From: a virus
Direction: 5' to 3' (one strand)
Length of the DNA stretch: 64,000 nucleotides
IMG/VR virus record: IMGVR_UViG_3300022868_000009
Coordinates: 62,001-126,000 of that record
The notes beneath the pieces are model-generated. The model was not told the origin of the DNA. It saw nothing but the letters and a program-made list of their open reading frames with translations, and did no database searches. How positions within the stretch are numbered: position 1 is the stretch's first letter; every line of letters begins with the position of its first letter. This document shows positions 1-64,000 of this stretch, piece after piece. Position numbers and translations under genes: made by a program.

Positions 1-183
1 ATTTATAATCTTATTTTCTAAAATAACTTTACCATTTTTGTTTATGATATCAGGTATCAAGCCTCTACCATCTCTATGTACAATTATTAAATCATGTGAA
101 ATATCCACATCCAATTCACTATACGTTTTATATAAAACCGTTTCGAATGAATCACCTACTAACATTATTATTGCTATTTTCAT
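1..183 (-). CDS. Partial protein, possible glycosyltransferase N-terminus
   Basis: The first 61 codons of a minus-strand gene that leaves the window are open, beginning MKIAIIMLVGDSF. The ATG overlaps the TGA of the preceding sugar-nucleotide gene (ATGA), as is usual in this operon. An N-terminal beta strand followed by acidic segments and HRDGRGLIPD fits the start of a GT-A glycosyltransferase, but only the N-terminus is visible. The family is inferred mainly from position in the sugar island. Confidence 0.5.
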   Translation of the reverse strand, partial: MKIAIIMLVGDSFETVLYKTYSELDVDISHDLIIVHRDGRGLIPDIINKNGKVILENKIIN

Positions 184-1532
184 CTTTTTAAAAAAACATT
201 TAAATCTTCTGGTGTGCCTAATCCCCACATTTTTTCAATATTAAATATTTTTATTTTTTTATTTTCTTTTATATATTCATTATAGACGGGTGCAACATAA
301 AACTCTCCATTTACTCTTATATCTTTTTGTATCATTTGTTCAGCATATTTCACATAATCTGAACCTTTAGACCAATAATATATTCCAACTGTTGCAATAT
401 CTGATATTGGTTTCTTTTCGGCAACCTCTATAACATTCTCATTTTCGTCCAATTTAGCAAAACTCCACTTTGGATGAGTTGATTTAAACGTCAACATACC
501 ACCATCAGCCTTAGTTTCTACCATCTTATAATAAAAATCGATTGGATTCCATTCTACAAATTGATCAGAATTAGCAATCAATAATGGTTTATCATTATTA
601 ATAAATTCTTTTGCCAATAATGTTGTGCAAGCAGCACCTTCAGTAAGACTATCAACTTGAACTATATTACATTTTGGTGTAATCAAATTCAATAAATATG
701 TTAAATTATATTTTTCATAATGTTCTTTCTGAACTACATAAGTATAATTAGCATCAAAACCTAGATTATCTACAACTACCTGAATCATTGGTTTTCCATT
801 AACTTCTATTAATGGTTTTGGAAATGTGTAACCTGCCTGTTGGAATCTACTTCCTGCACCAGCCATTGGTATTAAGACATTCAAATCTTTCATTTCAATT
901 TTTTCTTCTTCTTTATTCATATTTATTTTATTATTCAATTTTTCTAATGTTAAATCTTGTGGATTTTTAACAATTAGTAAATTTGCACCACTATTTCTAG
1001 CTGATTCAATGCCTCTTGGACTATCTTCCACAATAAGTGTCTCTCTAGGATTAATTCCTGCATGAGCCATACACCTCAAATATATTTCAGCATTTGGCTT
1101 TGGAATATTAACATCTTCGTTAGATAAATAATAATCAACATATTCTATTAAACCAGTTTTATATAACAACAATTTAACTGTTTCTCTTATTGCATTCGAT
1201 GCACAATATATTTTATAATCTTTTTCTTTTAAAGTTTTTAATAAATTTACTAATCTTTCATCTCTTTTAATATTACTACGAATTAATTCAAAAGTTAATT
1301 TTTGTTTTTCATCATAGATTTCTTTATGTAATTCTGATGGTAAACCTTTTTCATCTGTAAGCATTTTCAATTTTCTACCAGTCGGCAAACCATCATATCT
1401 ATTATAATGTTCATCTAATGTGATAATATATTTTTCTTGACTTATTTTTTTAATTGCATCGTTTAATGAGTCATAATGTAAATCTTTAGTTTCAACTAAT
1501 ACACCATCTAAATCAAATATTATCAATTTCAT
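180..1532 (-). CDS. HAD phosphatase / sugar nucleotidyltransferase fusion
   Basis: Two enzymes are fused. Residues 1-200 form a HAD hydrolase with the nucleophile motif FDLDGV (6-11) and the late motif VEDSPRG. From about residue 214, a nucleotidyltransferase begins with PMAGAGSRF and a following FPKPL, the NTP-binding signature of sugar-1-phosphate nucleotidylyltransferases. The arrangement would dephosphorylate or prepare a sugar phosphate and activate it to an NDP-sugar for the glycosyltransferases around it. The inner methionine at about residue 214 could also serve as a separate start. The gene overlaps the next gene upstream by about 20 bases. The substrate cannot be read from sequence. 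Confidence 0.8.
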   Translation of the reverse strand: MKLIIFDLDGVLVETKDLHYDSLNDAIKKISQEKYIITLDEHYNRYDGLPTGRKLKMLTDEKGLPSELHKEIYDEKQKLTFELIRSNIKRDERLVNLLKTLKEKDYKIYCASNAIRETVKLLLYKTGLIEYVDYYLSNEDVNIPKPNAEIYLRCMAHAGINPRETLIVEDSPRGIESARNSGANLLIVKNPQDLTLEKLNNKINMNKEEEKIEMKDLNVLIPMAGAGSRFQQAGYTFPKPLIEVNGKPMIQVVVDNLGFDANYTYVVQKEHYEKYNLTYLLNLITPKCNIVQVDSLTEGAACTTLLAKEFINNDKPLLIANSDQFVEWNPIDFYYKMVETKADGGMLTFKSTHPKWSFAKLDENENVIEVAEKKPISDIATVGIYYWSKGSDYVKYAEQMIQKDIRVNGEFYVAPVYNEYIKENKKIKIFNIEKMWGLGTPEDLNVFLKR

Positions 1533-2268
1533 TCCATTTTATATTATTTTTTTTAAAAAAATCAAATAATTTTTCTTCACCATTTAAATTTTCTATTTGA
1601 TCCAATGATATAGTATTTAATATTAAATTTTCTTTTTCACTCGAAAAAGTAAAAATCTTATCCTTTTGTTTTAATAATTTAACTGTCGAAAATTTATTCA
1701 TACTAAATTCATTATTTTTTTTAACTCTATAAGACCATTCTACATCTTCACCTTCACCCCAACAAAGATTATCGTTTAATAGATATTTAAACATCATTTC
1801 TTTTTTAGCAACCCAATAAGATCCAGAAAAATACATCAATTTACTTAAATGTTCCATCTCATATGGTATTAACAAACCACTAACTAAATTTTCACAATCA
1901 TAAGACCATAATGTCCAATCCCTGTATCTAGAACCATCTAAATTTTGTATCTTATTCATACAAAATGAAAAATAATCACCGTATTCTAAAAAACCTTCAT
2001 ACCAATTATCACACAATACTATATAATCGTGCATATATACTATATTTTCATATTTAGCATTTTCTGTGATTATGTTCTTTTTCCTTGTGATCCACATTTT
2101 TTTTATTGTTTCATCAAAAGTTATAACTTTCGTATTAGTTCTATTTATATTAGAATCACCCACAATAATTATTTCATATTCAGGTATATTTTGCTTTTCG
2201 ATACTATCAACAATAATATTGAGATTTTTATCATTTCCACCTGTTATTATACCAAAAGTAAATTTCAT
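1513..2268 (-). CDS. GT-A type glycosyltransferase
   Basis: 251 residues starting MKFTFGIITGG. An upstream methionine at 2292 is possible, but the 2268 ATG overlaps the TAA of the frame-restored FkbM gene (TAATG), so it is preferred. The N-terminal beta strand, YMHDYI and the late GEGEDVEWSYRV motif resemble GT-A glycosyltransferases, in which the acidic pair binds the metal and sugar nucleotide. It is a clear paralogue of the gene at 4382-5155, sharing ITRKKN, ITENAKYENIVYMHDYI and the GEDVEWS region. It probably decorates a phage- or host-surface glycan. Confidence 0.7.
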   Translation of the reverse strand: MKFTFGIITGGNDKNLNIIVDSIEKQNIPEYEIIIVGDSNINRTNTKVITFDETIKKMWITRKKNIITENAKYENIVYMHDYIVLCDNWYEGFLEYGDYFSFCMNKIQNLDGSRYRDWTLWSYDCENLVSGLLIPYEMEHLSKLMYFSGSYWVAKKEMMFKYLLNDNLCWGEGEDVEWSYRVKKNNEFSMNKFSTVKLLKQKDKIFTFSSEKENLILNTISLDQIENLNGEEKLFDFFKKNNIKWNEIDNI

Positions 2269-2866
2269 TACATTAATTCCCAATTTTCCCATACAAATTC
2301 ATAATTATATGTCAAGTCATGTGTCAAATTCAATTTTCTTTGAATTTCTTCCCTTTTATATTCTGCATCATCTATGAAATCGTGAAATTGAATTTGAATG
2401 TTTTTTATTTTTTTATCTGATTTTTCTCCAACAAGTTAGTTAACAAATCATATTCACCGCCTTCAATGTTAATTTTCATTAAATCAATATAATTGATATT
2501 ATTTTCAATCAAAAATTCAGAAATATCTCTTAATTCTATTTCTTGACTCTTATCTTTCACATCAAAAACTCCTGATGAATCACCATCTAAAGATATCAAT
2601 GTTTGTTTATTTTTATCACAAAAACCAAAATTGTATATTTTAAAATTATCATTTTTGTTAAATTTTTCAATTATTAAATTATAAAAACTATCAACTGGCT
2701 CAAAAATATACATTTTTGAACCATATTTATTATATATTTGTTCTGACCATGAACCATGATAACCACCAATATCAAAAACAATAGAATTTTTATTCAATTC
2801 ATAATCTAATCTTTTAGTATTTTCACAACCGTCTCTTACCCATCTATGATATTCATTTATATTCAT
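2268..2866 (-). CDS. FkbM-family methyltransferase, frame broken near 2408
   Basis: A class I SAM methyltransferase of the FkbM type: VFDIGGYHGSWS is the SAM-binding loop and KINIEGGEYDLL the family signature. The reading frame stops at 2405 just after a run of seven A (coding strand). A -1 shift at A_AAA_AAA restores 45 more residues (IKNIQIQFHDFIDDAEY and onward to NWELM), the expected FkbM C-terminus, and ends at a TAA overlapping the next start. It is therefore a sequencing error, a mutation or a programmed frameshift. FkbM enzymes O-methylate sugars or polyketides. Here the sugar island suggests glycan methylation. Confidence 0.75.
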
Positions 2867-2875
2867 ATTGCAAAG

Positions 2876-3679
2876 TTAATTTTTTATATATTTAATTTCT
2901 ATTTCTTGGTGACATGAAATATTTTCAAAACCATCTATATTTTCTAAACTTATTCTATGACCATTTAAAAAATTGTTATTTAATTTTTCTTGATTTTCAT
3001 TTCCATGGAAATTAGGATTGTTTGTTTGTACCTTGTTACATGGATTATTAATGATAATTGATTCATTATAACATACAATCTTAGATTTGTTTATAGAATT
3101 TACATTTCCAGCCAATACTAATTCCAATGAATTTGGGTTTTTATAATCTTTAAATAATAATGGTAAAATATCAACAGTATTAAATATATGACCATCTAAT
3201 GACATCGGATAACCATAATCACCTATTTCACCAACCCATTTAAAAATTGAACTATTACCAACTTTTTCAAAAATCGGCAATTTATCATATATTGTTCGAT
3301 TGGAATAACAACTTTTAAGCTTTATATGTAATCTCAAACTTCTACAAATAATATAGGAATCCTTGTTAAAAATTTTTTCTTGATCATCATAAAAATCAAT
3401 TTTATTCTTAAATACATCATCATCAACAAAAAATACAGAATATAAATTCTCAGTACTGATTATACTAATCAAATCGGATTTAAAAGAAGTTTCTCTAATA
3501 AAATTTATATTTTTAAAATCCGATATTAATATATCATATCCTTTCTTAAAATCTGAACTTGAAAATGTATATAAAACATTAATTTTATAATCTTGACAGT
3601 TTATAACATATTTATTAAAGCTCCTTAAAAACAATTCTAATTGTAAAGCTCTATCTTTACTAAAAACTACAATATTCAT
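2876..3679 (-). CDS. GT-A type glycosyltransferase
   Basis: 267 residues starting MNIVVFSKDRALQLELFLRS, the typical opening of family 2-like glycosyltransferases. VFFVDDDVF near residue 90 supplies the DxD-type metal site. The C-terminal half is Asn-rich and not recognisable. The gene ends 9 bases before the FkbM gene and overlaps its upstream neighbour by 4 bases, so it is part of the same transcript. Donor and acceptor are unknown. Confidence 0.65.
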   Translation of the reverse strand: MNIVVFSKDRALQLELFLRSFNKYVINCQDYKINVLYTFSSSDFKKGYDILISDFKNINFIRETSFKSDLISIISTENLYSVFFVDDDVFKNKIDFYDDQEKIFNKDSYIICRSLRLHIKLKSCYSNRTIYDKLPIFEKVGNSSIFKWVGEIGDYGYPMSLDGHIFNTVDILPLLFKDYKNPNSLELVLAGNVNSINKSKIVCYNESIIINNPCNKVQTNNPNFHGNENQEKLNNNFLNGHRISLENIDGFENISCHQEIEIKYIKN

Positions 3680-4377
3680 TTTTTAAACATCATTTTTAAT
3701 GATAAGATATTATCTTTATCGTTATAAAATAATTCTTTTGGTGTTTTAGATTTTATCAAATCATTATATGATATTTTTGTTTCTGGGTTACCACCATAAC
3801 TAAAATCTTGATAAACTAACGGTTCTTTCAAAGCATAAACATTCAAAAAAGGCAACACTTTAACAATAGTATTATCCCACACATAATCAATATAATATGC
3901 CTCCATTACACATCTCTGCAATGTTGTTGCGCCTTTGACACTACAAACTATTACACCATGAGTACTTAACATATTATAAATTCTAAATATATCATTATTA
4001 ACATCATCATAAATTAATCCTTTCCTACCACTACAAAAATTATCATTTGGTTCAACACCATAAGGACTTAAACCAATATATAATATATCTATATCATCAG
4101 GTATTTCTATATTTTCTGGAATATTTCTATTTAATGATATATCATCTTCTAACATTACATATGATTGGAATTGTTTATTTCTATTTTGATTATGTATACC
4201 AGCATCTATCATCCTAGAATAACCAATTGATCCGGATTGTTGTTTTGGAATATCTAAAATTGGGTTAACTTCCGTTAGATCATAATCTTTCAAGATATCC
4301 ATTATATGATTTTTTCTAAGATCATTTCTACCTGTCGTTAGATAATAATATTTTATTGTTTTTAAATTTAAATTCAT
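3676..4377 (-). CDS. Glycosyltransferase-like protein (GT25-like)
   Basis: About 233 residues from the ATG at 4377 (MNLNLKTIKYYYLTTGRND). An upstream methionine at 4455 would overlap the neighbour by 74 bases and is less likely. SYVMLEDDISL matches the ED(D) metal-binding signature of LPS glycosyltransferases such as family 25, and the N-terminal LTTGRNDLRKNHI fits. Spacing to the upstream gene is 4 bases. It probably adds one sugar to the same glycan as its neighbours. Family assignment is moderate and specificity unknown. Confidence 0.6.
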   Translation of the reverse strand: MNLNLKTIKYYYLTTGRNDLRKNHIMDILKDYDLTEVNPILDIPKQQSGSIGYSRMIDAGIHNQNRNKQFQSYVMLEDDISLNRNIPENIEIPDDIDILYIGLSPYGVEPNDNFCSGRKGLIYDDVNNDIFRIYNMLSTHGVIVCSVKGATTLQRCVMEAYYIDYVWDNTIVKVLPFLNVYALKEPLVYQDFSYGGNPETKISYNDLIKSKTPKELFYNDKDNILSLKMMFKK

Positions 4378-4381
4378 ATTT

Positions 4382-5155
4382 TCAATTTTTTTTATTCCTT
4401 TGAATATGATTATATATTCCATGTGAATATAACAATTTTGTATATGTTGCATCATTGTTATAACCTGTAATATTATTGTTTAATATTTCAATATCTTCTT
4501 TTTCACACTCTACCATTACAGGCATCATTTTTAATGACTTAACCATTGATTTTTCATTAATACTAAATTTATACTTATTCCTAACTCTTAATGACCATTC
4601 AACATCTTCTCCTTGTCCCCACATCAAATCTTCGTTCAATTTGTTCTCCAACATCACACTTTTTTTAGCTACCCAATAATAACCTGGAATATACATCATT
4701 TTGTTTAAATTTTCTACATCATATGGTATCACTAATCTGTTACTTTTCAAAAAATTATTAACATCATCAGACCATAAACACCAATCTTTAACCCTACTGA
4801 TGTCATCAACATTAACAATTTTATTCATACATATGAAAAAATCATCACCATATTCTAAAAAACATTTATACCAATTATCCAACAAACAAATATAATCGTG
4901 CATATAAACTATATTTTCATATTTAGCGTTTTCAGTTATCAAATTCTTTTTCCTTGTAATCCACATATTTTTTATGGTTTCATCAAATTTTATATGTTTT
5001 ACATTTTCGCCTTCGATGTGTTTACCACCGACTACTATTATTTCATATTCAGGTATATTTTGATCTTTAATAGACTTTATTATTAAATCCAAAAAATCAA
5101 AATCGGTATTTTTAAAATTTTTCTCTGAAGTTATTATACCAAAAGTGAATTTCAT
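4382..5155 (-). CDS. GT-A type glycosyltransferase, paralogue of the 1513 gene
   Basis: 257 residues starting MKFTFGIITSEKN. It shares with the 1513-2268 gene the MKFTFGIIT opening, NIPEYEIIVVGG, ITRKKN, the YMHDYI block and the late GQGEDVEWSLRV motif, so the two arose by duplication within the island. The acidic motif fits a metal-dependent retaining or inverting transferase. The ATG overlaps the stop of the upstream methyltransferase by 4 bases (ATGA). The two copies have diverged mainly in the middle and C-terminus, which suggests different acceptors. Confidence 0.7.
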   Translation of the reverse strand: MKFTFGIITSEKNFKNTDFDFLDLIIKSIKDQNIPEYEIIVVGGKHIEGENVKHIKFDETIKNMWITRKKNLITENAKYENIVYMHDYICLLDNWYKCFLEYGDDFFICMNKIVNVDDISRVKDWCLWSDDVNNFLKSNRLVIPYDVENLNKMMYIPGYYWVAKKSVMLENKLNEDLMWGQGEDVEWSLRVRNKYKFSINEKSMVKSLKMMPVMVECEKEDIEILNNNITGYNNDATYTKLLYSHGIYNHIQRNKKN

Positions 5156-5754
5156 AATTTTTCAATTATTTTTGCCCAATCTGAATTGTTGCATATTAAA
5201 TGTTCATACCTATCTAAATTAATATGTTTAGGGTTAACAAACCAATCTTCAAATGAATTATTTGAATGTTTGACATTAGCACAAACCAAAAAATATCCTA
5301 ACTCTTCGAAGAGAGTTCTTGTATATTTTTGTAATTTATTACCAATTCTATAAACATCATGCTCAAATGTCATACATTTGAATTCATATTTATGAAAAGG
5401 AAATTCTTTAAGAACATCAAAAGTATCATCATCAACATCAAATGATATATAATCTATAACATCTGGACATAAATTATACTCTAAAAATTCTTCTAATGTA
5501 TATTTTTTGTTGTCTATTTTAATATCTGTCAAATCTATTGAGTATGACTTACTTTTTCTTATTTTTTTGCATTCATTTATTGAATCTTCATCAATATCTA
5601 TTAACAAACCATCCCATCCTTCTGATTCCAGTAAATATGTATTATTATATGAAATAGGTTCTCTACAACCTAAATCTAAAAAATATCCATTTTTAGTGTC
5701 ACATATATATTTTGCAAAAATATCTTGACCTACTTGAGAGTTACTTTTTTCCAT
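5152..5754 (-). CDS. FkbM-like SAM methyltransferase
   Basis: 200 residues. The opening SQVGQDIFAKYI and then FLDLGCREP (SAM loop) are typical of FkbM-like methyltransferases that modify glycans. IDYISFDVDDDTFDVL occupies the place of the IEGxE signature, and TFEHDVYR follows. The product would transfer a methyl group from S-adenosylmethionine to a sugar hydroxyl. It lies between a glycosyltransferase (4-base overlap) and another methyltransferase. Confidence 0.7.
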   Translation of the reverse strand: MEKSNSQVGQDIFAKYICDTKNGYFLDLGCREPISYNNTYLLESEGWDGLLIDIDEDSINECKKIRKSKSYSIDLTDIKIDNKKYTLEEFLEYNLCPDVIDYISFDVDDDTFDVLKEFPFHKYEFKCMTFEHDVYRIGNKLQKYTRTLFEELGYFLVCANVKHSNNSFEDWFVNPKHINLDRYEHLICNNSDWAKIIEKL

Positions 5755-5765
5755 AATTATTTTAT

Positions 5766-6542
5766 TTATTTAAACGCATAATAATTTATTCCAGGCGTTA
5801 TCCTGATTTTCTCTGTAAGAATATTACTTTCTTTAACTATATTATCAATATTAGTAGATTCAATCATAAACGGTATGTGATTACCACATTGATGATATGA
5901 TATCAATACATTTTCTTTATCAAATAAAGATTTAGATTTACAGAAATCATGATAATAAACATCAGATTCACTGATAGCCCAATTACTTACAAAACTATCA
6001 AATACATCATAATCAACATATTCTAGATTTTCTAATGATACTAAATTAATCTTTTTACAAACATCTTCTTTAGATTTAATTATTTGAACATTATCATATC
6101 CAAACAATTCACCTAGGAAATAGTATTGTAACTCTACTAATTCTGGTAAATCAATTATGGTATAATTCTCAACATCTTTTAATTTCATAATTATAGCCGC
6201 CATATTTCCATATCCACCACCCCATTCTAAAATTGAAGAACCTAACAATTTATCAGTCGTTTTTTTATATCTATATAAATGATATAAATGATGTATTATA
6301 TTACCATTTAACTCTAAATCATCAATTTTAAAAATTTCTGGATTACCAATTTTATTTATACTTTGCAATTTTTCAATTTCTTCTAAATCAAATAATTCTT
6401 TAATACAAGAAAATTGTGTTGAGTTAATTTCATCATTTCTAAAAAACATCGTTTGATTAATTACATTATTTTTTAAAAAATTTGTTTTATCGCTCATACT
6501 TATACTTTTTGAAAAATTGACCCATTCTTTTTTAACTTTCAT
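5766..6542 (-). CDS. Putative sugar O-methyltransferase
   Basis: 258 residues. The SAM-binding loop is ILEWGGGYGNMA near residue 104, followed by YTIIDLPELVELQYYFL, the pattern of the putative sugar O-methyltransferase family found in glycan clusters. The N-terminal 90 residues are helical and probably contact the acceptor. The gene overlaps the upstream glycosyltransferase by 11 bases. The reaction is inferred from the family and context. Confidence 0.65.
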   Translation of the reverse strand: MKVKKEWVNFSKSISMSDKTNFLKNNVINQTMFFRNDEINSTQFSCIKELFDLEEIEKLQSINKIGNPEIFKIDDLELNGNIIHHLYHLYRYKKTTDKLLGSSILEWGGGYGNMAAIIMKLKDVENYTIIDLPELVELQYYFLGELFGYDNVQIIKSKEDVCKKINLVSLENLEYVDYDVFDSFVSNWAISESDVYYHDFCKSKSLFDKENVLISYHQCGNHIPFMIESTNIDNIVKESNILTEKIRITPGINYYAFK

Positions 6543-7344
6543 CTTTAATCTTTTTTAATATTTTTATATATTTTTCAGCTGAGATCTCTAATGTATGATT
6601 CTCTAAAATATATTTTCTAGGTTCATGTTCTTTTGATAAAAATTTATCAAATGTTTTATCTTCTATATTATCCACAATCAATCCACATCTATCATCAAAC
6701 CATGGTACAGATGTTGCAGGAAATCTATTATTCCAGACTTTTTGATCTAAAACATAAATTGGAATATCCATTGATAACATCTCCATGTAAGCGATTCCTT
6801 GACTTTCAGTATTATCAATTAATATACAATATTTTGACTTATTACACAGATCAATTAAATGTTTTTCTGTATAAGAACCATATCTAATTACATTATATGT
6901 TAAATTTTTAGAATTTAAAAAACTTGTAACAACATCTAAATCCACGTTTTGTCTATTCTTAAAATATACTAGACAATCATATTGGATATCTTTTTTTGGT
7001 TTGAATAATTCTGTGTCAATACCTGCAGACCAAATATAAATATTGATATCTTTTGTTAAAGCAAAACTCTTATATTTATCATAAACCCATTGTGATGGTA
7101 CAACATAATGATTATATTTTTTCCAAAATCCCGGTTGATCCGAAGGCACAACCATTATATTAGGACCCATTAATGTATTAGAAGGATGATCACCTGGCCA
7201 GAATGAACCATTATAATCTCCATAACCATTTTCAACAACTTCGCAACCGTTTAATTTTAAACCTTTTAAAGTATTATTATACACTTTTCCAGGTCCTCTA
7301 TTAATCCATTCCTTAGAAGCTGGTCCAAATAATCCTATTTTCAT
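6532..7344 (-). CDS. GT4-like glycosyltransferase
   Basis: 270 residues from MKIGLFGPASKEW. A methionine five codons upstream (7359) would overlap the previous gene by 11 bases. RGPGKVYNNTLKGL is the glycine-rich N-terminal loop of GT-B glycosyltransferases, IWSAGIDTELFKP is the domain linker typical of GT4, and SQGIAYMEMLSMDIPIYV has the late E-x7-E-like region. It is shorter than most GT4 enzymes (usually about 350 residues), so the N-terminal domain is compact. It is part of the overlapping sugar operon. Confidence 0.7.
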   Translation of the reverse strand: MKIGLFGPASKEWINRGPGKVYNNTLKGLKLNGCEVVENGYGDYNGSFWPGDHPSNTLMGPNIMVVPSDQPGFWKKYNHYVVPSQWVYDKYKSFALTKDINIYIWSAGIDTELFKPKKDIQYDCLVYFKNRQNVDLDVVTSFLNSKNLTYNVIRYGSYTEKHLIDLCNKSKYCILIDNTESQGIAYMEMLSMDIPIYVLDQKVWNNRFPATSVPWFDDRCGLIVDNIEDKTFDKFLSKEHEPRKYILENHTLEISAEKYIKILKKIKDES

Positions 7345-7348
7345 ATCT

Positions 7349-8164
7349 TTATATTCCATTCCAACCTAATCCTAATGTTATACTTGTCTGTACATTTGAA
7401 AACCATTTATGTGGATAAATAACTATTTTATCCAAATTATCTGATAAATAAGCAGCCCACCAAGCAAATGAACTATTTGGTATTATAAAATGTTTACAAT
7501 TTCTCATCAATTCTAAATATTCACTAAATCTATCACCTTTATAAGAATGGTCTACTATAGTTGAATTTTCAAAAATTAAATTTTCTTTACACCACTCTAT
7601 ATCATCACTAAAAATATAATAATGAGTATTGTCAACTCTAGACTCAATCACACTTTTTGCTTTTAACACATAATCTACATCCATAACACCATGAAAATTA
7701 GTATTCAAATAATCAGTTCTCCTAATATTAATCATGACAGAATTTCTAGATTTTATCTCGTCTAGTAATTCTTTAGATCTTTCAGAAATATCATTTTTTA
7801 ATGTAAATTCTTTTTTAATAACATCCTCAATTTCTTCAAAATATTTAAAACATTGCCAATAACCTTCCAAATAAATATTAGTGTCTTTGCTAATATATTT
7901 GAATTTGTTTGATTTAATATAATTAAATAAAGAATTTGGTTCATTTATTTCTATATAGCCATCAATTTCATTTATAAATGATTCTTCAATATTAAATAAA
8001 TTTAAATCATAATCTCTATAAATAAAACCTGGATTCATATCCCTTCTTTTTAAGAAAGATAAATCCATTTTCAAATCTCTATCACTTAATAATGATATTT
8101 TCTTAGCAAAAGCATATTGGAACATCTGATTACCCATTCCGCCCATTAATTTTGTTATTACCAT
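7349..8164 (-). CDS. Alpha-1,2-fucosyltransferase-like (GT11)
   Basis: 271 residues from MVITKLMGGMGNQMFQYAFA, the canonical N-terminus of family 11. MINIRRTDYL is the HxRRxDY-like GDP-fucose site, here with N for H. HYYIFSDDIEWCKENL and NSSFAWWAAYL are the other GT11 motifs. It would transfer fucose from GDP-fucose to galactose or a similar acceptor. The start six codons inside the longest frame is chosen because it lies just after the stop of the upstream epimerase. A second GT11 gene lies at 12435. Confidence 0.85.
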   Translation of the reverse strand: MVITKLMGGMGNQMFQYAFAKKISLLSDRDLKMDLSFLKRRDMNPGFIYRDYDLNLFNIEESFINEIDGYIEINEPNSLFNYIKSNKFKYISKDTNIYLEGYWQCFKYFEEIEDVIKKEFTLKNDISERSKELLDEIKSRNSVMINIRRTDYLNTNFHGVMDVDYVLKAKSVIESRVDNTHYYIFSDDIEWCKENLIFENSTIVDHSYKGDRFSEYLELMRNCKHFIIPNSSFAWWAAYLSDNLDKIVIYPHKWFSNVQTSITLGLGWNGI

Positions 8165-8165
8165 A

Positions 8166-9299
8166 TTATTTATTATTTTCAAATTCTACCATTTGTTTAA
8201 TTGTTTCATCTAAACTAATAGTTATATCCCAATTTGGATAATCTTTTTTAAATTTTGATAAATCAGAAATATACCAAATATGATCTCCAACTCTATTTTC
8301 ATCTGAAATTGTATAATTTTTCCAATCTGTGCCTGCAATCTCATTTATTTTATCTATTGCTTCTAAGACTGAAATATCATTTCCTCTTCCTCCACCTGCA
8401 TTATATACTTCTCCACATTTTGGGTTTTGGTGAAACTCCCAAAACATATTAAGTAAATCTAATGAATGTATATTATCTCTTACTTGTTTTCCTTTATAAC
8501 CAAATATAGTATATGGTTTATCATGTACTATACATTTAACTAAATATGAAAGAAAACCATGTAATTCTGTTCCTGCGTGATTAGGACCAGTTAAACAACC
8601 ACCTCTGAATATACCTATTGGCATATCAAAGTATTTACCATATTCTTGACACATAACATCCGCAGCAAGTTTAGAAGCACCAAACACAGAATGCAAAGAA
8701 TCATCTATCGGAAAATTTTCATCAATTGAATATAAAGTTCCATTCACTCTATTTTTAGCTTCAAATCTTTTTTCATCTTCATCAATTAAAAATGGTACAT
8801 ACATTGGATCTTTTTCTAAATCATAATCCCTACCTTTTGTTAAATTCTTATATTCAGAATAATAATAATTTGGTCTATCACCATAAACTTTATTTGTTGA
8901 TGTATAAATAAATGTAGATTTATCGCAATATTTCCTTGTTAGTTCTAACATATTTAATGTTCCATTAGCATTAATTGTAAAATCCGTTATTGGTTCTTTT
9001 GCAGCCCAATCATGAGATGGTTGCGCAGCAGCATGAATTATTATTTTTACATCTTGTGAATATTTAATGAATATTTTTTCTAATTCAACAAAATCTCTGA
9101 TATCACAATCATAAGAAATATAATTTTTTAATGTATTTTTAAGATGTTCGTTAGATTCTTTTGTTGATGCTTCTTCACCAAAAAAATACGATCTCATATC
9201 ATTATCTATTCCTACAACTTTGTAACCTTTTTCATGAAAAAAATTACATGATTGAGAACCGATCAATCCTGCAGACCCAGTTATAATTGCTACGTCCAT
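8166..9299 (-). CDS. NAD-dependent epimerase, CDP-paratose 2-epimerase-like
   Basis: 377-residue extended short-chain dehydrogenase. The NAD-binding GxxGxxG is in ITGSAGLIGSQ at the N-terminus, and YTSTNKVYGD carries the catalytic Thr/Ser region. AAQPSHDWAAKEP and INANGTLNMLEL are hallmarks of CDP-paratose (tyvelose) 2-epimerases, and FGASKLAADVMCQEYG follows in the usual place. It would supply an unusual deoxysugar or a related NDP-sugar for the island. Length is normal for the family. Substrate specificity within extended SDRs is uncertain. Confidence 0.8.
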   Translation of the reverse strand: MDVAIITGSAGLIGSQSCNFFHEKGYKVVGIDNDMRSYFFGEEASTKESNEHLKNTLKNYISYDCDIRDFVELEKIFIKYSQDVKIIIHAAAQPSHDWAAKEPITDFTINANGTLNMLELTRKYCDKSTFIYTSTNKVYGDRPNYYYSEYKNLTKGRDYDLEKDPMYVPFLIDEDEKRFEAKNRVNGTLYSIDENFPIDDSLHSVFGASKLAADVMCQEYGKYFDMPIGIFRGGCLTGPNHAGTELHGFLSYLVKCIVHDKPYTIFGYKGKQVRDNIHSLDLLNMFWEFHQNPKCGEVYNAGGGRGNDISVLEAIDKINEIAGTDWKNYTISDENRVGDHIWYISDLSKFKKDYPNWDITISLDETIKQMVEFENNK

Positions 9300-9316
9300 T
9301 TAATTTTTAATTGTTT

Positions 9317-9922
9317 TTATAAGTTATAAACATATAATGCTTCATTAACACATTCTACTTTATAACCAAGTTCATATAATCTTATATAAAAATCCCAATC
9401 TTCATTAGCCTTCATATTATCTTTAAATTTAATATTTCTTGCAATATCTAATTTAAACATAACAGTTGGATGATTTATACAATTTGATACTTTTAAACTT
9501 TCTAATGTTAAAGATTCAACCATAGTCTTTTTATTGCATCCGAGACCAATGATTTGTTGATTTCTCATATCATACATTTCTGTTGCAAGAAATTTACAAT
9601 CCTCATTTTCATTAAAATATTTGACTTGCTTCTCTATCTTACTTGGCAACATATAATCATCTGCATCACACCAACAACACAATTCTGTATTAGATAATTC
9701 TAATAGTCTATTTCTAGAATAACCTCTACCTTTATTACCATCATTTTCATTGTAAATTATTCTAACATCATCATATTCATCTACAATTTGTTTAGAATTA
9801 TCAGTAGAACCATCATTTAACAAAACAATATAAATCTCTTTATATGTTTGTTTCAATATACTATCAATACATTTTTTAATTGTACTTTCAGCATTATAAA
9901 AAGGAATTAAAATACTAACCAT
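9317..9922 (-). CDS. Family 2 glycosyltransferase
   Basis: 201 residues with the textbook GT2 opening MVSILIPFYNAESTIKKCID, then LLNDGSTDNS and the metal-binding WCDADDYMLP near residue 88. NMKANEDWDFYIRLYELGY is the C-terminal acceptor and catalytic-base (ED) motif. It is a compact single-domain enzyme without membrane helices. The stop is two bases from the start codon of its downstream neighbour's frame region, so it is part of the same operon. Donor sugar unknown. Confidence 0.85.
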   Translation of the reverse strand: MVSILIPFYNAESTIKKCIDSILKQTYKEIYIVLLNDGSTDNSKQIVDEYDDVRIIYNENDGNKGRGYSRNRLLELSNTELCCWCDADDYMLPSKIEKQVKYFNENEDCKFLATEMYDMRNQQIIGLGCNKKTMVESLTLESLKVSNCINHPTVMFKLDIARNIKFKDNMKANEDWDFYIRLYELGYKVECVNEALYVYNL

Positions 9923-9924
9923 AA

Positions 9925-10578
9925 TTAAATTTTTCTTTCGAAGATAGAAAAACCAAATCTATAATCCTGATTATCATATACAGCCTCATACTCATTTGAT
10001 TCTATTATTTCTTTTCTAATTTTCTCACATTTTAAGGATTTTGTGTCATCTAATGCCACAATTTTTACTCTATCTTTTAATTTTATCCATTCTGGATATG
10101 TTGAATACTCACCACCATCCAAAATTAAAAAATCAATTGATTCTGGTAACTCATCAAGAATGTTTTTAGCTTTTTTCAAAAAATCGAGATCTTTATAATA
10201 CCAAAGCTGACTATGTAAAGCACTTATACCATGTTGATCTTGGCCTTTTTTCATTGTATCAGTAACTAAATTGTGATCAAACCAAAAAACATCATTTACA
10301 TCAATTACTCTGCCATTTAACAATTTAACATATTTTATAAGGTTTTTTTCAGTTAAATTTTCTTTTGCTTCTTCATACATATCAGGATACAATTCAATTG
10401 ACACAAAGTTTTTTTCAACACCAGAATCTATAATTGATTTTATGACACAGGTGGTTGAACCAAATCCATTCCAAGTACCAAATTCCACTATGTTATTAAC
10501 ATCTTCTCTTTTCACAACATCATAAATCAAATCACCAGACGTTGATCCAATGTTTATTTGTCCTACTTTATATTTCAT
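9925..10578 (-). CDS. Class I SAM methyltransferase, cephalosporin-hydroxylase-like
   Basis: 217 residues. NIVEFGTWNGFGSTTCVIK is the SAM-binding loop, FVSIELYPDMYEEAKENL contains the acidic residue that binds the ribose, and IDFLILDGGEY is the motif after strand 4. This resembles the CmcI/TylF-like O-methyltransferases often found in glycan clusters. It is followed downstream by a glycosyltransferase. The acceptor is unknown. Confidence 0.65.
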   Translation of the reverse strand: MKYKVGQINIGSTSGDLIYDVVKREDVNNIVEFGTWNGFGSTTCVIKSIIDSGVEKNFVSIELYPDMYEEAKENLTEKNLIKYVKLLNGRVIDVNDVFWFDHNLVTDTMKKGQDQHGISALHSQLWYYKDLDFLKKAKNILDELPESIDFLILDGGEYSTYPEWIKLKDRVKIVALDDTKSLKCEKIRKEIIESNEYEAVYDNQDYRFGFSIFERKI

Positions 10579-10619
10579 TTCATTTCATTTATTTTATTTC
10601 CCATTTAGAATGAGAATAT

Positions 10620-11111
10620 TTAATTTTTTTGTCCAACAATCATAAAAGAATTGTTTAAATCCTTTTCTGAATTAAATATATTGTTATATCCATTGTTTAA
10701 CATATAGTCTTTAACAATTTCAGGTGTTAAAACATGAATATGTTTAGTATTATTCCAAGGTCTCCAATATTCTTGTGAATAATGTGGTAAATATAGAAAT
10801 AAAATACCACCATCAACTAATCTTTCTGTCCAATAATCCAGAGCAGTTACCCAATTTTTCAAATGTTCTAAACAATGACTTGAATATATATAATCAACAT
10901 TTCCATCAGGTAAATTATAAGCATCATAATCATCATCAAAATTTATATCTATAGGCACAGAATTTGGAAAAGACCATTCTTTTTTCATACAACCTATATC
11001 ATAACCACAACCTTCACAAAAGTGTTTTGCAAATGGTATTGCGAATTGTGACGCATTACCCATACTTTGAAAGTGTGGATATGTTTTATTGTTATACTCT
11101 ATAAGTTTCAT
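10620..11111 (-). CDS. Type 11-like SAM methyltransferase
   Basis: 163 residues. GYDIGCMKKEW is a reduced SAM loop. VDYIYSSHCLEHLKNW and GGILFLYLPHYS match the post-II and post-III motifs of methyltransferase type 11 proteins. The first motif is degenerate and the protein is short, so activity is not certain. The ATG overlaps the stop of the upstream chimeric gene by 4 bases. Confidence 0.65.
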   Translation of the reverse strand: MKLIEYNNKTYPHFQSMGNASQFAIPFAKHFCEGCGYDIGCMKKEWSFPNSVPIDINFDDDYDAYNLPDGNVDYIYSSHCLEHLKNWVTALDYWTERLVDGGILFLYLPHYSQEYWRPWNNTKHIHVLTPEIVKDYMLNNGYNNIFNSEKDLNNSFMIVGQKN

Positions 11112-11446
11112 ATTATCATACTTCTATGTTGTTCATCAGGCTTACCCATATAATCAAAGGCTTCACCAACAAATTGTTTTCCTTCTCTTTTAGAAGGAAA
11201 AGGTTTTTTATCAATATTATAATTATGAAATTCATCATGAACCATAACATTATCTTTTATTATACCGTAGATTTTTTGTTTTAAAAAATTTTGATCTACT
11301 TGCCAAAAATCACCCATATCATAAATCTTTTCATTTTTAGAATAGATAATGCCTAATTTATCTAAACCTAAGATAAAGTTATCCAAGACTTTTTTCGGAC
11401 CATCCATTTTATTGGTGTCAAATCTACTCGAAAAAATATTTATCAT
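11108..11446 (-). pseudogene. Chimeric remnant: GT4 N-terminus joined to a GT C-terminus
   Basis: 112 residues of two origins. Residues 1-41 (MINIFSSRFDTNKMDGPKKV and on) look like the first strand and glycine loop of a GT4 enzyme. Residues 42-112, from YDMGDFWQVDQ to the end, are nearly identical to the last 71 residues of the gene at 13507-14163. The DNA repeat covers about 216 bases (11108-11323 and 13507-13722). The simplest explanation is recombination that deleted the catalytic parts of two genes and joined the ends. The frame is intact and the start and stop overlaps are preserved, so it may still be translated, but no catalytic motif is left. Confidence 0.7.
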
Positions 11447-12438
11447 AATTTATATTTGTTTAATTCTGATTCATAATCAATTGTAAACTTTTTACAATAA
11501 TTTAAATGTTTAATTTTATCAGGTCTTTGAAGTATTTGTTCTTTATATTCCAAATATCTTAAAGATAAATCATGTTCCAATTTTGGAATATAAATGCCAT
11601 CTTCCACTATTCTATTTTCTAAAACATCAAACATAAATTCCTTTTTTAGTTTAGTATTATATACACTATTAAAATTATCAATTAGATCAAATCTAAAATC
11701 CAATTTAGATGAACCAGGTGGTATAAAATCAATATGACAATGGACGTTGTTCGTTATCTCTATTTTCCAACCTTTGTCTTGATATCCTTTACCTATTTTC
11801 ATAATATGATTTAAACATTCTACTCTACTATTACATACTATGTCAACGTCATTGAATCCCATATAATTTGGAAAATCGTCCCATTTTTTAATTACACAAT
11901 AAGTTGGCATATCAGATAATATCTGTCTAACATCTACTTTATTTGAGAATTTCTTAAAAAAATCTAAATTAGGCAATTTTAAATAATCAAGTGTATAATC
12001 TACTTGTGATTCATAATCTGAACCGTGTATCACGTGTTCGTGTGATATACCTATATCTAATGGTTCTACCTTTTTATTAATGTCTGAAAATGGTGGATTG
12101 AACTTATTTCTTATAATTGTTTTTAAATCTTTAACTTTTTGACATTGAATATGTCTAAATGCGCCACCGCCAAAATATTTTTCATCTGGTTCAAGATTTT
12201 CCGTTAACAATAAAATCACTTTTTTTGGAGATGATAGTAAGTACCTACTCTTAGAAATTAGATGTTCCCATGGAACAGTATCACATTTATATATTCCTTT
12301 TATAAATTCCTCAATATCATCAAATATGATTTCTTTTATATAAATAGTTTTAAAATTATCTTCATCGTCTATAATTTTAATTATTTCATCAGTGTGATAT
12401 ACACCATTGCCCCAAATCAGAAAGTAATCGTATCTCAT
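11443..12438 (-). CDS. Unrecognised protein, possible nucleotidyltransferase-like domain
   Basis: 331 residues. The N-terminus FLIWGNGVYHTDEIIKIID looks like a nucleotide-binding Rossmann start. MGFNDVDIVCN near residue 195 resembles the acidic strand of a nucleotidyltransferase fold, and HCHIDFIPPGSSKLDFRFDL supplies a further acidic strand. ISHEHVIHGSDYESQVDYTL is a conserved-looking block of unknown function. Position inside the sugar operon suggests transfer or activation of a glycan substituent. The function is not assigned. Confidence 0.45.
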   Translation of the reverse strand: MRYDYFLIWGNGVYHTDEIIKIIDDEDNFKTIYIKEIIFDDIEEFIKGIYKCDTVPWEHLISKSRYLLSSPKKVILLLTENLEPDEKYFGGGAFRHIQCQKVKDLKTIIRNKFNPPFSDINKKVEPLDIGISHEHVIHGSDYESQVDYTLDYLKLPNLDFFKKFSNKVDVRQILSDMPTYCVIKKWDDFPNYMGFNDVDIVCNSRVECLNHIMKIGKGYQDKGWKIEITNNVHCHIDFIPPGSSKLDFRFDLIDNFNSVYNTKLKKEFMFDVLENRIVEDGIYIPKLEHDLSLRYLEYKEQILQRPDKIKHLNYCKKFTIDYESELNKYKL

Positions 12439-13175
12439 ATTCTTATCATTTCATTTCTATATAAATCTTTAGTATTTATATTAGCAATATTACCAAACCA
12501 TTTTTCAGGTGCTATTACAATTTTATCTTCATTTGTGTTCAACCAACTTGACCACCAAGAAAATGATGAATTTGCTGTTATGTTATTTTCACATAAACTC
12601 ATTAAAAACATATCCTCAACATCTAGTTGACCCTCAATAAAAATTATATTTTCATATTTAATATTTTCCTTACACCAATCAATATCATCTGAAAAAATAT
12701 ATATTTTTTTAATGTTCTTTTTACTTCTAATATATTTCAGACCTTCATCATAATATTCCAATGATTGAACTGGATGATAGTCCATTTTACCTAAATAATC
12801 AGTTCTTCTAATGTGAAAAGAAACACTATCTTCAAAAGAATATGATTTTTTAAATTTTTCTAAAATATCCTTTTTAGGTGTAAACAATTCTCTTATGATT
12901 GATTCATATTCATTAAAATATTTATCTGATTGATAATAACCTACCAAATCTATATTTTTGTGATTTAATTCAGAATAGTGAAATCTAGGTTCATTAAAAG
13001 GCGTAGTGTTAACAGGTTTGCCCATGTTAAATTGACCTTCAAAATATTTATCATATTTCCAGTCTGGAATCACATAATCTTCATTCATTTTTCGTGAATG
13101 TGCAATGGTAGCAGCAATTTGGAACATCTGGTTTCCAAGTCTGCCATATTCACCTAATTTACTATAACTAATCAT
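12435..13175 (-). CDS. Fucosyltransferase-like (GT11), second copy
   Basis: 246 residues from MISYSKLGEYGRLGNQMFQI; this ATG overlaps the TGA of the upstream gene (13172-13175), which decides against the longer frame starting at 13223. FHIRRTDYLG is the GT11 HxRRxDY motif, intact here. KIYIFSDDIDWCKENI and NSSFSWWSSWL complete the family pattern. It shares only the family motifs with the 7349 copy, so the two may transfer to different acceptors. Confidence 0.85.
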   Translation of the reverse strand: MISYSKLGEYGRLGNQMFQIAATIAHSRKMNEDYVIPDWKYDKYFEGQFNMGKPVNTTPFNEPRFHYSELNHKNIDLVGYYQSDKYFNEYESIIRELFTPKKDILEKFKKSYSFEDSVSFHIRRTDYLGKMDYHPVQSLEYYDEGLKYIRSKKNIKKIYIFSDDIDWCKENIKYENIIFIEGQLDVEDMFLMSLCENNITANSSFSWWSSWLNTNEDKIVIAPEKWFGNIANINTKDLYRNEMIRI

Positions 13176-13510
13176 CTTATAAAAACGTCTATTTCTTTTT
13201 CTTCTTTGTGTAATAATATACAAGATCTATGAAAACCGTCTATTATTACATAAATATCATCTTTTTCAACACACTCAATATATTTATATTTGTTTCCTTT
13301 ACTTAAATAATCGAATTCTTTCATTAATTTTTCGAACTTTTCGACTGAATGATCAGGTTGTTTTGCAATTTTAAGATATTCGATGTAAGGTTCTATATTA
13401 CCTAGTAAAAATTGATAATGTGGAGACTCTTCTAATTTTATCAATTTCACAGTAGGATAGAAAGTTATTAAATTTACCCGTATATCATCTATATTAATTT
13501 TTTTAATCAT
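13172..13510 (-). CDS. ParB/sulfiredoxin-fold-like small protein
   Basis: 112 residues. The C-terminal DIYVIIDGFHRSCIL matches the DGxHR motif of the ParB N-terminal/sulfiredoxin fold, and IEPYIEYLKIA lies where the family's first conserved helix would be. Such domains bind nucleotides and act as kinases, nucleases or CTPases. In glycan clusters they sometimes accompany sugar-modifying enzymes. Start and stop overlap both neighbours by 4 bases. The function is open. Confidence 0.5.
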   Translation of the reverse strand: MIKKINIDDIRVNLITFYPTVKLIKLEESPHYQFLLGNIEPYIEYLKIAKQPDHSVEKFEKLMKEFDYLSKGNKYKYIECVEKDDIYVIIDGFHRSCILLHKEEKEIDVFIR

Positions 13511-14163
13511 TTAATCATATTTCTATGTTGTTTATTAGGTTCACCCATATAATCAAAGGCTTCACCAACAAATTGTTTACCTTCCCTTTTAGATGGAAAA
13601 GGTTTTTTATTGATATTATAATTATGAAATTCATCATGAACCATAACATCATCCTTTATAATATTATAGATTTTTTGTTTTAAAAAATTTTGATCTACTT
13701 GCCAAAAGTCACCCATATCATACTCCTCAATCATTTTTTTCATATCCTTCAATATATCACCTCTAACTCCCCACATACCACCTAATATTTCAGCACCATG
13801 CCAAGGATGGTCTCTCATAATATGAAAAGATTTATCACTTTCTAACCATTCATCAACAGCCAATTTTTCCCTCATATTTAATCTGCTATCCGTATCTCTA
13901 CTAATCATAACATCAACATCTGGTTCAGATGCAGGATAAAATCTCCAAAACATTCCTCTCCAGTCTCCTTCCTCATCCATCATTATAATTTCATTATTTT
14001 CTATTTCTTGTATCTTCTTAATAGTTGTTTTAGATGTTGACTGACCACAATAATATCTAGCAACCCAACCTGGATATATTTCACTCAATAATTCAGCATT
14101 TTTAATCGCACCAATATTATACTTCGGATCTTTACCCCATAAACAAAAACTTATTACTTTCAT
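13507..14163 (-). CDS. Glycosyltransferase-like protein with DxD motif
   Basis: 218 residues from MKVISFCLWGKDPKYNIGA. MISRDTDSRLNMREKLAVDE contains a DxDSR motif, the metal-binding site of several GT-A families. GGMWGVRGDIL and DQNFLKQKIY are typical C-terminal acceptor-side motifs. The last 71 residues are repeated in the chimeric gene at 11108. It is complete and probably active. The donor is unknown. Confidence 0.6.
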   Translation of the reverse strand: MKVISFCLWGKDPKYNIGAIKNAELLSEIYPGWVARYYCGQSTSKTTIKKIQEIENNEIIMMDEEGDWRGMFWRFYPASEPDVDVMISRDTDSRLNMREKLAVDEWLESDKSFHIMRDHPWHGAEILGGMWGVRGDILKDMKKMIEEYDMGDFWQVDQNFLKQKIYNIIKDDVMVHDEFHNYNINKKPFPSKREGKQFVGEAFDYMGEPNKQHRNMIK

Positions 14164-14733
14164 TTATTCTATATCTTCTTTTTTAAAAGCGTGAGATGAC
14201 CAACCAGCCATACCAACTTTTTTAGTTACTGAAAAACCTTTTTCTTCCAAAAAATGATAAATATCGACATTATTTAAATGTAAATTTTCAAAATATATGT
14301 TCTTTATATTATATTTTTCAAAATCAATACTCTTAATAATTAAATCATCAGTGCCTTCGGCGTCAATATATAAAATATCAATATCTAGTAACTTATATTT
14401 ATCGAACAACAGATTAATCGTTAAACATTCCACGTCAAGTCTAACTATACCATCTTTACCATAACCATGTTTTAGAATATGGTTCATTTTTAAAGATGCT
14501 ACCTCATAAAGGGGTCCATCATTTTCATGATAAAAAAATGTCATCTTGTCTCTTAGTGTTGGAAAAATCACAACATTTTCTAAATGTTTATTATTAACCC
14601 AATCATAACATTCTAAAATTTTATCATTGTGTACCATTAATGGCTCAACCAAAACCAAAATATTTGGTTGATCAGTAATTATTTTAGTTAAATCATCATT
14701 TGCTTGACAAACACCTATTTGCACAATATTCAT
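14164..14733 (-). CDS. FkbM-family methyltransferase
   Basis: 189 residues. The opening MNIVQIGVCQANDDLTKII is a SAM-binding strand and loop, and ILYIDAEGTDDLIIKSIDF is the diagnostic FkbM signature (the usual IEGxE replaced by AEGTD). It is the third FkbM-like protein in the island, likely methylating a sugar hydroxyl. It directly abuts both neighbours (1 base), consistent with translational coupling. Confidence 0.75.
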   Translation of the reverse strand: MNIVQIGVCQANDDLTKIITDQPNILVLVEPLMVHNDKILECYDWVNNKHLENVVIFPTLRDKMTFFYHENDGPLYEVASLKMNHILKHGYGKDGIVRLDVECLTINLLFDKYKLLDIDILYIDAEGTDDLIIKSIDFEKYNIKNIYFENLHLNNVDIYHFLEEKGFSVTKKVGMAGWSSHAFKKEDIE

Positions 14734-15426
14734 TTAATTAATATCTTCTTTTTTAATACCAAATCTATTACTTAATCTTAATTCAAAAAACTTAGCATCT
14801 ATAGGATAATATTTGTGATTTGAAACATACAACTCATCCATTTTCCCTCTGTGTTCTGGAATATCTGGATGTTCATGTTTAATTATAACTTCATCAATAA
14901 AAGTTTGTCTTTTAAATCTACTTGCAACTCTTGTAAACTCATCATCAGAATAAAAGCTCTTATAACCTGGATGATAAATATATCCAAATCTATCGTAATA
15001 TTTCTTACCTAATATACATAAGGTATTAAGATCTCTTCTGTTTCCATCAAAAAACCATAAAACACCATCGGTGTCAGGATAATATTTCTTCATATTATCT
15101 CTGATTTTTGTATCATAACCTTGCATTTTTGGCATCATATCATCGGAAGCTAATAAAACAATATCCCAATCATCTTCAAAATCGTTCATATCAGCATTTA
15201 TAGCTTCTATTTTAGTCTTTGAAAAACCAATAAATATATCGACATTTTCGCATATTCCCTCAATTCTATCTAAAACTTTATCATTATTCATAGTTTTATC
15301 ATCATCATCAATTGAAATAAGAAAATGTGTATTTTCTTTATCATCCAATAAATCGAGATATTTTTGAAATGAATCAAAAAATTTCTTAGGTCTATTTCTG
15401 GTTGGGAATTTAATTAATAATTTCAT
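14734..15426 (-). CDS. GT2-like glycosyltransferase
   Basis: 230 residues. MKLLIKFPTRNRPKKFFDS is the opening of a GT-A transferase, FLISIDDDDKTM provides an acidic cluster and VLLASDDMMP is the likely metal-binding motif. The C-terminal HEHPDIPEHRGKMDELY has the His-rich region seen in similar phage and bacterial proteins. It is the first gene of the sugar island on the minus strand, and its start overlaps the end of the preceding gene by 17 bases. Confidence 0.65.
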   Translation of the reverse strand: MKLLIKFPTRNRPKKFFDSFQKYLDLLDDKENTHFLISIDDDDKTMNNDKVLDRIEGICENVDIFIGFSKTKIEAINADMNDFEDDWDIVLLASDDMMPKMQGYDTKIRDNMKKYYPDTDGVLWFFDGNRRDLNTLCILGKKYYDRFGYIYHPGYKSFYSDDEFTRVASRFKRQTFIDEVIIKHEHPDIPEHRGKMDELYVSNHKYYPIDAKFFELRLSNRFGIKKEDIN

Positions 15427-16147
15427 TTTTTATTTTTATTTTTATAAAATCTATAATAGACATAGGTGAAAAATGATCGTATGAATAACTTGCACCAAAA
15501 TCACTATCGCCAAATTTTGGATCATAATATAATTTTACACCGTTTGTTAGTCTTGTATCTATTTTTAATATAATCATATTATTTTTATCTAAATTAAATC
15601 TACTAATTAAATCATTCACATAAAACATCGAAGATTCTAAATTATCAAAAACATAGATTCTATCTGGATGTTTTTCTATTTTATTTAATGAATTTGGATA
15701 AACTCCATTTTTATTTATTTTATCCAAAAATTTCTTTTCTGTTACGTGAAATAAGTAAATAGGAATACCTTTTAATTCACTATCAAATTTTTTATTTAAT
15801 TCTATATTAATATATTTATAATCACCAAACCATTCATAATTATTTGGTAAATCTTTACCATTTTCACCAGTATCTAATTTCCAATATGAAGTATTATAAC
15901 CAGAAACATTTAAAATTGATTTAATATAATCAATTAAATCTTCAGTAACATTATTTCTCAGTATTTTTATTTTAAATGAAAAAGAATCAAAAGAAATTTC
16001 AAAATTTTCACGTTTTAAAATACCCGCCAAATCTTCATAATCCCAACTACTAATTAAACCTTCTTTAATAAGAGAATTATTAAATTCGTCAATCATATCT
16101 CTTTGAAAGATCTTTCTATAATTTAAAATTTTCATTTTTATTTTCAA
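15410..16147 (-). CDS. ADP-ribosyltransferase-fold-like protein
   Basis: 245 residues (or 241 from the ATG at 16135). IYLFHVTEKKFLDKINKNGV followed by PDRIYVFDN matches the LYHxT...GLxP...vyl pattern of ART-fold proteins related to KptA/Tpt1 and DarT, which bind NAD. The C-terminus GASYSYDHFSPMSIIDFIKI recurs in the broken paralogue at 17038-17722. Catalytic residues cannot be confirmed by eye. Phages use ARTs to modify host proteins or nucleic acids. Confidence 0.45.
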   Translation of the reverse strand: MKIKMKILNYRKIFQRDMIDEFNNSLIKEGLISSWDYEDLAGILKRENFEISFDSFSFKIKILRNNVTEDLIDYIKSILNVSGYNTSYWKLDTGENGKDLPNNYEWFGDYKYINIELNKKFDSELKGIPIYLFHVTEKKFLDKINKNGVYPNSLNKIEKHPDRIYVFDNLESSMFYVNDLISRFNLDKNNMIILKIDTRLTNGVKLYYDPKFGDSDFGASYSYDHFSPMSIIDFIKIKIKNEIIN

Positions 16148-17051
16148 TTAATTTCTCAAAGATTTTTAAAGAAACTTTATTACCAATATCTTCATTATAT
16201 GATATATAACCACATAATCGTTCATATATTTCATTGTTTTTAACATCTTCAATAATATCATCTAAAATATCATTCACATATTCTATAAATTCTTGGCTTT
16301 TTTGTTTAAAAAAATTATTCCAATTACTATAATATTTAATTAAATCACCATCAAATTGATCACCAATAGATTCACTGAATTCTTTAGTAAATTCTAAAAT
16401 ATCTGGTTTTTTAATAAATTCTAAATAATCAAAATTTTGTAATTTTGTTAAAGCTTCATATACAAATGACTTTTTAAATATTTCAAATAATTTATCTTTA
16501 TCTATAATATTAATATATCTATACATTTCATATAACATATTATGTCTAGTAATTAACTCATGTTCTAATGATAAATATACCAACTCGACAAATTCAGGGC
16601 ATTTATTTTTAAATTTAGAAATTGTCATAGATTTTACAAATTCTTGAATTTCAACATCACCAGAAACTGTATATATATCATATATATGTCTAATTTCATG
16701 TGATATAATAGACATTAAATAATCTATATCTATTTTATCATCAACAATTTTTACAGGTATAATAACTGGTTTTTCAGGTTCAGTTAATATATCATATATA
16801 TTTATATTGGAATAATATGGTTCTTTATTTCCTTTTTGGTAATTAATAACAATATCTATATTAAAGGAATCTATTTGATAATTATTATTAAAAAAATTGT
16901 CACCGTTATTAATTATATCTTTTCTTATTAATGAATATATTTTTTTAAGTAAAACTGGAAAGCTTTTATCTTTAAAATCTTCAAATATTTGACTATTTTC
17001 ATCTATAAATTGGTTCCATTTTTTAATAGATTGTTTTTTATTCAATTTCAT
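16116..17051 (-). CDS. Putative HExxH metalloprotease-like protein
   Basis: 311 residues. MSIISHEIRHIYDIYTVSG near residue 135 carries a HExxH motif on a predicted helix, the zinc site of many metallopeptidases. LEHELITRHNMLYEMYRY could supply the third ligand. No signal peptide or membrane segment. The N-terminus MKLNKKQSIKKWNQFIDENS is faintly like the N-terminal tags of other genes here. It lies between two ART-like genes, with 14- and 32-base overlaps. Protease activity is inferred from one motif only. Confidence 0.5.
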   Translation of the reverse strand: MKLNKKQSIKKWNQFIDENSQIFEDFKDKSFPVLLKKIYSLIRKDIINNGDNFFNNNYQIDSFNIDIVINYQKGNKEPYYSNINIYDILTEPEKPVIIPVKIVDDKIDIDYLMSIISHEIRHIYDIYTVSGDVEIQEFVKSMTISKFKNKCPEFVELVYLSLEHELITRHNMLYEMYRYINIIDKDKLFEIFKKSFVYEALTKLQNFDYLEFIKKPDILEFTKEFSESIGDQFDGDLIKYYSNWNNFFKQKSQEFIEYVNDILDDIIEDVKNNEIYERLCGYISYNEDIGNKVSLKIFEKLIENKNENFKL

Positions 17052-17722
17052 TTATAATTTTTAAAAAATCAGGATTTATATGATTATAAGAATAGAAACC
17101 ATCTGATCTAGGATCTTCATATAACTCCAAATTATTTATATTAATTTCATAAATAATATATTTATTAGATTCATCATTTAACTTATCATTTAATCTATTT
17201 TTAGATAAAATATTTTGAGCATCATTAATATCAATAGAAAAATACAATCGACCTGGTCCAATCACCTTTTTCGAAAAAAGAAGGACACAAACCTTTCTTT
17301 TTAATTTTTCCAACATTTTCAATATTTGTAACATGGTACAACTTATTTGGTGTATATTGTAATTTCTTATCAAACCTAGATTCAAAAAACAATTTAATTT
17401 TATCATTTTTATTAGATTCTACTTCATAAGACTTAAAATCCTTCCAAGGAAAGATTCTAGATATATTTTCGCGTTCCAATTCAAAATAACTCAAATAAAA
17501 CCCCAAAACATTATATACGTGGAATAAATATTCCAAATCATTTTCAGTCAATAAAACATCATATGATAATATAAAAGTATTGTTATTATAATCAAATTCA
17601 ACAATACACCAATAATTTAGTTTACTAGATTCTCTTTCTATGATATTTTTACATTTTGATAATTCGTGAGTTTTTATCAATCCTTCATTAATCATCAACA
17701 CACAATCCTTATACTTTAACAT
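17038..17722 (-). pseudogene. ART-fold-like protein, frame broken near 17270
   Basis: Two overlapping frames together give one protein related to the 15410 gene. Frame A (start 17722) runs to NKLYHVTNIENVGKIKKKGL and FFEK, then hits a stop at 17231. Frame B continues GRLYFSIDINDAQNIL to the end with DGFYSYNHINPDFLKII, matching the C-terminus of the paralogue. One base too many in the A run after TTCG (coding strand) would explain it. It may be a true pseudogene or a sequencing error. The fold call has the same limits as for its paralogue. Confidence 0.6.
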
Positions 17723-17813
17723 TTTTTGTCGATTATTTTAAAAATACTTTTTCTTTTTTATATATAATAAAAAATCAACATCCAGTTTGGAAAATCTATT
17801 TAATGAAAATGAT

Positions 17814-18917
17814 ATGAGTAAAAAATTAACTATAGAAGATATAAGAAATAAAAGTGATAATATACACAAAACAAAATATATAATAAAAGACCAATCATTT
17901 GAAAATAATAAATCTAAAATTGAAATTAAATGCGTTGAATGTGGTTATATATTTTTTCAACAAATCAACAACCACATAAATAGAGGAGATGGTTGTCCCA
18001 AATGTTATGGTAAAAATAAAAAAACAATAAATGAAATAAGAGATCTTAGTAAAAAAATTCATGGAAATATTTATGAAATACCAGAACAAAAATATATAAA
18101 CATGAAATCTAAAATACAAATTTTATGTAAAAAATGTAATACTTATTTTTCTCAATCATCTAATAATCACATTTACCAAAAACAAGGTTGTGTATTATGT
18201 AATGGTAATAATAAATTATCTTTACAAGATATTGTAAAAAAAGATACACAAAACAACAAAGAAAAATTTGAAATACCTGAACAAGAAATAAAAAACACTA
18301 GTCAAAAAATTAAAATTTATTGTAATGATTGCAAATCATATTTTTACAGAAATATAAATTCACATATAAATAGAAAATCAAAATATTGTCCTAATTGTTC
18401 TCCTGTACAGAAATTGACATTAAAAAAAATAAGAGAAAAAAGTCTACTTTTACATAAAGGAAAATATATAATACCTGATCAAACATTTGTAAACAATACT
18501 TCATTCATAAAAATATATTGCAAAAAATGTAAACAAATATATAAACAAAAAATAATGGTTCACTTAGATAATAGAATTAAAGGATGTAATAATTGTAAAT
18601 GTTCTAAAGGTGAAATTACAATATCAAACATATTAAAAAACAATAAAATAGATTTCATAACACAAAAAAGATTTAAAAATTGTAGATATAAATTACCTTT
18701 ACCGTTTGATTTTTATTTAACAGAAAAAAATTTATGCATTGAATATGATGGTGAATTACATTATATTTCAAAAGATTATTTTGGTGGTGATGAAAAACTA
18801 AAAGAAACACAAAGAAATGATAAAATAAAAACAGAATATTGCGAAAAAAATAAAATAAAATTATTAAGAATTAAATATGATGAAAATATCATCGAAAAAT
18901 TAAAAGAGATAATGTGA
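17814..18917 (+). CDS. Vsr-like homing endonuclease with zinc-ribbon repeats
   Basis: 367 residues from MSKKLTIEDIRN (an in-frame ATG at 17787 is also possible). The N-terminal part has four repeats, each with a CxxC pair separated from a second CxxC (for example CVECGYIF and CPKCYG), likely DNA-binding zinc ribbons. The C-terminus FDFYLTEKNLCIEYDGELHY plus KLLRIKYDENI is a Vsr/EDxHD-like nuclease core. Free-standing homing endonucleases of this type spread between phages by cutting target genes. It is transcribed opposite to the genes before it. The stop overlaps the next GTG start. Confidence 0.75.
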   Translation: MSKKLTIEDIRNKSDNIHKTKYIIKDQSFENNKSKIEIKCVECGYIFFQQINNHINRGDGCPKCYGKNKKTINEIRDLSKKIHGNIYEIPEQKYINMKSKIQILCKKCNTYFSQSSNNHIYQKQGCVLCNGNNKLSLQDIVKKDTQNNKEKFEIPEQEIKNTSQKIKIYCNDCKSYFYRNINSHINRKSKYCPNCSPVQKLTLKKIREKSLLLHKGKYIIPDQTFVNNTSFIKIYCKKCKQIYKQKIMVHLDNRIKGCNNCKCSKGEITISNILKNNKIDFITQKRFKNCRYKLPLPFDFYLTEKNLCIEYDGELHYISKDYFGGDEKLKETQRNDKIKTEYCEKNKIKLLRIKYDENIIEKLKEIM

Positions 18918-19600
18918 AAATACTAAAAAACTATAATTCATTTATTTTTGAACAATTAACGCCAACAAACACAGAAATGATTGAATTCACATCAAAAGAA
19001 ATTAAAGAACTATTTGTAGATACTGATATATTAGAAAGTATAATAACAAGTGAGAATAGTTTATTAAAATCAATTAATGCAGAAGAAGTTAATTTTTTCA
19101 AAACATTTAGTCTTGATGTAGATTCATTTGATAATCTAAACAGTATTGATGAATTATATGAAGATGAAGAATTCAATAAAAAATTGGTATCACTTAAATA
19201 TAAGAAAACAAATCTAGAAGAAACTGAAGAATCAGAAACATTTATAGATAAAACAGTTGATATAAAGTTTTTCTTAATACATAAAGAAGAACAATCTGAA
19301 TTAGAAAAACCAGAATATATTATTTACCAATCTAAAAAAAGAGGAGAATTTAAATGGGAAAATATCAAATGTTATAAAGTAAATGAAGACATGAGAAATT
19401 TTTACGACAAACTTACTTCTAAGACAGTTGAAATATCTAAAGGAGAGAAAAAATATATCTATAACACATCTAATGGAGGTGTTGATTGGGTATTACAAAA
19501 CGTGGATGATGAAGACAAAACCTTCAAAAGAGACATGGAAAATAATGATATAAAAGCTATTTTAGTAGATGAAGAAATATCAATTACAATAGTTGCATAA
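18914..19600 (+). CDS. Unknown acidic protein with N-terminal tag
   Basis: 228 residues from a GTG start overlapping the upstream TGA. It opens with KILKNYNSFIFE, one of the recurring tags in this window, ending in I-F-E, which fits a T4-type prohead protease site. The rest is acidic with no recognised domain. It begins a run of three tagged genes in the same direction. It may be a capsid-internal protein (inference). Confidence 0.5.
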   Translation: MKILKNYNSFIFEQLTPTNTEMIEFTSKEIKELFVDTDILESIITSENSLLKSINAEEVNFFKTFSLDVDSFDNLNSIDELYEDEEFNKKLVSLKYKKTNLEETEESETFIDKTVDIKFFLIHKEEQSELEKPEYIIYQSKKRGEFKWENIKCYKVNEDMRNFYDKLTSKTVEISKGEKKYIYNTSNGGVDWVLQNVDDEDKTFKRDMENNDIKAILVDEEISITIVA

Positions 19601-19615
19601 AAATGAAATTTAAAA

Positions 19616-19873
19616 ATGAAAATACTTAAATTTAAACAATTCGAAAGTAATACTAATTCAACAGATGATAAAGATTTCAATGAAAATATTACAGGTAATC
19701 TTGATCAAGATTTTAATTTAATCATTAATTATATAAATGATAATGATAATTATGAAAAATTTTTATCTTGTTTAACAACATATATAAAAAATCACCCAGG
19801 AATAACAACTGATAGCCGTTGGTTGGAAATTACCAATTTATGGTTTAATAAATATATTTTAAATAAAAAATAA
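19616..19873 (+). CDS. Small tagged protein, paralogue of the next gene
   Basis: 85 residues starting MKILKFKQFESNT. The first 32 bases are identical to those of the next gene (19882). The C-terminal ends are also alike: WLEITNLWFNKY here, WLKMAKRWYEKL there. So the pair arose by duplication followed by divergence of the middle. No known domain. The tag suggests packaging into the capsid (inference). Confidence 0.6.
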   Translation: MKILKFKQFESNTNSTDDKDFNENITGNLDQDFNLIINYINDNDNYEKFLSCLTTYIKNHPGITTDSRWLEITNLWFNKYILNKK

Positions 19874-19881
19874 AACAAATT

Positions 19882-20280
19882 ATGAAAATACTTAAATTTA
19901 AACAATTCGAAAGCGAGACTTTCTATAATACTGACTCAACAGAATATGATACACAAGAAGAATACAAAGATGAAAAGAAAGTCCCAAATTATGATGATTA
20001 TATAAATAATAAAATAACTGAAAAAGATTTTCCTAATATTGACTCTACAGTAAAAGATATGCACCTTAACGATAAAATTACACTAAATGATTTATCAATA
20101 TTAGATAATTATATTAATAACACAAAAGATTATCTTGAAACAAATTTTGTTCTTTTTAGATTATATATTGAACATGATGAATTAACTATGGATTCAACTT
20201 TAAAAGAAACATGGCTAAAAATGGCTAAAAGATGGTACGAAAAATTAGATAAAAAATATTTTGGTATAAATTATCAATAA
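19882..20280 (+). CDS. Small tagged protein, paralogue of the previous gene
   Basis: 132 residues starting MKILKFKQFESET. It has a longer acidic middle than its neighbour at 19616 and a similar helical C-terminus. No catalytic motif or membrane segment is visible. The spacing of 8 bases from the upstream stop suggests cotranscription. Confidence 0.6.
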   Translation: MKILKFKQFESETFYNTDSTEYDTQEEYKDEKKVPNYDDYINNKITEKDFPNIDSTVKDMHLNDKITLNDLSILDNYINNTKDYLETNFVLFRLYIEHDELTMDSTLKETWLKMAKRWYEKLDKKYFGINYQ

Positions 20281-20284
20281 CCAT

Positions 20285-20635
20285 ATGTACACAAATATAA
20301 ACGATTTTGAAGAACATAAACTTTTTCTTGAATACTCAAGGATTTTAGAAGAAATATTTAAAGATAGTCATTTTGAAATAGTACCTAATAAAGAAATTGA
20401 AGATGGTTATACTTTCTATGAAGTAAATATTCCTAGACTGATGCAATTTATAATCGAAGAAGATTCAGAAATAATAGACATCTATAAAGAATCTAAAAAA
20501 TCTGTAAAAGAAGCAAAAAACGGATGTCCACCTAAAACTATCAAGGAATACGAAGAAATAGATGATTTGATAAGCGTTTATTTTGAAAAAAATTATCCAT
20601 CAATGGTTAATGCTATTAAATTTGACCTAATGTAA
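20285..20635 (+). CDS. Hypothetical protein
   Basis: 116 acidic residues (MYTNINDFEEHKLFLEYSRI start), starting 4 bases after the preceding stop and ending 1 base before the convergent smpB stop. There is no recognised family. Mixed alpha/beta composition with no Cys pair, signal peptide or membrane helix. A cotranscribed small protein of unknown role. Confidence 0.55.
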   Translation: MYTNINDFEEHKLFLEYSRILEEIFKDSHFEIVPNKEIEDGYTFYEVNIPRLMQFIIEEDSEIIDIYKESKKSVKEAKNGCPPKTIKEYEEIDDLISVYFEKNYPSMVNAIKFDLM

Positions 20636-20636
20636 A

Positions 20637-21089
20637 TTAACCATTCAATTCTCTTTCAGTATCTCTTTCAATATCCCTATTTTTAATAGATTCTTTCTTT
20701 TGAAATAATTTTTTACCTTTAGCCAATGCAATTTCTACTTTAGCTAAACCTTTATCATTAATAAATAATCTTGTTGGTACAATTGTTAACCCTTTTTCAC
20801 TAACACCCTTTTTGAGTTTCTTCAATTGTTTCTTAGTTAATAACAATTTTCTATCACGTTTTGGTTCATGATTATTAATAGTACCCATTTCATATTCAGC
20901 AATATGAAGACTTTTTAAATACAATCCATCTTCTTTAAAAATGCAAAATGAATCTGTAAAAGAAACATTACCATTTCTAATAGATTTAATTTCAGTACCT
21001 AATAATATCATACCAGCTACATATGTATTTATCCACTCATATAAGTATGAGGCTTTTTTATATTTTATATTTATATCTTTATTTTGCAT
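20637..21089 (-). CDS. smpB: SsrA-binding protein SmpB
   Basis: 150 residues matching SmpB throughout. SYLYEWINTYVAGMILLGTE and IKSIRNGNVSFTDSF form the OB-fold tmRNA-binding face. LHIAEYEMG and HEPKRDRKLLL follow in the usual order, and the tail GKKLFQKKESIKNRDIERDT is the basic C-terminal helix that enters the decoding centre. Length is normal. SmpB with tmRNA rescues stalled ribosomes. No tmRNA gene was found in this window, so it may work with host or distant phage tmRNA. Confidence 0.92.
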   Translation of the reverse strand: MQNKDINIKYKKASYLYEWINTYVAGMILLGTEIKSIRNGNVSFTDSFCIFKEDGLYLKSLHIAEYEMGTINNHEPKRDRKLLLTKKQLKKLKKGVSEKGLTIVPTRLFINDKGLAKVEIALAKGKKLFQKKESIKNRDIERDTERELNG

Positions 21090-21142
21090 ATGAATTTATG
21101 AATTTAAATTTTAAATATATAGTTTTAAATCTTATCATAAAT

Positions 21143-21856
21143 ATGATCAAAAGTTTTAAAAATTATCTTCTTATAAAAGAGTCAAGTCAATATTCAAAAA
21201 TGATTGATTTCACTCTTGTAAAACTTGAATACAAAAAAGAAGAAATAATTAATACTTGTCTAGAAGCTATTGAAACAAAGCCATATTGTATTTGTATACT
21301 ACCAAAATACATAGATTTAGTTAAAAATTTAGTTGATGGTAAAGGAATTAAAATTGCAACTGTAATTGATTTTCCAGAAGGAAATGGAACATATACAGAA
21401 AAAATACGTCAAACAAAACAAGCAATTGATAAAGGGGTTGATGAATTAGAAATGGTAATTGATTATAATAAGATTCAAAAACTAGAAAACTTACCAGAAG
21501 AACAATATGATAAACTTTATGAAACAATAAAGAAACCTGTTAAAGAATTTGGTAATTTATGTATAAAAAATAATATAACTTCAAAAATTATAATTGAAAC
21601 AGGCATATTAACATTAGATCAAATTAAAATTGCTTTAAACATATTAATTGATTGTGATATTGATTATGTTATGACTTCAACTGGATTTGCTGAAACTGGG
21701 GCGGAAGAAAAAAAGGTTAAATTTATAAATGATATAATACCTCATAATTCTAAACTTAAAATTAAAGTGTCAGGTGGGATAAGAGAATCCAATGATATTA
21801 AAAAGTTCTACTCTAAAGGTGCAAGAAGATTTGGCACATCAGCTATAATTGGATAA
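21143..21856 (+). CDS. DeoC-like aldolase fold protein lacking the Schiff-base lysine
   Basis: 237 residues from MIKSFKNYLLIKESSQ; the longer frame back to 21023 would overlap smpB. MIDFTLVKLE, VIDFPEGNG, DELEMVIDY and KVSGGIR follow the deoxyribose-phosphate aldolase pattern. However, the active-site stretch reads YVMTSTGF where DeoC has FIKTSTGK, so the Schiff-base lysine (Lys167 in E. coli) is Met177. The second lysine is kept (Lys208). Normal aldolase activity is unlikely. The N-terminal tag ends I-K-E. A complete DeoC lies at 43929. Confidence 0.8.
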   Translation: MIKSFKNYLLIKESSQYSKMIDFTLVKLEYKKEEIINTCLEAIETKPYCICILPKYIDLVKNLVDGKGIKIATVIDFPEGNGTYTEKIRQTKQAIDKGVDELEMVIDYNKIQKLENLPEEQYDKLYETIKKPVKEFGNLCIKNNITSKIIIETGILTLDQIKIALNILIDCDIDYVMTSTGFAETGAEEKKVKFINDIIPHNSKLKIKVSGGIRESNDIKKFYSKGARRFGTSAIIG

Positions 21857-22019
21857 AATCCATATTTTAATATAAATATATAAAGAAAAGTATGATAATA
21901 TTGTGTTGGATGGAATAGTAGTATAGTCCCTATTACTTAGAATTTTGTCACATATAACATTCATACGATTTTGTTGGATTTTTACCAAAAAATATAGTAA
22001 AATCACAAGATTTCACAAC

Positions 22020-22050
22020 AAAAAAGCCCCTTTTTTTAGGGGCTTTTTTA
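22020..22050. terminator. Bidirectional intrinsic terminator
   Basis: A hairpin of AAAAAAGCCCC and GGGGCTTTTTT around a short T-rich loop lies between two convergent genes. The A run on one side and T run on the other allow termination in both directions. The 160 bases before it (21857-22019) contain no gene. An AATAG...CTATT inverted repeat there may be part of a 3' UTR. Confidence 0.85.
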
Positions 22051-22061
22051 TTTCAAATATT

Positions 22062-23020
22062 CTATTGTTTTATTATTTTTTCACTTGTTATTAAGTTATT
22101 ATATTCATCATAAACAAAATATATATTCCATTAGATAGGCTTCTTAAATCTAATTCTGAATCTCCATTTAAAACTAATTGTCCTGTTGAATTATAAAGAT
22201 TTGTTTTTACATTATTATCAGAAACTTTTACATAATCAGTTGTAGGGTTAGGATATACTGTTACATTTGATTCGATATTTTCAACTTCTATTTTTTCTGT
22301 AGTTAAATCATAAAGTGAAATAATTTCAGATTCATTAAGAACTTTATCATAGATTGTAATATCATCTAAAATACCATTAAGAAAGTTTGCATTACCAATT
22401 TTAAATATCTCGATATCATTGATTGTTGTACCAGTAAAAAGACCATCACTAGCACTAGTACTGTAAGATTCATGTAAAATTGTATTACCATCGAATAAAT
22501 ATAAATTATAAACATTATCAGAAGAAGAACAAGTAATAGAATAAAAGTACCATGAATCATTTTCTGAAAGTGTTATTTCACAGGATTTTCCTCCATATTG
22601 ATATCCATATGATTGAAGTCTTAACTTATTATGGTCGACAATCAATTCAATAAATTTGTAAGGACCAATACATCTCAATTTAAATACATTACCTTCAGTT
22701 GAATTGTCAATTTTAATCCATCCCGTTATACTAATAGAATCTAAATCCAAATTATTTAAGGTATATGGATCAATATCTATATCACCACCATTAAAAGAAT
22801 AAGCATCGTTATTTAACCCACTGTGTCCTACATCAGGTGTAATATTACCAAGTAAAATATCATCCATATCACCAACAAACCAATTTGATGTTTCATCCCA
22901 TACATATCCTTCTATGATATCGGTTTCGTAATTAAATTTCCATTCTGCAATGGGGTTAAGTTGTGAAATGCTTACCAAACAGAATATTGTCATTATCAAA
23001 GTTAAAAAGATTTTTTTCAT
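22062..23020 (-). CDS. Secreted LamG protein with type IX sorting domain, C-term frame broken
   Basis: The N-terminus MKKIFLTLIMTIFCLVSISQ is a Sec signal peptide. Residues about 25-245 form a LamG/concanavalin-like domain (IAEWKFN start, ILDDITIYDKVLNESEI end). The C-terminus VTVYPNPTTDYVKVSD, LYNSTGQLVLNG and LSNGIYI is a type A sorting domain of the Bacteroidota type IX secretion system. The frame stops at 22091. One extra T in the TTTT run after TATA (coding strand) would restore VYDEYNNLITSEKIIK ending at 22062, the typical basic end of such domains. The cargo is probably acquired from the host and acts outside the infected cell or on its surface. Confidence 0.8.
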
Positions 23021-23149
23021 AATTTTAGTTTTTTGTAGTTAGTTAATATTTTATTTCTGATTCAGTTTAAATATACTACATTTTTTCAAGAATAAAAAAT
23101 TTAATGAAAAATATTAAACAACCCCCTCAACTATAATATATATTTTTAT

Positions 23150-23365
23150 ATGAATATAAAAAAGTTAGAACTTAGAAATTTTAAGTCTTTCGGTAACGCA
23201 ACTCAGGTTTTAGAATTTGATGATGATGGAAAACTTATTTTTCTCTCAGGAAAAAATGGATCGGGAAAGTGCGTTTCTCCTGATACTATATTAGAAATAG
23301 AAGTCGATGATGATATTAAACTTCAATTGATTGAATTTTTAGAAAAAAGAAATTTGCCGTTGTAG
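23150..23365 (+). CDS. gp46/SbcC-like recombination ATPase, N-extein plus IntN of a split intein
   Basis: Residues 1-40 are the N-terminus of a Rad50/SbcC-type ATPase (MNIKKLELRNFKSFG) ending at GKNGSGK, the Walker A loop. Residue 41 is Cys, followed by VSPDTILEIEVDD, an intein block A start. The frame stops after 31 intein residues. The missing Ser of Walker A and the rest of the ATPase are on the 24609 gene after an intein C-terminus. A 31-residue IntN is characteristic of atypically split inteins. An upstream AT-rich region (23021-23149) holds the likely promoter. Confidence 0.88.
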   Translation: MNIKKLELRNFKSFGNATQVLEFDDDGKLIFLSGKNGSGKCVSPDTILEIEVDDDIKLQLIEFLEKRNLPL

Positions 23366-23385
23366 CCTAGTTAATATATAAAAAT

Positions 23386-24612
23386 ATGTTAACTAAAGAA
23401 AAATTAAACAATGACAATTTTTTCAAAAATTTTAAAGAATGTTATATCATACATCTTGTTGAAGAATATGGTGATCATTGTACAGACAAATTAAAAAATA
23501 AAATTAAACAAGATTTAAAAACCTGTTGCGAAAAAAATTCAATTAAAAGTCTACCCAATAGAAATAAAAACTACTGGTTAATTAGAGGATGGTCTATGGA
23601 AGAAACAACACTTAAAATAAACGATATTAATAATTTGAGAAAGAAAATTAAAATTACTATTTTAAATAAAGAATTTTGGATTGAAAAAGGTTTCACCGAA
23701 ATAGAATCTATCAAAAAAATCTCAAAAATTCAAAGTGAAAGATCCAAGAAAATGCATAAGAAAAGAAAAGAAAATCCAGAAAATTACAAACCAATACTAT
23801 CACCATTTACTGAAGAATTTTGGATTAAAAAGGGTATTACAAATAAAGAAGAAATTAATTTTAAAATAAAATCTCAAAGAAAACTTAATGTAGAATTTTG
23901 GTTAAATAGAGGACATAACACCAAAGAATCAATTAAATTAGTTAAAAATTATCAATCTGAAAATTCAAAAAAACGTCAAGATAAATGGAAAGATAAAAAA
24001 CATTTAGTTGATTATTTAAAACAATTTAACACAAATATAGAATTTTATTTAGATAAAGGTTTTTCTATAGAAAAAAGCCAAGAATTATTAAAAGAAAGAC
24101 AATCAACTTTCACTTTAGAAAAATGTATTATTAAACATGGATTTAAAAATGGTACTTTAATATTTAATAATAGACAAACAAAATGGAAAGAAAAAGTCTT
24201 TAATGAAAATACTTGTATTGCTAATGGTACGAGTATGATATCAGAAAAATATATACATTCTGTGATAAGCAAAATTAACAATGATAAAATTACAGATCTT
24301 TTCAAATATGGAAAAGACGAAAAATTTATTTATGATAATAAATTAAAAAAATGTTACAAATATGATTTAACTTATAAGAAAAAAATAGTGGAATTTCATG
24401 GTGATTTTTGGCATTGTAACCCAAAAATATATAATGAAAATGAAATACACAAAGTAATTAAATTAACAAGCAAAGAAATTTGGGCTAATGATAAAAGGAA
24501 AAAAGATTGTGCTGTTGAGAATAATTATGATATTTTTATAATTTGGGAAAGCGAATATTTACATGATCCTGTCAAAAGTATTGAAAATACAATAAAATTT
24601 TTAGAATTATGA
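23386..24612 (+). CDS. Vsr-like (EDxHD-type) homing endonuclease inside the fractured gene
   Basis: 408 residues. The C-terminal YDLTYKKKIVEFHGDFWHCN and DIFIIWESEYLHDP form a Vsr-like nuclease core with acidic and His residues. The N-terminal part has repeated EFWIEKG/EFWLNRG helical units, likely DNA binding. It lies between the two intein halves and its ATGA stop/start overlaps the downstream half. This is the layout of reported fractured phage genes with split inteins and this nuclease family. Confidence 0.82.
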   Translation: MLTKEKLNNDNFFKNFKECYIIHLVEEYGDHCTDKLKNKIKQDLKTCCEKNSIKSLPNRNKNYWLIRGWSMEETTLKINDINNLRKKIKITILNKEFWIEKGFTEIESIKKISKIQSERSKKMHKKRKENPENYKPILSPFTEEFWIKKGITNKEEINFKIKSQRKLNVEFWLNRGHNTKESIKLVKNYQSENSKKRQDKWKDKKHLVDYLKQFNTNIEFYLDKGFSIEKSQELLKERQSTFTLEKCIIKHGFKNGTLIFNNRQTKWKEKVFNENTCIANGTSMISEKYIHSVISKINNDKITDLFKYGKDEKFIYDNKLKKCYKYDLTYKKKIVEFHGDFWHCNPKIYNENEIHKVIKLTSKEIWANDKRKKDCAVENNYDIFIIWESEYLHDPVKSIENTIKFLEL

Positions 24613-26576
24613 AAATTACAATAAAAGATTTATATGATTTTAACTTAGAAACTGACTTAATAAATAAAGGTAAATTTAAAGTTAAAACTAAGAATGGTTT
24701 TAAAAAAATTGATGCAATTGATATAACTGACATTAGTTCAAAAATTGTGATAAATACAAAAAGTGATAAAATTAAAACATCACCAGATCATCTTTTATCA
24801 AAATTTGACGATTGGATATTTGTCAAAAATTTAAAAATTGGTGATTATATTGATTGTATTAATGGTCCCGAACAAATTACCAATATTGAAATTGATGAAA
24901 TAGTAGAAGAATTATATGATATTCAAGTTGATGGAGAAGAATATTTTGCAAATAACTTTAGAACTCATAATTCATCTTTACGACAATGTATAGACTTTGC
25001 ACTATTCCATAAAGTTAGAGGTAAAACAAAAAAAGTTCTTTCAGTTAAGAAACTACCAAATAGACACAATAAAAGTCTTTATGTTGGATTATGGTTTGAT
25101 AATTATAAAGGTGATGAAATAGTTATTAAAAAATATCTAGAACCACAAAAATTCGAAATGACAATAAATGAAGAACCATTTGAGAAAAAATTCTCTAAAA
25201 TGACTGATCCTGAAAAAGAAAATCTACTAGGATTTAGTTATAACATATTTCAAAACTTCATATCAATGTCACTTAATAACTTCAAAAATTTTGTATCATT
25301 ATCTAAAGATGATAAAGAAACAGTCCTAAATAAATTATTTAATTTAGAAGAACTAAATTCACTACAAAATATAACAAAACAACTAAAAAAAGACTTACAA
25401 AAGAACAGATCTAGTGTTTATGAAGAATTGCAAGAGAAAAAGACAAGAATAGATGAATTAAATAATATTATATCAAAATTAAACTCTAATAATAGTATAA
25501 ATAAAGTAGAAAGAATCAAAGAGATTAATATCAAATTAGTTGAATATAAAAACAGAAGTGGTATATTAACCAATAAGAATATCGAAATTAGTAAAGAAAT
25601 TGAAGTTTATAATCAAAAATTAATGAAATTTGCTAGTAATAAAACACAAGGAGATAGAATGATTACAACAAACGAACTTAAAATTGAAAACATAGAAGAA
25701 AAATTAGATGCTTTCAATAAAGGAATATGTCCTATATGTGATAGTAATTTAAATACTAATAAACATAAATCAAAAATTGGTGAATTTAGTACAACTGTAA
25801 AAAAATTAAATGAAAAAAACGAAGAAGTTGAAGAACAATTAATAAAAGTAGTAACACTTGATACAAAATATAGAAATAAAAAGAGTACTTTGTATAATGA
25901 ATTAAGTAAGAATAAACAAGAACTTGATTTAATCAAAGAAAATTTTACTAAATTTAAATTAGAAAAATCTTCATTAAAACAACAAAACTTTGATTCTATT
26001 GATGAATTAAACAAAGAAAAAGAGCTACACAAAAAAAGAGTTAATTCATTATTACCTAATTTTAATAAATATAAAGATAAAGAACCAATTTATGATGAAC
26101 TAATTAATATATTTTCAGGTGATGTTATTAGAAATAATATTATTAAAAATATATTAAAATCAGTTAATTATTATCTTCAAGATTTTTTAACCAAATTAGA
26201 ATATCCATATGACGTTGAATTGGACATGAATTTCAATGCCATAATTAAAGAAAAAGAAAAAATCGACCCTGAAACATTATCTGGAGGAGAAGATAAAAAA
26301 ATTAATGTTGCTATTGCTTTATCATATTTGTGTTTAATACTTGATGTTAAACATAGTAATTTATTATTTTTAGATGAAATATTTGATTCAATTGACATTG
26401 AAAGTGTAGACTTATTATTGAACTTACTTAAAGAAATATCAGAAAAATATAAAATCAATATTATCATTGTTCACCATAATGATGTTAATTTACAACATTT
26501 TGATAGAATAATTAGAACTAAAAAAGATTTATTTAGTGATATTGAAGAAATTGATTTAGTAAATGAGAAGAATTAA
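24609..26576 (+). CDS. IntC of split intein plus gp46/SbcC-like ATPase body
   Basis: Residues 1-121 form an intein C-part: block B (TSPDHLL, TxxH) at 57-63, then VKNLKIGDYI, DIQVDGEEYFANN and the terminal HN at 120-121. Residue 122 is the +1 Ser, which completes Walker A as GKS. The C-extein (534 residues) has a Rad50 zinc hook CPICDSN, coiled coils, the signature LSGGEDKK, Walker B LLFLDEIFD and the switch IIVHHND. Spliced product about 574 residues. In T4, gp46 with gp47 is the nuclease complex for recombination and host DNA breakdown. No gp47 gene is in the window. Confidence 0.9.
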   Translation: MKITIKDLYDFNLETDLINKGKFKVKTKNGFKKIDAIDITDISSKIVINTKSDKIKTSPDHLLSKFDDWIFVKNLKIGDYIDCINGPEQITNIEIDEIVEELYDIQVDGEEYFANNFRTHNSSLRQCIDFALFHKVRGKTKKVLSVKKLPNRHNKSLYVGLWFDNYKGDEIVIKKYLEPQKFEMTINEEPFEKKFSKMTDPEKENLLGFSYNIFQNFISMSLNNFKNFVSLSKDDKETVLNKLFNLEELNSLQNITKQLKKDLQKNRSSVYEELQEKKTRIDELNNIISKLNSNNSINKVERIKEINIKLVEYKNRSGILTNKNIEISKEIEVYNQKLMKFASNKTQGDRMITTNELKIENIEEKLDAFNKGICPICDSNLNTNKHKSKIGEFSTTVKKLNEKNEEVEEQLIKVVTLDTKYRNKKSTLYNELSKNKQELDLIKENFTKFKLEKSSLKQQNFDSIDELNKEKELHKKRVNSLLPNFNKYKDKEPIYDELINIFSGDVIRNNIIKNILKSVNYYLQDFLTKLEYPYDVELDMNFNAIIKEKEKIDPETLSGGEDKKINVAIALSYLCLILDVKHSNLLFLDEIFDSIDIESVDLLLNLLKEISEKYKINIIIVHHNDVNLQHFDRIIRTKKDLFSDIEEIDLVNEKN

Positions 26577-27045
26577 TATTATAGTAGCAATTGGTCAGAA
26601 CAATGAAATTGGTTGTAATAATAAATTGCCTTGGAATATACCAGAAGATTTAAAAAGATTCAAAGAATTAACATTAAATCATCCTGTTATAATGGGAAGA
26701 AAAACCTTTGAAAGTATTGGCAAACCATTATCAAACAGATTAAATATTGTTATTAGTAATAATGATAATTTCTCAAGTAAAGGTATAATTAAAATGAATT
26801 CTCTTACTAATGCTTTAAAATATATACATCAAGAGGAAGTTTTTATAATTGGTGGTGCTCAAATATATGAACAATCTATATATTTAGCTGATAAACTATA
26901 TATAACAAGAATATTTGATACATTTGAAGCTGATACATATTTTCCAAAAATAGATTTAAAATACTGGAAACTAGAACAAATTGAAAGCAACACTAATAAA
27001 TCTACGTTATCTTACACATTTGAAAATTACATAAGAAAATATTAA
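26563..27045 (+). CDS. folA: Dihydrofolate reductase
   Basis: 160 residues, normal DHFR length. IIVAIGQNNEIG, the substrate loop NKLPWNIPEDLKRFKELT (with the active-site acid), PVIMGRKTFESIGKPL (NADPH binding) and VFIIGGAQIYEQ are all present in order. It reduces dihydrofolate for thymidylate synthesis, as do T4 frd products. It overlaps the end of the gp46-like gene by 14 bases. Confidence 0.95.
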   Translation: MRRINIIVAIGQNNEIGCNNKLPWNIPEDLKRFKELTLNHPVIMGRKTFESIGKPLSNRLNIVISNNDNFSSKGIIKMNSLTNALKYIHQEEVFIIGGAQIYEQSIYLADKLYITRIFDTFEADTYFPKIDLKYWKLEQIESNTNKSTLSYTFENYIRKY

Positions 27046-27072
27046 TATATATTATTACTAATATTATTATTT

Positions 27073-28122
27073 ATGAAAGAAATTGATGTTATAGATAAGT
27101 TTTACAGAAATTTACCAACCCCTACTTCTATGTGGAAGTATGTTAATGGTTCATTCATATTGATTAATTTCAATAATGAATTAGAATCTATAACCAACAA
27201 TAATATTGAAAATTATTTAGGTCAAGCATCTTATTCTATTTATGATGATGCTGAAATAACAGAACAAATGAATATTTGTTATAATACCAAAGAAGTTGTA
27301 AAAAAAGACTATATACTTGACGATAAAACAATAAGAACAACATATGTTTTTGTTGAGCCAGATTATTTAATTGTTCAATCAGAAGATATTACCAATCAAA
27401 AATCTTTAATAAAAAAATTCAAAAACTTAAATGAGGAATACATGGCTCAAAACGAAGAATTAAATCAATTTGCATATTTAGCTTCACATGATTTACAAGA
27501 ACCATTAAGAACAATTAGTGGTTTTATTTCACTTTTAAAAGTAAGTTATAAAAATGATTTAGATGAAAAATCTGAAAAATATATGGAATATATAGAAAGT
27601 GCTATTGATAGAATGCAGAATATGATTGATGATATTTTAAATTATTCTAAATTAAAGAATGGTATTGAAGATTTAGATGAAGTAAATTTAAAAGAATTAA
27701 TACATGAAATATATTTAGATTTGAAGAGTTTGGTTGATGATGGAGAATTAACATTAATAACAGAAAATTTACCAACCATTAGAGCTGATAAAAATTTAAT
27801 GTATAGTTTATTTCAAAATTTAATAACAAATGCTGTAAAATATAGAAGTGAAGAATTACCGATAATTGAAATAGATTGGGATGAGAATGAGAATTATTAT
27901 AAATTTACAGTTAAAGACAATGGAATAGGAATTGAAAAAGAATATAAAAATAAAATATTTGATGTTTTTTACAGATTGCATAGCAAATCAAAATATGAAG
28001 GTACGGGCATTGGTTTATCAATTTGTAAAAAGATCATAGAATTACATAAAGGTAAAATTTGGGTTGATTCAGTATTAGGTATAGGTAGTACGTTTAACTT
28101 TACTTTAAAAAAAACAAGATAA
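27073..28122 (+). CDS. Sensor histidine kinase (PAS-like, HisKA, HATPase)
   Basis: 349 residues. Residues about 15-110 fit a PAS-like sensor. A coiled-coil follows, then the H box FAYLASHDLQEPLRTISGF with His139, the N box NLITNAVKYRS, and the G boxes DNGIGI and GTGIGLSICKKI. No membrane segment, so the protein is cytosolic. The ELNQFAYLASHDLQEPLR form is typical of phytochrome-like kinases common in Bacteroidota. Two receiver proteins lie just downstream and are likely partners. Complete kinases are unusual in phages. Confidence 0.92.
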   Translation: MKEIDVIDKFYRNLPTPTSMWKYVNGSFILINFNNELESITNNNIENYLGQASYSIYDDAEITEQMNICYNTKEVVKKDYILDDKTIRTTYVFVEPDYLIVQSEDITNQKSLIKKFKNLNEEYMAQNEELNQFAYLASHDLQEPLRTISGFISLLKVSYKNDLDEKSEKYMEYIESAIDRMQNMIDDILNYSKLKNGIEDLDEVNLKELIHEIYLDLKSLVDDGELTLITENLPTIRADKNLMYSLFQNLITNAVKYRSEELPIIEIDWDENENYYKFTVKDNGIGIEKEYKNKIFDVFYRLHSKSKYEGTGIGLSICKKIIELHKGKIWVDSVLGIGSTFNFTLKKTR

Positions 28123-28125
28123 AGT

Positions 28126-28494
28126 ATGAAAATACTAATGATTGAAGACAGTGAACCTGATAGAGTATTAATCAAAGAATCATTTGACAATTGCACTTAT
28201 TATACTATATTAGATTATGCAGAAGATGCAAGTGAAGCTTTAAATTATTTATCTAAAACAATACCAGATTTAATTTTATTGGATTTAAACCTTCCGAAGG
28301 TTTCTGGATTTGATTTATTAGAAAAATTGAAAAAAAACCCAAAATATAAAGAAATACCTGTAATAATATTAACTGCTTCGAATAATGTACAATATGTGAA
28401 AATGGCATATAAATTATATGCAAATTCTTATATTACAAAACCTATGGATGCAGAGAATTTCTTAAGATATTGGTTTGAGGTTGTAGAATTATAA
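28126..28494 (+). CDS. Single-domain response regulator
   Basis: 122 residues consisting only of a receiver domain. Acidic pocket at IEDSEPDR, phospho-acceptor Asp53 in ILLDLNLPKVSGFDLL, conserved Thr in ILTAS and Lys105 in YITKPMD. It resembles Rcp1-type receivers paired with phytochrome-like kinases. It starts 3 bases after the kinase stop. No output domain, so it acts by protein contact or as a phosphate shuttle. Confidence 0.92.
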   Translation: MKILMIEDSEPDRVLIKESFDNCTYYTILDYAEDASEALNYLSKTIPDLILLDLNLPKVSGFDLLEKLKKNPKYKEIPVIILTASNNVQYVKMAYKLYANSYITKPMDAENFLRYWFEVVEL

Positions 28495-28536
28495 TTTATA
28501 ATTTAATATATAATTGCATAAAATTAATTTATATTT

Positions 28537-29235
28537 ATGAATAAATTCATAGAATTCATTATTGAAAAATGGGAAATCTTTCCTTTATGGTTAAAGTGGG
28601 TACTTGGAATTCTAACAACATTAATAACATTCGGGTTAGTTATTAAATATACTTATCCTATAATTAAAGATATAAGAAATTCTAAAAAGAAATCAGAGTC
28701 TTTAGACAAAGGAATGTTATTGAATCATGATTTTTTTCTTGATTTAGATAAAATGTTGAATTATGATATTAAAAATATGAATTTTGGTAGTGAAGGTAAA
28801 AACTATATAGCAAAACTTTTACTTAAAACCAAAATTAATACTTTTATAAAAAAGACACAAAAATTCATTAAAAATACAAATTTTAAAATATCTGTAAATG
28901 ATTGTAAAAAATTAATTTTAAATAATATTTATGAATGCATCAGTGAGTATGAAATTAAATTTATGTCTCATGCTTACACAAATGAAGAAAAGGAAATATT
29001 TAATATTATTTTAAAAAAATTCAACGAAAACCATCTAAAAAACGAAGATCTTATAATAACATCTATCAACGATAGATTTGATTCTGATGTATATCAAAAC
29101 ATACACGCTAGATTATGTTATTCATTAGACATGATGGCTATTCCATTTGATTTTTTAATACAAGAAGTGGAATCTGTTTTCATCGAAATGAATGGTGATT
29201 TAGAAGGTAAAAAAATACATAATAGACTAATATGA
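28537..29235 (+). CDS. Membrane-anchored protein of unknown function
   Basis: 232 residues with one N-terminal transmembrane segment (WVLGILTTLITFGLVIKYTY, about 20-40). A soluble, mostly helical domain follows, with no recognised motif. It lies between two receiver genes and overlaps the second by 4 bases. It may be an output or scaffold protein of the phosphorelay (inference from position). Confidence 0.55.
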   Translation: MNKFIEFIIEKWEIFPLWLKWVLGILTTLITFGLVIKYTYPIIKDIRNSKKKSESLDKGMLLNHDFFLDLDKMLNYDIKNMNFGSEGKNYIAKLLLKTKINTFIKKTQKFIKNTNFKISVNDCKKLILNNIYECISEYEIKFMSHAYTNEEKEIFNIILKKFNENHLKNEDLIITSINDRFDSDVYQNIHARLCYSLDMMAIPFDFLIQEVESVFIEMNGDLEGKKIHNRLI

Positions 29236-29591
29236 AAAAAATTCTATTAATAGATGATCATAACTACATGTATGATTTAGTCGCAGGAATATTAAAAGAG
29301 TATAATATTTCTTATGTTGATAATGTTGATGATGCTTTATTAACACTTAATAATGAAACATTTGATTTAGTGATTGTAGATTTAATGATGCCTAAGAAAA
29401 GTGGTTTCAGTTTACTACCATTATTGAAAAATAAAAATATTCCTAATATCACATTAAGTAATGTTAAGAATAAGCGAATTAGTAGGGATATATTAAAAAT
29501 GACAGATGCTTACATTAATAAAGGGGAAATTGATCATCTCAAATCAACTGCAATTAAAATATTAAATGGTATTGAAATAGAAAAAGTCTAA
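29232..29591 (+). CDS. Single-domain response regulator, divergent
   Basis: 119-residue receiver domain. LLIDDHNYMYD is the acidic pocket, Asp50 in LVIVDLMMPKKSGF the phospho-acceptor, and Lys97 in AYINKGEI the switch lysine. The conserved Thr/Ser strand reads ITLSN. The start overlaps the membrane protein gene by 4 bases, so they are likely coupled. Convergent with the next gene (4-base overlap). Confidence 0.88.
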   Translation: MKKILLIDDHNYMYDLVAGILKEYNISYVDNVDDALLTLNNETFDLVIVDLMMPKKSGFSLLPLLKNKNIPNITLSNVKNKRISRDILKMTDAYINKGEIDHLKSTAIKILNGIEIEKV

Positions 29592-29956
29592 GGATCAACT
29601 ATTTCTTCATTTTTAACAATTACTGGTTCTTCAACCGGTTTTTCAATCGGTATTTCGGGTTCTTTCTTATTTTCTGCCGTATTTTGTTTAGTTTCGTGAT
29701 ATTTATTTATTCCAAGTAAAGTTAATTGGTGAGTTAAAAGCGAACCAAAAACAATTATTATTTCACTTGACAATATATATTTACCAGTAGATAATATAGA
29801 TGTAATGGCTGTGTAAATTTCTATCCCTAAAAATACAAAACAAAATAAAGATATAAAGAAAGTTATAATATATGCAATTAATCTTGTAGAACTTTCTTTT
29901 CCACCCTTTGGTGAGTTAATTGATGATCTAATTAATGATAAAAATCTTTTAAACAT
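29588..29956 (-). CDS. Small two-TM membrane protein, holin-like
   Basis: 122 residues. Two hydrophobic segments (LIAYIITFFISLFCFVFLG and a second around YILSSEIIIVFGSLLTHQL) are followed by a charged, Pro/Glu-rich C-terminus. The N-terminal SSTRLIAYIITFF pattern and topology resemble class II-type holins, but no lysin gene is nearby, so the call is tentative. Confidence 0.4.
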   Translation of the reverse strand: MFKRFLSLIRSSINSPKGGKESSTRLIAYIITFFISLFCFVFLGIEIYTAITSILSTGKYILSSEIIIVFGSLLTHQLTLLGINKYHETKQNTAENKKEPEIPIEKPVEEPVIVKNEEIVDP

Positions 29957-29968
29957 AATATCTTTTTT

Positions 29969-30550
29969 TTAACTATCATATACTTGTTGTGTATGTGAAT
30001 TCTTTGCACTATAAATATATTCGTGGTCATAAGTTGGATTTACTCCAAACCTTTTAAATGTTATATAAATATCTTCTAAACACTCCATATCAGCACCACC
30101 TACTAATGTAACATTTTTTCCAATTAATCTTCTTATTAATAATACAAGTTCATTATTAACAAAAAACCATTTATGATTATGTTTATCATTATAAATTATA
30201 TATGTATCTGTATCACCAATTTTAAATAATTTACCTGGTCCAAAATCTTTTTGTTGTTTAACAGTCTCTACGTGCTTTAAAAGTTCATCATCAAACCATT
30301 TATGTCCAAATCTTTTTGGAATATTTTCACTGTTTCCATTTTTATTTTTAAACGTATAAAGTGGTTTTAAAGGAACTTTATTAGTGTCATATATCTGATA
30401 AACTTGATTAAATTCTTTTGCATAATCTTGCAACTTTGATACAAATCCCTGTGGAATATGTTTTGAAAATTCCTGTTGAACATCAACAATCACTAAAATA
30501 TCATTATTTATAATTTGTGATTCTATTAAGTTACTAAACTTCTTTATCAT
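29969..30550 (-). CDS. Isochorismatase-like hydrolase with N-terminal tag
   Basis: 193 residues. ILVIVDVQQEF is the first strand and catalytic Asp of isochorismatase-like cysteine hydrolases. VTLVGGADMECLEDIYITF carries the nucleophile Cys at the end of its strand. Residues 1-11 (MIKKFSNLIES) fit the recurring tag with L-I-E. The family includes nicotinamidase, which would fit the NAD genes at 56-59 kb, but specificity cannot be read. The middle Lys of the triad is not certain. Confidence 0.6.
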   Translation of the reverse strand: MIKKFSNLIESQIINNDILVIVDVQQEFSKHIPQGFVSKLQDYAKEFNQVYQIYDTNKVPLKPLYTFKNKNGNSENIPKRFGHKWFDDELLKHVETVKQQKDFGPGKLFKIGDTDTYIIYNDKHNHKWFFVNNELVLLIRRLIGKNVTLVGGADMECLEDIYITFKRFGVNPTYDHEYIYSAKNSHTQQVYDS

Positions 30551-30788
30551 CTAAAATGTCTTTAATTTCTTTTAAAACAACTTTATGATTTTCATCTAAT
30601 TTAGATTCATCTAATTTTTCGATTTCCTCTAACCATATCCAAACTAATTGTTCAGGAGTCAAATCTTCAAATTCAATATCGTAGTCTTCAACATGTTTAA
30701 TTGCAAGACCAATACTCTCATAAATAACATAATCAACATCATCATATGATTCTATAACAATTCCATATTTATTATGTTTTTCTTCCAT
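30534..30788 (-). CDS. Small acidic protein
   Basis: 84 residues from the ATG at 30788 (MEEKHNKYGIVIESYDDVDY). A longer frame to 30899 crosses AT-rich intergenic sequence and the start of the divergent gene. Highly acidic, with LTPEQLVWIWLEEIEKL. No recognised domain. It overlaps the isochorismatase-like gene by 17 bases. Confidence 0.5.
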   Translation of the reverse strand: MEEKHNKYGIVIESYDDVDYVIYESIGLAIKHVEDYDIEFEDLTPEQLVWIWLEEIEKLDESKLDENHKVVLKEIKDILDDKEV

Positions 30789-30880
30789 ACAAATATATAT
30801 AAAATAAAAATTCTTATGAATTTTAGAAAATTTTGACTTTATTATATTTATATATAAATATAAATAAATATAAATATAAT

Positions 30881-31117
30881 ATGAAAAAACAAAAAACATT
30901 TACAATTGATATGGATATTTGGGAAAAATTTAATGAAATAAGCAAACAAAAATCTATCAATAAATCTTTATTAATAGAAAATCATTTAAGAGATATCATT
31001 TATTTAAACGAAAACCCAAAACATTTTATTATCGTTGGAGATGAAATAAAATTATTAAAATATTCATTAAATGAAAATGAAATTTATATATTAGACGCAA
31101 AACCAAATATAAAATAA
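30881..31117 (+). CDS. Small protein with ribbon-helix-helix-like N-terminus
   Basis: 78 residues from the ATG at 30881 (MKKQKTFTIDMDIWEKFNEI). The pattern beta strand TFTIDMDIWEKFNEISKQ, then helix SINKSLLIENHLRDII, fits a ribbon-helix-helix DNA-binding domain of CopG type. The last 30 residues are unassigned. It overlaps the ATG of the following endonuclease by 1 base. It could repress its own operon or the endonuclease (inference). Confidence 0.5.
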   Translation: MKKQKTFTIDMDIWEKFNEISKQKSINKSLLIENHLRDIIYLNENPKHFIIVGDEIKLLKYSLNENEIYILDAKPNIK

Positions 31118-32694
31118 TGATATTAACCAAATCAGTCAAAGTTAAAGTGCATTCATCTATGGTAAAATACTATCAGAGTAAAGGATATGAATGCAAATAT
31201 AAAGATATAATTGATATTAAAGTAAAAGATCTAAAACAAAAAAGTACAGTAATTGTCGAAGTTGAATGTGATATATGTGGTGAAAAGAAAAATATACCAT
31301 TGTTTAGATATAACAACAATTTTAATAATAAAAATATGTATGTTTGTTCAGCTTCTTGCGCACAAACAAAAATAAAATTAACTAAATTAGAAAATCATGG
31401 AGATGAAAATTTTTCAAATATTAAAAAACGAAAAGAAACATGCAAAGAAAGATACAACAACGAAAATTATAAGAATATTGAAAAAAAGAAAGAGACAAAT
31501 ATAGAAAGATATGGAGTTGAACACGTGATAATGAATGAAAATATAAAAAATAAAAGACTAGAAACATATAAAAAATTATATGGTGAAGAGCACCCAATGA
31601 AAAATAATGATATAATTCTAAAGAAAAAACAAACATCTAAAAATAAACATGGTGATAAAAATTATAACAACATACAAAAAACACTCAAAACAATTAAAAA
31701 TAAACAACTTCAAAATATTGAAAAATATAATATTAAAGCTATCAATTATCAAGATTTTCTTTTTGAAGTTGAATGTGATAAAGGACACAATTATAAAATA
31801 TCATTCGATTTATTATACAAAAGACATAAATATAATGTAGAAAAATGTACAATATGTAATCCTATTGGAATCAAATATTCAAATAGTGAGTATAATTTAT
31901 TACAATTCATTAAAGAAAATTATAATGGTGAAATAATAAAAAATTCAAGAAAAATAATAAAACCGTATGAATTAGACATATTTTTACCAAATTTAAATTT
32001 AGCATTTGAATATAATGGATTATGGTGGCACAATGAATTATATAAAGATAAAAATTATCACAAAACTAAAAGTGATTTATGTGATAAAAATAATATACAA
32101 TTAATACATATATGGGAAGATAACTGGATTTATAAACAAGATATAGTTAAATCTATGATATTAAATAAATTAGGTAAAACACTAAATAAAATATATGCAA
32201 GAAAATGTGAAATTAGAGAAATTAAAAATAATGATTTAATAAAACAATTTTTAAACAATAATCATATACAAGGTTTTGTTGGTTCGAGTGTAAAATTGGG
32301 TTTATATTACAATAATGAATTAACTTCTTTAATGACTTTTAAAAAAGATAATAATAATTTTGAATTAAACAGATTTTGTAATAAGTTAAATACTAATGTT
32401 ATTGGTGGTGCATCTAAATTATTTAAATACTTTACTAAAAATTATAACTTTTATGAAATAAAAACATTTGCAGATAGAACTTATTCAAATGGAAACTTAT
32501 ATTTTAAGATGAATTTTAAAATAGGTAAATTTATAAAACCAGATTATTATTATATTGTTAATGGTATTAGAAAACATAAATTTAATTTTAGAAAACAAAA
32601 AGATAACATAAAAACAGAACATGAAATTATGTTAGAAAAAAATATTTATAGAATATATGACGCAGGTAAATATAGATTTACCTACTCATTATAA
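31117..32694 (+). CDS. Large phage homing endonuclease, paralogue 1
   Basis: 525 residues. Residues about 45-85 have a zinc finger (CDICGEKK ... CSASC). Next come degenerate KERY/IERYGVEH repeats, a second CTICNP finger, and a nuclease core ELDIFLPNLNLAFEYNGLWW plus HIWEDNW (EDxHD-like). The C-terminal module has QGFVGSSVKLGLYY, NRFCNKLNTNVIGGASKLF and ADRTYSNGNLY. Two close paralogues lie at 33580 and 38168. It runs opposite to, and flanks, a putative virion gene. Confidence 0.75.
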   Translation: MILTKSVKVKVHSSMVKYYQSKGYECKYKDIIDIKVKDLKQKSTVIVEVECDICGEKKNIPLFRYNNNFNNKNMYVCSASCAQTKIKLTKLENHGDENFSNIKKRKETCKERYNNENYKNIEKKKETNIERYGVEHVIMNENIKNKRLETYKKLYGEEHPMKNNDIILKKKQTSKNKHGDKNYNNIQKTLKTIKNKQLQNIEKYNIKAINYQDFLFEVECDKGHNYKISFDLLYKRHKYNVEKCTICNPIGIKYSNSEYNLLQFIKENYNGEIIKNSRKIIKPYELDIFLPNLNLAFEYNGLWWHNELYKDKNYHKTKSDLCDKNNIQLIHIWEDNWIYKQDIVKSMILNKLGKTLNKIYARKCEIREIKNNDLIKQFLNNNHIQGFVGSSVKLGLYYNNELTSLMTFKKDNNNFELNRFCNKLNTNVIGGASKLFKYFTKNYNFYEIKTFADRTYSNGNLYFKMNFKIGKFIKPDYYYIVNGIRKHKFNFRKQKDNIKTEHEIMLEKNIYRIYDAGKYRFTYSL

Positions 32695-33478
32695 ACCAAC
32701 TAACTTGAGATTCACCTTTAATTTTCTCTTCAACCTTCGTTACCAATTCTTTCCCTTCAGAAATCATGTCGGCTGCGTTATATTGAAAATTACCTGGCAT
32801 TGGCATATTAAATCTACCAACTACTTCACCCTGTCTAACTTTTGACAAACCTATAACATAATCTTTAAACATATAAAGATCAAATAATTCTTCTTGTTGG
32901 ACTCTCAAATAAACTTCTAACATTAAATCAACTGGATATCCACCTTCATCAACATTCGTAAGAATCTTAAGTTGTTTATTAAAATGATTAAATGAGAACA
33001 TTAACGTAGGTTTATTCATTTTATTAAGTTCATCAGAAAAAGCTGAAATAACAGAACGATAAACACCTAAATCACCAACAGTTGTAACAAAAGATGTTAA
33101 AAATGGTTGGTTAGTCACACCAAGATTAATTGAAAGATGTGGTGCTTGAATTCCTAATCTAAATAAACTTGGATCATCTATTTTAACTATTCTAGTTATA
33201 TTTTCTACTTCTTCAGGTAAAATAAAATATTTATGTGCAGTGTAACAATCATGTGATAAACACTCATGAGGTAACCAGTAATAAGATTTTTGAACTGCAA
33301 ATTGATAATTTTTATAAAACCATTCTAATGCATGTTCTTTAATTATTCTTTTTATTTCTCTATCTGGTAAAATTTTAGGAAATAATCCAGAAATAGTTAA
33401 TTCTTGATTAACAATATCAACTAATTGCTCTAATGTTATTTGGCCATCATAATTTTGTCCACCTGCTGTATTATACAT
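32678..33478 (-). CDS. Putative virion/neck protein
   Basis: 266 residues with no enzyme motif. ITLEQLVDIVNQELTISGLF, NMPMPGNFQYNAADM and the YYWLPHECLSHDCYTAHKYF block give it the look of a conserved structural or head-completion protein of large T4-like phages. It sits between two homing endonucleases, which typically target conserved essential genes. The exact homologue is not identified. Confidence 0.4.
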   Translation of the reverse strand: MYNTAGGQNYDGQITLEQLVDIVNQELTISGLFPKILPDREIKRIIKEHALEWFYKNYQFAVQKSYYWLPHECLSHDCYTAHKYFILPEEVENITRIVKIDDPSLFRLGIQAPHLSINLGVTNQPFLTSFVTTVGDLGVYRSVISAFSDELNKMNKPTLMFSFNHFNKQLKILTNVDEGGYPVDLMLEVYLRVQQEELFDLYMFKDYVIGLSKVRQGEVVGRFNMPMPGNFQYNAADMISEGKELVTKVEEKIKGESQVSWFIMSR

Positions 33479-33579
33479 ATTTACATATTTATTTTCTATT
33501 ATTATATATTAAAAAAAATTTTTCTTAATTCTGGTGTTTTTAAACCTAACCTTTTAATATATAAAGATAAATTAAATAT

Positions 33580-35226
33580 ATGTTATTAACAAAGAATATT
33601 AAAATTAAAATAAATAATAGGTATATAAAATATTATCAAAATCTTGGATATCAGGTAAAAGGCGGTCAAGAATGTGAAATAAAAATAGAAGATTTATCAA
33701 AAAAAAGCCACGCTTTTGTTGATGTTAAATGTGATATATGTCAAGAAGAAAAAACAATTAAATATTATAATTATACTGAAAATATACTAAATCAGGGTTT
33801 TTACACTTGTAAAAAATGTAAACATCATAAGACAAAAATCACAAATCTAGAGAAATATGGTGTAGAATGTACATTACAATCTGATGATGTTTTAGAAAAG
33901 ATAAAAAATAAAAACATAGAAAAATTTGGCACAGACCATTATTCAAAAACAAATGAATTTAAAGAAAAAATAAAAGAGACAAATCTAGAAAAATATGGTG
34001 TTGAAAGTAATATGCAATCAATCGAATTTAAGGAAAAATCTATATTATTTAATCTGAAAAGTTACGGTGTTGATCATTATTCAAAGACTAATGAATTTAA
34101 AGAAAAAGTAAAAAAAACAAATTTAGAAAAATATGGTGTTGATCATTATTCAAAAACTGATGAATTCAAGGAGAAGTTGTCTAAAAACCATTTTTTAAAA
34201 CTTAAAAAAGAAAACAACAATCTTAAAGAGATAAATGGTGATGAATATGTGATATATTGTGATAAATGTGATAAAGATTATACTATTCATAAATGGTTAT
34301 ATAAAAATAGAAAAAAGAAATATAAAACTAATACTTGTTTATATTGTAATCCTATAAATTCTTCTAAATCTGGAATGGAATTAAAATTATTAGAATTTAT
34401 AAAAGATAATTATAATGAAAAAATTGTTTATGGTAATAGAAAAATTATACCACCTAAAGAATTAGATATTTATTTACCAAATTTAAAATTGGCATTTGAG
34501 TTTAATGGTGTATATTGGCACAACGAATTAAACAAACATAACAAATATCATTTAGAAAAAACAGAAAAATGTCTAGAAAAAGGAATACAATTAATTCATG
34601 TTTTTGAAGATGATTGGATTTATAAACAAGATATAGTAAAATCTAGAATTTTGAATTTAATTGGAAAATCTAAAAAAATATTTGCTCGAAAATGTGAAAT
34701 TAAATTAGTCAATGATAATAAAGTTATTAGAAATTTTCTAGATGAAAATCATTTACAAGGGTTTGTAGGGAGCAAAATAAAATTGGGTTTGTATTATAAT
34801 GATGAATTAGTAAGTTTAATGACTTTTGGAAATTTGAGAAAACCTTTAAATCAGTCAAAAAAGGATGGGTCATTTGAATTATTAAGATTTTGTAATAAAT
34901 TGAGCATTTATGTTATTGGTGGTGCTTCAAAATTATTTAATTATTTCTTAAAAAACTATGAAATTTGTGAAATAATAAGTTATGCGGATAGAAGTTGGAG
35001 TAATGGAAATTTATATGAAAAACTTGGTTTTGAATTTATACATAAAACACAACCTAACTATTATTATATAATAGGCAATCTTAGAAAACATAGATTTAAT
35101 TTCAGGAAAGATAAATTAATTAAAGAAGGTTTTGATTCAAATAAAACCGAACATGAAATAATGTTAGAAAGGGAAATATATCGAATATATGATAGCGGTA
35201 GTTTAAAATATAGTTATTTAATATAA
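33580..35226 (+). CDS. Large phage homing endonuclease, paralogue 2
   Basis: 548 residues. Zinc finger CDICQEEK ... CKKCK, then five units of a 25-residue repeat centred on NLEKYGV with DHYSKTNEFKEK, then CLYCNP. The nuclease core is ELDIYLPNLKLAFEFNGVYW with HVFEDDW. The C-terminal module (LQGFVGSKIKLGLYY, FCNKLSIYVIGGASKLF, YADRSWSNGNLYEKLGF) is shared with its paralogues. It overlaps the convergent LRR gene by 9 bases. Confidence 0.78.
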   Translation: MLLTKNIKIKINNRYIKYYQNLGYQVKGGQECEIKIEDLSKKSHAFVDVKCDICQEEKTIKYYNYTENILNQGFYTCKKCKHHKTKITNLEKYGVECTLQSDDVLEKIKNKNIEKFGTDHYSKTNEFKEKIKETNLEKYGVESNMQSIEFKEKSILFNLKSYGVDHYSKTNEFKEKVKKTNLEKYGVDHYSKTDEFKEKLSKNHFLKLKKENNNLKEINGDEYVIYCDKCDKDYTIHKWLYKNRKKKYKTNTCLYCNPINSSKSGMELKLLEFIKDNYNEKIVYGNRKIIPPKELDIYLPNLKLAFEFNGVYWHNELNKHNKYHLEKTEKCLEKGIQLIHVFEDDWIYKQDIVKSRILNLIGKSKKIFARKCEIKLVNDNKVIRNFLDENHLQGFVGSKIKLGLYYNDELVSLMTFGNLRKPLNQSKKDGSFELLRFCNKLSIYVIGGASKLFNYFLKNYEICEIISYADRSWSNGNLYEKLGFEFIHKTQPNYYYIIGNLRKHRFNFRKDKLIKEGFDSNKTEHEIMLEREIYRIYDSGSLKYSYLI

Positions 35227-35817
35227 TCCCATTTTTTTTGCATTGTGAAGGTCTGGATTTTCTTTCCAAAACCATTCCCAATATTTTTCTAAATTATCAT
35301 AAGGTAATTGGTTATTTTCACAAAAAAACTCTTTTAATCCTTTTGGTAATTCAGGTAATTCAGTTAATTGGTTATTATAACAATTTAATACTTCTAACCC
35401 TTTTGGTAATTCAGGTAATTCAGTTAATTTGTTATTACCACAATATAAATATTTTAATCCTTTAGGTAATTCAGGTAATTTAGTTAATTGGTTATTATAA
35501 CAATATAAATATTTTAACCCTTTTGGTAATTTAGGTAATTCAGTTAATTGGTTATTATAACAATATAAATATTCTAACCCTTTTGGTAATTCAGGCAATT
35601 CAGTTAATTGGTTATAACGACAAAATAAATATTTTAATCCTTTTGGTAATTCAGGCAATTCAGTTAATTGGTTATAACAACAAAATAATTTTTCTAATCC
35701 TTCTGGTAATTCAGGTAATTCTGTTAAATTTAATCTAGCTAAATCTAATGTTTTGCCATCATCACTTAAATGGTCTTTAATTAATTGGTTTTCTGAATAT
35801 GTTTTTAAATATCTCAT
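35218..35817 (-). CDS. Leucine-rich repeat protein with N-terminal tag
   Basis: About 199 residues from MRYLKTYSENQ (the adjacent upstream ATG gives one more residue). Seven tandem 20-residue units of the form LTELPELPKGLKYLYCYNNQ follow, a bacterial LRR like those of YopM/IpaH effectors, without a ligase domain. The coding units appear as 60-base DNA repeats with few changes, so the array expanded recently. The C-terminus ends KKMGLY, a motif shared with other tagged proteins. It probably binds a protein partner. Confidence 0.75.
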   Translation of the reverse strand: MRYLKTYSENQLIKDHLSDDGKTLDLARLNLTELPELPEGLEKLFCCYNQLTELPELPKGLKYLFCRYNQLTELPELPKGLEYLYCYNNQLTELPKLPKGLKYLYCYNNQLTKLPELPKGLKYLYCGNNKLTELPELPKGLEVLNCYNNQLTELPELPKGLKEFFCENNQLPYDNLEKYWEWFWKENPDLHNAKKMGLY

Positions 35818-35913
35818 CATAATTTATTATTTTACTTTTAATCGGTCAAAGATAAAATTATATATATTAAATAATGACTCTTCGTTCTTTACTTGACGAC
35901 CATTCAATAATAT

Positions 35914-36276
35914 TCAATCTTTATTTTTCTCCCAAACATACCTACTTTTCTTAGAATCATTTAAACCACTGAATTGTATTTCATCCCCAATTACTTCTAC
36001 ATCAAAAGTAACTAAATTAGTTTCTTTTTTTCTCTCTACAAATTTTTGCAATTCTTCATATTCAATCCCACTTTCTTCTAAGAATTTATCTATTTTTGTT
36101 TTTATTCTTGTAACTTTTGGGTCATCTTTATAATTTCTTAACCAAGTCATCATTTTATCTATTAAACCACCAAATTCACCAGAACCTTTTCTATATTCTC
36201 CAAATCTTTGAATTTCAGGTTCTTTTTCATCCAACATTTCTTCTGTTAAAAAATTTTTAAATTTTTTTAATTCCAT
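35914..36276 (-). CDS. Tagged protein of unknown function
   Basis: 120 residues beginning MELKKFKNFLTEEM, with an L-T-E site fitting a T4-type prohead protease. The rest is charged, with GEFGGLIDKMMTWLRNYKDD. No family recognised. It overlaps the next gene by 10 bases and belongs to a three-gene minus-strand run of putative virion proteins. Confidence 0.55.
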   Translation of the reverse strand: MELKKFKNFLTEEMLDEKEPEIQRFGEYRKGSGEFGGLIDKMMTWLRNYKDDPKVTRIKTKIDKFLEESGIEYEELQKFVERKKETNLVTFDVEVIGDEIQFSGLNDSKKSRYVWEKNKD

Positions 36277-37235
36277 TTTGCTTTTGGTAAATGTTTTTTA
36301 GCATAGTTTGACCATACTCTTAATAATTTTTCTCTATCTTTTTCTATGACCATATTTCTATCAACTAAACTATCTAAATTTTCACCAAACACATCATTTA
36401 AAGTTCTTTTAGACCATTTAGCTTTTTTATACATACCTCTAACTAAAGAAGGTATTTCATCTTTTAAAAGATAATATAAATAAAATCTTTCAGGGTCATC
36501 ATATATTTTCTGTCTCAATTCTAAACTCGTACCATGTACTTTACCTTTCAATCTATTAACACCATCTTGTGTTAAATGTTCAGATTCATGTCTAACAACA
36601 TCATGTAATTCAGATATCATATCTTGATATATTTTAGGTTCATCTTCTGGATTTATAATAATAGTAACATGTATTAAACCATCATTATAATAATCATCAA
36701 CATTAACTATTTCTTCATTAATACAATATGCATCAATTATAAAACCTTTACTTTTAAAAAATGTAACATCACTTTCATCAAAATTAACATCACCATTAAC
36801 ATTTCTTTTTATATCTAATAAAACAGAAACCTTTTTCATTGTACCCGTATAATCACCAAGTTTAAATTGATTAAAATCCTCTTCATCTTCACCATCATAA
36901 TCTTCTTTAGATTCTTTAATTTCTGATAATATATCATCAACTAAAATACCAACCATTTTATCATATTTACCTTCATTTAAAAAATTATTAAACCTATATA
37001 ATTTATTTTCATTATTTTTAGAATATAATGTTTTCAAAATATCTCCTAATCTTTCTTTTCCTTCCGCCATATCATCTGCAAAATCACAATCTTGATATTT
37101 ATCATTATAAAAATATTTTAAAATAAAAGGTCTAGCTTTATCCTCATATGGTTCAATAAAACCGTATAATTTTGGATTTTCAGTAACTCTCAATTCCAAT
37201 TTATCTTTACCTATATATCTTTCTTCAATATTCAT
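36267..37235 (-). CDS. Putative virion protein with HExxH motif and internal tag
   Basis: 322 residues. Residues 75-88 read NENKLYRFNNFLNE, the same tag that stands at the N-terminus of other proteins, ending L-N-E. Downstream, HDVVRHESEHLTQDG carries a HExxH zinc motif. The N-terminal 74 residues may be a removable leader. Next to a gene with the same architecture (37237). It may be a capsid-internal metallopeptidase or a structural protein. Activity is inferred from the motif only. Confidence 0.5.
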   Translation of the reverse strand: MNIEERYIGKDKLELRVTENPKLYGFIEPYEDKARPFILKYFYNDKYQDCDFADDMAEGKERLGDILKTLYSKNNENKLYRFNNFLNEGKYDKMVGILVDDILSEIKESKEDYDGEDEEDFNQFKLGDYTGTMKKVSVLLDIKRNVNGDVNFDESDVTFFKSKGFIIDAYCINEEIVNVDDYYNDGLIHVTIIINPEDEPKIYQDMISELHDVVRHESEHLTQDGVNRLKGKVHGTSLELRQKIYDDPERFYLYYLLKDEIPSLVRGMYKKAKWSKRTLNDVFGENLDSLVDRNMVIEKDREKLLRVWSNYAKKHLPKAKWN

Positions 37236-37236
37236 A

Positions 37237-38139
37237 CTAAAACATTACTCTATCATCGGCTACATCACCAACACTATTCCATTCAATTTCATCAACAACT
37301 CTTTTGTAATCATACTCATTAATAGGAATTTCTATATTAGTATTTGCAAGTTGTATTTTATTTCTATATATATGTAATTGTTGACCGTTTATTTCAATTA
37401 CAATCATATCTTCATTTTTTGGCATCCATGTTCTTAATTTTGAATCCTTTATATTTGTTAAAGTATTAAGTAAATATTCTTCTTTATTATTCTTAAAATG
37501 TTTTTTATCTGAATATTTAAGAAATAATCCAACTAAATATGGAATACCTTCAACCATTAACCAACCACCAACTATTCCAATACCTGAAGCAATTAATCCA
37601 GTACTCATAGGATCAAGAAATTCTTTTACTAAATATTTTTTTTCTACATATTTAGTTAATTCTGGTGCAAAATCTTGAGATTCTTGTTTATAATTCAACC
37701 ATAATTTTACATATTTAGGTATATCTGTTTCCAATTTAGGACCTTTTTTATGCTCATTATCAAATAGAGTAATTATTTTGAATAAATTAGCTTGCCATTC
37801 ACCTTCTTCCTTCTTATATTGATATTCAGTATCAAATGCATCATTTTCAACATAATCCCCATAATGTCCTACTTGAAACTCATTTAAGAAGTAATCAAAT
37901 CTTAATAAACGGTTTTCATTTTTACTACCGTGATGTGATTCCATTTTATTTTTAAATATATTCATAGCTGTTCCATAAATTTTTTCATTTTTATCTTTAC
38001 CTTTATCAGATTTAGGACTTTTTGATGGTGTACCATATTGTTTCTCTGCTAATTTTTTAGCAGATTTCCATTCTCTCTCTGCAATTTCAACTGAAACATT
38101 ATATTTCTTTGCAAATGATTCTACGGCTCCTGTTGGCAT
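37237..38139 (-). CDS. Putative virion protein with internal tag and TM-like segment
   Basis: 300 residues. The N-terminus VSVEIAEREWKSAKKLAEKQ is a helical domain seen at the start of phage structural proteins. Residues 74-87 read NENRLLRFDYFLNE, the tag followed by an L-N-E site at nearly the same position as in the neighbouring gene. STGLIASGIGIVGGWLMVEG is a hydrophobic, glycine-rich segment around residue 185. The C-terminal part is unassigned. Confidence 0.5.
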   Translation of the reverse strand: MPTGAVESFAKKYNVSVEIAEREWKSAKKLAEKQYGTPSKSPKSDKGKDKNEKIYGTAMNIFKNKMESHHGSKNENRLLRFDYFLNEFQVGHYGDYVENDAFDTEYQYKKEEGEWQANLFKIITLFDNEHKKGPKLETDIPKYVKLWLNYKQESQDFAPELTKYVEKKYLVKEFLDPMSTGLIASGIGIVGGWLMVEGIPYLVGLFLKYSDKKHFKNNKEEYLLNTLTNIKDSKLRTWMPKNEDMIVIEINGQQLHIYRNKIQLANTNIEIPINEYDYKRVVDEIEWNSVGDVADDRVMF

Positions 38140-38167
38140 AATTATTCTATTTATTTAATCATATATA

Positions 38168-39979
38168 TTAATTCTTAAAAATGTATTTATAATTACCACT
38201 ATTATATATTCTATAAATACCTCTTTCTATCATTATTTGATGTTCACTTTTATCTAAATCAAAACCTTCTTTAACCAACACGTCTTTTCTATATCCAAAC
38301 CTATATTTTCTCACACCATCTACTACATAATAATAATTTGGTTTAGAAATATGAGATAATTCAAAACCTAAATTTTCATATAATTTGCCATTTGAATGTG
38401 ATCTATCTGCATAACTTATTATTTTTTTAAAAAAATAATTTTTAGTAAAATGTTTAAACAATTTTGAAGCACCACCAATAACATTAGTATTTAACTTATT
38501 ACAAAATCTTATAAGTTCAAATTCACCTTCTACACTAGAAGAATTTTGAGACTTTCTTTTTTTACCAAAAGTCATTAAAGAAACTAACTCATTTTCATAA
38601 TAAAGACCTAGTTTAATACTAGAACCAACAAAACCTTGTAAATGATTATCATCTAGAAATTTTCTTATCAATTTATTATCTTCAATAACTTTAATTTCAC
38701 ATTTTCTTGCATAAATTCTATTTGGTGTTTTACCTATTTTGTTTAATATTATGGATTTAACTATGTCTTGTTTATACAACCAATCATCTTCCCAAATATG
38801 TGTTAGCTGAACACCTTTTTTAAAACAATTATCTGTTTTATTTAAATGATAATTATTATCTTTATTTAATTCGTTATGCCAATACAAACCATTAAATTCA
38901 AAAGCTAATTTCAAATTTGGTAAATAAATATCTAATTCTAATGGTTTAATAACATCTCTATCTGATGTTTCAATGACACCAGTATAATTTTCTTCAATAA
39001 AACTTAATAATTGTATTTCTAATCCTGATGTGTGTTGATTAATTGGGTTGCAAATAGTACACAATTCAGTTTTACATTTAACTCTATTTGAAAACAAGGA
39101 TGAATTAATAATATAATCATGTCCTTTATCACATAATATTGTATATTCTTTATTATCAAAATCAATATTCAAAAAATTTAAATAACTATAATTACTTAAA
39201 AGATATTTTTTAGTTCTTTTTCTATTATTCTCTTTAATATTTTTTATAACTTTTTCTGTTTGAAAATAATTTTCAACACCATATCTTTCTAAGATTGTAG
39301 TTTTTCTTTTTTCTTTTAATTCATTAGAATATGATGGATTTTCAACACCATAATTTTCCATTAATGATTTTATTGATTTCTCTCTAATTTCTTCTGATTG
39401 TTGAGGATACTCTACACCATACTTTTCTAAATTTGTTTTTTTAATTTTATCTTTTATTTCTTCTGATTCAAACGGATTTTCAACACCATATTTTTCTAGA
39501 TTTGTTTTGGATATTTTATCACGTATCTCTTTATTAGATAGAGAAAATTCAACACCATACTTTTCTAGATTTGTTTGTTTTTGCTTTCTTTTTACACACT
39601 CATTTTGAGTAAAATGTTCGACACCATATTTTTCCAAACTTGTTTTTTTAACTCTATCAACATATTCCTCAGTCTGTGTATAATATTCACTGCCATATTT
39701 TTCAAATGTTGTCTTTTTAACTTTTTCTTGAGCACACTTAGAACTACAAGCATAAAACCCACCATTATTAATATTTTTAACATATTTTTGATACATTAAA
39801 TCCTTTTCATTATTACAAAAATCACATTTTACTTTTATTTTTACATGACTACCATCAGATAAATATTTAGGATGTATATTTAAAATATCTCCCAATTGTA
39901 CATCTTTCGAATATTCTTCTTTTAGTTTACTTAAATTTCTTTTTGTTACTTTAATTAATGTTTTTTCTGTTAAAATCAT
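38168..39979 (-). CDS. Large phage homing endonuclease, paralogue 3
   Basis: 603 residues, the longest of the three. Zinc finger CDFCNNEK ... CSSKC, then seven or eight copies of the NLEKYGVE repeat, CTICNP, and the core ELDIYLPNLKLAFEFNGLYW with HIWEDDW. The C-terminal LQGFVGSSIKLGLYY and YADRSHSNGKLYENLGF module is shared with the others. It follows putative virion genes and is divergent from the amidoligase-like gene. The number of repeats varies between paralogues, which suggests slippage or recombination. Confidence 0.78.
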   Translation of the reverse strand: MILTEKTLIKVTKRNLSKLKEEYSKDVQLGDILNIHPKYLSDGSHVKIKVKCDFCNNEKDLMYQKYVKNINNGGFYACSSKCAQEKVKKTTFEKYGSEYYTQTEEYVDRVKKTSLEKYGVEHFTQNECVKRKQKQTNLEKYGVEFSLSNKEIRDKISKTNLEKYGVENPFESEEIKDKIKKTNLEKYGVEYPQQSEEIREKSIKSLMENYGVENPSYSNELKEKRKTTILERYGVENYFQTEKVIKNIKENNRKRTKKYLLSNYSYLNFLNIDFDNKEYTILCDKGHDYIINSSLFSNRVKCKTELCTICNPINQHTSGLEIQLLSFIEENYTGVIETSDRDVIKPLELDIYLPNLKLAFEFNGLYWHNELNKDNNYHLNKTDNCFKKGVQLTHIWEDDWLYKQDIVKSIILNKIGKTPNRIYARKCEIKVIEDNKLIRKFLDDNHLQGFVGSSIKLGLYYENELVSLMTFGKKRKSQNSSSVEGEFELIRFCNKLNTNVIGGASKLFKHFTKNYFFKKIISYADRSHSNGKLYENLGFELSHISKPNYYYVVDGVRKYRFGYRKDVLVKEGFDLDKSEHQIMIERGIYRIYNSGNYKYIFKN

Positions 39980-40073
39980 AGTTTGAACCTTATTTTTTGT
40001 TCGGCTACATAAACCTTTTCCTTATATATATTAAAATACATAATTGGTTTTTTAATATTAATATATAATTCAT

Positions 40074-41525
40074 ATGAAGAAATTTAGTGAAAAATACATT
40101 AATGATTGGAACATACTACAAAATGCAATTATTGGTTTTGAATTTGAATTTTATGCTGATAAATCATACTATAAATTATTAGAACATTTAAATAATGTTT
40201 TAAAACCAGTTAAAGTTAGTGGATTTAAAAGATACCATAGTTCTTTTACACCGACAGACAAACATTGGAAAATAGAACCGGATCTATCCCTAGGATATGA
40301 GGGATGTGAGATCATCACCGGACCATTACCATATGTGAATTCAAAAATATATCTATTAAAAATATTAAAAACAATAGAAACATACGGTAAAACAGATGAA
40401 AAATGCTCTATTCACATTAATATATCATTTGATAAAGATAAAACAGACAAAACAATAGAACATCTTAATCCGTTAAAACTCATATTAGAAATTGATGAAG
40501 ATTTTATTTATAAATGTTTTCCAGATAGAAAAAACAATTTTTATGCTAAATCAATAAAAAAATTAATACCTTTTAAAAATTATCATTTTGCAGACAGAGC
40601 AACAGAATTATTACAAAATAGTTTAGAATTACCAAATACTAAATATTACGGTGTAAACATTCAAAATGTTCAAGAAGGAAGACTAGAATTTAGATATATT
40701 GGTGGTCAAGATTATGAAAAGAAAACAGATGAAATATTACAATTAATGGATTATTTTATATTATTATCTTGGAAATGTACAAAAGCTGAATTAGAAGAAG
40801 AAGATAGAAATGCTCTAAAAAATTATCTATCAAAAAATATTAATCAATTTAAAAATTATTCTAAATATGAAAATTTTATAGCTGAATTTCCTTCAATTAC
40901 ATTACAAGTTGATAAAGATTCCGATTTTAATATGGTAAAAACACATTATGATAAAATCTATAACGAACTATATGATATAATCACAAATATTTATAATTTA
41001 AATGATTGTATTATTAATTATGATACAGAAGAACATAAAATTGAATTAGTTGAAGCTTCAGTAAAATCTATTTTTGATATTAAAAATATCAATATAATTA
41101 ATTGTGTTATTGATGGTGGTTCTTTCAATAATGTACATTTTGTAAATTGTGATATAAAGAATGCACATATTCATAATTCAACATTAACTCAAACTAATGC
41201 ATTTAATACTAAAATAGAAACATCAAGAATTGATTATATGAGTGAAGTTAAAAACTGTTACTTATTTAACTCATTCTTAGATGGTCATATGGATGGTGGT
41301 ATTTTTAGATCAGGTAAAATTGGAGAATATGGAAACATGGAAAAAAATGTTAAAATTATTACTGATATTAACAACTACTTTGGTGTGCAAAGAAATGATA
41401 TTAATTTTAAAGATAAAATGAGAATGGTGGGTTATGTAGGTAAAAAACACCAAGATAAGAAAAAATTCTTCAATAACAACCAATTTCCACACAATAATAA
41501 AGAAAGACATACTGATATGTTTTGA
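40074..41525 (+). CDS. Amidoligase-like protein with beta-helix C-terminus
   Basis: 483 residues. GFEFEFY (22-28), KIEPDLSLGYEGCEIITGPL and CSIHINIS fit the putative amidoligase family, which has the glutamine synthetase/GCS2 carboxylate-amine ligase fold and makes peptide or amide bonds with ATP. From about residue 340, INIINCVIDGGSFNNVHFVN begins pentapeptide-like beta-helix repeats. The combination could be a ligase held on a rigid rod. Substrate unknown. Confidence 0.6.
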   Translation: MKKFSEKYINDWNILQNAIIGFEFEFYADKSYYKLLEHLNNVLKPVKVSGFKRYHSSFTPTDKHWKIEPDLSLGYEGCEIITGPLPYVNSKIYLLKILKTIETYGKTDEKCSIHINISFDKDKTDKTIEHLNPLKLILEIDEDFIYKCFPDRKNNFYAKSIKKLIPFKNYHFADRATELLQNSLELPNTKYYGVNIQNVQEGRLEFRYIGGQDYEKKTDEILQLMDYFILLSWKCTKAELEEEDRNALKNYLSKNINQFKNYSKYENFIAEFPSITLQVDKDSDFNMVKTHYDKIYNELYDIITNIYNLNDCIINYDTEEHKIELVEASVKSIFDIKNINIINCVIDGGSFNNVHFVNCDIKNAHIHNSTLTQTNAFNTKIETSRIDYMSEVKNCYLFNSFLDGHMDGGIFRSGKIGEYGNMEKNVKIITDINNYFGVQRNDINFKDKMRMVGYVGKKHQDKKKFFNNNQFPHNNKERHTDMF

Positions 41526-41539
41526 AAAACATTATAATT

Positions 41540-41923
41540 ATGAAACATTTGAAAACATTTGAAGGGTTTTTTTCTGAGACTAAAAATAAGTTTAAAGAAC
41601 AATTGCAAGATTATAAAACATTATATACAAGTTTCTTTGAAAAGAAACATATGGAATTAACTAGACAACTTTATATAAAAACAAACCAATTACTTATTAA
41701 CAAACCATATTCTATTAATATGAAAATAGACAATAAAGATTATGTGTTACATGTTCATTTAGGTGATGTTTATATATCTACCGGAGATGAAATTAAACGG
41801 GAAGATAATCTTGAAATTCGAATGCCTAGTATAAAGAATAATAAACTATTAAAGAAAGTATTAAATTATCTAGATAATCTTAACCAAGATTTTATTGAAG
41901 GAAAGAAATTAGGCTTATTATAA
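41540..41923 (+). CDS. Tagged small protein
   Basis: 127 residues from MKHLKTFEGFFSETK. The upstream in-frame methionine at 41522 overlaps the previous stop, but the tag start is preferred. A short alpha/beta domain follows (YVLHVHLGDVYISTGD). It ends GKKLGLL, the C-terminal motif also seen at 54103, 44748 and 35218. No known family. Confidence 0.6.
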   Translation: MKHLKTFEGFFSETKNKFKEQLQDYKTLYTSFFEKKHMELTRQLYIKTNQLLINKPYSINMKIDNKDYVLHVHLGDVYISTGDEIKREDNLEIRMPSIKNNKLLKKVLNYLDNLNQDFIEGKKLGLL

Positions 41924-41937
41924 AATAAATATAAACT

Positions 41938-42321
41938 ATGAAACATTTAAAAACATATGAAAATTTCTTTGATTCTGAAAAAAGATTCATTTATTTCGAC
42001 ACACTTGATAGAGAATCAGATCAAGAAGTAATTAATCGTTTACAAGATTTAAATTATACAGTATTTTTTGATGCTAAAGAAGGTTCCGATCTAATGCTAC
42101 CAGAAGGATATAAAGTAACTTTATGTTTTAATGGTTATGAACATGGAGATGGAACACCAATTACTGGTAAAGCTTATTGGGTAGATGAAAATGACGAAGA
42201 ATTCAAAGAAAAAGAGTGTGTGGTAGTAAAATATGATCCAGAAGAAACTTGGGATCAATTAGAAACAATTATAAACAATATCAAACAATTACACACAAAT
42301 AAAGCATTATTATCAAATTAA
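41938..42321 (+). CDS. Tagged small protein
   Basis: 127 residues from MKHLKTYENFFDSEK, 14 bases after the preceding tagged gene. The body (RFIYFDTLDRESDQEVINRL, VTLCFNGYEHGDG) is alpha/beta and acidic and not recognised. It is followed directly by a strong terminator. The pair of adjacent tagged genes suggests coordinated late expression (inference). Confidence 0.55.
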   Translation: MKHLKTYENFFDSEKRFIYFDTLDRESDQEVINRLQDLNYTVFFDAKEGSDLMLPEGYKVTLCFNGYEHGDGTPITGKAYWVDENDEEFKEKECVVVKYDPEETWDQLETIINNIKQLHTNKALLSN

Positions 42322-42350
42322 AAAAGATCAGGTAGCGAATCTGATCTTTT
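42322..42350 (+). terminator. Intrinsic terminator
   Basis: AAAAGATCAG and CTGATCTTTT form a 10-bp hairpin with a 9-base loop immediately after the tagged gene, ending in T4. The symmetrical A/T flanks also allow function for the convergent minus-strand gene that ends at 42387. Confidence 0.8.
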
Positions 42351-42386
42351 AAATGGTCGAAACCATAACAGTCCTAAAACCGTATA

Positions 42387-42935
42387 TTATTTAAATTTAT
42401 CTTCAATTATTTCATTTCTAAACTTTCTCCAAAAATCATATATTTTTGGTTTATCTTCATGTTTTTTAGGATCTAATTCATTCACAAATTCTTCAAAAGG
42501 AATAATAATATGATCTTTACCTATATAATGTAAATTGACTGTATCTAATTCTTTAATATCAGGATTAATTTTTAATTTGTATTTTCTTTTGACTTCCTTA
42601 TATTTTTTAATTTCACTTTCTAACTCTTTAATATCATCCTCTTTAGATATAATGTCAATATCTATATTTTTAATATCATTTTCTAATCTAGTTTTAACTT
42701 TAGGATCACCCCAACCTTTTGTATTCTTATCAATAATTTTAAAATCATTTTTTAATGTATTCATTATAGTATGATAATAACCATAAATTTTAAGTTTATC
42801 ATAAACATCCATATTATCAATTTCTCTATAACAGTTCTCAACCCACTCATGTTCACCCCAATCTTTACCTATGAGTTTAACATCATAATTTTTCATTTTT
42901 TCATTTAACTCTGAATATCTCTTAATTTTGATCAT
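42387..42935 (-). CDS. Coiled-coil protein with N-terminal tag
   Basis: 182 residues from MIKIKRYSELNEKMK, tag ending L-N-E. Residues about 85-125 (KEDDIKELESEIKKYKEVKR) form a coiled coil. The remainder is charged with DHIIIPFEEFVNEL. Function unknown. Likely virion-associated by the tag (inference). Confidence 0.5.
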   Translation of the reverse strand: MIKIKRYSELNEKMKNYDVKLIGKDWGEHEWVENCYREIDNMDVYDKLKIYGYYHTIMNTLKNDFKIIDKNTKGWGDPKVKTRLENDIKNIDIDIISKEDDIKELESEIKKYKEVKRKYKLKINPDIKELDTVNLHYIGKDHIIIPFEEFVNELDPKKHEDKPKIYDFWRKFRNEIIEDKFK

Positions 42936-42974
42936 TATCGCGTATTTGTATTTTTATGCCAAATTTAATTTTCT

Positions 42975-43913
42975 CTATTTTGCATTTGCATTTTTTCCTT
43001 TATAACCCATTGGTATTCCACTACTATAATCACCATTCATAACTTTAATTGAAGTTAATAAAAGATTAAATTCTTCTTTATTTCTCACAATTTTAGTAAT
43101 TGATGGAACTAACCATGGACTAATATCTTTAATACTCCAACCATCATTTAACCAAATAAACATATTCATATTTGCATAAGCTGTTAATTCAGCTTCACCC
43201 CATGTACCCATTCCAGCACCAGCGTTAGTTGAAATTAAATTAGTATCACACTGCATAATTATTCTTCTATCAGGACTTGTCATTGTAGCATTTCCTGTTT
43301 TTTGCCAATAATTCCAAAGTTCATCTTCTTCAGAACCTGGTTCCATTTCATTAAATCCACCAGATTTCCAAGTATCTAAAGCTTTTTTGAAATCACCTTT
43401 AAATCTTACTAATTCATTTCTCATTGGATTAAGAACAAGTGGTTTTGGAAATTTAGATTTATCAATTTTACCAGTTTTACCAAGTTTTATAATATCTTCA
43501 CCAGTGACAACATGATCCATTCCGAAAAAGTTTTCAGTATCTTCTCTCCAGTGTTTAACTTCTGAATCTGGTTTTGTTTTATCAATACCACCACCTAAGT
43601 AAATACCTTCTACTGATTTAATATTTGAAAAATCAGTAGGGTCTACAATATTTAATATATCTACTTTTTTATCAATTTCTTTTTCATTCAAGTTAATCAA
43701 CCAATTCAAAGCCTTCTTATTTAACCATGTTTTAAATTTATCAAATAAATCTGTAAAAACATTTTCATTTAATTGTTCTGTAACAGGCAAAGATCTAAGA
43801 GTTTCTTTCAATTCTCTTCTAGCCATTAATGGCATACTAAGAATCTGATCCATATATTCATCATCTATACTCTCATTTAACTGATAAAAATTATCAAATC
43901 TTTTTATTTTCAT
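42975..43913 (-). CDS. Nucleoside deoxyribosyltransferase-like protein with tag, copy 1
   Basis: 312 residues. MKIKRFDNFYQLNE is the tag, ending L-N-E. Residues about 100-310 resemble the nucleoside 2-deoxyribosyltransferase-like fold: VEGIYLGGGIDKTK, KPLVLNPMRNEL, IIMQCDTNLIST and GTWGEAELTAYA follow the family's glycine loop, NP, D and GTxxE pattern. The N-terminal 95 residues are helical. A paralogue with the same layout is at 45441, and a DeoC gene lies next to it, so deoxynucleoside or deoxysugar metabolism is likely. Confidence 0.55.
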   Translation of the reverse strand: MKIKRFDNFYQLNESIDDEYMDQILSMPLMARRELKETLRSLPVTEQLNENVFTDLFDKFKTWLNKKALNWLINLNEKEIDKKVDILNIVDPTDFSNIKSVEGIYLGGGIDKTKPDSEVKHWREDTENFFGMDHVVTGEDIIKLGKTGKIDKSKFPKPLVLNPMRNELVRFKGDFKKALDTWKSGGFNEMEPGSEEDELWNYWQKTGNATMTSPDRRIIMQCDTNLISTNAGAGMGTWGEAELTAYANMNMFIWLNDGWSIKDISPWLVPSITKIVRNKEEFNLLLTSIKVMNGDYSSGIPMGYKGKNANAK

Positions 43914-43928
43914 TATTTGTCTTTTTTC

Positions 43929-44732
43929 TTAATAACCTTCTCCAGTTGTTTCTAAACCATTTAATGTATCAACTGATTGCCATCCCATTCCAAATCTATC
44001 AACATACTGACCAAACGTTGTTATATCATTCATATCTCTTACTCCACCAGATGCTTTAATCTTCATATTTTTAGATAGTAAGTTGGGATTATCTTGAATA
44101 ACATCATGCATAATTTTAACTTTATTAATCTCTGCACCAACTGGCACTTTACCAGTGGATGTTTTAATAAAGTCTGCGCCAGCTTCTAAACAAGCCAAAG
44201 TTGCAACTATTGTTTGTTTTTCAGTCAATAAACCTGATTCAACAATAACTTTAAGTGTAATTGGTTCCCCATCTTTATTATCATTTTCATGACAAATATC
44301 AACCAATGATTCAATTTCTTCAACTAATATGTCAAATTTTTCCATTGGTAAATCACCATCATTATCAGTATCTACCCACTCTTTTTTAAGAAATTTATAA
44401 TTTATAACCATATCAACTTCATCAGCACCATCTTTAATTGTCTCTTTTGTTTCTGATTCTTTGTGTTCTAATGTATAAACTCCTTCTGGAAAAGAAATTA
44501 CAGTACATACTAAAACATCTGAATCAGCTAAAATTTCAGCTGCAATAGAAACATGTTTTGGCATAACACAAACAGATTTAACACCAAAATCTTGTGCTTT
44601 TTCACATAATTCAATAATATCTTCATCAGAAGCATCATTATCAAGTAATGTATAATCTATCATCGGATTATATTTATCCATGTTATTAACATTTTCATTA
44701 ATTGAGTTGATAAATTTTTTGTAGTTTTTCAT
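43929..44732 (-). CDS. deoC: Deoxyribose-phosphate aldolase with N-terminal tag
   Basis: 267 residues. MKNYKKFINSINE is the tag (I-N-E site). The aldolase follows: MIDYTLLDNDAS, VISFPEGVYT, DGADEVDMVINY, then the active site DFIKTSTGK with the Schiff-base lysine, and KASGGVRDM with the second lysine. It cleaves 2-deoxyribose-5-phosphate to glyceraldehyde-3-phosphate and acetaldehyde. Compare the Lys-less paralogue at 21143. It lies between the two deoxyribosyltransferase-like genes. Confidence 0.88.
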   Translation of the reverse strand: MKNYKKFINSINENVNNMDKYNPMIDYTLLDNDASDEDIIELCEKAQDFGVKSVCVMPKHVSIAAEILADSDVLVCTVISFPEGVYTLEHKESETKETIKDGADEVDMVINYKFLKKEWVDTDNDGDLPMEKFDILVEEIESLVDICHENDNKDGEPITLKVIVESGLLTEKQTIVATLACLEAGADFIKTSTGKVPVGAEINKVKIMHDVIQDNPNLLSKNMKIKASGGVRDMNDITTFGQYVDRFGMGWQSVDTLNGLETTGEGY

Positions 44733-44747
44733 TATATATTTTATTTT

Positions 44748-45191
44748 TTATATTAATCCTATACTTTTTGCATTTTTGTTTGCATCTTCACCAAGTTCTT
44801 TATGCATTTCTATATCTTTAAGAAGATCATCATTTGATTTTGGTATTCTACTTTTTTTAACTTGATCAACACATATATTATATATCTTTTTAACTTTCTG
44901 TCTTGACACATTTAAATCTCTATTATTATATTTAAAAGATACGTCCCATGTTCTATTTTGCCATCTTTCATAATGCATAACAACTCTCATACCAAAGACA
45001 TTAAAATAATAAGTTCCATATCCTACAATTTCTTCTTCAGTATACGGTTCTTTATAATTAAAATCACAATGATCTATTTTAAAAGTACCACCGTTAAATT
45101 GTTTTTTAATTTCTTGATATATTTCATCAAGTATAACATCATCATTTACTAGTGGTTTACCAAAACCTTCATATGTCTTTAAATATCTCAT
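44748..45191 (-). CDS. Tagged protein of unknown function
   Basis: 147 residues from MRYLKTYEGFGKP. The body (YGTYYFNVFGMRVVMHYERW) is alpha/beta. It ends NAKSIGLI, similar to the C-termini of three other tagged proteins. The ATG overlaps the upstream stop by 4 bases. No family recognised. Confidence 0.55.
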   Translation of the reverse strand: MRYLKTYEGFGKPLVNDDVILDEIYQEIKKQFNGGTFKIDHCDFNYKEPYTEEEIVGYGTYYFNVFGMRVVMHYERWQNRTWDVSFKYNNRDLNVSRQKVKKIYNICVDQVKKSRIPKSNDDLLKDIEMHKELGEDANKNAKSIGLI

Positions 45192-45439
45192 ATATATGTT
45201 ATTATTGCACTTATTATATCTTTATTTATATATTTCTTAACTTCGTATTTTTTCCTATATTTTATTATATCCTTCATCAAATAATCAATTGCTGACTCAC
45301 ATCTAAAAAATATTTCAACATAATATCTATCATGCCAATATTTTAATTCATATAAATCATTAGTAAATCCAACATCATATAAATAATTCTCAATCTCCCA
45401 TTTTAATGAAGTAGAATCTATATATATCGTTGTTTCCAT
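45188..45439 (-). CDS. Small hypothetical protein
   Basis: 83 residues (METTIYIDSTSLKWEIENYL) with aromatic and charged residues and no tag. Its stop overlaps the next start by 4 bases, and its own start is 1 base from the stop of the upstream gene, so it is embedded in the operon. No domain recognised. Confidence 0.5.
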   Translation of the reverse strand: METTIYIDSTSLKWEIENYLYDVGFTNDLYELKYWHDRYYVEIFFRCESAIDYLMKDIIKYRKKYEVKKYINKDIISAIITYI

Positions 45440-45440
45440 A

Positions 45441-46358
45441 TTATTGATTTTGTTTCTTTATTGCATCCAACAATATTCTTAAATTTTCATCACCAACAAC
45501 CAATTTTGTGATAGAACCCATTAACCATGGAGATATATCTTGTACTCTTTTTTCTCCTTGATTAAATTCTTCAGATTGAATCCACATAAATGTATTTATT
45601 TGTCTCATTGGTGTCATTTGCAATTCACCTTGTGTTCCTGAACCAGCAACATTATCAAATTTAACTAAATTAGTATCACAAATATTTAATACTCTTAAAT
45701 CATATGCAACAACTTTTCTATTAAAAAAATCACCAAGTTTTTGAAAATCTTCTGATATAGTCATATCATCCATTTGACCTGTTTTCCACATTGTATAAAG
45801 TCTTTGATATTCTTCATCATCTCGAATAACTTCATTTCTTAAAGGATTTAAAATTAGAGGATTTTTATAATCAGATTCATTCAACTTACCAGTAATACTC
45901 AAATTAATTAAATCAGGACTGTAAATAATATGAGGATTTTCACCATTAACATCATAATGTCCTTCTGACGTTCCACCAAAATATTTTTCTACATATGATC
46001 TCCAATCATCTTTTCCAACAGGAGCTTTATCAATACCACCACCTAAATATAGTTTAGTAACTGGTTTAAAACAATCACTCAAATCTGATATATCTATCAT
46101 ATTAAGAACTTTTAATTTCTTTGTTAATTCTCTTTCATTTCTATTAATTAACCATTTCCATGCTCTTCTAGATAAATAATCATTAAATTGATTCCATAAT
46201 CCAGAAAATAGAGATTCATTAACAGATTCATCAACTGATTGTAATATTATATTTTTAAGTTCTTTGATTTTATTTATAGGTAATCCTGCACTTAGAATAT
46301 CATACATATATATCTCACCCTGATTAGATTCATTAATAAATTCACCATATTTTTTCAT
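45441..46358 (-). CDS. Nucleoside deoxyribosyltransferase-like protein with tag, copy 2
   Basis: 305 residues, paralogue of the 42975 gene. Tag MKKYGEFINES (I-N-E). KLYLGGGIDKAP, NPLILNPLRNEVI (reading KNPLILNPLRNE), NICDTNLVKFD and GSGTQGELQMTP correspond one by one to copy 1. The catalytic Glu candidate is the E in GTQGEL. The ending ISPWLMGSITKLV is shared. Family level is inferred from these motifs only. Confidence 0.55.
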   Translation of the reverse strand: MKKYGEFINESNQGEIYMYDILSAGLPINKIKELKNIILQSVDESVNESLFSGLWNQFNDYLSRRAWKWLINRNERELTKKLKVLNMIDISDLSDCFKPVTKLYLGGGIDKAPVGKDDWRSYVEKYFGGTSEGHYDVNGENPHIIYSPDLINLSITGKLNESDYKNPLILNPLRNEVIRDDEEYQRLYTMWKTGQMDDMTISEDFQKLGDFFNRKVVAYDLRVLNICDTNLVKFDNVAGSGTQGELQMTPMRQINTFMWIQSEEFNQGEKRVQDISPWLMGSITKLVVGDENLRILLDAIKKQNQ

Positions 46359-46415
46359 TCTAAGTTGATAATTTTATCTTATATATTAAATATATAAAAT
46401 AAAAAATTATCCTCA

Positions 46416-46961
46416 ATGATAACTAATTTTAAAAATTTCATAATTGAAAATAATTTACCAAAAGGTACATGGGTTAAAGCCACTGAAGATGAACTTGACG
46501 AATATAATGATGAAATTCTAGATATGATTAATAAAACATACAATTACTTAGGAGGATATCCAGGAATTGATACACCAGATGATATTAACTTCAATAAAGC
46601 AGATGAATGGGAAATTATAGATTTAACTGGTGATGATGAACCAGATGCGGTCTCAGCTGATAAAATAAAACTACATGGTAAAAAATATACACTCGGAGCC
46701 AATGATGGTGAAAAACAATCAAAGATAGAATATATACAAATGATGATTGATAGGTTACATAAACCTGGCAATTATGTAGAATGTTCATATAAACTAGCCA
46801 ATTTCTTAATAAAAAATAATGCACCTATTGTAACAGACAAAAAAAATATAGAAAAAATATTAAGCAAAGAAGTAAAAATGGTGAATAATGGTTGGTATGA
46901 AAGAGAAATAAATGGAAAACGTAAACTTAATATATTATTAGGTAAACCTCTTGTAAAATAA
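46416..46961 (+). CDS. Tagged protein, possibly acetyltransferase-like
   Basis: 181 residues from MITNFKNFIIENNLPKGTW, tag ending I-I-E. ADEWEIIDLTGDDEPDAVSA and the later LANFLIKNNAPIVTD are reminiscent of GNAT-like folds of large phages, but the acetyl-CoA loop is not clear. It is divergent from the 45441 operon (57 bases between starts), so this gap should hold promoters for both. Confidence 0.45.
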   Translation: MITNFKNFIIENNLPKGTWVKATEDELDEYNDEILDMINKTYNYLGGYPGIDTPDDINFNKADEWEIIDLTGDDEPDAVSADKIKLHGKKYTLGANDGEKQSKIEYIQMMIDRLHKPGNYVECSYKLANFLIKNNAPIVTDKKNIEKILSKEVKMVNNGWYEREINGKRKLNILLGKPLVK

Positions 46962-46973
46962 TTTGTTTTACTT

Positions 46974-46998
46974 GAAAATTTTTTGTACTTTTATTTAT
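46974..46998 (+). promoter_or_regulatory. Promoter-like motif
   Basis: GAAAATTTTTTGTACTTT stands 34-58 bases before the ATG of the nucleotidase. It resembles the AAAATTT-GTATATT element before rnpB, pncB and nadE, with one change in the last block. Assignment as a promoter is by recurrence only. Confidence 0.35.
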
Positions 46999-47031
46999 AA
47001 GAAAGTTTTAGATTTTAAAAATATTAAAGAA

Positions 47032-47559
47032 ATGGATTATTTGAAAACATATACAGAAAAACAAGAAGACAAACCAACCTATAAAATATATGTAGATTTA
47101 GATGGTGTGTTATGTGATTTTAATGGAAGATTTAAGAAAGATATAGATCAAATAGGACCAGAAAAATACATAAAAAAATATGGAGTAACTAAAATGTGGC
47201 AAGAAATCGAAAAACGTGGTATAGAACATTGGAGTAACATGGATTGGATGTCTGATGGTAAAAAATTATGGAAATTTATTACAGAAAATTTTAACGATAT
47301 AGAAATATTAACTGGTTCACCTTGGGGTAAAGCTGGTCAATATGCTCACAAAGGTAAAGATATTTGGTGTAAAAGAGAACTAGGTAATATTAAAGTCAAT
47401 CATAAATCAAGTAAACAAAAATATAAATTTGCTTCTGAAAATCACATATTAATTGATGATATGAAAAGAAATACTGATATGTGGAAAGATGCTGATGGTA
47501 TTGCAATAAATCATAAATCTACCAATAAAACAATTAAAATATTAAAAAAATATATTTAA
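47032..47559 (+). CDS. 5'(3')-deoxyribonucleotidase-like HAD protein with tag
   Basis: 175 residues from MDYLKTYTEKQED. A HAD core follows: IYVDLDGVLCDFN (nucleophile Asp), EILTGSPWG and ILIDDMKRNTDMW, matching the 5' nucleotidase C-type family of phages. It would dephosphorylate deoxynucleoside monophosphates. The longer frame starting at 46963 precedes the promoter-like motif and is rejected. It ends 3 bases from the convergent primase stop. Confidence 0.78.
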   Translation: MDYLKTYTEKQEDKPTYKIYVDLDGVLCDFNGRFKKDIDQIGPEKYIKKYGVTKMWQEIEKRGIEHWSNMDWMSDGKKLWKFITENFNDIEILTGSPWGKAGQYAHKGKDIWCKRELGNIKVNHKSSKQKYKFASENHILIDDMKRNTDMWKDADGIAINHKSTNKTIKILKKYI

Positions 47560-47562
47560 TTG

Positions 47563-48759
47563 TTAAAACTTCTTCCATTTAATTTTATCCAAATAAAGTC
47601 GATCAAATTCATCTTTTGAAAAAAACTTATCTAACTTTAATTTCCCATATATATTTGGATTCTTGGCTTTTATTACTAATTCATTCAAATCTGTTATATC
47701 ATCAAATGTTTTCTTAGCTTTATATTTATCTGATTTCCCTTCAATTATTTTATCTATTAATTTATTCCATAAAAACACACCATATCCTCTATTCAACATT
47801 TTCAAAGCTTTAGAAACACCTTTAGAGTCTCTATCATAAAAGAATTTTAAATCTAACCCCTCATCTGCCTCTGTTAAGAAATTTAACAAATCATTATCAT
47901 TATTAGCTCCTACCAAACCTATAGAATTAGGATAGAATAGACTATCTAGAAAACCTTCAAATATAGTTACAGTATTTTCAAAATTAACATTTAATATGTT
48001 ATAAAAGTGAGATATTTTATTATAAGAAATAGCTTCAGATTCATCTAACATTTTACCTGGATTCATATAGTTATACAACTCTTCAAATTCAACAATTTTA
48101 TAAAATCTCTTATCAGCGTCTTTTTCTAAATTACGCAACTGAATACCTAACAATTTTTCATTATTTCTATTTAACAAAATCATCACAGGACTTTTAAATA
48201 CGACTTTACCATCTCTCATTTTACGGTATAGTCCTTGATAAATATGTTCGTGGTTGTGTATTTGTCTAGTATATTTCAAATATTGATATACGTGTGAATT
48301 AGTTTGTACGGGTTTAATATCTATTAACCAACTATTTTTACGATTATTCATATATTTAACCCATTCTTCAATATCAATAAGTTTATCTAATACTGTATAA
48401 TTATATTCGGTTCGATTATACTTTGTACATTGATCAATATGTTTATAAATTTTAATCTTTTCATCCATATCAATTTCTATATTAAATAATTCACATAACT
48501 TTACAAAAGACATTCTTTCGTCGCAGTTGAAACAAATATATCTTAGACTATCTAGGTATAAATTTCCTCTTTTCTTACTAGCAACTTTTTCGCTATCTCC
48601 ACAGATTGGACAAGCAAAATTAAGTCTACTGGGATTAGAATGATTTGGAAATCTCTTTATTTTTTGTTTTTGTGTTAATTTGTGTTCTTTGTCTAGAATG
48701 TCTTGTATTTTACTTTCAATACTTTCTAAATTAACACCAATATCTTTTTTTTCTGCCAT
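47563..48759 (-). CDS. DNA primase, DnaG/gp61-type
   Basis: 398 residues. Zinc-binding domain CPICGDSEKVASKKRGNLY with CFNCD near residues 50-80, then a connector, and a TOPRIM domain with VTIFEGFLDSLF, IGLVGANNDND and KFFYDRDSKG (the DxD metal site). It makes RNA primers for lagging-strand synthesis. Comparable in size to T4 gp61, but no helicase gene is in the window. The C-terminal 80 residues (FDDITDLNELV) probably bind the helicase. Confidence 0.85.
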   Translation of the reverse strand: MAEKKDIGVNLESIESKIQDILDKEHKLTQKQKIKRFPNHSNPSRLNFACPICGDSEKVASKKRGNLYLDSLRYICFNCDERMSFVKLCELFNIEIDMDEKIKIYKHIDQCTKYNRTEYNYTVLDKLIDIEEWVKYMNNRKNSWLIDIKPVQTNSHVYQYLKYTRQIHNHEHIYQGLYRKMRDGKVVFKSPVMILLNRNNEKLLGIQLRNLEKDADKRFYKIVEFEELYNYMNPGKMLDESEAISYNKISHFYNILNVNFENTVTIFEGFLDSLFYPNSIGLVGANNDNDLLNFLTEADEGLDLKFFYDRDSKGVSKALKMLNRGYGVFLWNKLIDKIIEGKSDKYKAKKTFDDITDLNELVIKAKNPNIYGKLKLDKFFSKDEFDRLYLDKIKWKKF

Positions 48760-48835
48760 AATAAATTTTAAAATTAAACTTTTTAGATCATTATATTTAT
48801 AATGTATAAATAATGAAGTTTAAAAAATTAATATT

Positions 48836-48958
48836 ATGTTAAAAAGTCTAATCTATGGTGCTGCTATCGTGTCAACAATTGTAACCATACTAATAATCAA
48901 TAAAGTAGAGTCAAATTCATATAAAAAAGGTCTTGAAGATAAAAATGAAAAAAGATGA
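48836..48958 (+). CDS. Small single-TM protein
   Basis: 40 residues (MLKSLIYGAAIVSTIVTIL and on). One transmembrane helix covers residues 4-22, followed by a charged tail SNSYKKGLEDKNEKR. It overlaps the start of the next gene by 14 bases. The topology resembles small phage lysis or immunity peptides, but there is no direct evidence for such a role. Confidence 0.5.
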   Translation: MLKSLIYGAAIVSTIVTILIINKVESNSYKKGLEDKNEKR

Positions 48959-49187
48959 TATAAAAATAAAAATATCAGAACTTAATAAAATATTTGAAAA
49001 TGCTCAGAAAGAAATAGAATATATTAAAAGTATATGTATTCACGAAGATTATAAAATATCATTACATAACTTTGGACAATTTGAAATTGTACAAAGAGTT
49101 TGTATATATTGTGGCAAATCACTCGGTGATCCAAATGATAAAGAATTAGATAATTGGAAAAAATATAATTTGGCACAAAATTTGTAA
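48945..49187 (+). CDS. Small zinc-binding protein
   Basis: 80 residues from the ATG at 48945 (a TTG at 48933 in frame is also possible). A coiled-coil N-terminus (ISELNKIFENAQKEIEYIKS) precedes CIHEDYKISLHN and CIYCGKSLGDP, a C-H...CxxC zinc site. Probable nucleic-acid- or protein-binding adaptor. Confidence 0.55.
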   Translation: MKKDDIKIKISELNKIFENAQKEIEYIKSICIHEDYKISLHNFGQFEIVQRVCIYCGKSLGDPNDKELDNWKKYNLAQNL

Positions 49188-49205
49188 TATTAACTGTAAA
49201 AAGTT

Positions 49206-49535
49206 ATGAAATTCTTTTACCTAATATTACTATTTTTACTATCCCTCACAATTTCCGCACAAAAAATTTACAAAGTTGATTATAAATATGATGCAGATAT
49301 AAAAGTATATGTTGCTGATTATAAATATGATGCAGATTTGATTGTTTATATCGTAGATTATAAATATGATGCAAATAAAGATGGTTTATGGTATTTCGTA
49401 AATTATAAATATGATGCAGATAAGACAATTTATTTTGTAGATTATAAATACGATGCAAATTTAATAATTTACTTCTGTGATTATAAGTATGATGTAGGTT
49501 GGAAAAATAAATCTAAAATACATTTATTAAGATAA
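49206..49535 (+). CDS. Secreted repeat protein (YKYDA repeats, DUF6150-like)
   Basis: 109 residues. Signal peptide MKFFYLILLFLLSLTISAQ with the SAQ cleavage site usual in Bacteroidota. Six tandem units of about 15 residues follow, each with VDYKYDADxxVYxV. Such proteins occur in Bacteroidota genomes as a family of unknown function. The nucleotide repeats (GATTATAAATATGATGCA) are well conserved. It is probably a host-acquired gene. Role in infection unknown. Confidence 0.7.
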   Translation: MKFFYLILLFLLSLTISAQKIYKVDYKYDADIKVYVADYKYDADLIVYIVDYKYDANKDGLWYFVNYKYDADKTIYFVDYKYDANLIIYFCDYKYDVGWKNKSKIHLLR

Positions 49536-49547
49536 ATATATAATTTA

Positions 49548-49751
49548 ATGAAATGGGATAAATTTATTGATGATACTTTCCAACTTAAAGAATGGGATTA
49601 TATAGATCCTAAAATAATAAATTACATTAAAGATAATTTTTTGACACTTAATAAAGATAATGTTAAAAAGTTACATCTTCCCAAAAAATTAACACACCAT
49701 ATTTCAATTAGATTAGAATATTTAGAAGAATTTTCTAATATTAGACCTTAA
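49548..49751 (+). CDS. Small hypothetical protein
   Basis: 67 residues (MKWDKFIDDTFQLKEWDYID), mostly helical, starting 12 bases after the secreted repeat gene. Nothing recognised. The first ten residues are weakly like the tags, without a final [LI]xE. It is the last protein gene before the RNA region. Confidence 0.45.
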   Translation: MKWDKFIDDTFQLKEWDYIDPKIINYIKDNFLTLNKDNVKKLHLPKKLTHHISIRLEYLEEFSNIRP

Positions 49752-50124
49752 TTAATATTCTCAAAGAATTCTTTAACAGGTAATAATATATAACGTGTGC
49801 GCGCGCATGCGTATATAAAAAAATTTTTCAAAAGATTAAAATTTTTAAAAATTTTATTTCATTAATATTATCTTTAACGGTAATACTTATTTTCCTAAGA
49901 ATAAAGAATTTTCAACTTATTGAATTTTTTAGTATAATTAGTATAATCTTTTAATTTTAGAAAAAAGTGACTTTTTAAGTCAAATATATAATTTTCACAC
50001 TTTTATAAATTTTTAAAATTTTTAAACTTTTTAAAATTTTGAAAGTACAAGAAAATAGATTACGAAAAAATAATATTTTTTTAAAGATTTTTCGAAATCA
50101 AAACGTTCTTTAAAATATTGTAAA
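49752..50124. other. AT-rich gene-free leader of the giant RNA, with alternating Pu-Py tract
   Basis: No gene is visible. A strictly alternating purine-pyrimidine stretch (49794-49816: CGTGTGCGCGCGCATGCGTA and on) stands out in otherwise A/T-rich sequence and could adopt Z-DNA or mark a regulatory site. Downstream are low-complexity A/T runs (about 49990-50045). The promoter of the giant RNA should be near 50090-50125, but no clear element was identified. Confidence 0.5.
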
Positions 50125-51372
50125 ATATAGTCTGTGCTTGGGCAGACGTTCATCTTCGGATGGAGCAGATAAAACATCGTAAGGTGTCGAAAGAGAGGAA
50201 GGTCACTTATTCTCGCCAATAGTCTTCGGATTATGGTCAATCTAAGCAAGTCTCATTTTTGTCTTGACCAACAAGACAGCCTCAATAGAAAGGGGATAAG
50301 ATGAAACAACGTGAGTAACGATCTTTGGTAAGAATAAGATGGCTCAATTGCCCGCAAGGGGAACAAAAGTTATCAAATATAGAATGGGGACATTCCAATA
50401 TCGTTTAATCCACTCATTAAGTGTTCGTTGATAGATAAGAGATAGAATAGTAGTTCGAATGTGGAAAGTTAGAGCATTATTCAGTTTCAAAGGTGTTGAA
50501 AGATGTCTTAACAAACGGCACAGTAAGTCCTCCGGGCTGAAACGCATACGAAGGGTCGTATTTTGTAAGGTGAAACTTATGAATCGGTGGACAGGCACTT
50601 TGTGGTGATATCATTTTTTATTAGCTCACAATGGTAGAGCAGTAGTATTCTAACTAAAGGTAGATGGTTCAATTCCATCATAAAAAAAGCAAAGTCCCTG
50701 TCCGTCTGTTAAGTAAAGGTGCTTAAAACTTTACACTTCGGTGAATAAAGTGGATTCAAAGCTCGCAAGGTAGAGAATCTTTGATACAGTAGCCTCAACT
50801 TTTAACCCTAGCAGGTTATTAACGCCACGATAGTGGTGAGTGTACGCAAAATATCGAGTAACTTAATAGTACTAGTGATGTAACCACATAAAAAGTTACA
50901 GTACAGCTGGTGTACATAGTTGCCTTTCGAGGGATTATGTGGACAATTCAGGAACGAAGAATAGCAACTCTTTGATAATCTGAAGAAAGCAAAACATATA
51001 ATAAACTGTGTGTTTTACCAGTATGACAGTTTTTAGTCTCAAAATTGTTTCTCTATCAAGATAAAAACCTTGACGTGGTGATAGAGCTTTAAACTAATAT
51101 TTATCAAATGTGAAAAAAGTAGTAGAAATTAAAAGACGCAACACGCAGCCCGTTCTCTGCGCTACTTCACAAAAATGTGAACGATAAAAATCTTCACATT
51201 TAAATACACCAAGAATAACACCATCACTGTAGCCCTAAAGGAGTGATGTTGTCGCATAAAAACGATTAGTGTTAGTGTGTGTTTGAGAAGACGACGGGGG
51301 ATTTCACAAAAGTAACATGAATCAAGTAGTGTGAAATAAGAAATTCCTCCAAGTTTTCTCGGAAAATTTTTT
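50125..51372 (+). ncRNA. Giant structured noncoding RNA (GOLLD/ROOL-like by context)
   Basis: About 1.25 kb with higher GC than its flanks and no plausible coding frame on the plus strand. Many hairpins can be read directly: GTCTG/CAGAC (50130-50147), UUCG tetraloops at 50151-50162 and 50219-50234, a GCAA tetraloop on CCC/GGG (50351-50360), ATACGA/TCGTAT (50546-50561), CTCTATCA/TGATAGAG (51051-51086), a 9-bp helix 51106-51114/51193-51201, CATCACT/AGTGATG (51222-51248) and ATTTCACA/TGTGAAAT (51301-51337). A weak hairpin plus T7 at 51353-51370 may end it. Large ornate RNAs of this size occur in phages beside tRNAs. The strand is inferred from the tRNA-like domain and the orientation of the downstream tRNAs. 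Exact ends and class are unproven. Confidence 0.75.
50615..50687 (+). tRNA. tRNA-like cloverleaf embedded in the giant RNA
   Basis: A 73-base cloverleaf: acceptor TTTTTAT/ATAAAAA (7 bp), D arm GCTC/GAGC with GG in the loop, T arm GATGG/CCATC around TTCAATT. By position the anticodon triplet would be TCT (Arg) after U33, but the anticodon stem (GTAGT/CTAAA) hardly pairs. An alternative TAGT/ACTA helix leaves a 6-base loop. No CCA is encoded. It is enclosed by a 14-bp helix with one mismatch (50589-50602 with 50690-50703), so it is built as an arm of the larger RNA. Decoding function is doubtful. Confidence 0.75.
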
Positions 51373-51380
51373 TATGCAAG

Positions 51381-51397
51381 AAATAATTTGTATATTG
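51381..51397 (+). promoter_or_regulatory. Promoter-like motif
   Basis: AAATAATTTGTATATTG, a variant of the GTATATT-containing element upstream of rnpB, pncB and nadE. It lies about 54 bases before the structured small transcript and its mini-ORF. Support is recurrence and position only. Confidence 0.35.
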
Positions 51398-51450
51398 TCA
51401 AAAATAGAGAATAAATATTTAATATATAAAAAATAGTAAAAACAGAAACA

Positions 51451-51568
51451 ATGAATAATACTTTTAAACATAATAGTTCATCTTTTCATAAGTGGTTTAG
51501 CCGCTTCGGATCGGGAATGTTATGCCTTAAAAGTTAAGATTAAAAAATATTAATCAACAAAGGGACAA
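51451..51568 (+). ncRNA. Small structured transcript, with possible 28-residue ORF
   Basis: Between the giant RNA and the tRNAs. ACTTTTAA (51460-51467) pairs with TTAAAAGT (51527-51534), CATAA (51487-51491) with TTATG (51520-51524), and an inner AGTGG/CCGCT hairpin follows. A terminator comes right after. The same stretch also encodes an ATG-initiated 28-residue frame (51451-51537, ending SRFGSGMLCLKS). I cannot tell whether the RNA, the peptide, or both matter. Confidence 0.45.
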
Positions 51569-51597
51569 ACTCGATTCTAACAAGATTCGGGTTTTTT
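51569..51597 (+). terminator. Intrinsic terminator
   Basis: ACTCGATTCT and AGATTCGGGT form a 10-base stem (one mismatch, one G-T) with a 4-base loop followed by TTTTTT. It would end the small transcript before tRNA-His. A similar terminator lies at 53119. Confidence 0.75.
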
Positions 51598-51626
51598 GTT
51601 TTTTATAAACGTTCTTAAAAATATAT

Positions 51627-51702
51627 GGTGGTTATAGTGTTAGTGGTAGCACGGCAGGTTGTGGTTCTGTTAGGATGGATTCAAATTCCATTAATCACCC
51701 CA
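51627..51702 (+). tRNA. tRNA-His (GTG)
   Basis: Acceptor GTGGTTA/TAATCAC plus the extra G at -1 (51627) opposite C73, the identity feature of tRNA-His. D arm GTGT/GCAC, anticodon loop TTGTGGT with GTG at 51661-51663, T arm with TTCAAAT. CCA is encoded at the 3' end. It is the first of a set of three tRNAs in 300 bases. Confidence 0.88.
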
Positions 51703-51712
51703 AATTTAACAC

Positions 51713-51783
51713 AGGTCTATAGTGTAACGGTAGCATAAGTGATTCCAAACCACTTGGTCCGGGTTCAAATCCTGGTAGGCCTG
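51713..51783 (+). tRNA. tRNA-Trp (CCA)
   Basis: Acceptor AGGTCTA/TAGGCCT with discriminator G, as in bacterial tRNA-Trp. D arm GTGT/GCAT, anticodon loop TTCCAAA giving CCA, T arm CCGGG/CCTGG around TTCAAAT. The last anticodon-stem pair is A-C. No encoded 3' CCA, so end addition is needed. Confidence 0.85.
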
Positions 51784-51852
51784 CGAGAAGTTTAAATATG
51801 GTTAAATGAAGGATGGTTAAAAGGTAGAAAAATGAAATATTAATACAAATTT

Positions 51853-51925
51853 GGAACCGTGGTGTAGGTGGTCTGCACGATACTCTGAAGAAGTATAGGT
51901 ACCCGTTCAACTCGGGTCGGTTCCA
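51853..51925 (+). tRNA. tRNA-Phe (GAA)
   Basis: Acceptor GGAACCG/CGGTTCC, discriminator A. D arm GTGT/GCAC, perfect anticodon stem ATACT/AGTAT with loop CTGAAGA (GAA after U33), T arm CCCG/CGGG type around TTCAACT. No encoded CCA. The preceding 69 bases (51784-51852) hold nothing recognisable. Confidence 0.85.
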
Positions 51926-52002
51926 CTTTAAACTTTTAAATTTTAATATATATTAATGTGAAGAAAGAACCAGTTTTAATGAAAAATAATAAAAATTAAC
52001 AA

Positions 52003-52749
52003 ATGAAAAAATATACACAATTTAGTAAATCTTTAGAAAAAATCAATCAAAATATGGAATTATTTGAAAAAGCTATCGATCAAAATCAAAAAGAAAAAAT
52101 AGATAGATATATTAATGCAAACAATTACAAAAAAGTTCTATCAGAACTAAAACAAATTATTTTTAATTTAAAAAAAGAAATTAAAAATTCCAATTTTGAT
52201 GATTTCATTTATAAACAGAACAATAAAGATATAGAAATAATATATAATCCGACTATTCGTGGTATTTTAACCTATTTAGATGGTAAAAGAGTAGAATTTG
52301 AATATGGAAAAGAAGAGAATCAACAAAAAATCTTAAACACTATCTATATTGATGGTGAAAGAGACCCATTTTTAGATATAACTATTCAACCACCATTTAA
52401 TCAGATACATATTAATAATGGTTTGCCAGTTTTTATGAAAGGTCTAGGATTAGGTAAAAAAGTTTACAAAAAACTAATTAAAGATTTTGGTTATCTTTCT
52501 TCTTTTAAAGGAATAAAACCTTCTATTGAAAGTGATTTGGTTTGGGATACTTTAGCTGATGATAGAGAATTGTTCACTTTTGTGAATGATAACAATATCA
52601 TTTGTTTTTGGAATGAAGTAGATTATGATATTATAATTATTAAATTGAAAGAATTTTACAAAATAAAAGGACAAAAAATCTTTGATAACGATTTTAAAAA
52701 GTTATATAACTTAACTGATGAAAAAATAGAACAAATAATTAATATATAA
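52003..52749 (+). CDS. GNAT-like phage protein with weak tag
   Basis: 248 residues. The N-terminus MKKYTQFSKSLEKINQ resembles the tags but lacks a clear [LI]xE. The middle has FMKGLGLGKKVYKKLIKDFG, similar to the acetyl-CoA loop and following helix of GNAT folds, then a domain ending in helical coils. Catalysis is not shown. It lies between the two tRNA groups and is followed by another tagged gene. Confidence 0.45.
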   Translation: MKKYTQFSKSLEKINQNMELFEKAIDQNQKEKIDRYINANNYKKVLSELKQIIFNLKKEIKNSNFDDFIYKQNNKDIEIIYNPTIRGILTYLDGKRVEFEYGKEENQQKILNTIYIDGERDPFLDITIQPPFNQIHINNGLPVFMKGLGLGKKVYKKLIKDFGYLSSFKGIKPSIESDLVWDTLADDRELFTFVNDNNIICFWNEVDYDIIIIKLKEFYKIKGQKIFDNDFKKLYNLTDEKIEQIINI

Positions 52750-52767
52750 AGAAAATCAATTTTAAAC

Positions 52768-53016
52768 ATGAAAATTAAAAGATATAATGAATCATTAATT
52801 GATAATGATAATAACACTAGAGAAGATTTCAATGAAGAAATTGATGATCTAATATCAGAATTAAAGATAAGATATAATAATTTTAATAATTTAATTGATT
52901 CATACAAAATAATAGAAAAAAGTAAAACAGAAGAATGGGAAAAAGTTAGAAATGAACTAAGAGGCGCATTTGATGGTTTTAAAAATGAATTAATACAAAA
53001 AATTAAAAAATTTTAA
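52768..53016 (+). CDS. Small tagged coiled-coil protein
   Basis: 82 residues from MKIKRYNESLIDND. After the tag, a helical stretch (DDLISELKIRYNNFNNLIDS) predicts a coiled coil, ending with basic residues. No family. After it, 53017-53118 is gene-free and includes a CCTAAA/TTTAGG hairpin (53091-53104). Confidence 0.5.
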   Translation: MKIKRYNESLIDNDNNTREDFNEEIDDLISELKIRYNNFNNLIDSYKIIEKSKTEEWEKVRNELRGAFDGFKNELIQKIKKF

Positions 53017-53118
53017 ATAATGATTATAATTAACATAAATAGTAAATCGAAAAAGAATAGTCGTCTGAAAACGGCTCGGAATTGTATTACCTAAATTTTT
53101 AGGTACAAAGAATTACAA

Positions 53119-53146
53119 ACCGAGTCTGAAAAGATTCGGTTTTTTT
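53119..53146 (+). terminator. Intrinsic terminator
   Basis: ACCGAGTCT and AGATTCGGT form a 9-bp stem (one G-T) with a GAAA-type loop, followed by seven T. It ends transcription just 3 bases before tRNA-Lys, so the second tRNA group either reads through or starts from its own promoter. Confidence 0.8.
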
Positions 53147-53148
53147 AT

Positions 53149-53226
53149 TGGCCATTAGCTCAGTAGGTTTAGAGCATCTGCCTTTTAAGCAGAGAGTCCA
53201 GGGTTCGATCCCCTGATGGCCAACCA
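53149..53226 (+). tRNA. tRNA-Lys (TTT)
   Basis: Acceptor TGGCCAT/ATGGCCA, discriminator A and an encoded CCA (53224-53226). D arm GCTC/GAGC, anticodon stem TCTGC/GCAGA with loop CTTTTAA (TTT), T arm CAGGG/CCCTG around TTCGATC. All arms pair well. AAA codons dominate in this A-rich genome, so extra tRNA-Lys is expected to help. Confidence 0.9.
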
Positions 53227-53228
53227 AT

Positions 53229-53301
53229 GGATCTGTAGCTCAGTTGGTAGAGCTTCTGCCTTTTAAGCAGAAAGTCCAGGGTTCGAGTCCGACTAGGTCC
53301 A
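53229..53301 (+). tRNA. tRNA-Lys (TTT), second copy with broken T stem
   Basis: Acceptor GGATCTG/TAGGTCC (G-T pairs allowed), D arm GCTC/GAGC, anticodon TTT in loop CTTTTAA. The central part nearly matches the first Lys gene, up to CCAGGGTTCGA. The 3' half of the T stem is CCGAC, which fits CAGGG at only two of five positions. It looks like a chimera made by recombination between tRNAs. Function is doubtful. No encoded CCA. Confidence 0.65.
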
Positions 53302-53305
53302 CTAA

Positions 53306-53420
53306 GGCTTATAACAAATAGGTTGTATTTATAGAGCATTTGTCGGGTTACCGCATGTCACTAAAATGTATATTTTAAGAGTTACTAGAGATATATGAGG
53401 TTCGAATCCTTAATAAGCCA
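53306..53420 (+). tRNA. tRNA-like gene of unusual length, identity unclear
   Basis: Acceptor GGCTTAT/ATAAGCC (7 bp), discriminator A, and a good T arm TGAGG/CCTTA around TTCGAAT frame 115 bases, 25-40 more than any normal tRNA. The inside has a D-arm-like AAATA/TATTT hairpin and a TAAAAT/ATTTTA hairpin. One possible anticodon loop ATGTATA would give GTA (Tyr, class II variable arm), but the stem pairs at only three positions. It may contain an insertion or be a degenerate gene. Confidence 0.5.
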
Positions 53421-53424
53421 CTAT

Positions 53425-53508
53425 GGAAAGCGTCCGGTTGGACGAGGGGCTACTCTTGAAAAGTAGTAATGGGTTACACCATTAGGGGTTCGAATCCCTT
53501 GCTTTCCG
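53425..53508 (+). tRNA. tRNA-Ser (TGA)
   Basis: Class II tRNA. Acceptor GGAAAGC/GCTTTCC with discriminator G, anticodon stem CTACT/AGTAG with loop CTTGAAA (TGA), long variable arm TAATGG/CCATTA, T arm GGGG/CCCC type around TTCGAAT. No encoded CCA. Four bases separate it from the next tRNA. Confidence 0.9.
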
Positions 53509-53512
53509 CTAT

Positions 53513-53600
53513 GGAAGAGTACCCAAGTTGGTGAAGGGGCTGGTTTGCTAAACCAGTAGGTCTGAAATACGGCGCGTGGGTTCGAGCCCCACTTCTTCCG
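53513..53600 (+). tRNA. tRNA-Ser (GCT)
   Basis: Class II tRNA. Acceptor GGAAGAG paired with TTCTTCC, discriminator G, anticodon stem CTGGT/ACCAG with loop TTGCTAA (GCT), a long variable arm, T arm GTGGG/CCCAC around TTCGAGC. No encoded CCA. The last tRNA of the cluster. The next 48 bases are unassigned. Confidence 0.9.
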
Positions 53601-53648
53601 CAATTAGGTTTGAAACTCAGTTGGTGACCTACTAAGAAAGATATTTCA

Positions 53649-53831
53649 TTAAACTTCTTGCCAATGGTTAACACCATTTTTATCAGTTTGTATTTCCCAC
53701 ATATTACCATCATTACCTTTCATTCTAGTTCCTTCATCATGCCATGTTGCACTATCTGTAGGTCCTTTTCTACTTTCTGAATGTCTAACTGAAGCAGCAC
53801 TTGCTTCTTTAAAAGTTTTTAAATGTTTCAT
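53649..53831 (-). CDS. Small tagged protein
   Basis: 60 residues from MKHLKTFKEASAASVRHSES. The tag is followed by a short polar peptide with WHDEGTRMKGND and NHWQEV. It would leave only about 50 residues if the tag were removed. No family. One base separates it from the next tagged gene upstream. Confidence 0.6.
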   Translation of the reverse strand: MKHLKTFKEASAASVRHSESRKGPTDSATWHDEGTRMKGNDGNMWEIQTDKNGVNHWQEV

Positions 53832-53832
53832 A

Positions 53833-54081
53833 TTATTTAGTCATATATTTTATACCATGTTTTCGTAGTTTTTTAACTACTTTGTCATAGTTCACTTCAT
53901 TTTCATATCCGTATAATATATCCGGGATGAGATCGTCAAGGTGTTCTTCAACCTCTGAAAGAAGTTTAGCACCAGAATAATCATGTCTCATGTCATAATA
54001 TACGTCATCTAAAAATTCTTCAAGTTCTATTTTCATATCACTTAATTTAAGTGATTCATTAAAAGTTTTTAAATGTCTCAT
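53833..54081 (-). CDS. Small tagged protein
   Basis: 82 residues from MRHLKTFNESLKLSDMK. Acidic helical body (IELEEFLDDVYYDMRHDYSG) and basic C-terminus (VVKKLRKHGIKYMTK). No domain recognised. It is the middle of three consecutive tagged genes on the minus strand. Confidence 0.6.
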   Translation of the reverse strand: MRHLKTFNESLKLSDMKIELEEFLDDVYYDMRHDYSGAKLLSEVEEHLDDLIPDILYGYENEVNYDKVVKKLRKHGIKYMTK

Positions 54082-54102
54082 TATTTATTTATTTATTTAT
54101 TT

Positions 54103-54468
54103 TTATAGTAATCCTAATTTATTTGATTGTAGATATTCATCTATTGTAACTCCAATATTTTTTATATACCAATCTTCTATTGTAATTGGTTTATAAAATG
54201 CATTATTATTTACATTAACATCAAAATCCAATATTCCAGAATTTGTCTTATATATATATAAAGATACAATTTCACATTTACTTTCTACTTGATCTCCCCA
54301 AGCACAAGAAACTTCATCTTCTATAATTTCGGTTAATTGTTCATATATTGGTAATTCATAATATTTTTCTATTTGTTTAATGGTAACTTCTAAATTATCA
54401 TTATTCTTAATATCAGTTATTGTAATATTAAAATGTTTATTTTCTAAATATGTCTTTAGGTATTTCAC
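54103..54468 (-). CDS. Tagged protein with C-terminal GL motif
   Basis: 121 residues from MKYLKTYLENKHFNITI. The body (IIEDEVSCAWGDQVESKCEI) is alpha/beta. It ends QSNKLGLL, matching GKKLGLL at 41540. No family. First of the three tagged genes. Confidence 0.6.
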   Translation of the reverse strand: MKYLKTYLENKHFNITITDIKNNDNLEVTIKQIEKYYELPIYEQLTEIIEDEVSCAWGDQVESKCEIVSLYIYKTNSGILDFDVNVNNNAFYKPITIEDWYIKNIGVTIDEYLQSNKLGLL

Positions 54469-54535
54469 ATATTTGTATATTAAAAATAAGGATTAAAAAT
54501 ATTTTGTATAAAATATAGAACCAGGTTTATTAAAA

Positions 54536-55021
54536 TCACTGTTTTTTCCACCATAGAGTTTGCCAATCAGGATAAACAAAACCTTCTGAATCTGGTTTGA
54601 TTTGCGTATAACTTTCATATCCTTCCATTAAATCTATCGACTCTTTATATTCTTCTCTTTCCGAATTATCCAACATCAAATAACCACCCTTCTTTAATTT
54701 AGGAAGAGCTTCCTTTACACAGTTAACCCTATCTCTTCCATCTACTAAAATAAAGTCGAAATGTTCATCTGGGAAAATAGAAACATATACACTATAATCC
54801 CTGTTATGTTGATGAAGGGTAACATTTCCGGGAAGGGATTCAGATACTTTTTTAATCCATTCACTGTCATGTTCTATACTAATCAAATGACTCACTCGAT
54901 CAGCTAACCATTTAGTAGAAGCACCTGCACCAAACTCCAAGCAATGCATATCCTTTGTCAAATAAGACTCAAGGAACTCAATTTCACCTTCGGTTATCCA
55001 AATTATTTTTCTATCAATCAT
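54536..55021 (-). CDS. Class I SAM methyltransferase
   Basis: 161 residues. HCLEFGAGASTKWLADRVSH is the SAM loop, LISIEHDSEWI the ribose-binding acid, and FDFILVDGRDRVNCV and GGYLMLDNSER the later motifs. It resembles small methyltransferases of glycan clusters, but stands alone here. Target unknown. Confidence 0.7.
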   Translation of the reverse strand: MIDRKIIWITEGEIEFLESYLTKDMHCLEFGAGASTKWLADRVSHLISIEHDSEWIKKVSESLPGNVTLHQHNRDYSVYVSIFPDEHFDFILVDGRDRVNCVKEALPKLKKGGYLMLDNSEREEYKESIDLMEGYESYTQIKPDSEGFVYPDWQTLWWKKQ

Positions 55022-55063
55022 AATTTTTATCTATATATATTAAAGAAATTATTTTATTTTCTT

Positions 55064-55080
55064 AAAAATTTTTGTATATT
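55064..55080 (+). promoter_or_regulatory. Promoter-like element of rnpB
   Basis: AAAAATTTTTGTATATT ends about 10 bases before the predicted 5' end of the RNase P RNA, so GTATATT is placed as a -10 box. The same element occurs 25 bases before the ATG of pncB and of nadE. It has no exact match to the Bacteroidota TAnnTTTG consensus. Confidence 0.5.
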
Positions 55081-55087
55081 ATAACAA

Positions 55088-55314
55088 ATTAATCTAATCG
55101 ACTATACGCTGATTTTATAAAAAATTAGAGGAAAGTCGGGACAATTTTGCTTAAGGCAGGAGACTTTGGTCGTTCGTACTGCCGAGGTTGCAACTCAAAC
55201 AGATCTAGGAGGTGAGCAATTCTATAATGATCGGGTTAGAGGCACTCTTCGGAGAAGTGTAAACACTTAGATAAATGTATAGATAAAACAAAATCCCGCT
55301 TATGGACTAGGTTA
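55088..55314 (+). ncRNA. rnpB: Compact RNase P RNA
   Basis: Bacterial RNase P RNA core elements are in order. GAGGAAAGTCGGGAC (CR-I and the 5' strand of P4) begins near 55128. AGATAAATG and AGATAAAACAAAATCCCGCTT (CR-IV, CR-V and the 3' strand of P4) end near 55300. CGGGA pairs with TCCCG in P4. AATCTAATC (from 55090) pairs with GACTAGGTT at the 3' end as P1. The middle, about 120 bases, is shorter than in bacteria, and the usual GGTAAGAG of the specificity domain is not clear. It would process tRNA 5' ends, with phage tRNAs just upstream. Protein partner would be from the host. Confidence 0.8.
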
Positions 55315-55340
55315 ATTTTAACTTTTAAATTATTTAAATT

Positions 55341-55625
55341 ATGCAAGATAAATGTAAAATATGTGGTCGTAATGAAACAACATCATTTCATCATTTAATA
55401 CCAGTAACATTACATACTAAAAAGTGGTTCAAAAAAAATTACGAAAAAGACTATATGAAATCACACGGTATAGACTTATGCAAACAATGTCATAAGGCTA
55501 TACATAAATTTTGGGATGAAAAAACTTTGGGCAAAAAATTTAATACATTAAAAAGTTTATTAGAAAATCAAAAAATTAAAAAACACATTGAATGGGTTAT
55601 AAAACTAAAACATAATAAAAAATGA
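55341..55625 (+). CDS. HNH-like zinc finger protein
   Basis: 94 residues. CKICGRNETTSFHHLIPVTL and LCKQCHKAIHKF form a CxxC...HH...CxxCH...H pattern, as in small HNH nucleases. A basic C-terminus follows (KKHIEWVIKLKHNKK). It could be a nuclease or a DNA-binding remnant. It overlaps the clpS start by 4 bases. Confidence 0.65.
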   Translation: MQDKCKICGRNETTSFHHLIPVTLHTKKWFKKNYEKDYMKSHGIDLCKQCHKAIHKFWDEKTLGKKFNTLKSLLENQKIKKHIEWVIKLKHNKK

Positions 55626-55903
55626 CAAAAGACAAAACTAAAGACGAATCTAAAAACGAATCTAAAGAAAAAGAAGAAAATTTATACTCAATTATTGTAT
55701 ATAATGACGAAGTTAATACATTTGAACATGTTATTGGTTGTCTTATTAAATACTGTAAACATGAATTAACACAAGCAGAACAATGTACCATGATTATACA
55801 CAATAATGGTAAATGTGATGTTAAAAAAGGCACATTTAAAGAATTAGAAACTCCTTATTATGCTTTACTTGATTCTGGGTTATCTGCTGAAATTGAAAAT
55901 TAA
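55622..55903 (+). CDS. clpS: ClpS adaptor protein
   Basis: 93 residues. After a charged leader of 20 residues comes the ClpS core: YSIIVYNDEVNTFEHVIGCL (N-degron pocket with the Asn-Asp-x-x-x-Thr pattern), CKHELTQAEQCTMIIHNNGK and GLSAEIEN at the end. ClpS delivers N-end-rule substrates to ClpAP and blocks other substrates. A phage copy could redirect host proteolysis. The charged leader differs from bacterial ClpS. No Clp protease gene is in the window. Confidence 0.88.
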   Translation: MTKDKTKDESKNESKEKEENLYSIIVYNDEVNTFEHVIGCLIKYCKHELTQAEQCTMIIHNNGKCDVKKGTFKELETPYYALLDSGLSAEIEN

Positions 55904-55943
55904 ATATATGTCTAATAACATATCCTAATTTTTGACTTATTAG

Positions 55944-55970
55944 AAAATTTCTCGTATATTATTATAAATA
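55944..55970 (+). promoter_or_regulatory. Promoter-like motif before pncB
   Basis: AAAATTTCTCGTATATT (55944-55960), 25 bases before the pncB ATG. A TATAAATA box (55963-55970), the T4 late-promoter consensus, overlaps the downstream flank. In sequence this AT-rich the second match could be chance. Confidence 0.45.
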
Positions 55971-55985
55971 CTAAAACTTCAAATC

Positions 55986-57293
55986 ATGAGAAATATACAA
56001 AAATTATCAGAAAAAGAATTAATAGTACATTTAAAATCTATCTATAATAAACAGATAGATATTTATGATAAATTTGAAAAAACAGGTGAAATTGAACCAA
56101 TTATTACCGATTTTGATGATCAAGATGCATATAAATATTTTATGCAATATGCAATCTTTAAAACTCACCCAAACGCAATAGTAAAATTTAAATTTTTTAA
56201 CCGTGGAAAACATAAATTTCCAGTCGGTTCAGATTATCATATTAAAAAACAAATAGAATCTATGAAAAATCTTAGATTCACTCCTGAAATAGAAAGATCA
56301 TTTAGAAAAAAATTTTCAAATATGAAAGGTGAATCTTATTTTGATGAATCTTTTTATGGTTTTTTAAGAAGTTATAGATACGATCCATCTGAAGTTAAAG
56401 TAACTCAAACAGGAGAAGATATCGAAATAGAAATAACTGGTTCTTGGTTAAAAACAATTTATTGGGAAACACAAATAATGCCGATTTTAACAGAAACTTG
56501 GTATATGTTAACTGATCAATATAAAAATATTCATAATTTTGATCATCTATATGATACACACAGAGACAAATATCGAAGTTTTATAACAGCCGAATCTAAT
56601 ATTGCAGAATTTGGTTTAAGAAGAAGATATTCAAAACTAATACAAGAATTTATCAATATACATTTTATGTGGGAATCACCAGCTAGATATATTGGTACGT
56701 CTAATTGTATGTTCGCTAGAAAATTTAATGTTAAAGCCATTGGAACACAAGCTCATGAATGGATAATGTTTCATGCCGCAAAATATGGACCAGAACTAGC
56801 AAATAAGATATCTTTAGAAAATTGGGTTAAAGTTTACAGAGGAGAATTAGGTATTGCGTTATCTGATACTTATGGTACAGACAATTTCTTAAAATCATTT
56901 GATACTTTACATAGTAAATTATTTGATGGTGTTAGATGGGATTCTGGTGATTTTAAATTATTTACTGATAAAATAATTGGACACTATAAATCATATGGAA
57001 TTAATCCTAAATCCAAAACAATTGTCTATTCTGATGGTATAAATTCATTTTTAAAAATACGAGATATTATAAGATATGCAAGTGATAAAATTAAATGCAC
57101 GTTAGGAATTGGTACTTATTTAACAAATGATATTGGTGTACCAACTATGAATATTGTTATTAAAATGACAGAAGCTAAACCTGAAAAAATGGATTGGAGA
57201 TATTGTATAAAGACATCTGATTCATCTGGTAAATATACTTATACTGACAAAAAAACATTAAACAGATACTTAGAAGATTTGAATATAAATTAA
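55986..57293 (+). CDS. pncB: Nicotinate phosphoribosyltransferase
   Basis: 435 residues, normal for PncB. TDFDDQDAYKYFMQ at the start, FNRGKHKFPVG, EFGLRRRYSK, GTSNCMFARKF, GTQAHEWIM (catalytic His region), ALSDTYGTDNF, GVRWDSGDF, IVYSDGINSF and LGIGTYLTND are all in the expected order. It makes nicotinate mononucleotide from nicotinate and PRPP, the first Preiss-Handler step. With nadE and a Nudix gene downstream it forms an NAD module, perhaps countering host NAD depletion. Confidence 0.93.
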   Translation: MRNIQKLSEKELIVHLKSIYNKQIDIYDKFEKTGEIEPIITDFDDQDAYKYFMQYAIFKTHPNAIVKFKFFNRGKHKFPVGSDYHIKKQIESMKNLRFTPEIERSFRKKFSNMKGESYFDESFYGFLRSYRYDPSEVKVTQTGEDIEIEITGSWLKTIYWETQIMPILTETWYMLTDQYKNIHNFDHLYDTHRDKYRSFITAESNIAEFGLRRRYSKLIQEFINIHFMWESPARYIGTSNCMFARKFNVKAIGTQAHEWIMFHAAKYGPELANKISLENWVKVYRGELGIALSDTYGTDNFLKSFDTLHSKLFDGVRWDSGDFKLFTDKIIGHYKSYGINPKSKTIVYSDGINSFLKIRDIIRYASDKIKCTLGIGTYLTNDIGVPTMNIVIKMTEAKPEKMDWRYCIKTSDSSGKYTYTDKKTLNRYLEDLNIN

Positions 57294-57338
57294 ACTAGAT
57301 AAGAATATAATAATAAAAATAAAAAATAATATAATATT

Positions 57339-57584
57339 ATGGTAAAAAAACAATACATGGGTAAAACAGTGAAAGAACATTTCGGTTATAAAATAAAACA
57401 CATGATTCAATTCAGAATGTCAAGAGGACCCAAAGGAAAAGAAATATCTCATCAAGAACCTAGCGGATATTTTGGTGTATATGCAGGCAAAAATCTATTG
57501 TGTGGAAATAAAGAATTCAAAAAAGTAAAAGATGCAGAACAATTTTTATTCAATTATATTAAAAATAAGAAATATGAAATTTAA
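57339..57584 (+). CDS. Small hypothetical basic protein
   Basis: 81 residues (MVKKQYMGKTVKEHFGYKIK). Basic, with MSRGPKGKEISHQEPSGYFG and a C-terminal helix KDAEQFLFNYIKNKKYEI. Not recognised. It overlaps the Nudix start by 11 bases, so the two are likely cotranslated. Confidence 0.5.
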   Translation: MVKKQYMGKTVKEHFGYKIKHMIQFRMSRGPKGKEISHQEPSGYFGVYAGKNLLCGNKEFKKVKDAEQFLFNYIKNKKYEI

Positions 57585-58131
57585 CAACAGACCAAATAAA
57601 TCAATAAAAAATGATGGTACAACACATTGGATTTCAAGAAGTTGTGCTGTTGTTTCCTATGTATCAGCAAAAATCGGGAGTGATTTTTATATTTTAGTAG
57701 GACAAAGAGGACAAGGCACACCAGACTGTAAAGGTTTGTGGAATTTACCTTGTGGTTATCTAGATTGGAATGAAAGTGGTAGAGAAGCTTTCTTTAGAGA
57801 AATGTGGGAAGAAACTGGTATAAATTGCGAAAAACTTCTAAAAAATTACAAAATTTTTATAAATACAGAAGAACCTTGGTATATTGATACTAATCCAGAC
57901 TCACATCTTCAAAATATTTCATTACATTATTCAATTGTATTTGATGCAACTAATTCTATATTACCAGAATTCAGTACAGAAAATAGTGAACCTGATGAAG
58001 TTGAAAATTTAATGTGGATTAAGATTAAAGACGCTCATAAACTGCATTTTGGTTTTGATCATAAAAAAAGGGTAAAAGTCTTCAACGAAAAATTTATAAT
58101 ACCATTAGAAAATTCTCTTAAAATATCTTAA
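57574..58131 (+). CDS. Nudix hydrolase
   Basis: 185 residues from MKFNNRPNKS (the ORF extends upstream in frame within the neighbour). Nudix box at residues 61-83: GYLDWNESG, then REMWEETGI (Gx5Ex7REUxEExGU satisfied). Preceded by LVGQRGQGTPDCKGLWNLPC, which shapes the substrate site. Between pncB and nadE it could be an ADP-ribose or NAD-related pyrophosphohydrolase. The sequence alone does not give the substrate. Confidence 0.82.
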   Translation: MKFNNRPNKSIKNDGTTHWISRSCAVVSYVSAKIGSDFYILVGQRGQGTPDCKGLWNLPCGYLDWNESGREAFFREMWEETGINCEKLLKNYKIFINTEEPWYIDTNPDSHLQNISLHYSIVFDATNSILPEFSTENSEPDEVENLMWIKIKDAHKLHFGFDHKKRVKVFNEKFIIPLENSLKIS

Positions 58132-58176
58132 TAATTGACATATGTTATATAACATACCAAAAAATATTACAATTAT

Positions 58177-58194
58177 AAAAATTTTTCGTATATT
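58177..58194 (+). promoter_or_regulatory. Promoter-like motif before nadE
   Basis: AAAAATTTTTCGTATATT, 25 bases before the nadE ATG, the same distance as the matching motif before pncB. An upstream ATGTTATATAACAT palindrome (58142-58155) could be an operator, or chance in this AT-rich gap. Confidence 0.45.
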
Positions 58195-58219
58195 TAATTA
58201 AACAATAAAAAATATAATT

Positions 58220-59083
58220 ATGAAAAATATAATAAATTACGACAAAGTACTTGAAAATTCAAGATTTTTACTAAAAGAAAAAATTACAAGAACTAAACTT
58301 AAATCATTAGTATTGGGTATTAGTGGTGGAGTTGATTCAGCAATTGTTGCAGCAATTGCTAAACCTATATGTGATGAATTAAATATTCCTTTAATAGGAA
58401 GATATATTCATATAGAAAGTAATAAGAAAGAAGAAAAAGAAAGAGCTGAAGATATTGGAAAAGCGTTTTGCACTGATTTCCAATCAATTGATCTTACAGA
58501 ATACTTTGATACATTAAAAAATCTAGATGAAATGGATAATGAAGGTTCTCCTTATTCTGAATATGATTATCAATCAAAATTAATTAGACTTGGTAATATA
58601 AAAGCTAGAACAAGAATGATTTATCTTTATAATTTAGCTTCAAAAAATGGTGGTTTAGTATTAGGTACAGACAATTTAACTGAATATTATTTGGGATTTT
58701 GGACTTTGCACGGTGATGTTGGTGATTTTGGTTTAATTCAAAATCTTTGGAAGTCTGAAGTACATGAATTAACATTACATTTAGCTAAAAGTTTAAATGA
58801 AAAAGGTAAAGTGTTAGTTGATTGTGCAATGGCAAATGCTACTGATGGTCTTGGAATAAGTGAGACTGATCTAGAACAAATTATGCCAGATTGGAAAGAA
58901 AGACATAATACAACTGCAAGTGGTTATTCAGAAATTGATAAAAAATTACAATCTTATTTAAAAGATATTAGTAAAGGAGAAAACATTTCAAAATATAATA
59001 ATGATCCAGTAATTGAAAGACATAGATCATCTTTCTTCAAAAGAATAAACCCAGAAAGTATAGATAGAGAAGAATTAATTTAA
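58220..59083 (+). CDS. nadE: NAD synthetase, ammonia-type
   Basis: 287 residues, the length of NH3-dependent NadE without a glutaminase domain. LGISGGVDSAIVAA (35-40 is the ATP P-loop SGGVDS), GNIKARTRMIYLYN, VLGTDNLTEYYLGFWTLHGD and the late RHRSSFFKRINPES are the family motifs. It amidates nicotinate adenine dinucleotide to NAD. With pncB it supplies two of three Preiss-Handler steps. No nadD was seen in the window. Confidence 0.93.
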   Translation: MKNIINYDKVLENSRFLLKEKITRTKLKSLVLGISGGVDSAIVAAIAKPICDELNIPLIGRYIHIESNKKEEKERAEDIGKAFCTDFQSIDLTEYFDTLKNLDEMDNEGSPYSEYDYQSKLIRLGNIKARTRMIYLYNLASKNGGLVLGTDNLTEYYLGFWTLHGDVGDFGLIQNLWKSEVHELTLHLAKSLNEKGKVLVDCAMANATDGLGISETDLEQIMPDWKERHNTTASGYSEIDKKLQSYLKDISKGENISKYNNDPVIERHRSSFFKRINPESIDREELI

Positions 59084-59129
59084 ACTTTTAATTATTTTCG
59101 AAATATAATTTAAAAATTAATGGATAATT

Positions 59130-59369
59130 ATGCCAAAAAGTAGAAATAAAAAAAATCAAAAGAAAAGATCTCAAGCAAGAACACAAAGAATTAAAAATCA
59201 ACAAGTAAAAGCCAAAAAAGAACTAATAGAATTATTCCAAAAAGCCCAAGAAGAATCTTTACAAGAAAAAGCTAAACAAACTGAAGCAGACGCAAACGTA
59301 GTTGTAGAAGATTTAGATATAGGTGATAACTTAGAACTTGAAATTGATGAAGAAGAAATAAAAGAATAA
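59130..59369 (+). CDS. Small charged coiled-coil protein
   Basis: 79 residues. The N-terminal 35 are strongly basic (KSRNKKNQKKRSQARTQRIK), then an amphipathic helix, then an acidic tail (LELEIDEEEIKE). The split charge and helix are like small core or scaffolding proteins of phage heads. No family identified. Followed at once by a terminator. Confidence 0.5.
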   Translation: MPKSRNKKNQKKRSQARTQRIKNQQVKAKKELIELFQKAQEESLQEKAKQTEADANVVVEDLDIGDNLELEIDEEEIKE

Positions 59370-59374
59370 AAAAG

Positions 59375-59400
59375 AAAAACCACTCAATGAGTGGTTTTTT
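59375..59400. terminator. Intrinsic terminator
   Basis: AAAAACCACTC and GAGTGGTTTTT form an 11-bp hairpin with an AAT loop and T run, between the small charged gene and the convergent gene ending at 59403. The A/T flanks make it usable in both directions. Confidence 0.85.
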
Positions 59401-59402
59401 AC

Positions 59403-59891
59403 TTATGTTGTTGCGACATAAACTATTAAAGTTTCCGAACTAACTCCATTCCAAGCCTCAATCCAAATTTCATAATCTGAAGCTGAACTTAGATGTTTAT
59501 TAATTTGTATAACCATATTTAAGTCATTTAATGATCTTATTCTTTGCCTACTCCAAGGCATAACCTTATTTTGAGATGAATCCAATACTGTTATAAAATA
59601 CTTTGCAACACCATCAACTAAATCAAATTTTAAGATAATTTCACTATTTGTAACAGAACTTGATGAAATTGTTACTGCAGAAGGTGCTAAAAAATATAAT
59701 TCTTTATTCTCCCATATTTTATCAAATTGAAAATCATTATCAGCAAATTGATATACTGTATCACCACTTTCAATTATTTGTCTTCTTATTAACCATTTTC
59801 CTTCAGTAGTTAGTACACCTGGATTAGCATAGCCATAATATGTTTCTGTTGCTCCTGTATTCATTCGAAGCCAATTTGTTAAATCAATCAT
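59403..59891 (-). CDS. Putative virion protein with FN3-like domain
   Basis: 162 residues. The N-terminus GYANPGVLTTEGKWLIRRQI resembles short phage structural proteins. Residues about 70-160 (LAPSAVTISSSSVTNSEIIL, YEIWIEAWNG) form a fibronectin type III-like beta sandwich. Possibly a tail, baseplate or head-decoration protein. Confidence 0.5.
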   Translation of the reverse strand: MIDLTNWLRMNTGATETYYGYANPGVLTTEGKWLIRRQIIESGDTVYQFADNDFQFDKIWENKELYFLAPSAVTISSSSVTNSEIILKFDLVDGVAKYFITVLDSSQNKVMPWSRQRIRSLNDLNMVIQINKHLSSASDYEIWIEAWNGVSSETLIVYVATT

Positions 59892-59931
59892 TAGTTAGTT
59901 AATTATTTTTTGTTGATTATCTCTTTATATA

Positions 59932-61317
59932 TTAAACTTTTTCTTTATCTATTTCAAAATCTTCCCATCCTTCTTCACCATCTTCCCATGACCAATCTTT
60001 TTTACCACCTTTTTTACCAAAAACAGTTTTCTTCTTTTTCTTTTTCTTATCTTCACCACCCTCATCATCAAATTCATCAAATACATCTGGATATAATCTA
60101 CCATCAGCATCAACTTCATATTTCAAATCAAAATAATCTTTAAAGTTTTTAACATCAGACTTTTGAATAGCATATTCTCTATTTAATTCTAATTGTTTTT
60201 CTAAATATAAATTTATATCTTTAACCAAACTATTAAATAATATAAGAGTTTGTTGATTAAAAACACCAATTGGTTTTTTCTTTTTCTTGCTAAATGAACT
60301 AAGAATACACTTAAATACATATTCAATTTTATCATTAGATTTAACAAAATCTTTAGTAAGTTTATTTGGTATAAGTTCCAAATTAATTTTAAATTTATCT
60401 TCTTTAAAAAATGATGGAATACCAAAATTCCATTTTTCAATATCTTTCTTAATATCTTTAATATAATCATTAAATATTTTACACACAATCTCAATATATA
60501 ATTCATCCATTGTTAAAGAATGTAATTTATAATTCTTTAATGCAATTTGTTGAAAATATTCTAAAAATGATAATAATATCAAACTATATGTATCTATATA
60601 TTCTGTGTTATTATTAGATGATAATCTATGATATAAAGGATTTAATAATTCAAATGAATAATCTGTATTATTATCTATTTTAAATATTATTTTCTCTAAA
60701 TTATCATTAAATACTTCATCATTCATCAAAAATGAATTCTTTAACTGAGGATTTAGTATTTGATAAAAGAAATAAGCAAAATTCTTTTCTCCAAAAACAT
60801 ATTCTAAGTCTTTATCACTTGTATTTAAATACAAATCAATTATTTCTAACTGTTTTTCACTTAATTTACCTTTATATAAAACTGGTAAATAATCTACATT
60901 AAATAATTCGCCATATTCTTTTAATTCATCATAATTATAAAAATATTTTGAACCTTTTACAATACAAGTTAATATTAAACCACCTTTAGGTACAATATTA
61001 TACTCTATATTTGCAGGTTGATTATCTGGGAAATATTCAAAACAAAACCACCAATTTTTATTTAATAAATCAGTTACATAATCTGGTAATTGATGAATAT
61101 ATTTATATGCTTGATTATAAAATTTTTGTGTCGCCAAATCAATAAAATTAAGAGGTTGGCTTCTAAGTGATTTAGGTTTTATAATGAATTTATCACCAGT
61201 CCACTTTATAAAAATTTGAGAACCTTGTATATCTTCATATACAATAAGTTCTTTATCTTTTACAAGATCTATAAATTCTTGAGAATTTTCTACGTTAAGT
61301 TTTTTAATCATTGTCAT
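59932..61317 (-). CDS. Unrecognised large protein with charged C-terminal tail
   Basis: 461 residues (or 459 from the second Met). GSQIFIKWTGDKFIIKPKSL and WWFCFEYFPDNQPANIEY with GGLILTCIVKG hint at a nucleotidyltransferase/ligase-like fold, but no KxDG lysine is seen. The C-terminal 60 residues are first acidic (DEFDDEGGED), then KKKKKKK, then Trp/Glu-rich, as in virion or DNA-packaging proteins. The function is not assigned. Confidence 0.4.
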   Translation of the reverse strand: MTMIKKLNVENSQEFIDLVKDKELIVYEDIQGSQIFIKWTGDKFIIKPKSLRSQPLNFIDLATQKFYNQAYKYIHQLPDYVTDLLNKNWWFCFEYFPDNQPANIEYNIVPKGGLILTCIVKGSKYFYNYDELKEYGELFNVDYLPVLYKGKLSEKQLEIIDLYLNTSDKDLEYVFGEKNFAYFFYQILNPQLKNSFLMNDEVFNDNLEKIIFKIDNNTDYSFELLNPLYHRLSSNNNTEYIDTYSLILLSFLEYFQQIALKNYKLHSLTMDELYIEIVCKIFNDYIKDIKKDIEKWNFGIPSFFKEDKFKINLELIPNKLTKDFVKSNDKIEYVFKCILSSFSKKKKKPIGVFNQQTLILFNSLVKDINLYLEKQLELNREYAIQKSDVKNFKDYFDLKYEVDADGRLYPDVFDEFDDEGGEDKKKKKKKTVFGKKGGKKDWSWEDGEEGWEDFEIDKEKV

Positions 61318-61424
61318 ATTTATTTCTATTTTGTTTTTTAGAAATCTTTAACATATATATTAAAATTTTAAATCTTATTATAGACTTCTTATAAAAAATA
61401 TATAATAGAAAATAATTATTAAAC

Positions 61425-61847
61425 ATGGGAAAAATGGGAAAATTTATCCAAGCCTTAGCAAATAATGGTTTTGTGGATTATGAAAACTACATATTAGTTG
61501 GTTCTTTTGAAAATGGTAAAATACACATTAAAAACATTAAAACTGAAGAAGAATATATAATTGATGTAAAAGCTATTGAAAAACCAGAACCTATTAATAT
61601 CTTATCAGAAACTGAAAAAAATATAACTGAAGAAATAATAACTGAAGAAGTAACTGGTGATCCTTTAAACTTATTATCTGAAGAAGAAGTAGGCGACCCT
61701 TTTAATTTACTAACAGAAAATAAGGAAATTATAAAACCCCGTGGTTGGGCATTAAGAAAAGAATATGTTGATTTACAAGGCAATGTTTTTCATAAAGGTG
61801 TTGAACAACCAAATTTAAAAGGAACTTTACGTCCTAGCAACATTTAG
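61425..61847 (+). CDS. Hypothetical acidic protein
   Basis: 140 residues (MGKMGKFIQALANNGFVDYE). A short beta-rich start (IHIKNIKTEEEYIIDVKAIE), then two similar segments GDPLNLLSEEE and GDPFNLLTENKE, suggesting an internal duplication, then a C-terminal GWALRKEYVDLQGNVFHKG. It ends in a 14-base convergent overlap with the next gene. Possibly virion-associated. No family. Confidence 0.5.
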   Translation: MGKMGKFIQALANNGFVDYENYILVGSFENGKIHIKNIKTEEEYIIDVKAIEKPEPINILSETEKNITEEIITEEVTGDPLNLLSEEEVGDPFNLLTENKEIIKPRGWALRKEYVDLQGNVFHKGVEQPNLKGTLRPSNI

Positions 61848-62400
61848 GACATCCTTGTCCTCTTAAATGAGCATCAGGTCTTTGTAAAAATACTCCATGA
61901 TTAGGACATTTTATTTTTACTTTTGTTTTATTATTAAAATATTTAACTTCACTATAATTATACTTATTATTATGAATTTTATTTGATCTTATTATAAATT
62001 CTTCCGTAGTTAATTTATATCTACCACCACATTTAGAACAACCATGTCCACTTAGATGATTTGAAGGTGTTTGCCAAAATTCACCATGTTTAAGACATAT
62101 TATTCTCACTTTAGTTTTACTATTTACATAATTAACAAAACTATAATCATATTTATCATCATGAACTATATTTGATTTATTAATAAATGATTCTGTATCA
62201 TCTTTCATATTATTAGTTGCACAAACAGGACAACCTTGTCCTTCTAAATGTTTAGAAGGACTTTGCCAAAATTCACCATGTTCAAAACATATTATTCTCA
62301 CTTTAGTTTTACTATTTACATAATTAACAAAACTATAATCATATTTATCATCATGAACTATATTTGATTTATTAATAAATTCAATTAATTTAATTTTCAT
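61834..62400 (-). CDS. Zinc-ribbon repeat protein, probably truncated endonuclease
   Basis: 188 residues made of three tandem 60-70-residue units: NIVHDDKYDYSFVNYVNSKT, KVRIIC(F/L)EHGEFWQ(S/T)PS and GQGCPVC. Units 1 and 2 are nearly identical also at DNA level. The same kind of unit forms the N-terminal part of the 17814 endonuclease. The protein stops right after the third zinc ribbon (CPKCC), without a nuclease domain, so it is probably a remnant or a stand-alone DNA-binding protein. Confidence 0.65.
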   Translation of the reverse strand: MKIKLIEFINKSNIVHDDKYDYSFVNYVNSKTKVRIICFEHGEFWQSPSKHLEGQGCPVCATNNMKDDTESFINKSNIVHDDKYDYSFVNYVNSKTKVRIICLKHGEFWQTPSNHLSGHGCSKCGGRYKLTTEEFIIRSNKIHNNKYNYSEVKYFNNKTKVKIKCPNHGVFLQRPDAHLRGQGCPKCC

Positions 62401-62506
62401 AATCTTATATATCTATTGTATAGTGTCCTCCTAAACCAGTGAAGTATTGTATAATCAACACTTTTTCAATTTTTATTATTAATATATAAAAAGAAAACAT
62501 AAAATT

Positions 62507-63739
62507 ATGAAACAACAAAAAAATGTAAAAGGTATAATGTCATCAAACAGCTTGACTAATTATCCATACTATAGAATAGATGGTGGGTCAATGAGTGGTG
62601 AAACATATCTTTTAACATATACACACGCAACAGGTTCTACAATAGGTAGTACTGCTATTGTATCTTATCCAACAGGGGTAACTTCAAGTGCAACTGTAGT
62701 AAATGATGGTGATACTGCAACAGTTACTACTGATACTTACTTATTAGTGAAATTAGTGCCTGGTCAAACAGCTACGATCAACGGATATGTAGTTGCAAAT
62801 ATTGGTGGTGACTTCTATTTTAATGGAACAAAATATGATATCGGAGACACATTTGATTATGATGGATTAACATTCACATTCATTGGATTTGGTAGCTTCT
62901 TATTAGGAGTTGTTGATACAGATTCTTCAGCAGTAACTAGCTTTACAATGGTACCTTCATCAGCTGCAACACATACAGTAGGTGACTCTATAACATTAGT
63001 AATGTATGACCAAAATAGTGTTGATATAACAGGATTAATTGCACTTTCAGGTGATACAACAACATCAACTTATACTGATTCTTGGACACCAACAACAGGT
63101 GAACTAGTATTATCCAATGTAACTGGTAATACTGTATCTATTTATTTCTATTATATAACAGATGCTACTATCAATGATAAATACGTGATCAATTTTATTG
63201 ATCCTGTAGTATCAAGTATGACACTTGTACCAACAAGTGGATCTTATGAATCAGGTACAACTGAAACACTAGTATTTACAAATCAATCTGGTATTGATAT
63301 AACTACAAATGTTTCTCTATCAAGTGATACATATTCTTCTGCATATGTAACTGACTTCTCAGCTTCAACAGGAGCTATTTATTTCGGAGACAAGTTCGGT
63401 ATTGATGTACCATTAACATTCTATTACAATGGTGATGATTCATTAACTAGCACATTCACAGCAGGTATATCTGGATTAACAAGTATTACAGTTACTCCGA
63501 CTGGTGGAACTTCACATGTAACTGGAACAACGACAGTATTAGCATTCACCGACCAAAACGGTAACGCAGTAGATTCATTAGATATTACTTTATCTGGTGA
63601 TACATCAGCATATGGTGTTTACGTACCTTCAACTAGTACAATTAGATACGATAAAGAAGGTGTGATGATAGACTTTGTATTCTACCACAACTCTGATGAT
63701 ACAATAACTAGTACATACACAGTAGATATCTTTTTTTAA
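62507..63739 (+). CDS. Ig-repeat virion protein (decoration or fibre type)
   Basis: 410 residues, rich in Ser/Thr/Val and poor in charge. After a unique N-terminal domain come three Ig-like units starting SFTMVPSSAATHTVGDSITL, SMTLVPTSGSYESGTTETLV and SITVTPTGGTSHVTGTTTVL, each ending in a YYxxDxxTxxxYxxxF strand. This is the style of bacterial Ig-like folds in capsid decoration (Hoc-like) or tail proteins. Codon use is richer in G/C than its neighbours, as expected for high expression. It has its own strong terminator. Confidence 0.6.
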   Translation: MKQQKNVKGIMSSNSLTNYPYYRIDGGSMSGETYLLTYTHATGSTIGSTAIVSYPTGVTSSATVVNDGDTATVTTDTYLLVKLVPGQTATINGYVVANIGGDFYFNGTKYDIGDTFDYDGLTFTFIGFGSFLLGVVDTDSSAVTSFTMVPSSAATHTVGDSITLVMYDQNSVDITGLIALSGDTTTSTYTDSWTPTTGELVLSNVTGNTVSIYFYYITDATINDKYVINFIDPVVSSMTLVPTSGSYESGTTETLVFTNQSGIDITTNVSLSSDTYSSAYVTDFSASTGAIYFGDKFGIDVPLTFYYNGDDSLTSTFTAGISGLTSITVTPTGGTSHVTGTTTVLAFTDQNGNAVDSLDITLSGDTSAYGVYVPSTSTIRYDKEGVMIDFVFYHNSDDTITSTYTVDIFF

Positions 63740-63797
63740 TACGGCTTCGCCTCCCTCAGTTATAACTAACAGTTAATCACATTCTTTAATATTTTAG

Positions 63798-63827
63798 AAA
63801 ATCCCATCAATTTGATGGGATTTTTTA
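63798..63827 (+). terminator. Intrinsic terminator
   Basis: AAATCCCATCAA and TTGATGGGATTT form a long perfect hairpin followed by TTTTTT, about 60 bases after the Ig-repeat gene. The intervening bases (63740-63797) hold no gene. Confidence 0.85.
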
Positions 63828-63839
63828 ATATATACAATT

Positions 63840-64000
63840 ATGATAACAAAATTTAAAATATACGAAAAAGTGAATTTAAAAGATATTGAAGTCAAAATCA
63901 CGAATATTAATCAAAAACTAATAGATATTCTCATATCAGATTTATCATTAGTTGTGAAGAAAAAAAAGAAAAAATCAATTAGACCAGAATCTATTACAGG
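63840..64000 (+). CDS. Partial tagged protein
   Basis: The first 53 codons are visible: MITKFKIYEKVNLKDIEVKI, then a basic run VVKKKKKKSIRPES. The N-terminus resembles MITNFKNFIIE at 46416 and other tags here. It runs off the window and nothing more can be said of its family. Confidence 0.5.
   Translation, partial: MITKFKIYEKVNLKDIEVKITNINQKLIDILISDLSLVVKKKKKKSIRPESIT

Follow-up and report, generated by a model that had tools for sequence, protein, structure and literature searches.

In a very large phage, mostly unrelated proteins share an N-terminal tag resembling the T4 capsid-targeting sequence

The internal proteins IPI, IPII and IPIII of phage T4 are different proteins that start with a short peptide, K-x-[FY]-x-x-F-[IL]-x-E. 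In this capsid-targeting sequence (CTS), residues 4 and 7 are reported to serve targeting and residues 8 and 10 processing (PMC9026906). In the T4 record, ipII and ipIII both begin with MKTYQEFIAE. The phage studied here shares with T4 such a peptide on different proteins, as well as a gp21-type protease and a gp23-type capsid protein. Unlike T4, which has few cargoes, it has tens of candidates, DeoC enzymes and an LRR protein among them. It also has a second tag flavour, MKYLKTY-x-E, flavours being phage-specific, and its scaffold is fused to the protease and contains tandem CTS-like repeats that are absent from T4 gp22.

In SPN3US and phiKZ, the prohead protease is described as stripping N-terminal propeptides off many packaged proteins. 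These far exceed the T4 CTS in length, several having over 100 residues, with gp45 (20 residues) as an exception (PMC5694885), whereas here one short tag is common to many proteins. Tenacibaculum phage PTm1 is similar in that an annotated 'prohead core scaffolding protein and protease' adjoins the capsid protein. It differs by having no Y-S-E-Y-I-A-E repeats and no tagged gene among the 17 in the 20 kb examined; genome-wide, the MKYLKTY-type pattern is in small excess (7 matches versus 1 for the control). The Mahaphage clade of huge phages includes the Lak phages, and the available text of PMC7162821 describes no tag set for it; we infer that the record under study belongs to this clade. The titles and abstracts found by our literature searches, with most subscription papers outside their reach, describe no genome-wide tag set.

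Distribution of the tag and nature of its cargoes

The window, a stretch of 64,000 nucleotides within a record of 344,634 b, had been predicted to encode 22 proteins with a tag-like N-terminus, and every listed start does open a reading frame with one (Table 1). Strict patterns, drawn up after viewing these starts, fit 13 of the 22: eight belong to class A (MKYLKTY) and five to class B (K-x-[FY]-x-x-[FL]-[IL]-x-E). The other nine are looser variants (starts 19616, 19882, 30550, 42935, 44732, 46416, 52003, 52768 and 63840), the weakest being 63840, which has a lysine run in a frame that continues past the window end. The nine tags said to end in [LI]-x-E are also present: IFE (18914), IKE (21143), LIE (30550), LTE (36276), LNE (42935 and 43913), INE (44732 and 46358) and IIE (46416).

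Table 1. Proteins of the window with a tag-like N-terminus
Coordinates	Strand	N-terminus	Length (aa)	Features
18914..19600	+	VKILKNYNSFIFE	228	GTG start; full K-x-Y-x-x-F-I-x-E core
19616..19873	+	MKILKFKQFES	85	looser variant
19882..20280	+	MKILKFKQFES	132	looser variant
21143..21856	+	MIKSFKNYLLIKES	237	DeoC-family aldolase; Pfam DeoC 6.9e-8 from residue 32
29969..30550	-	MIKKFSNLIES	193	own tag flavour in relatives from three huge phages
35218..35817	-	MRYLKTYSEN		LRR by Pfam; C-end AKKMGLY
35914..36276	-	MELKKFKNFLTEE	120	strict tag
41540..41923	+	MKHLKTFEGFFSE		strict tag; C-end GKKLGLL
41938..42321	+	MKHLKTYENFFDSE	127	strict tag
42387..42935	-	MIKIKRYSELNEK	182	looser variant
42975..43913	-	MKIKRFDNFYQLNES	312	same cluster as 45441-46358
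43929..44732	-	MKNYKKFINSINEN	267	DeoC-family aldolase; Pfam DeoC 1.8e-16 from residue 31
44748..45191	-	MRYLKTYEGF		C-end AKSIGLI
45441..46358	-	MKKYGEFINES	305	exact T4 register; LR756501 relative begins MKNFTRFINEN
46416..46961	+	MITNFKNFIIENN	181	marginal PHROG 2667 'internal head protein', E 0.008
47032..47559	+	MDYLKTYTEKQ		5'-nucleotidase-like; PHROG 2643 4.9e-21 from residue 13
52003..52749	+	MKKYTQFSKSLE	248	looser variant
52768..53016	+	MKIKRYNESL	82	looser variant
53649..53831	-	MKHLKTFKEAS	60	strict tag
53833..54081	-	MRHLKTFNESL	82	strict tag
54103..54468	-	VKYLKTYLEN		GTG start; strict tag; C-end SNKLGLL
63840..64000	+	MITKFKIYEK		weak candidate; runs off window

The tags extend over the whole record, beyond the 22 of the original prediction. 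In the window and the first 20 kb of the record, the tag matches 14 of 105 predicted N-termini versus 2 of 352 internal methionines (p 4e-8). A search of the whole record with a class-A IUPAC pattern gave 52 matches versus 5 for the reversed pattern; these are DNA matches, not all of them gene starts, and 41 fall outside the window and are thus out of sample. The reversed-pattern and internal-methionine controls rule out an artefact of AT-rich coding, as does the lack of excess in phages G (12 versus 18 for the control), K (2 versus 3), immuto (2 versus 2) and HTVC008M (2 versus 2). In Atu_ph07 the counts are 14 versus 5.

The tagged proteins were also said to be unrelated, which is mostly true. 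Forty-four distinct entries (47 minus three alternative starts of the same frames) fell into 40 blastp clusters after masking of the first 16 and last 10 residues, which excludes a single paralogous family; a few class-B entries of this set may be chance matches, and the stretches were partly picked for their tags. Codon choice inside the tags varies synonymously and is close to the genome's own, indicating that selection acts on the protein. Upstream sequences contain AATATAT in 11 of 22 cases for tagged genes versus 17 of 66 in the comparison, and do not clearly mark the tagged genes as late. Tagged genes are frequently side by side.

The tag is separable from its cargo: the DeoC domains begin at residue 31-32 and the nucleotidase match at residue 13. 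In the search with the DeoC protein at 43929, the alignments of LR756501 and its duplicate start at residue 1; those of the remaining 20 records start at residue 22-26 in 18 cases, at 11 in one and at 3 in one. The tag of this protein is thus an extension absent from 18 of the 20 other aligned records. As for the DeoC protein at 21143, alignments of the 15 listed records start between residues 11 and 41 (LR756501 at 13), so that tagged and untagged records are not separated. Two of five nucleotidase relatives examined, those of Atu_ph07 and RAS14, begin close to the domain.

Of the cargo functions proposed earlier, both DeoC domains, the LRR protein (Pfam) and the nucleotidase (PHROG) are borne out, the Pfam NT5C match of the latter (1.8e-4) being under the Pfam cut-off. 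Two enzyme labels were not confirmed. For the isochorismatase-like protein (30550), Pfam gave no match at E 0.05 and PDB none at E 0.1, and its sole PHROG match is a PHROG of unknown function; of three relatives, two lack any Pfam match at E 1, and the third has two weak unrelated ones. The supposed deoxyribosyltransferase (42935) has only a weak match to Pfam DUF7277 (E 0.011) and none in PHROGs. One of ten tagged proteins marginally matches PHROG 2667, the T4 internal head protein family (E 0.008, residues 4-68).

Tag flavours in relatives and a C-terminal motif

The tag flavour of a given protein changes from phage to phage. The protein at 30550 and its relatives begin with MIKKFSNLIES, MKVIKFSDYLKES, MKYIRTYES and MKYIKTYEN in four phages, and tags are kept on the same protein across phages only about 30 to 41% identical over that protein. 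In viral_contigs, relatives of three tagged proteins were found only in a near-identical genome. In LR745206, NE lies within residues 7-16 of 20 of 36 tags versus 4.9% of background 10-mers, the sites having been picked on residues 1-7 and the background taken from the window's own record rather than LR745206. In addition, [LIVMFY]-x-E is present in 31 of these 36 tags, a figure inflated because F or Y at residue 7 was a selection criterion. In LR756501 (735 kb), MKYLKTY tags show no excess (17 versus 16 for the control), and just one of 34 genes in a 31-kb head region matches the tag.

DNA patterns for the exact T4 register (MK) and for a form shifted by one residue (MxK) were each compared with a control pattern. 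LR756501 has 7 MK and 13 MxK sites, the record under study 4 and 1, and T4 3 (ipII, ipIII and 61.1) and 0, all with controls of 0 and 0. There is little signal in LR745206 (MK 2 versus 2, MxK 4 versus 0) and LR756502 (MK 2 versus 1, MxK 3 versus 0); LR756500 and Lak-B5 each have MK 2 versus 0 and MxK 0, and PTm1 has neither form. Of the four exact-register sites in the record, one lies in the window (46358) and was read as a gene. The exact-register sites show the T4-type arrangement, with hydrophobic residues as anchors at positions 4 and 7 followed by [IL]-x-E at positions 8-10, and the other tags are shifted or partial.

We also recognised a C-terminal motif, E-[AGS]-x-K-[LM]-G-L-L-stop, which is new relative to the original prediction and was not found described in the literature searched. 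It occurs on about 60 proteins of this phage, including some of the N-tagged ones. In 84 kb taken regardless of tags (the window plus the first 20 kb), it is present in 7 of 11 class-A genes versus 0 of 100 others, and none of the five class-B-only window proteins has it. The 61 proteins of at least 55 aa with the motif form 46 clusters, which rules out one paralogous family in this phage. A clade trait is unsupported: seven of nine other phage records are at or under control, Lak-B5 (10 versus 4) and phage G (10 versus 6) being slightly above. LR756500 has its own C-terminal motif, N-A-D-D-F-G-F; seven of its 11 ADDFG proteins are mutually related (LRR-like by eye), the others being unrelated or too short.

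Prohead protease, scaffold and capsid protein

The search for a prohead protease elsewhere in the genome identified a gp21-type enzyme fused to the scaffold in a protein of 811 residues. It matches PF03420 with E 5.7e-6 and 23.5 bits, under the curated cut-off of 27. At E 0.001, Pfam S77 is found in all 27 homologues and S80 in 26 of them; one homologue scores 22.6 for S77, versus a cut-off of 27, and 29.1 for S80, above the cut-off of 23.4. The structural models of the protease and scaffold are those of homologue L018, which is 60% identical. Its AF2 protease model, of middling confidence (mean pLDDT 58), matches T4 gp21 (5jbl) with Z 13.2 and rmsd 3.0 over 140 aligned residues, the next matches being herpesvirus proteases at Z 5.5 and below.

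The protease domain ends in an invariant NES (27/27). The scaffold contains 11 tandem repeats at an exact 14-residue spacing, Y-S-E-Y-I-A-E-N-L-D-K-N-I-A, in a region predicted to be a long helix, and the repeat core Y-S-E-Y-I-A-E resembles the T4 CTS core Y-Q-E-F-I-A-E. Overall, 1,011 such repeats were counted in 85 proteins, some of which are near copies. LR756500, which has the most T4-like tags, yields only two matches to the repeat pattern, so there is no simple co-variation of tag and scaffold. The gp23-like capsid protein has an [MLI]NEN site in 64 of 66 distinct rows, and this NE-N site resembles that of many tags. The capsid protein of LR756501 is 64% identical to that of the record, and the nearest capsid and protease-scaffold relatives are in records of 634 to 735 kb.

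Possible roles of the tag

We favour the view, with a probability of about three in four, that the tag acts as a capsid-targeting propeptide in the manner of the T4 CTS. The gp21-type protease, the CTS-like scaffold repeats, the capsid NE-N site and the T4-register tags of relatives give good indirect support to this part of the original prediction. A single mechanism need not hold for all 22 proteins, because the most regular tags, MKYLKTY-x-E, mostly have no [LI]-x-E. Points against the propeptide reading are that 24 of 37 class-A tags have no NE at residues 8 to 15, that the alignments of the DeoC at 21143 do not set tagged records apart, that T4 gp22 has no such repeat, that tag and scaffold do not match up in LR756500, that the tag patterns are scarce in several relatives, LR756501 with its 64% identical capsid protein showing no MKYLKTY excess, and that upstream sequences do not clearly single out tagged genes as late. 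A tagged protein would be synthesised with an N-terminal peptide of 10 to 20 residues, whose hydrophobic anchors (L4 and Y7 in MKYLKTY, Y-x-x-F in K-x-Y-x-x-F-I-x-E) would dock it on the prohead core, namely the 811-residue fusion. As the scaffold repeats have the same pattern, the tag plausibly mimics one of them. At maturation the protease would cut tags, scaffold repeats, the capsid protein and the end of its own domain, in each case following the Glu of [LIMFY]-N-E or [IL]-x-E. The proteins released in this way would remain in the head and be injected with the DNA.

It is possible, if rather doubtful, that there are two signals, class B being the true cleavable CTS and class A, often with a C-terminal KLGLL, a non-cleaved address to the head or another assembly site. 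The shortage of [LI]-x-E in class A and the restriction of the C-terminal motif to that class within the 84 kb point this way. However, intermediates such as MKHLKQYESFLNEK and MKHLKTFEGFFSE bridge the classes, a class-A start continues into a T4-like core in LR756500 (MKYIKEYEEFIxE), and the same protein has a class-A tag in LR745206 and LR756502 but a class-B-like one in this phage and LR756501. Compartments into which proteins are sorted exist in some large phages, and the tag might address proteins to such a phage-made compartment or to a membrane rather than to the capsid; many of the tagged proteins have an enzymatic or an unknown role, and a proven head protein is not among them. We consider this unlikely in view of the register shared with the T4 CTS, the gp21-type protease and the scaffold repeats of the same pattern; the class-A pattern, moreover, has no excess in the four control phages, with Atu_ph07 above its control.

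Translation in AT-rich genomes may benefit from lysine-rich starts, and the adjacency of many tagged genes would suit a start sequence spread by recombination. That the shared N-terminus is such a by-product, or an expression-friendly leader, with no role as a peptide, nevertheless seems very improbable: its residues are kept while synonymous sites are about as variable as elsewhere in the genome, it persists on the same protein in distant phages, and most predicted genes in the 84 kb do not have it.

Returning to the propeptide reading, dozens of mostly unrelated proteins share a T4-CTS-like tag, and the injected protein set of this very large bacterial virus may therefore be far larger than that of T4. 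A single motif search would then suffice to list candidate injected proteins in huge phages that have not been cultured and are otherwise inaccessible, and roles in early takeover and counter-defence would be predicted for proteins now called hypothetical. The presence of 11 copies of the tag pattern in the scaffold suggests that a cargo joins the core as an extra repeat, and through this scaffold the binding partner of the T4 CTS becomes a testable question. The C-terminal motif would provide a second address signal. More tentatively, and against the odds as we see them, up to about a hundred proteins might be addressed to the head by a two-ended packaging code, with a scaffold-mimicking N-terminal tag, a C-terminal tail or both, in dialects specific to each phage, as suggested by the distinct N- and C-terminal motifs of LR756500. 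If so, the head would serve to deliver a large, exchangeable set of effectors.

Tagged N-termini in the record and in other phages

Each of the 22 starts listed in the original prediction opens a reading frame with a tag-like N-terminus in the window sequence, which spans bases 62,001-126,000 of the viral record, and the nine [LI]-x-E endings claimed for these tags are correct. Two classes of tags are distinguished here, class A of the MKYLKTY type and class B of the K-x-[FY]-x-x-[FL]-[IL]-x-E type. Strict patterns, written after the starts had been seen, fit 13 of the 22; the other nine are looser, that at 63840 being the weakest. In 84 kb chosen regardless of tags (the window plus the first 20 kb of the record), tags occur at 14 of 105 predicted N-termini versus 2 of 352 internal methionines (p 4e-8). 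A search of the whole viral record (344,634 bases, 25% G+C) used the class-A DNA pattern start-[KIM]-x-[LIMF]-K-x-[FY] with the reversed pattern as control. It yielded 52 matches versus five, 41 of the 52 outside the window. Among 80 relative contigs, several of which are near copies, 50 have at least one match, and the tag is present at 87 of 1,377 N-termini versus 34 of 6,575 internal methionines. Five stretches from other phages gave 1/34, 2/33, 0/26, 0/30 and 0/17 N-terminal matches. The strict tag is absent from one long, mainly minus-strand block of the window, so it is not something that the genes of this genome share at large. The tag observation is confirmed and widened. The 348,222-base contig IMGVR_UViG_3300023257_000007, three tagged proteins of which are 100% identical to those of this record, may be another assembly of an almost identical phage.

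Whole-record counts of the class-A pattern, matches versus control, were 85 vs 9 in LR745206, 90 vs 11 in LR756502, 42 vs 8 in LR756500, 20 vs 4 in Lak-B5, 14 vs 5 in Atu_ph07, 12 vs 2 in T4 and 7 vs 1 in PTm1. No excess was found in the whole records of LR756501 (17 vs 16), phage G (12 vs 18), K (2 vs 3), immuto (2 vs 2) and HTVC008M (2 vs 2). As for tags in the T4 register, LR756501, which lacks the MKYLKTY flavour, has seven DNA matches in register and another 13 that are one residue out of it (controls 0 and 0). The corresponding numbers are 4 + 1 in this record and 3 + 0 in T4 (all controls 0), 2 + 4 in LR745206 (controls 2, 0), 2 + 3 in LR756502 (controls 1, 0), 2 + 0 in both LR756500 and Lak-B5, and 1 + 0 in HTVC008M (controls 0, 1); the whole records of PTm1 and immuto have no match in either register. 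T4 gp61.1, annotated as hypothetical, opens with MKTFKEFIKE in the register of the capsid targeting sequence (CTS), which makes it a candidate T4 internal protein on sequence grounds.

Across 37 class-A tags, L/I at position 4, K at 5 and Y/F at 7 are kept, most of which the pattern itself demands. Synonymous codon variation in these tags is about genome-like (AAG 17% vs 12%, TAC 18% vs 10%, non-TTA leucine 25% vs 36%, ACA 77% vs 55%), and the tag is a protein signal, not a DNA signal. With both ends masked, clustering of the 44 distinct tagged entries gives 40 groups.

The tag also behaves as a separable extension. It had been placed in front of DeoC, and the Pfam domain of that protein does begin only at residue 31. 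In the set of 22 records that match it, the alignment begins at residue 1 for LR756501 and its duplicate, and at residue 22-26 (18 records), 11 (one) or 3 (one) for the other 20; the LR756501 protein starts with MVKNFDKFVREA. Separation is less clear for a second DeoC, with which the listed records align from 11-41 and LR756501 from 13. One protein carries a different tag in each of four phages: MIKKFSNLIES in this record, MKVIKFSDYLKES in LR756501, MKYIRTYES in LR745206 and MKYIKTYEN in LR756502. The nucleotidase has about 12 residues ahead of its PHROG match, a leader missing from two of five relatives examined (Atu_ph07 and RAS14) and different in HTVC008M, immuto and Melnitz.

A C-terminal motif coupled to the tag

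In stretches of this record partly picked for the motif, 65 frames end with [KRQSNE]-[LMIN]-G-[LIV]-[LMIYFV]. Of these, 60 have a small residue at -7, 51 have K at -5 and 35 have E at -8. The motif, summarised as E-[AGS]-x-K-[LM]-G-L-L-stop, terminates about 60 small proteins. Its DNA pattern matches at 61 places in the genome versus five in the control, and 42 of the 61 lie past 300 kb; 61 proteins fall into 46 clusters. In the 84 kb chosen regardless of tags, the motif is present on 7 of 11 class-A genes versus 0 of 100 others (p 1e-8), and this coupling with the N-terminal tag suggests a common destination. None of nine other phage records has a clear excess (Lak-B5 10 vs 4, phage G 10 vs 6, the remaining seven at or below control). 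LR756500 has an analogous ending, N-A-D-D-F-G-[FLM], with 11 matches versus 0, seven of the 11 on mutually related LRR-like proteins.

A recurring tagged protein downstream of the capsid gene (loci L073, L074 and similar ones) begins with MKLKKYKKLFEE and has an acidic C-terminal tail with PF, resembling bacterial SSB tails.

Coordinates of features in the record, its relatives and T4
Feature	Sequence	Position
C-terminal motif sites	record, outside the window	300-343 kb
C-terminal motif site	window	35218-35240
C-terminal motif site	window	41903-41923
C-terminal motif site	window	44748-44770
C-terminal motif site	window	54103-54125
Block without strict tag	window	180-17722
Tagged DeoC	window	43929-44732
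Second DeoC	window	start 21143
Homing-endonuclease-like gene	window	31117-32694
Homing-endonuclease-like gene	window	33580-35226
Homing-endonuclease-like gene	window	38168-39979
Recurring tagged protein	locus L074	16022-16525
Frame flanking capsid and protease-scaffold genes	locus L005	1788-3440
Frame flanking capsid and protease-scaffold genes	locus L005	8010-9752
gp61.1	T4, NC_000866	18966-19130, minus

Protease, scaffold and candidate cutting site

The prohead protease that was to be sought elsewhere in the genome is present, fused to the scaffold in a protein of 811 residues, beside the gene of a gp23-like capsid protein (PF07068, 4.7e-25). Its homologues match Pfam S77 (27/27) and S80 (26/27). 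An AF2 model of middling confidence, made on a homologue, is nearest to T4 gp21 (5jbl, Z 13.2, rmsd 3.0, 140 aligned), followed by herpesvirus proteases (Z <=5.5); Foldseek agrees (5jbl, E 2.9e-5). In locus L005, two frames that look similar by eye lie on either side of the capsid and protease-scaffold genes, and the window has three homing-endonuclease-like genes.

The record's scaffold contains [FY]-x-x-Y-[ILV]-A-E 11 times, at a spacing of exactly 14 residues. With a similar pattern, most other fusions have 7-14 copies, LR756500 only 1-2 and PTm1 none. The 1,011 copies in 85 fusions give the consensus Y-S-E-Y-I-A-E-N-L-D-K-N-I-A, and a one-sequence prediction for one homologue's repeat region is a single 209-residue helix. 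T4 ipII and ipIII start with MKTYQEFIAE, as originally stated, and Y-x-E-[FY]-I-A-E is therefore common to the T4 tag and this scaffold. T4 gp22 has no copy of the Y-S-E-Y-I-A-E-type repeat.

Of 66 distinct capsid-protein rows, 64 retain [MLI]-N-E-N, all except LR756500 and Lak-B5. An invariant N-E-S closes the protease domain (27/27). A similar ending is common among the tags: NE[NSAGK] occurs within the first 24 residues of 7 of 17 tagged window genes versus 2 of 69 others (p 1e-4), in a gene set that did not include five of the 22 at their start. For LR745206, NE lies within residues 7-16 in 20 of 36 tags, compared with 5% of background 10-mers; [LIVMFY]-x-E is present in 31 of 36 versus 22%, a proportion raised by the fixed aromatic residue at 7. 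By majority, 13 tags of LR756500 read M-K-Y-I-K-E-Y-x-[ED]-F-[ILV]-x-E, with E at 13 in eight. NE is found at residues 8-15 in only 13 of 37 class-A tags. By analogy with T4 (PMC9026906), we infer that the tag Glu may be the cut point.

A probable capsid-targeting role for the tags

Capsid targeting is the best explanation of the tags, short of proof, with a probability of roughly three in four. According to PMC9026906, residues 4 and 7 of the T4 tag target, and residues 8 and 10 permit processing. The MKYLKTY class is hydrophobic at 4 and 7 and so perhaps retains the targeting half. We propose that the tags join the core by mimicking one scaffold repeat, and that some of them, perhaps not all, are cut. 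The cargo would then be injected, as PMC9391042 describes for T4 internal proteins. Compared with the T4 capsid-targeting system, there are many more candidate cargoes here and the tags come in dialects; the scaffold is built from the tag's own pattern, and the C-terminal motif may represent a second address.

Follow-up and report, generated by a model that had tools for sequence, protein, structure and literature searches.

A LamG protein with a type IX secretion sorting domain in a Mahaphage-type phage and the recurrence of such sorting domains in related phages

Type A cargo proteins of the Bacteroidota type IX secretion system (T9SS), such as RemA and RemZ, NucA, PorZ and the gingipains, combine a signal peptide, a passenger and a C-terminal sorting domain (PF18962/TIGR04183); the passenger of RemA, for example, includes a lectin domain (PMC12618676). 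The type A tag has been reported to be necessary and sufficient for T9SS secretion and to be restricted to the phylum Bacteroidota (PMC10202324). Phages are known to carry such genes. In Cryophage, proteins that bear type A T9SS sorting domains were described as a unique occurrence, and a role in superinfection exclusion was proposed (Bellas et al. 2020, PMC7468147). In the crAss-BACON cluster 2 of Bacteroidetes phages, T9SS-sorted proteins are found near carbohydrate-binding BACON domains (PMC6949934, 2019).

The gene analysed here, with its putative signal peptide, appears to share the architecture of the Bacteroidota type A cargo but is encoded by a phage, and motif E of its sorting domain is out of frame. 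It resembles the Cryophage genes in that type A tags are attached to glycan-related passengers that vary between phages; however, endoglucanase, GH39 and PA14 serve as passengers there (PMC7468147), in place of the LamG domain seen here. It differs from crAss-BACON cluster 2 in belonging to another phage lineage and in carrying LamG rather than BACON, which in that cluster lies near head genes (PMC6949934). Phage-encoded T9SS cargo as such is already known (2019, 2020), and this gene adds a LamG example. What is new, compared with Cryophage, is found in the Mahaphage lineage, namely, the lineage-wide habit of encoding such cargo, small genes that code for little besides a tag, and the apparent replacement of a tag.

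The Mahaphage clade includes phages with genomes of 634-735 kb and predicted Bacteroidetes hosts (Al-Shayeb et al. 2020, PMC7162821). The authors of that study noted that surface-located phage proteins may affect infection by other phages, and the word 'secretion' does not occur in its main text (PMC7162821). The T9SS tags in the Mahaphage genomes were found in the present analysis; among open-licence papers, we found no published report of Mahaphage T9SS cargo, nor any description of a stand-alone tag gene or of a cargo with a conserved passenger and a replaced tag.

The LamG cargo gene and its phage

The stretch of DNA that was analysed (hereafter, the window; 64,000 nucleotides) covers positions 62001-126000 of the 344,634-bp virus record IMGVR_UViG_3300022868_000009, a metagenomic contig. 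The record contains matches to a gp23-like major capsid protein, prohead protease, portal and tail sheath, which identify a T4-like jumbo phage. Its capsid protein shares 64% identity with the LR756501 (735 kb) protein over 100% of the length, and 49-51% with those of the 634-642-kb phages, that is, 49-64% for four phages of 634-735 kb; the identity is 33% to LR756500 (462 kb) and 29% to the Lak phages. By this relation to the 634-735 kb phages, the phage is of the Mahaphage type. TAG terminates 19 of the 244 long ORFs in the record, so genetic code 11 is adequate for its translation. A tRNA with a CTA anticodon (window 50614-50688, plus strand), which ARAGORN reports as tRNA-Pyl, is a possible amber suppressor despite these TAG stops.

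The cargo gene is a minus-strand ORF that, as coded, encodes 309 amino acids (Table 1) and starts with MKKIFLTLIMTIFCLVSIS followed by QLNP. By eye and by a hydrophobicity rule, the charge, hydrophobic core and length of MKKIFLTLIMTIFCLVSIS preceding the Q are all compatible with a Sec signal peptide, and its look is typical of Bacteroidota. The signal peptides of the other proteins described below were likewise judged by composition. Downstream, the Laminin_G_3 domain was detected with an E-value of 3.7e-9 (37.3 bits against the Pfam cut-off of 27.6), the sole LamG_3 match in the whole 344-kb record. Two profiles recognized the sorting domain. Por_Secre_tail (PF18962) matched over positions 1-62 of 75 with an E-value of 1.7e-8 and a score of 35 bits, where the cut-off is 27; the NCBIfam model for the 'T9SS type A sorting domain', TIGR04183, matched over positions 1-56 of 72 with 27 bits, where 23 are required. 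Because the LamG_3 and sorting-domain matches are above the curated cut-offs, they are not due to chance. A single-sequence AlphaFold model of the cargo protein had a pLDDT of 41 and was unusable.

An earlier note, made from the letters alone, had read this gene as T9SS cargo carried by a phage and had named Bacteroidota as the host phylum. The first claim is confirmed: with both domains above cut-off and structural phage genes in the record, this is a phage gene with a putative signal peptide, a LamG domain and a type A T9SS tag. The second one is upheld by the reported restriction of the tag to this phylum and by the predicted Bacteroidetes hosts of the Mahaphages, the nearest named phages. 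Surface display, coating of infected cells, blocking of other phages and glycan binding, which the note also raised, are putative roles.

Table 1. Positions of the features discussed (window coordinates unless a locus is named)
Feature	Position	Strand	Remarks
LamG cargo ORF	22091..23020	-	signal peptide, LamG_3, truncated type A T9SS sorting domain
Sec-type signal peptide MKKIFLTLIMTIFCLVSIS	22964..23020	-	cleavage probable before Q20; judged by composition
LamG_3 (PF13385, Laminin_G_3), concanavalin A-like lectin domain	22322..22756	-	residues 89-233, Pfam
Type A sorting domain (PF18962/TIGR04183)	22109..22258	-	residues 255-304; complete up to GIY motif
(AT)4 run	22119..22126	-	point where the coded frame and the frame of the domain end part; sequence
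End of sorting domain FVYDEYNNLITSEKIIKQ, motif E, and stop	22062..22118	-	frame other than the coded one
Terminator-like stem between convergent deoC and LamG genes	22028..22042		plus strand; 1 found against 0.3 expected
Intergenic region between the divergent LamG (-) and split gp46/Rad50-like (+) genes	23021..23149		sequence
Orthologous 712-aa T9SS cargo	L198 4565-6703; L201 5597-7735		passenger conserved, tag replaced
Stand-alone tag genes	L102 4001-4399; L105 6396-6728; L106 5997-6374; L107 5999-6370; L089 1495-1902		synteny

The LamG gene is solitary, with a convergent deoC gene on one side and a divergent gp46/Rad50-like gene on the other side. A run of A on the other side of the stem that separates deoC from the LamG gene suggests that this terminator could serve both genes. 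An SmpB gene is located near deoC (window 20637-21089, minus strand, E 2.9e-50). The gp46/Rad50-like gene (window 23150-26576, plus strand), which is continuous in LR756502 and LR745206, is split by a split intein exactly in the Walker A motif, between GKNGSGK and SSLRQ. Its N-terminal half, CVSPDTILEIEV..., stops at 23362 and the C-terminal half ends with FRTHN; between the halves lies a free-standing 408-aa ORF (23386-24612) with, by eye, a VSR-like endonuclease-type C-terminus, a layout that presumably resembles the 'fractured gene' arrangement. Homing-endonuclease-like genes (phrog_559/phrog_3339 or DUF7487) are dispersed in the window (17787-18917, 31117-32694, 33580-35226 and 38168-39979). 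Elsewhere in the window, genes for nicotinate phosphoribosyltransferase and NAD synthase lie close by each other (55986-57293 and 58220-59083, plus strand), suggesting a phage NAD supply or repair of the NAD depletion caused by defences, and a DUF6150 protein with a signal peptide (49206-49535, plus strand, E 6e-38) is another Bacteroidota-type exported protein.

Outside the window, the record contains a row of five exported-type genes on one strand (record 29938-34224; L004 9938-14224) that encode a DUF6150-like protein, a shortened propeller, a 443-aa T9SS cargo, a 549-aa protein and a 114-aa protein. The GC content of the 549-aa protein gene, 0.352, is clearly higher than 0.255 +/- 0.032. 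The 443-aa protein (record 30791-32122) combines a signal peptide with an intact type A tag at the C-terminus; this tag is borderline, with 27.4 bits, or 28 bits for the C-terminal 74 residues, against the cut-off of 27, and was unlisted in the whole-protein scan. A short-seed search detected no homologues of this second cargo in bacterial genomes. Within the phage's own record, neither a type B CTD nor SprA was matched, but the controls were unmatched as well, so that these negatives carry no information.

A frame break within the sorting domain

The coded frame of the cargo ORF terminates with ...NGIYILFMMNIIT and a stop. No lysine follows the GIY motif in this tail, and the ORF as recorded has no intact C-terminal motif E with the conserved lysines. 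The alternative frame, followed down to 22062, the start coordinate used in the earlier note, gives ...FVYDEYNNLITSEKIIKQ and a stop. When the reading is continued in that frame, the TIGR04183 match extends over positions 1-72 of 72 (39.9 bits) and the PF18962 match extends to position 74 of 75; because the isolated C-terminal segment was scored, these bit scores are not directly comparable with the whole-protein scores. Against a profile of 13 phage sorting domains, as few as 6 of 3000 shuffled tails scored at least as high as the real out-of-frame tail, so the out-of-frame end is the true end of the domain rather than a chance match.

Efficient T9SS secretion is reported to require the last 13 residues of the tag and the lysines of motif E (PMC10202324). 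The recorded allele, having no in-frame motif E, is therefore predicted to be secreted poorly or not at all, and it is not classed here as a working T9SS type A cargo. Judging from the sequence, impairment of this allele is probable, except if an assembly error or variation in the population accounts for the number of bases in the AT run. The frameshifted C-terminus that the earlier note had pointed out is indeed present in the record, with the domain end in the other frame; a protein search and two exact DNA searches of IMG/VR detected no second copy of the cargo locus.

The break could be genuine, that is, a dinucleotide-length change that disrupted the tag of a decaying cargo gene, the product of which would be stuck in the periplasm or degraded. 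We consider such decay quite possible, albeit short of an even chance. The break sits within the last motif, the remainder of the domain can still be read in the alternative frame, and the shortened propeller encoded in the row of exported genes of the same record (30324-30794) has a tag-like end fragment that scores 13 bits, below the cut-off, as if remnants accumulate. However, the other 300 codons of the cargo gene are open and, together with the legible tail, this implies that any decay is very recent; furthermore, an error in the contig would be an alternative source of the break.

Such an error, introduced in the AT run during sequencing or assembly, would mean that the real gene possesses a complete, working tag; it appears slightly less likely than decay. 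It would fit the observations that all of the cargo gene except for the tail is intact and that the tags of the relatives, in the alignment of phage sorting domains, are complete as a rule. Yet a two-base slip in a short (AT)4 run is atypical for short reads, and IMG/VR yielded no second contig for comparison. Programmed frameshifting at the break is not favoured, given that inspection by eye of the coded frame showed no slippery heptamer of the canonical form X XXY YYZ there. Phase variation was considered as well; the (AT)4 run is short for this mechanism, and a second allele was not found in IMG/VR.

Sorting domains across related phages

Independent of the allele in the window, T9SS cargo is a lineage-wide habit of the Mahaphage-type phages. 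All five nearest named phages, which are the phages of Al-Shayeb et al. 2020 that were tested, show PF18962 matches: two in LR756501 (735 kb), one in LR756502 (642 kb), two in LR745206 (634 kb), one in LR756504 (636 kb), and one, below the cut-off (4.2e-4), in LR756500 (W05, 462 kb). In two sets of IMG/VR records, mostly fragments, the domain was detected in 4 of 43 and 7 of 40. A type A tag is carried by 10 of the 15 related records that are 170 kb or longer, compared with none of the 7 T4-like phages of non-Bacteroidota hosts (cyanobacteria or Proteobacteria) searched with PF18962 (Fisher p 0.005). Counting against the role favoured below, the lineage members Lak, PTm1, MA9V-1 and G047 lack the tag; the PF18962 search was negative for two Lak phages, PTm1, MA9V-1 and one 597-kb IMG/VR record.

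The passengers vary among the tagged relatives and include CotH, Fib_succ_major, a Reg_prop propeller, and MAM with GEVED. The earlier note had suggested a search for homologues in host genomes and other phages. The tag recurs in related phages; for the LamG passenger, searches of phages, IMG/VR and the GTDB species set, which detect close relatives only, found none. A plasmid search with the cargo protein produced one weak archaeal LamG match. In LR756501, a type A tag lies mid-way in a 446-aa protein (L086 625-1962) and is followed by Fib_succ_major, an unusual internal position.

Two phages (G048 and G071) encode an orthologous 712-aa cargo; a partial match of a 712-aa protein to ExeM/NucH nucleases is far below the cut-off. 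Between the two phages, the passenger is 84-90% identical, with a dN/dS of about 0.03-0.1. Identity drops to 26% over the C-terminal 80 residues, although both ends score as type A tags. From the alignment of this one pair, the tag looks to have been replaced.

Five distinct relatives encode a protein of 110-136 aa in which a signal peptide is joined to a type A CTD by about 40-60 residues, with little else. The gene is syntenic and adjoins a T4-like exonuclease-like gene (L102/L074, L106/L075, L107, L105/L073 and L089); at the related loci L109/L110 and L111, these neighbours are present but the stand-alone tag gene is missing. For one pair of the tag genes, dN/dS was 0.21 over the full length and 0.09 in the CTD half. 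A model of the small protein, built from an alignment of IMG/VR loci only, had a pLDDT of 69, with about 78-92 over the CTD. The nearest folds, none with E < 0.001, include 8gl8_D, 8glk_D, 5m11 and 8gl6_D, and the CTDs of RemZ, NucA, RemA and PorZ are among them; the family profile matched the NucA CTD chain 8glk_D with an E-value of 4.6e-6. By profile and model, the small protein has the CTD fold of T9SS cargo, and, among solved structures, the chains most similar to it are SprA-PorV-bound CTDs (8glk_D; 8gl8_D and 8gl6_D).

These genes might reflect a modular 'address tag' strategy, in which the phages would retain their exported passengers but swap sorting domains according to the shuttle of the host, and near-passengerless tags would engage SprA-PorV and rewire display; we offer this as an unlikely, speculative scenario. 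The phage-made CTD proteins might also be decoys that tie up the PorV/SprA translocon of the host, such that T9SS-dependent phage receptors of the host are no longer displayed, resulting in exclusion by jamming. The best fit for such jamming would be the stand-alone signal-peptide-plus-tag genes: five distinct, syntenic small proteins with CTDs that resemble the SprA-PorV-bound chains and, in one pair, a low dN/dS in the CTD half. However, small T9SS effectors occur naturally (PMC10202324), and the window protein carries a large passenger. Moreover, PorV is apparently in excess or recycled, coping even with overproduced type A fusions (PMC12618676); because it is apparently not limiting, simple jamming of the translocon is improbable and is given low weight.

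The least credible alternative, that the LamG gene is a host gene fragment in a chimeric contig, is rejected: although the domain architecture is host-like and no passenger homologue was found among phages, the gene is flanked by phage genes (the SmpB/deoC side and gp46), genes of the same kind are present in curated complete huge phages, and its GC3 of 0.148 equals that of the phage (0.137 +/- 0.034), which rules out a stray piece of host DNA that differs in composition.

A proposed role in remodelling the infected cell

We favour, with a probability of roughly 0.6, the reading that the cargo gene is a phage-carried 'moron' for the host T9SS, encoding an exported surface protein that remodels the infected cell. 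Behind this reading stand the domains and their order, the phage context, the recurrence, and the selection on the related cargo and on the small tag gene; from these, we infer export, display and a benefit of the LamG cargo. Under this scenario, Sec would move the product to the host periplasm, and the type A C-terminal domain would be recognized by the host PorV/SprA translocon. Once exported, the LamG domain would either be tethered to the outside of the infected Bacteroidota cell or be released there, and it would most likely alter surface binding, with glycans or receptors being masked or remodelled. The altered surface may help to exclude competing phages or help the infected cells to adhere, over the probably long cycle of a very large phage. 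A role as a virion component is unlikely because of the putative signal peptide.

If this reading is true, a lineage that includes a 735-kb phage, the largest when described (2020), routinely uses the surface export machine of its hosts, and the tag would provide a testable route by which uncultured phages alter infected cells, through competitor exclusion, adhesion or glycan masking. The type A tag would then also serve as a marker of Bacteroidota hosts, and the exchanged and minimal sorting signals of these phages would constitute a natural set for studies of T9SS recognition.
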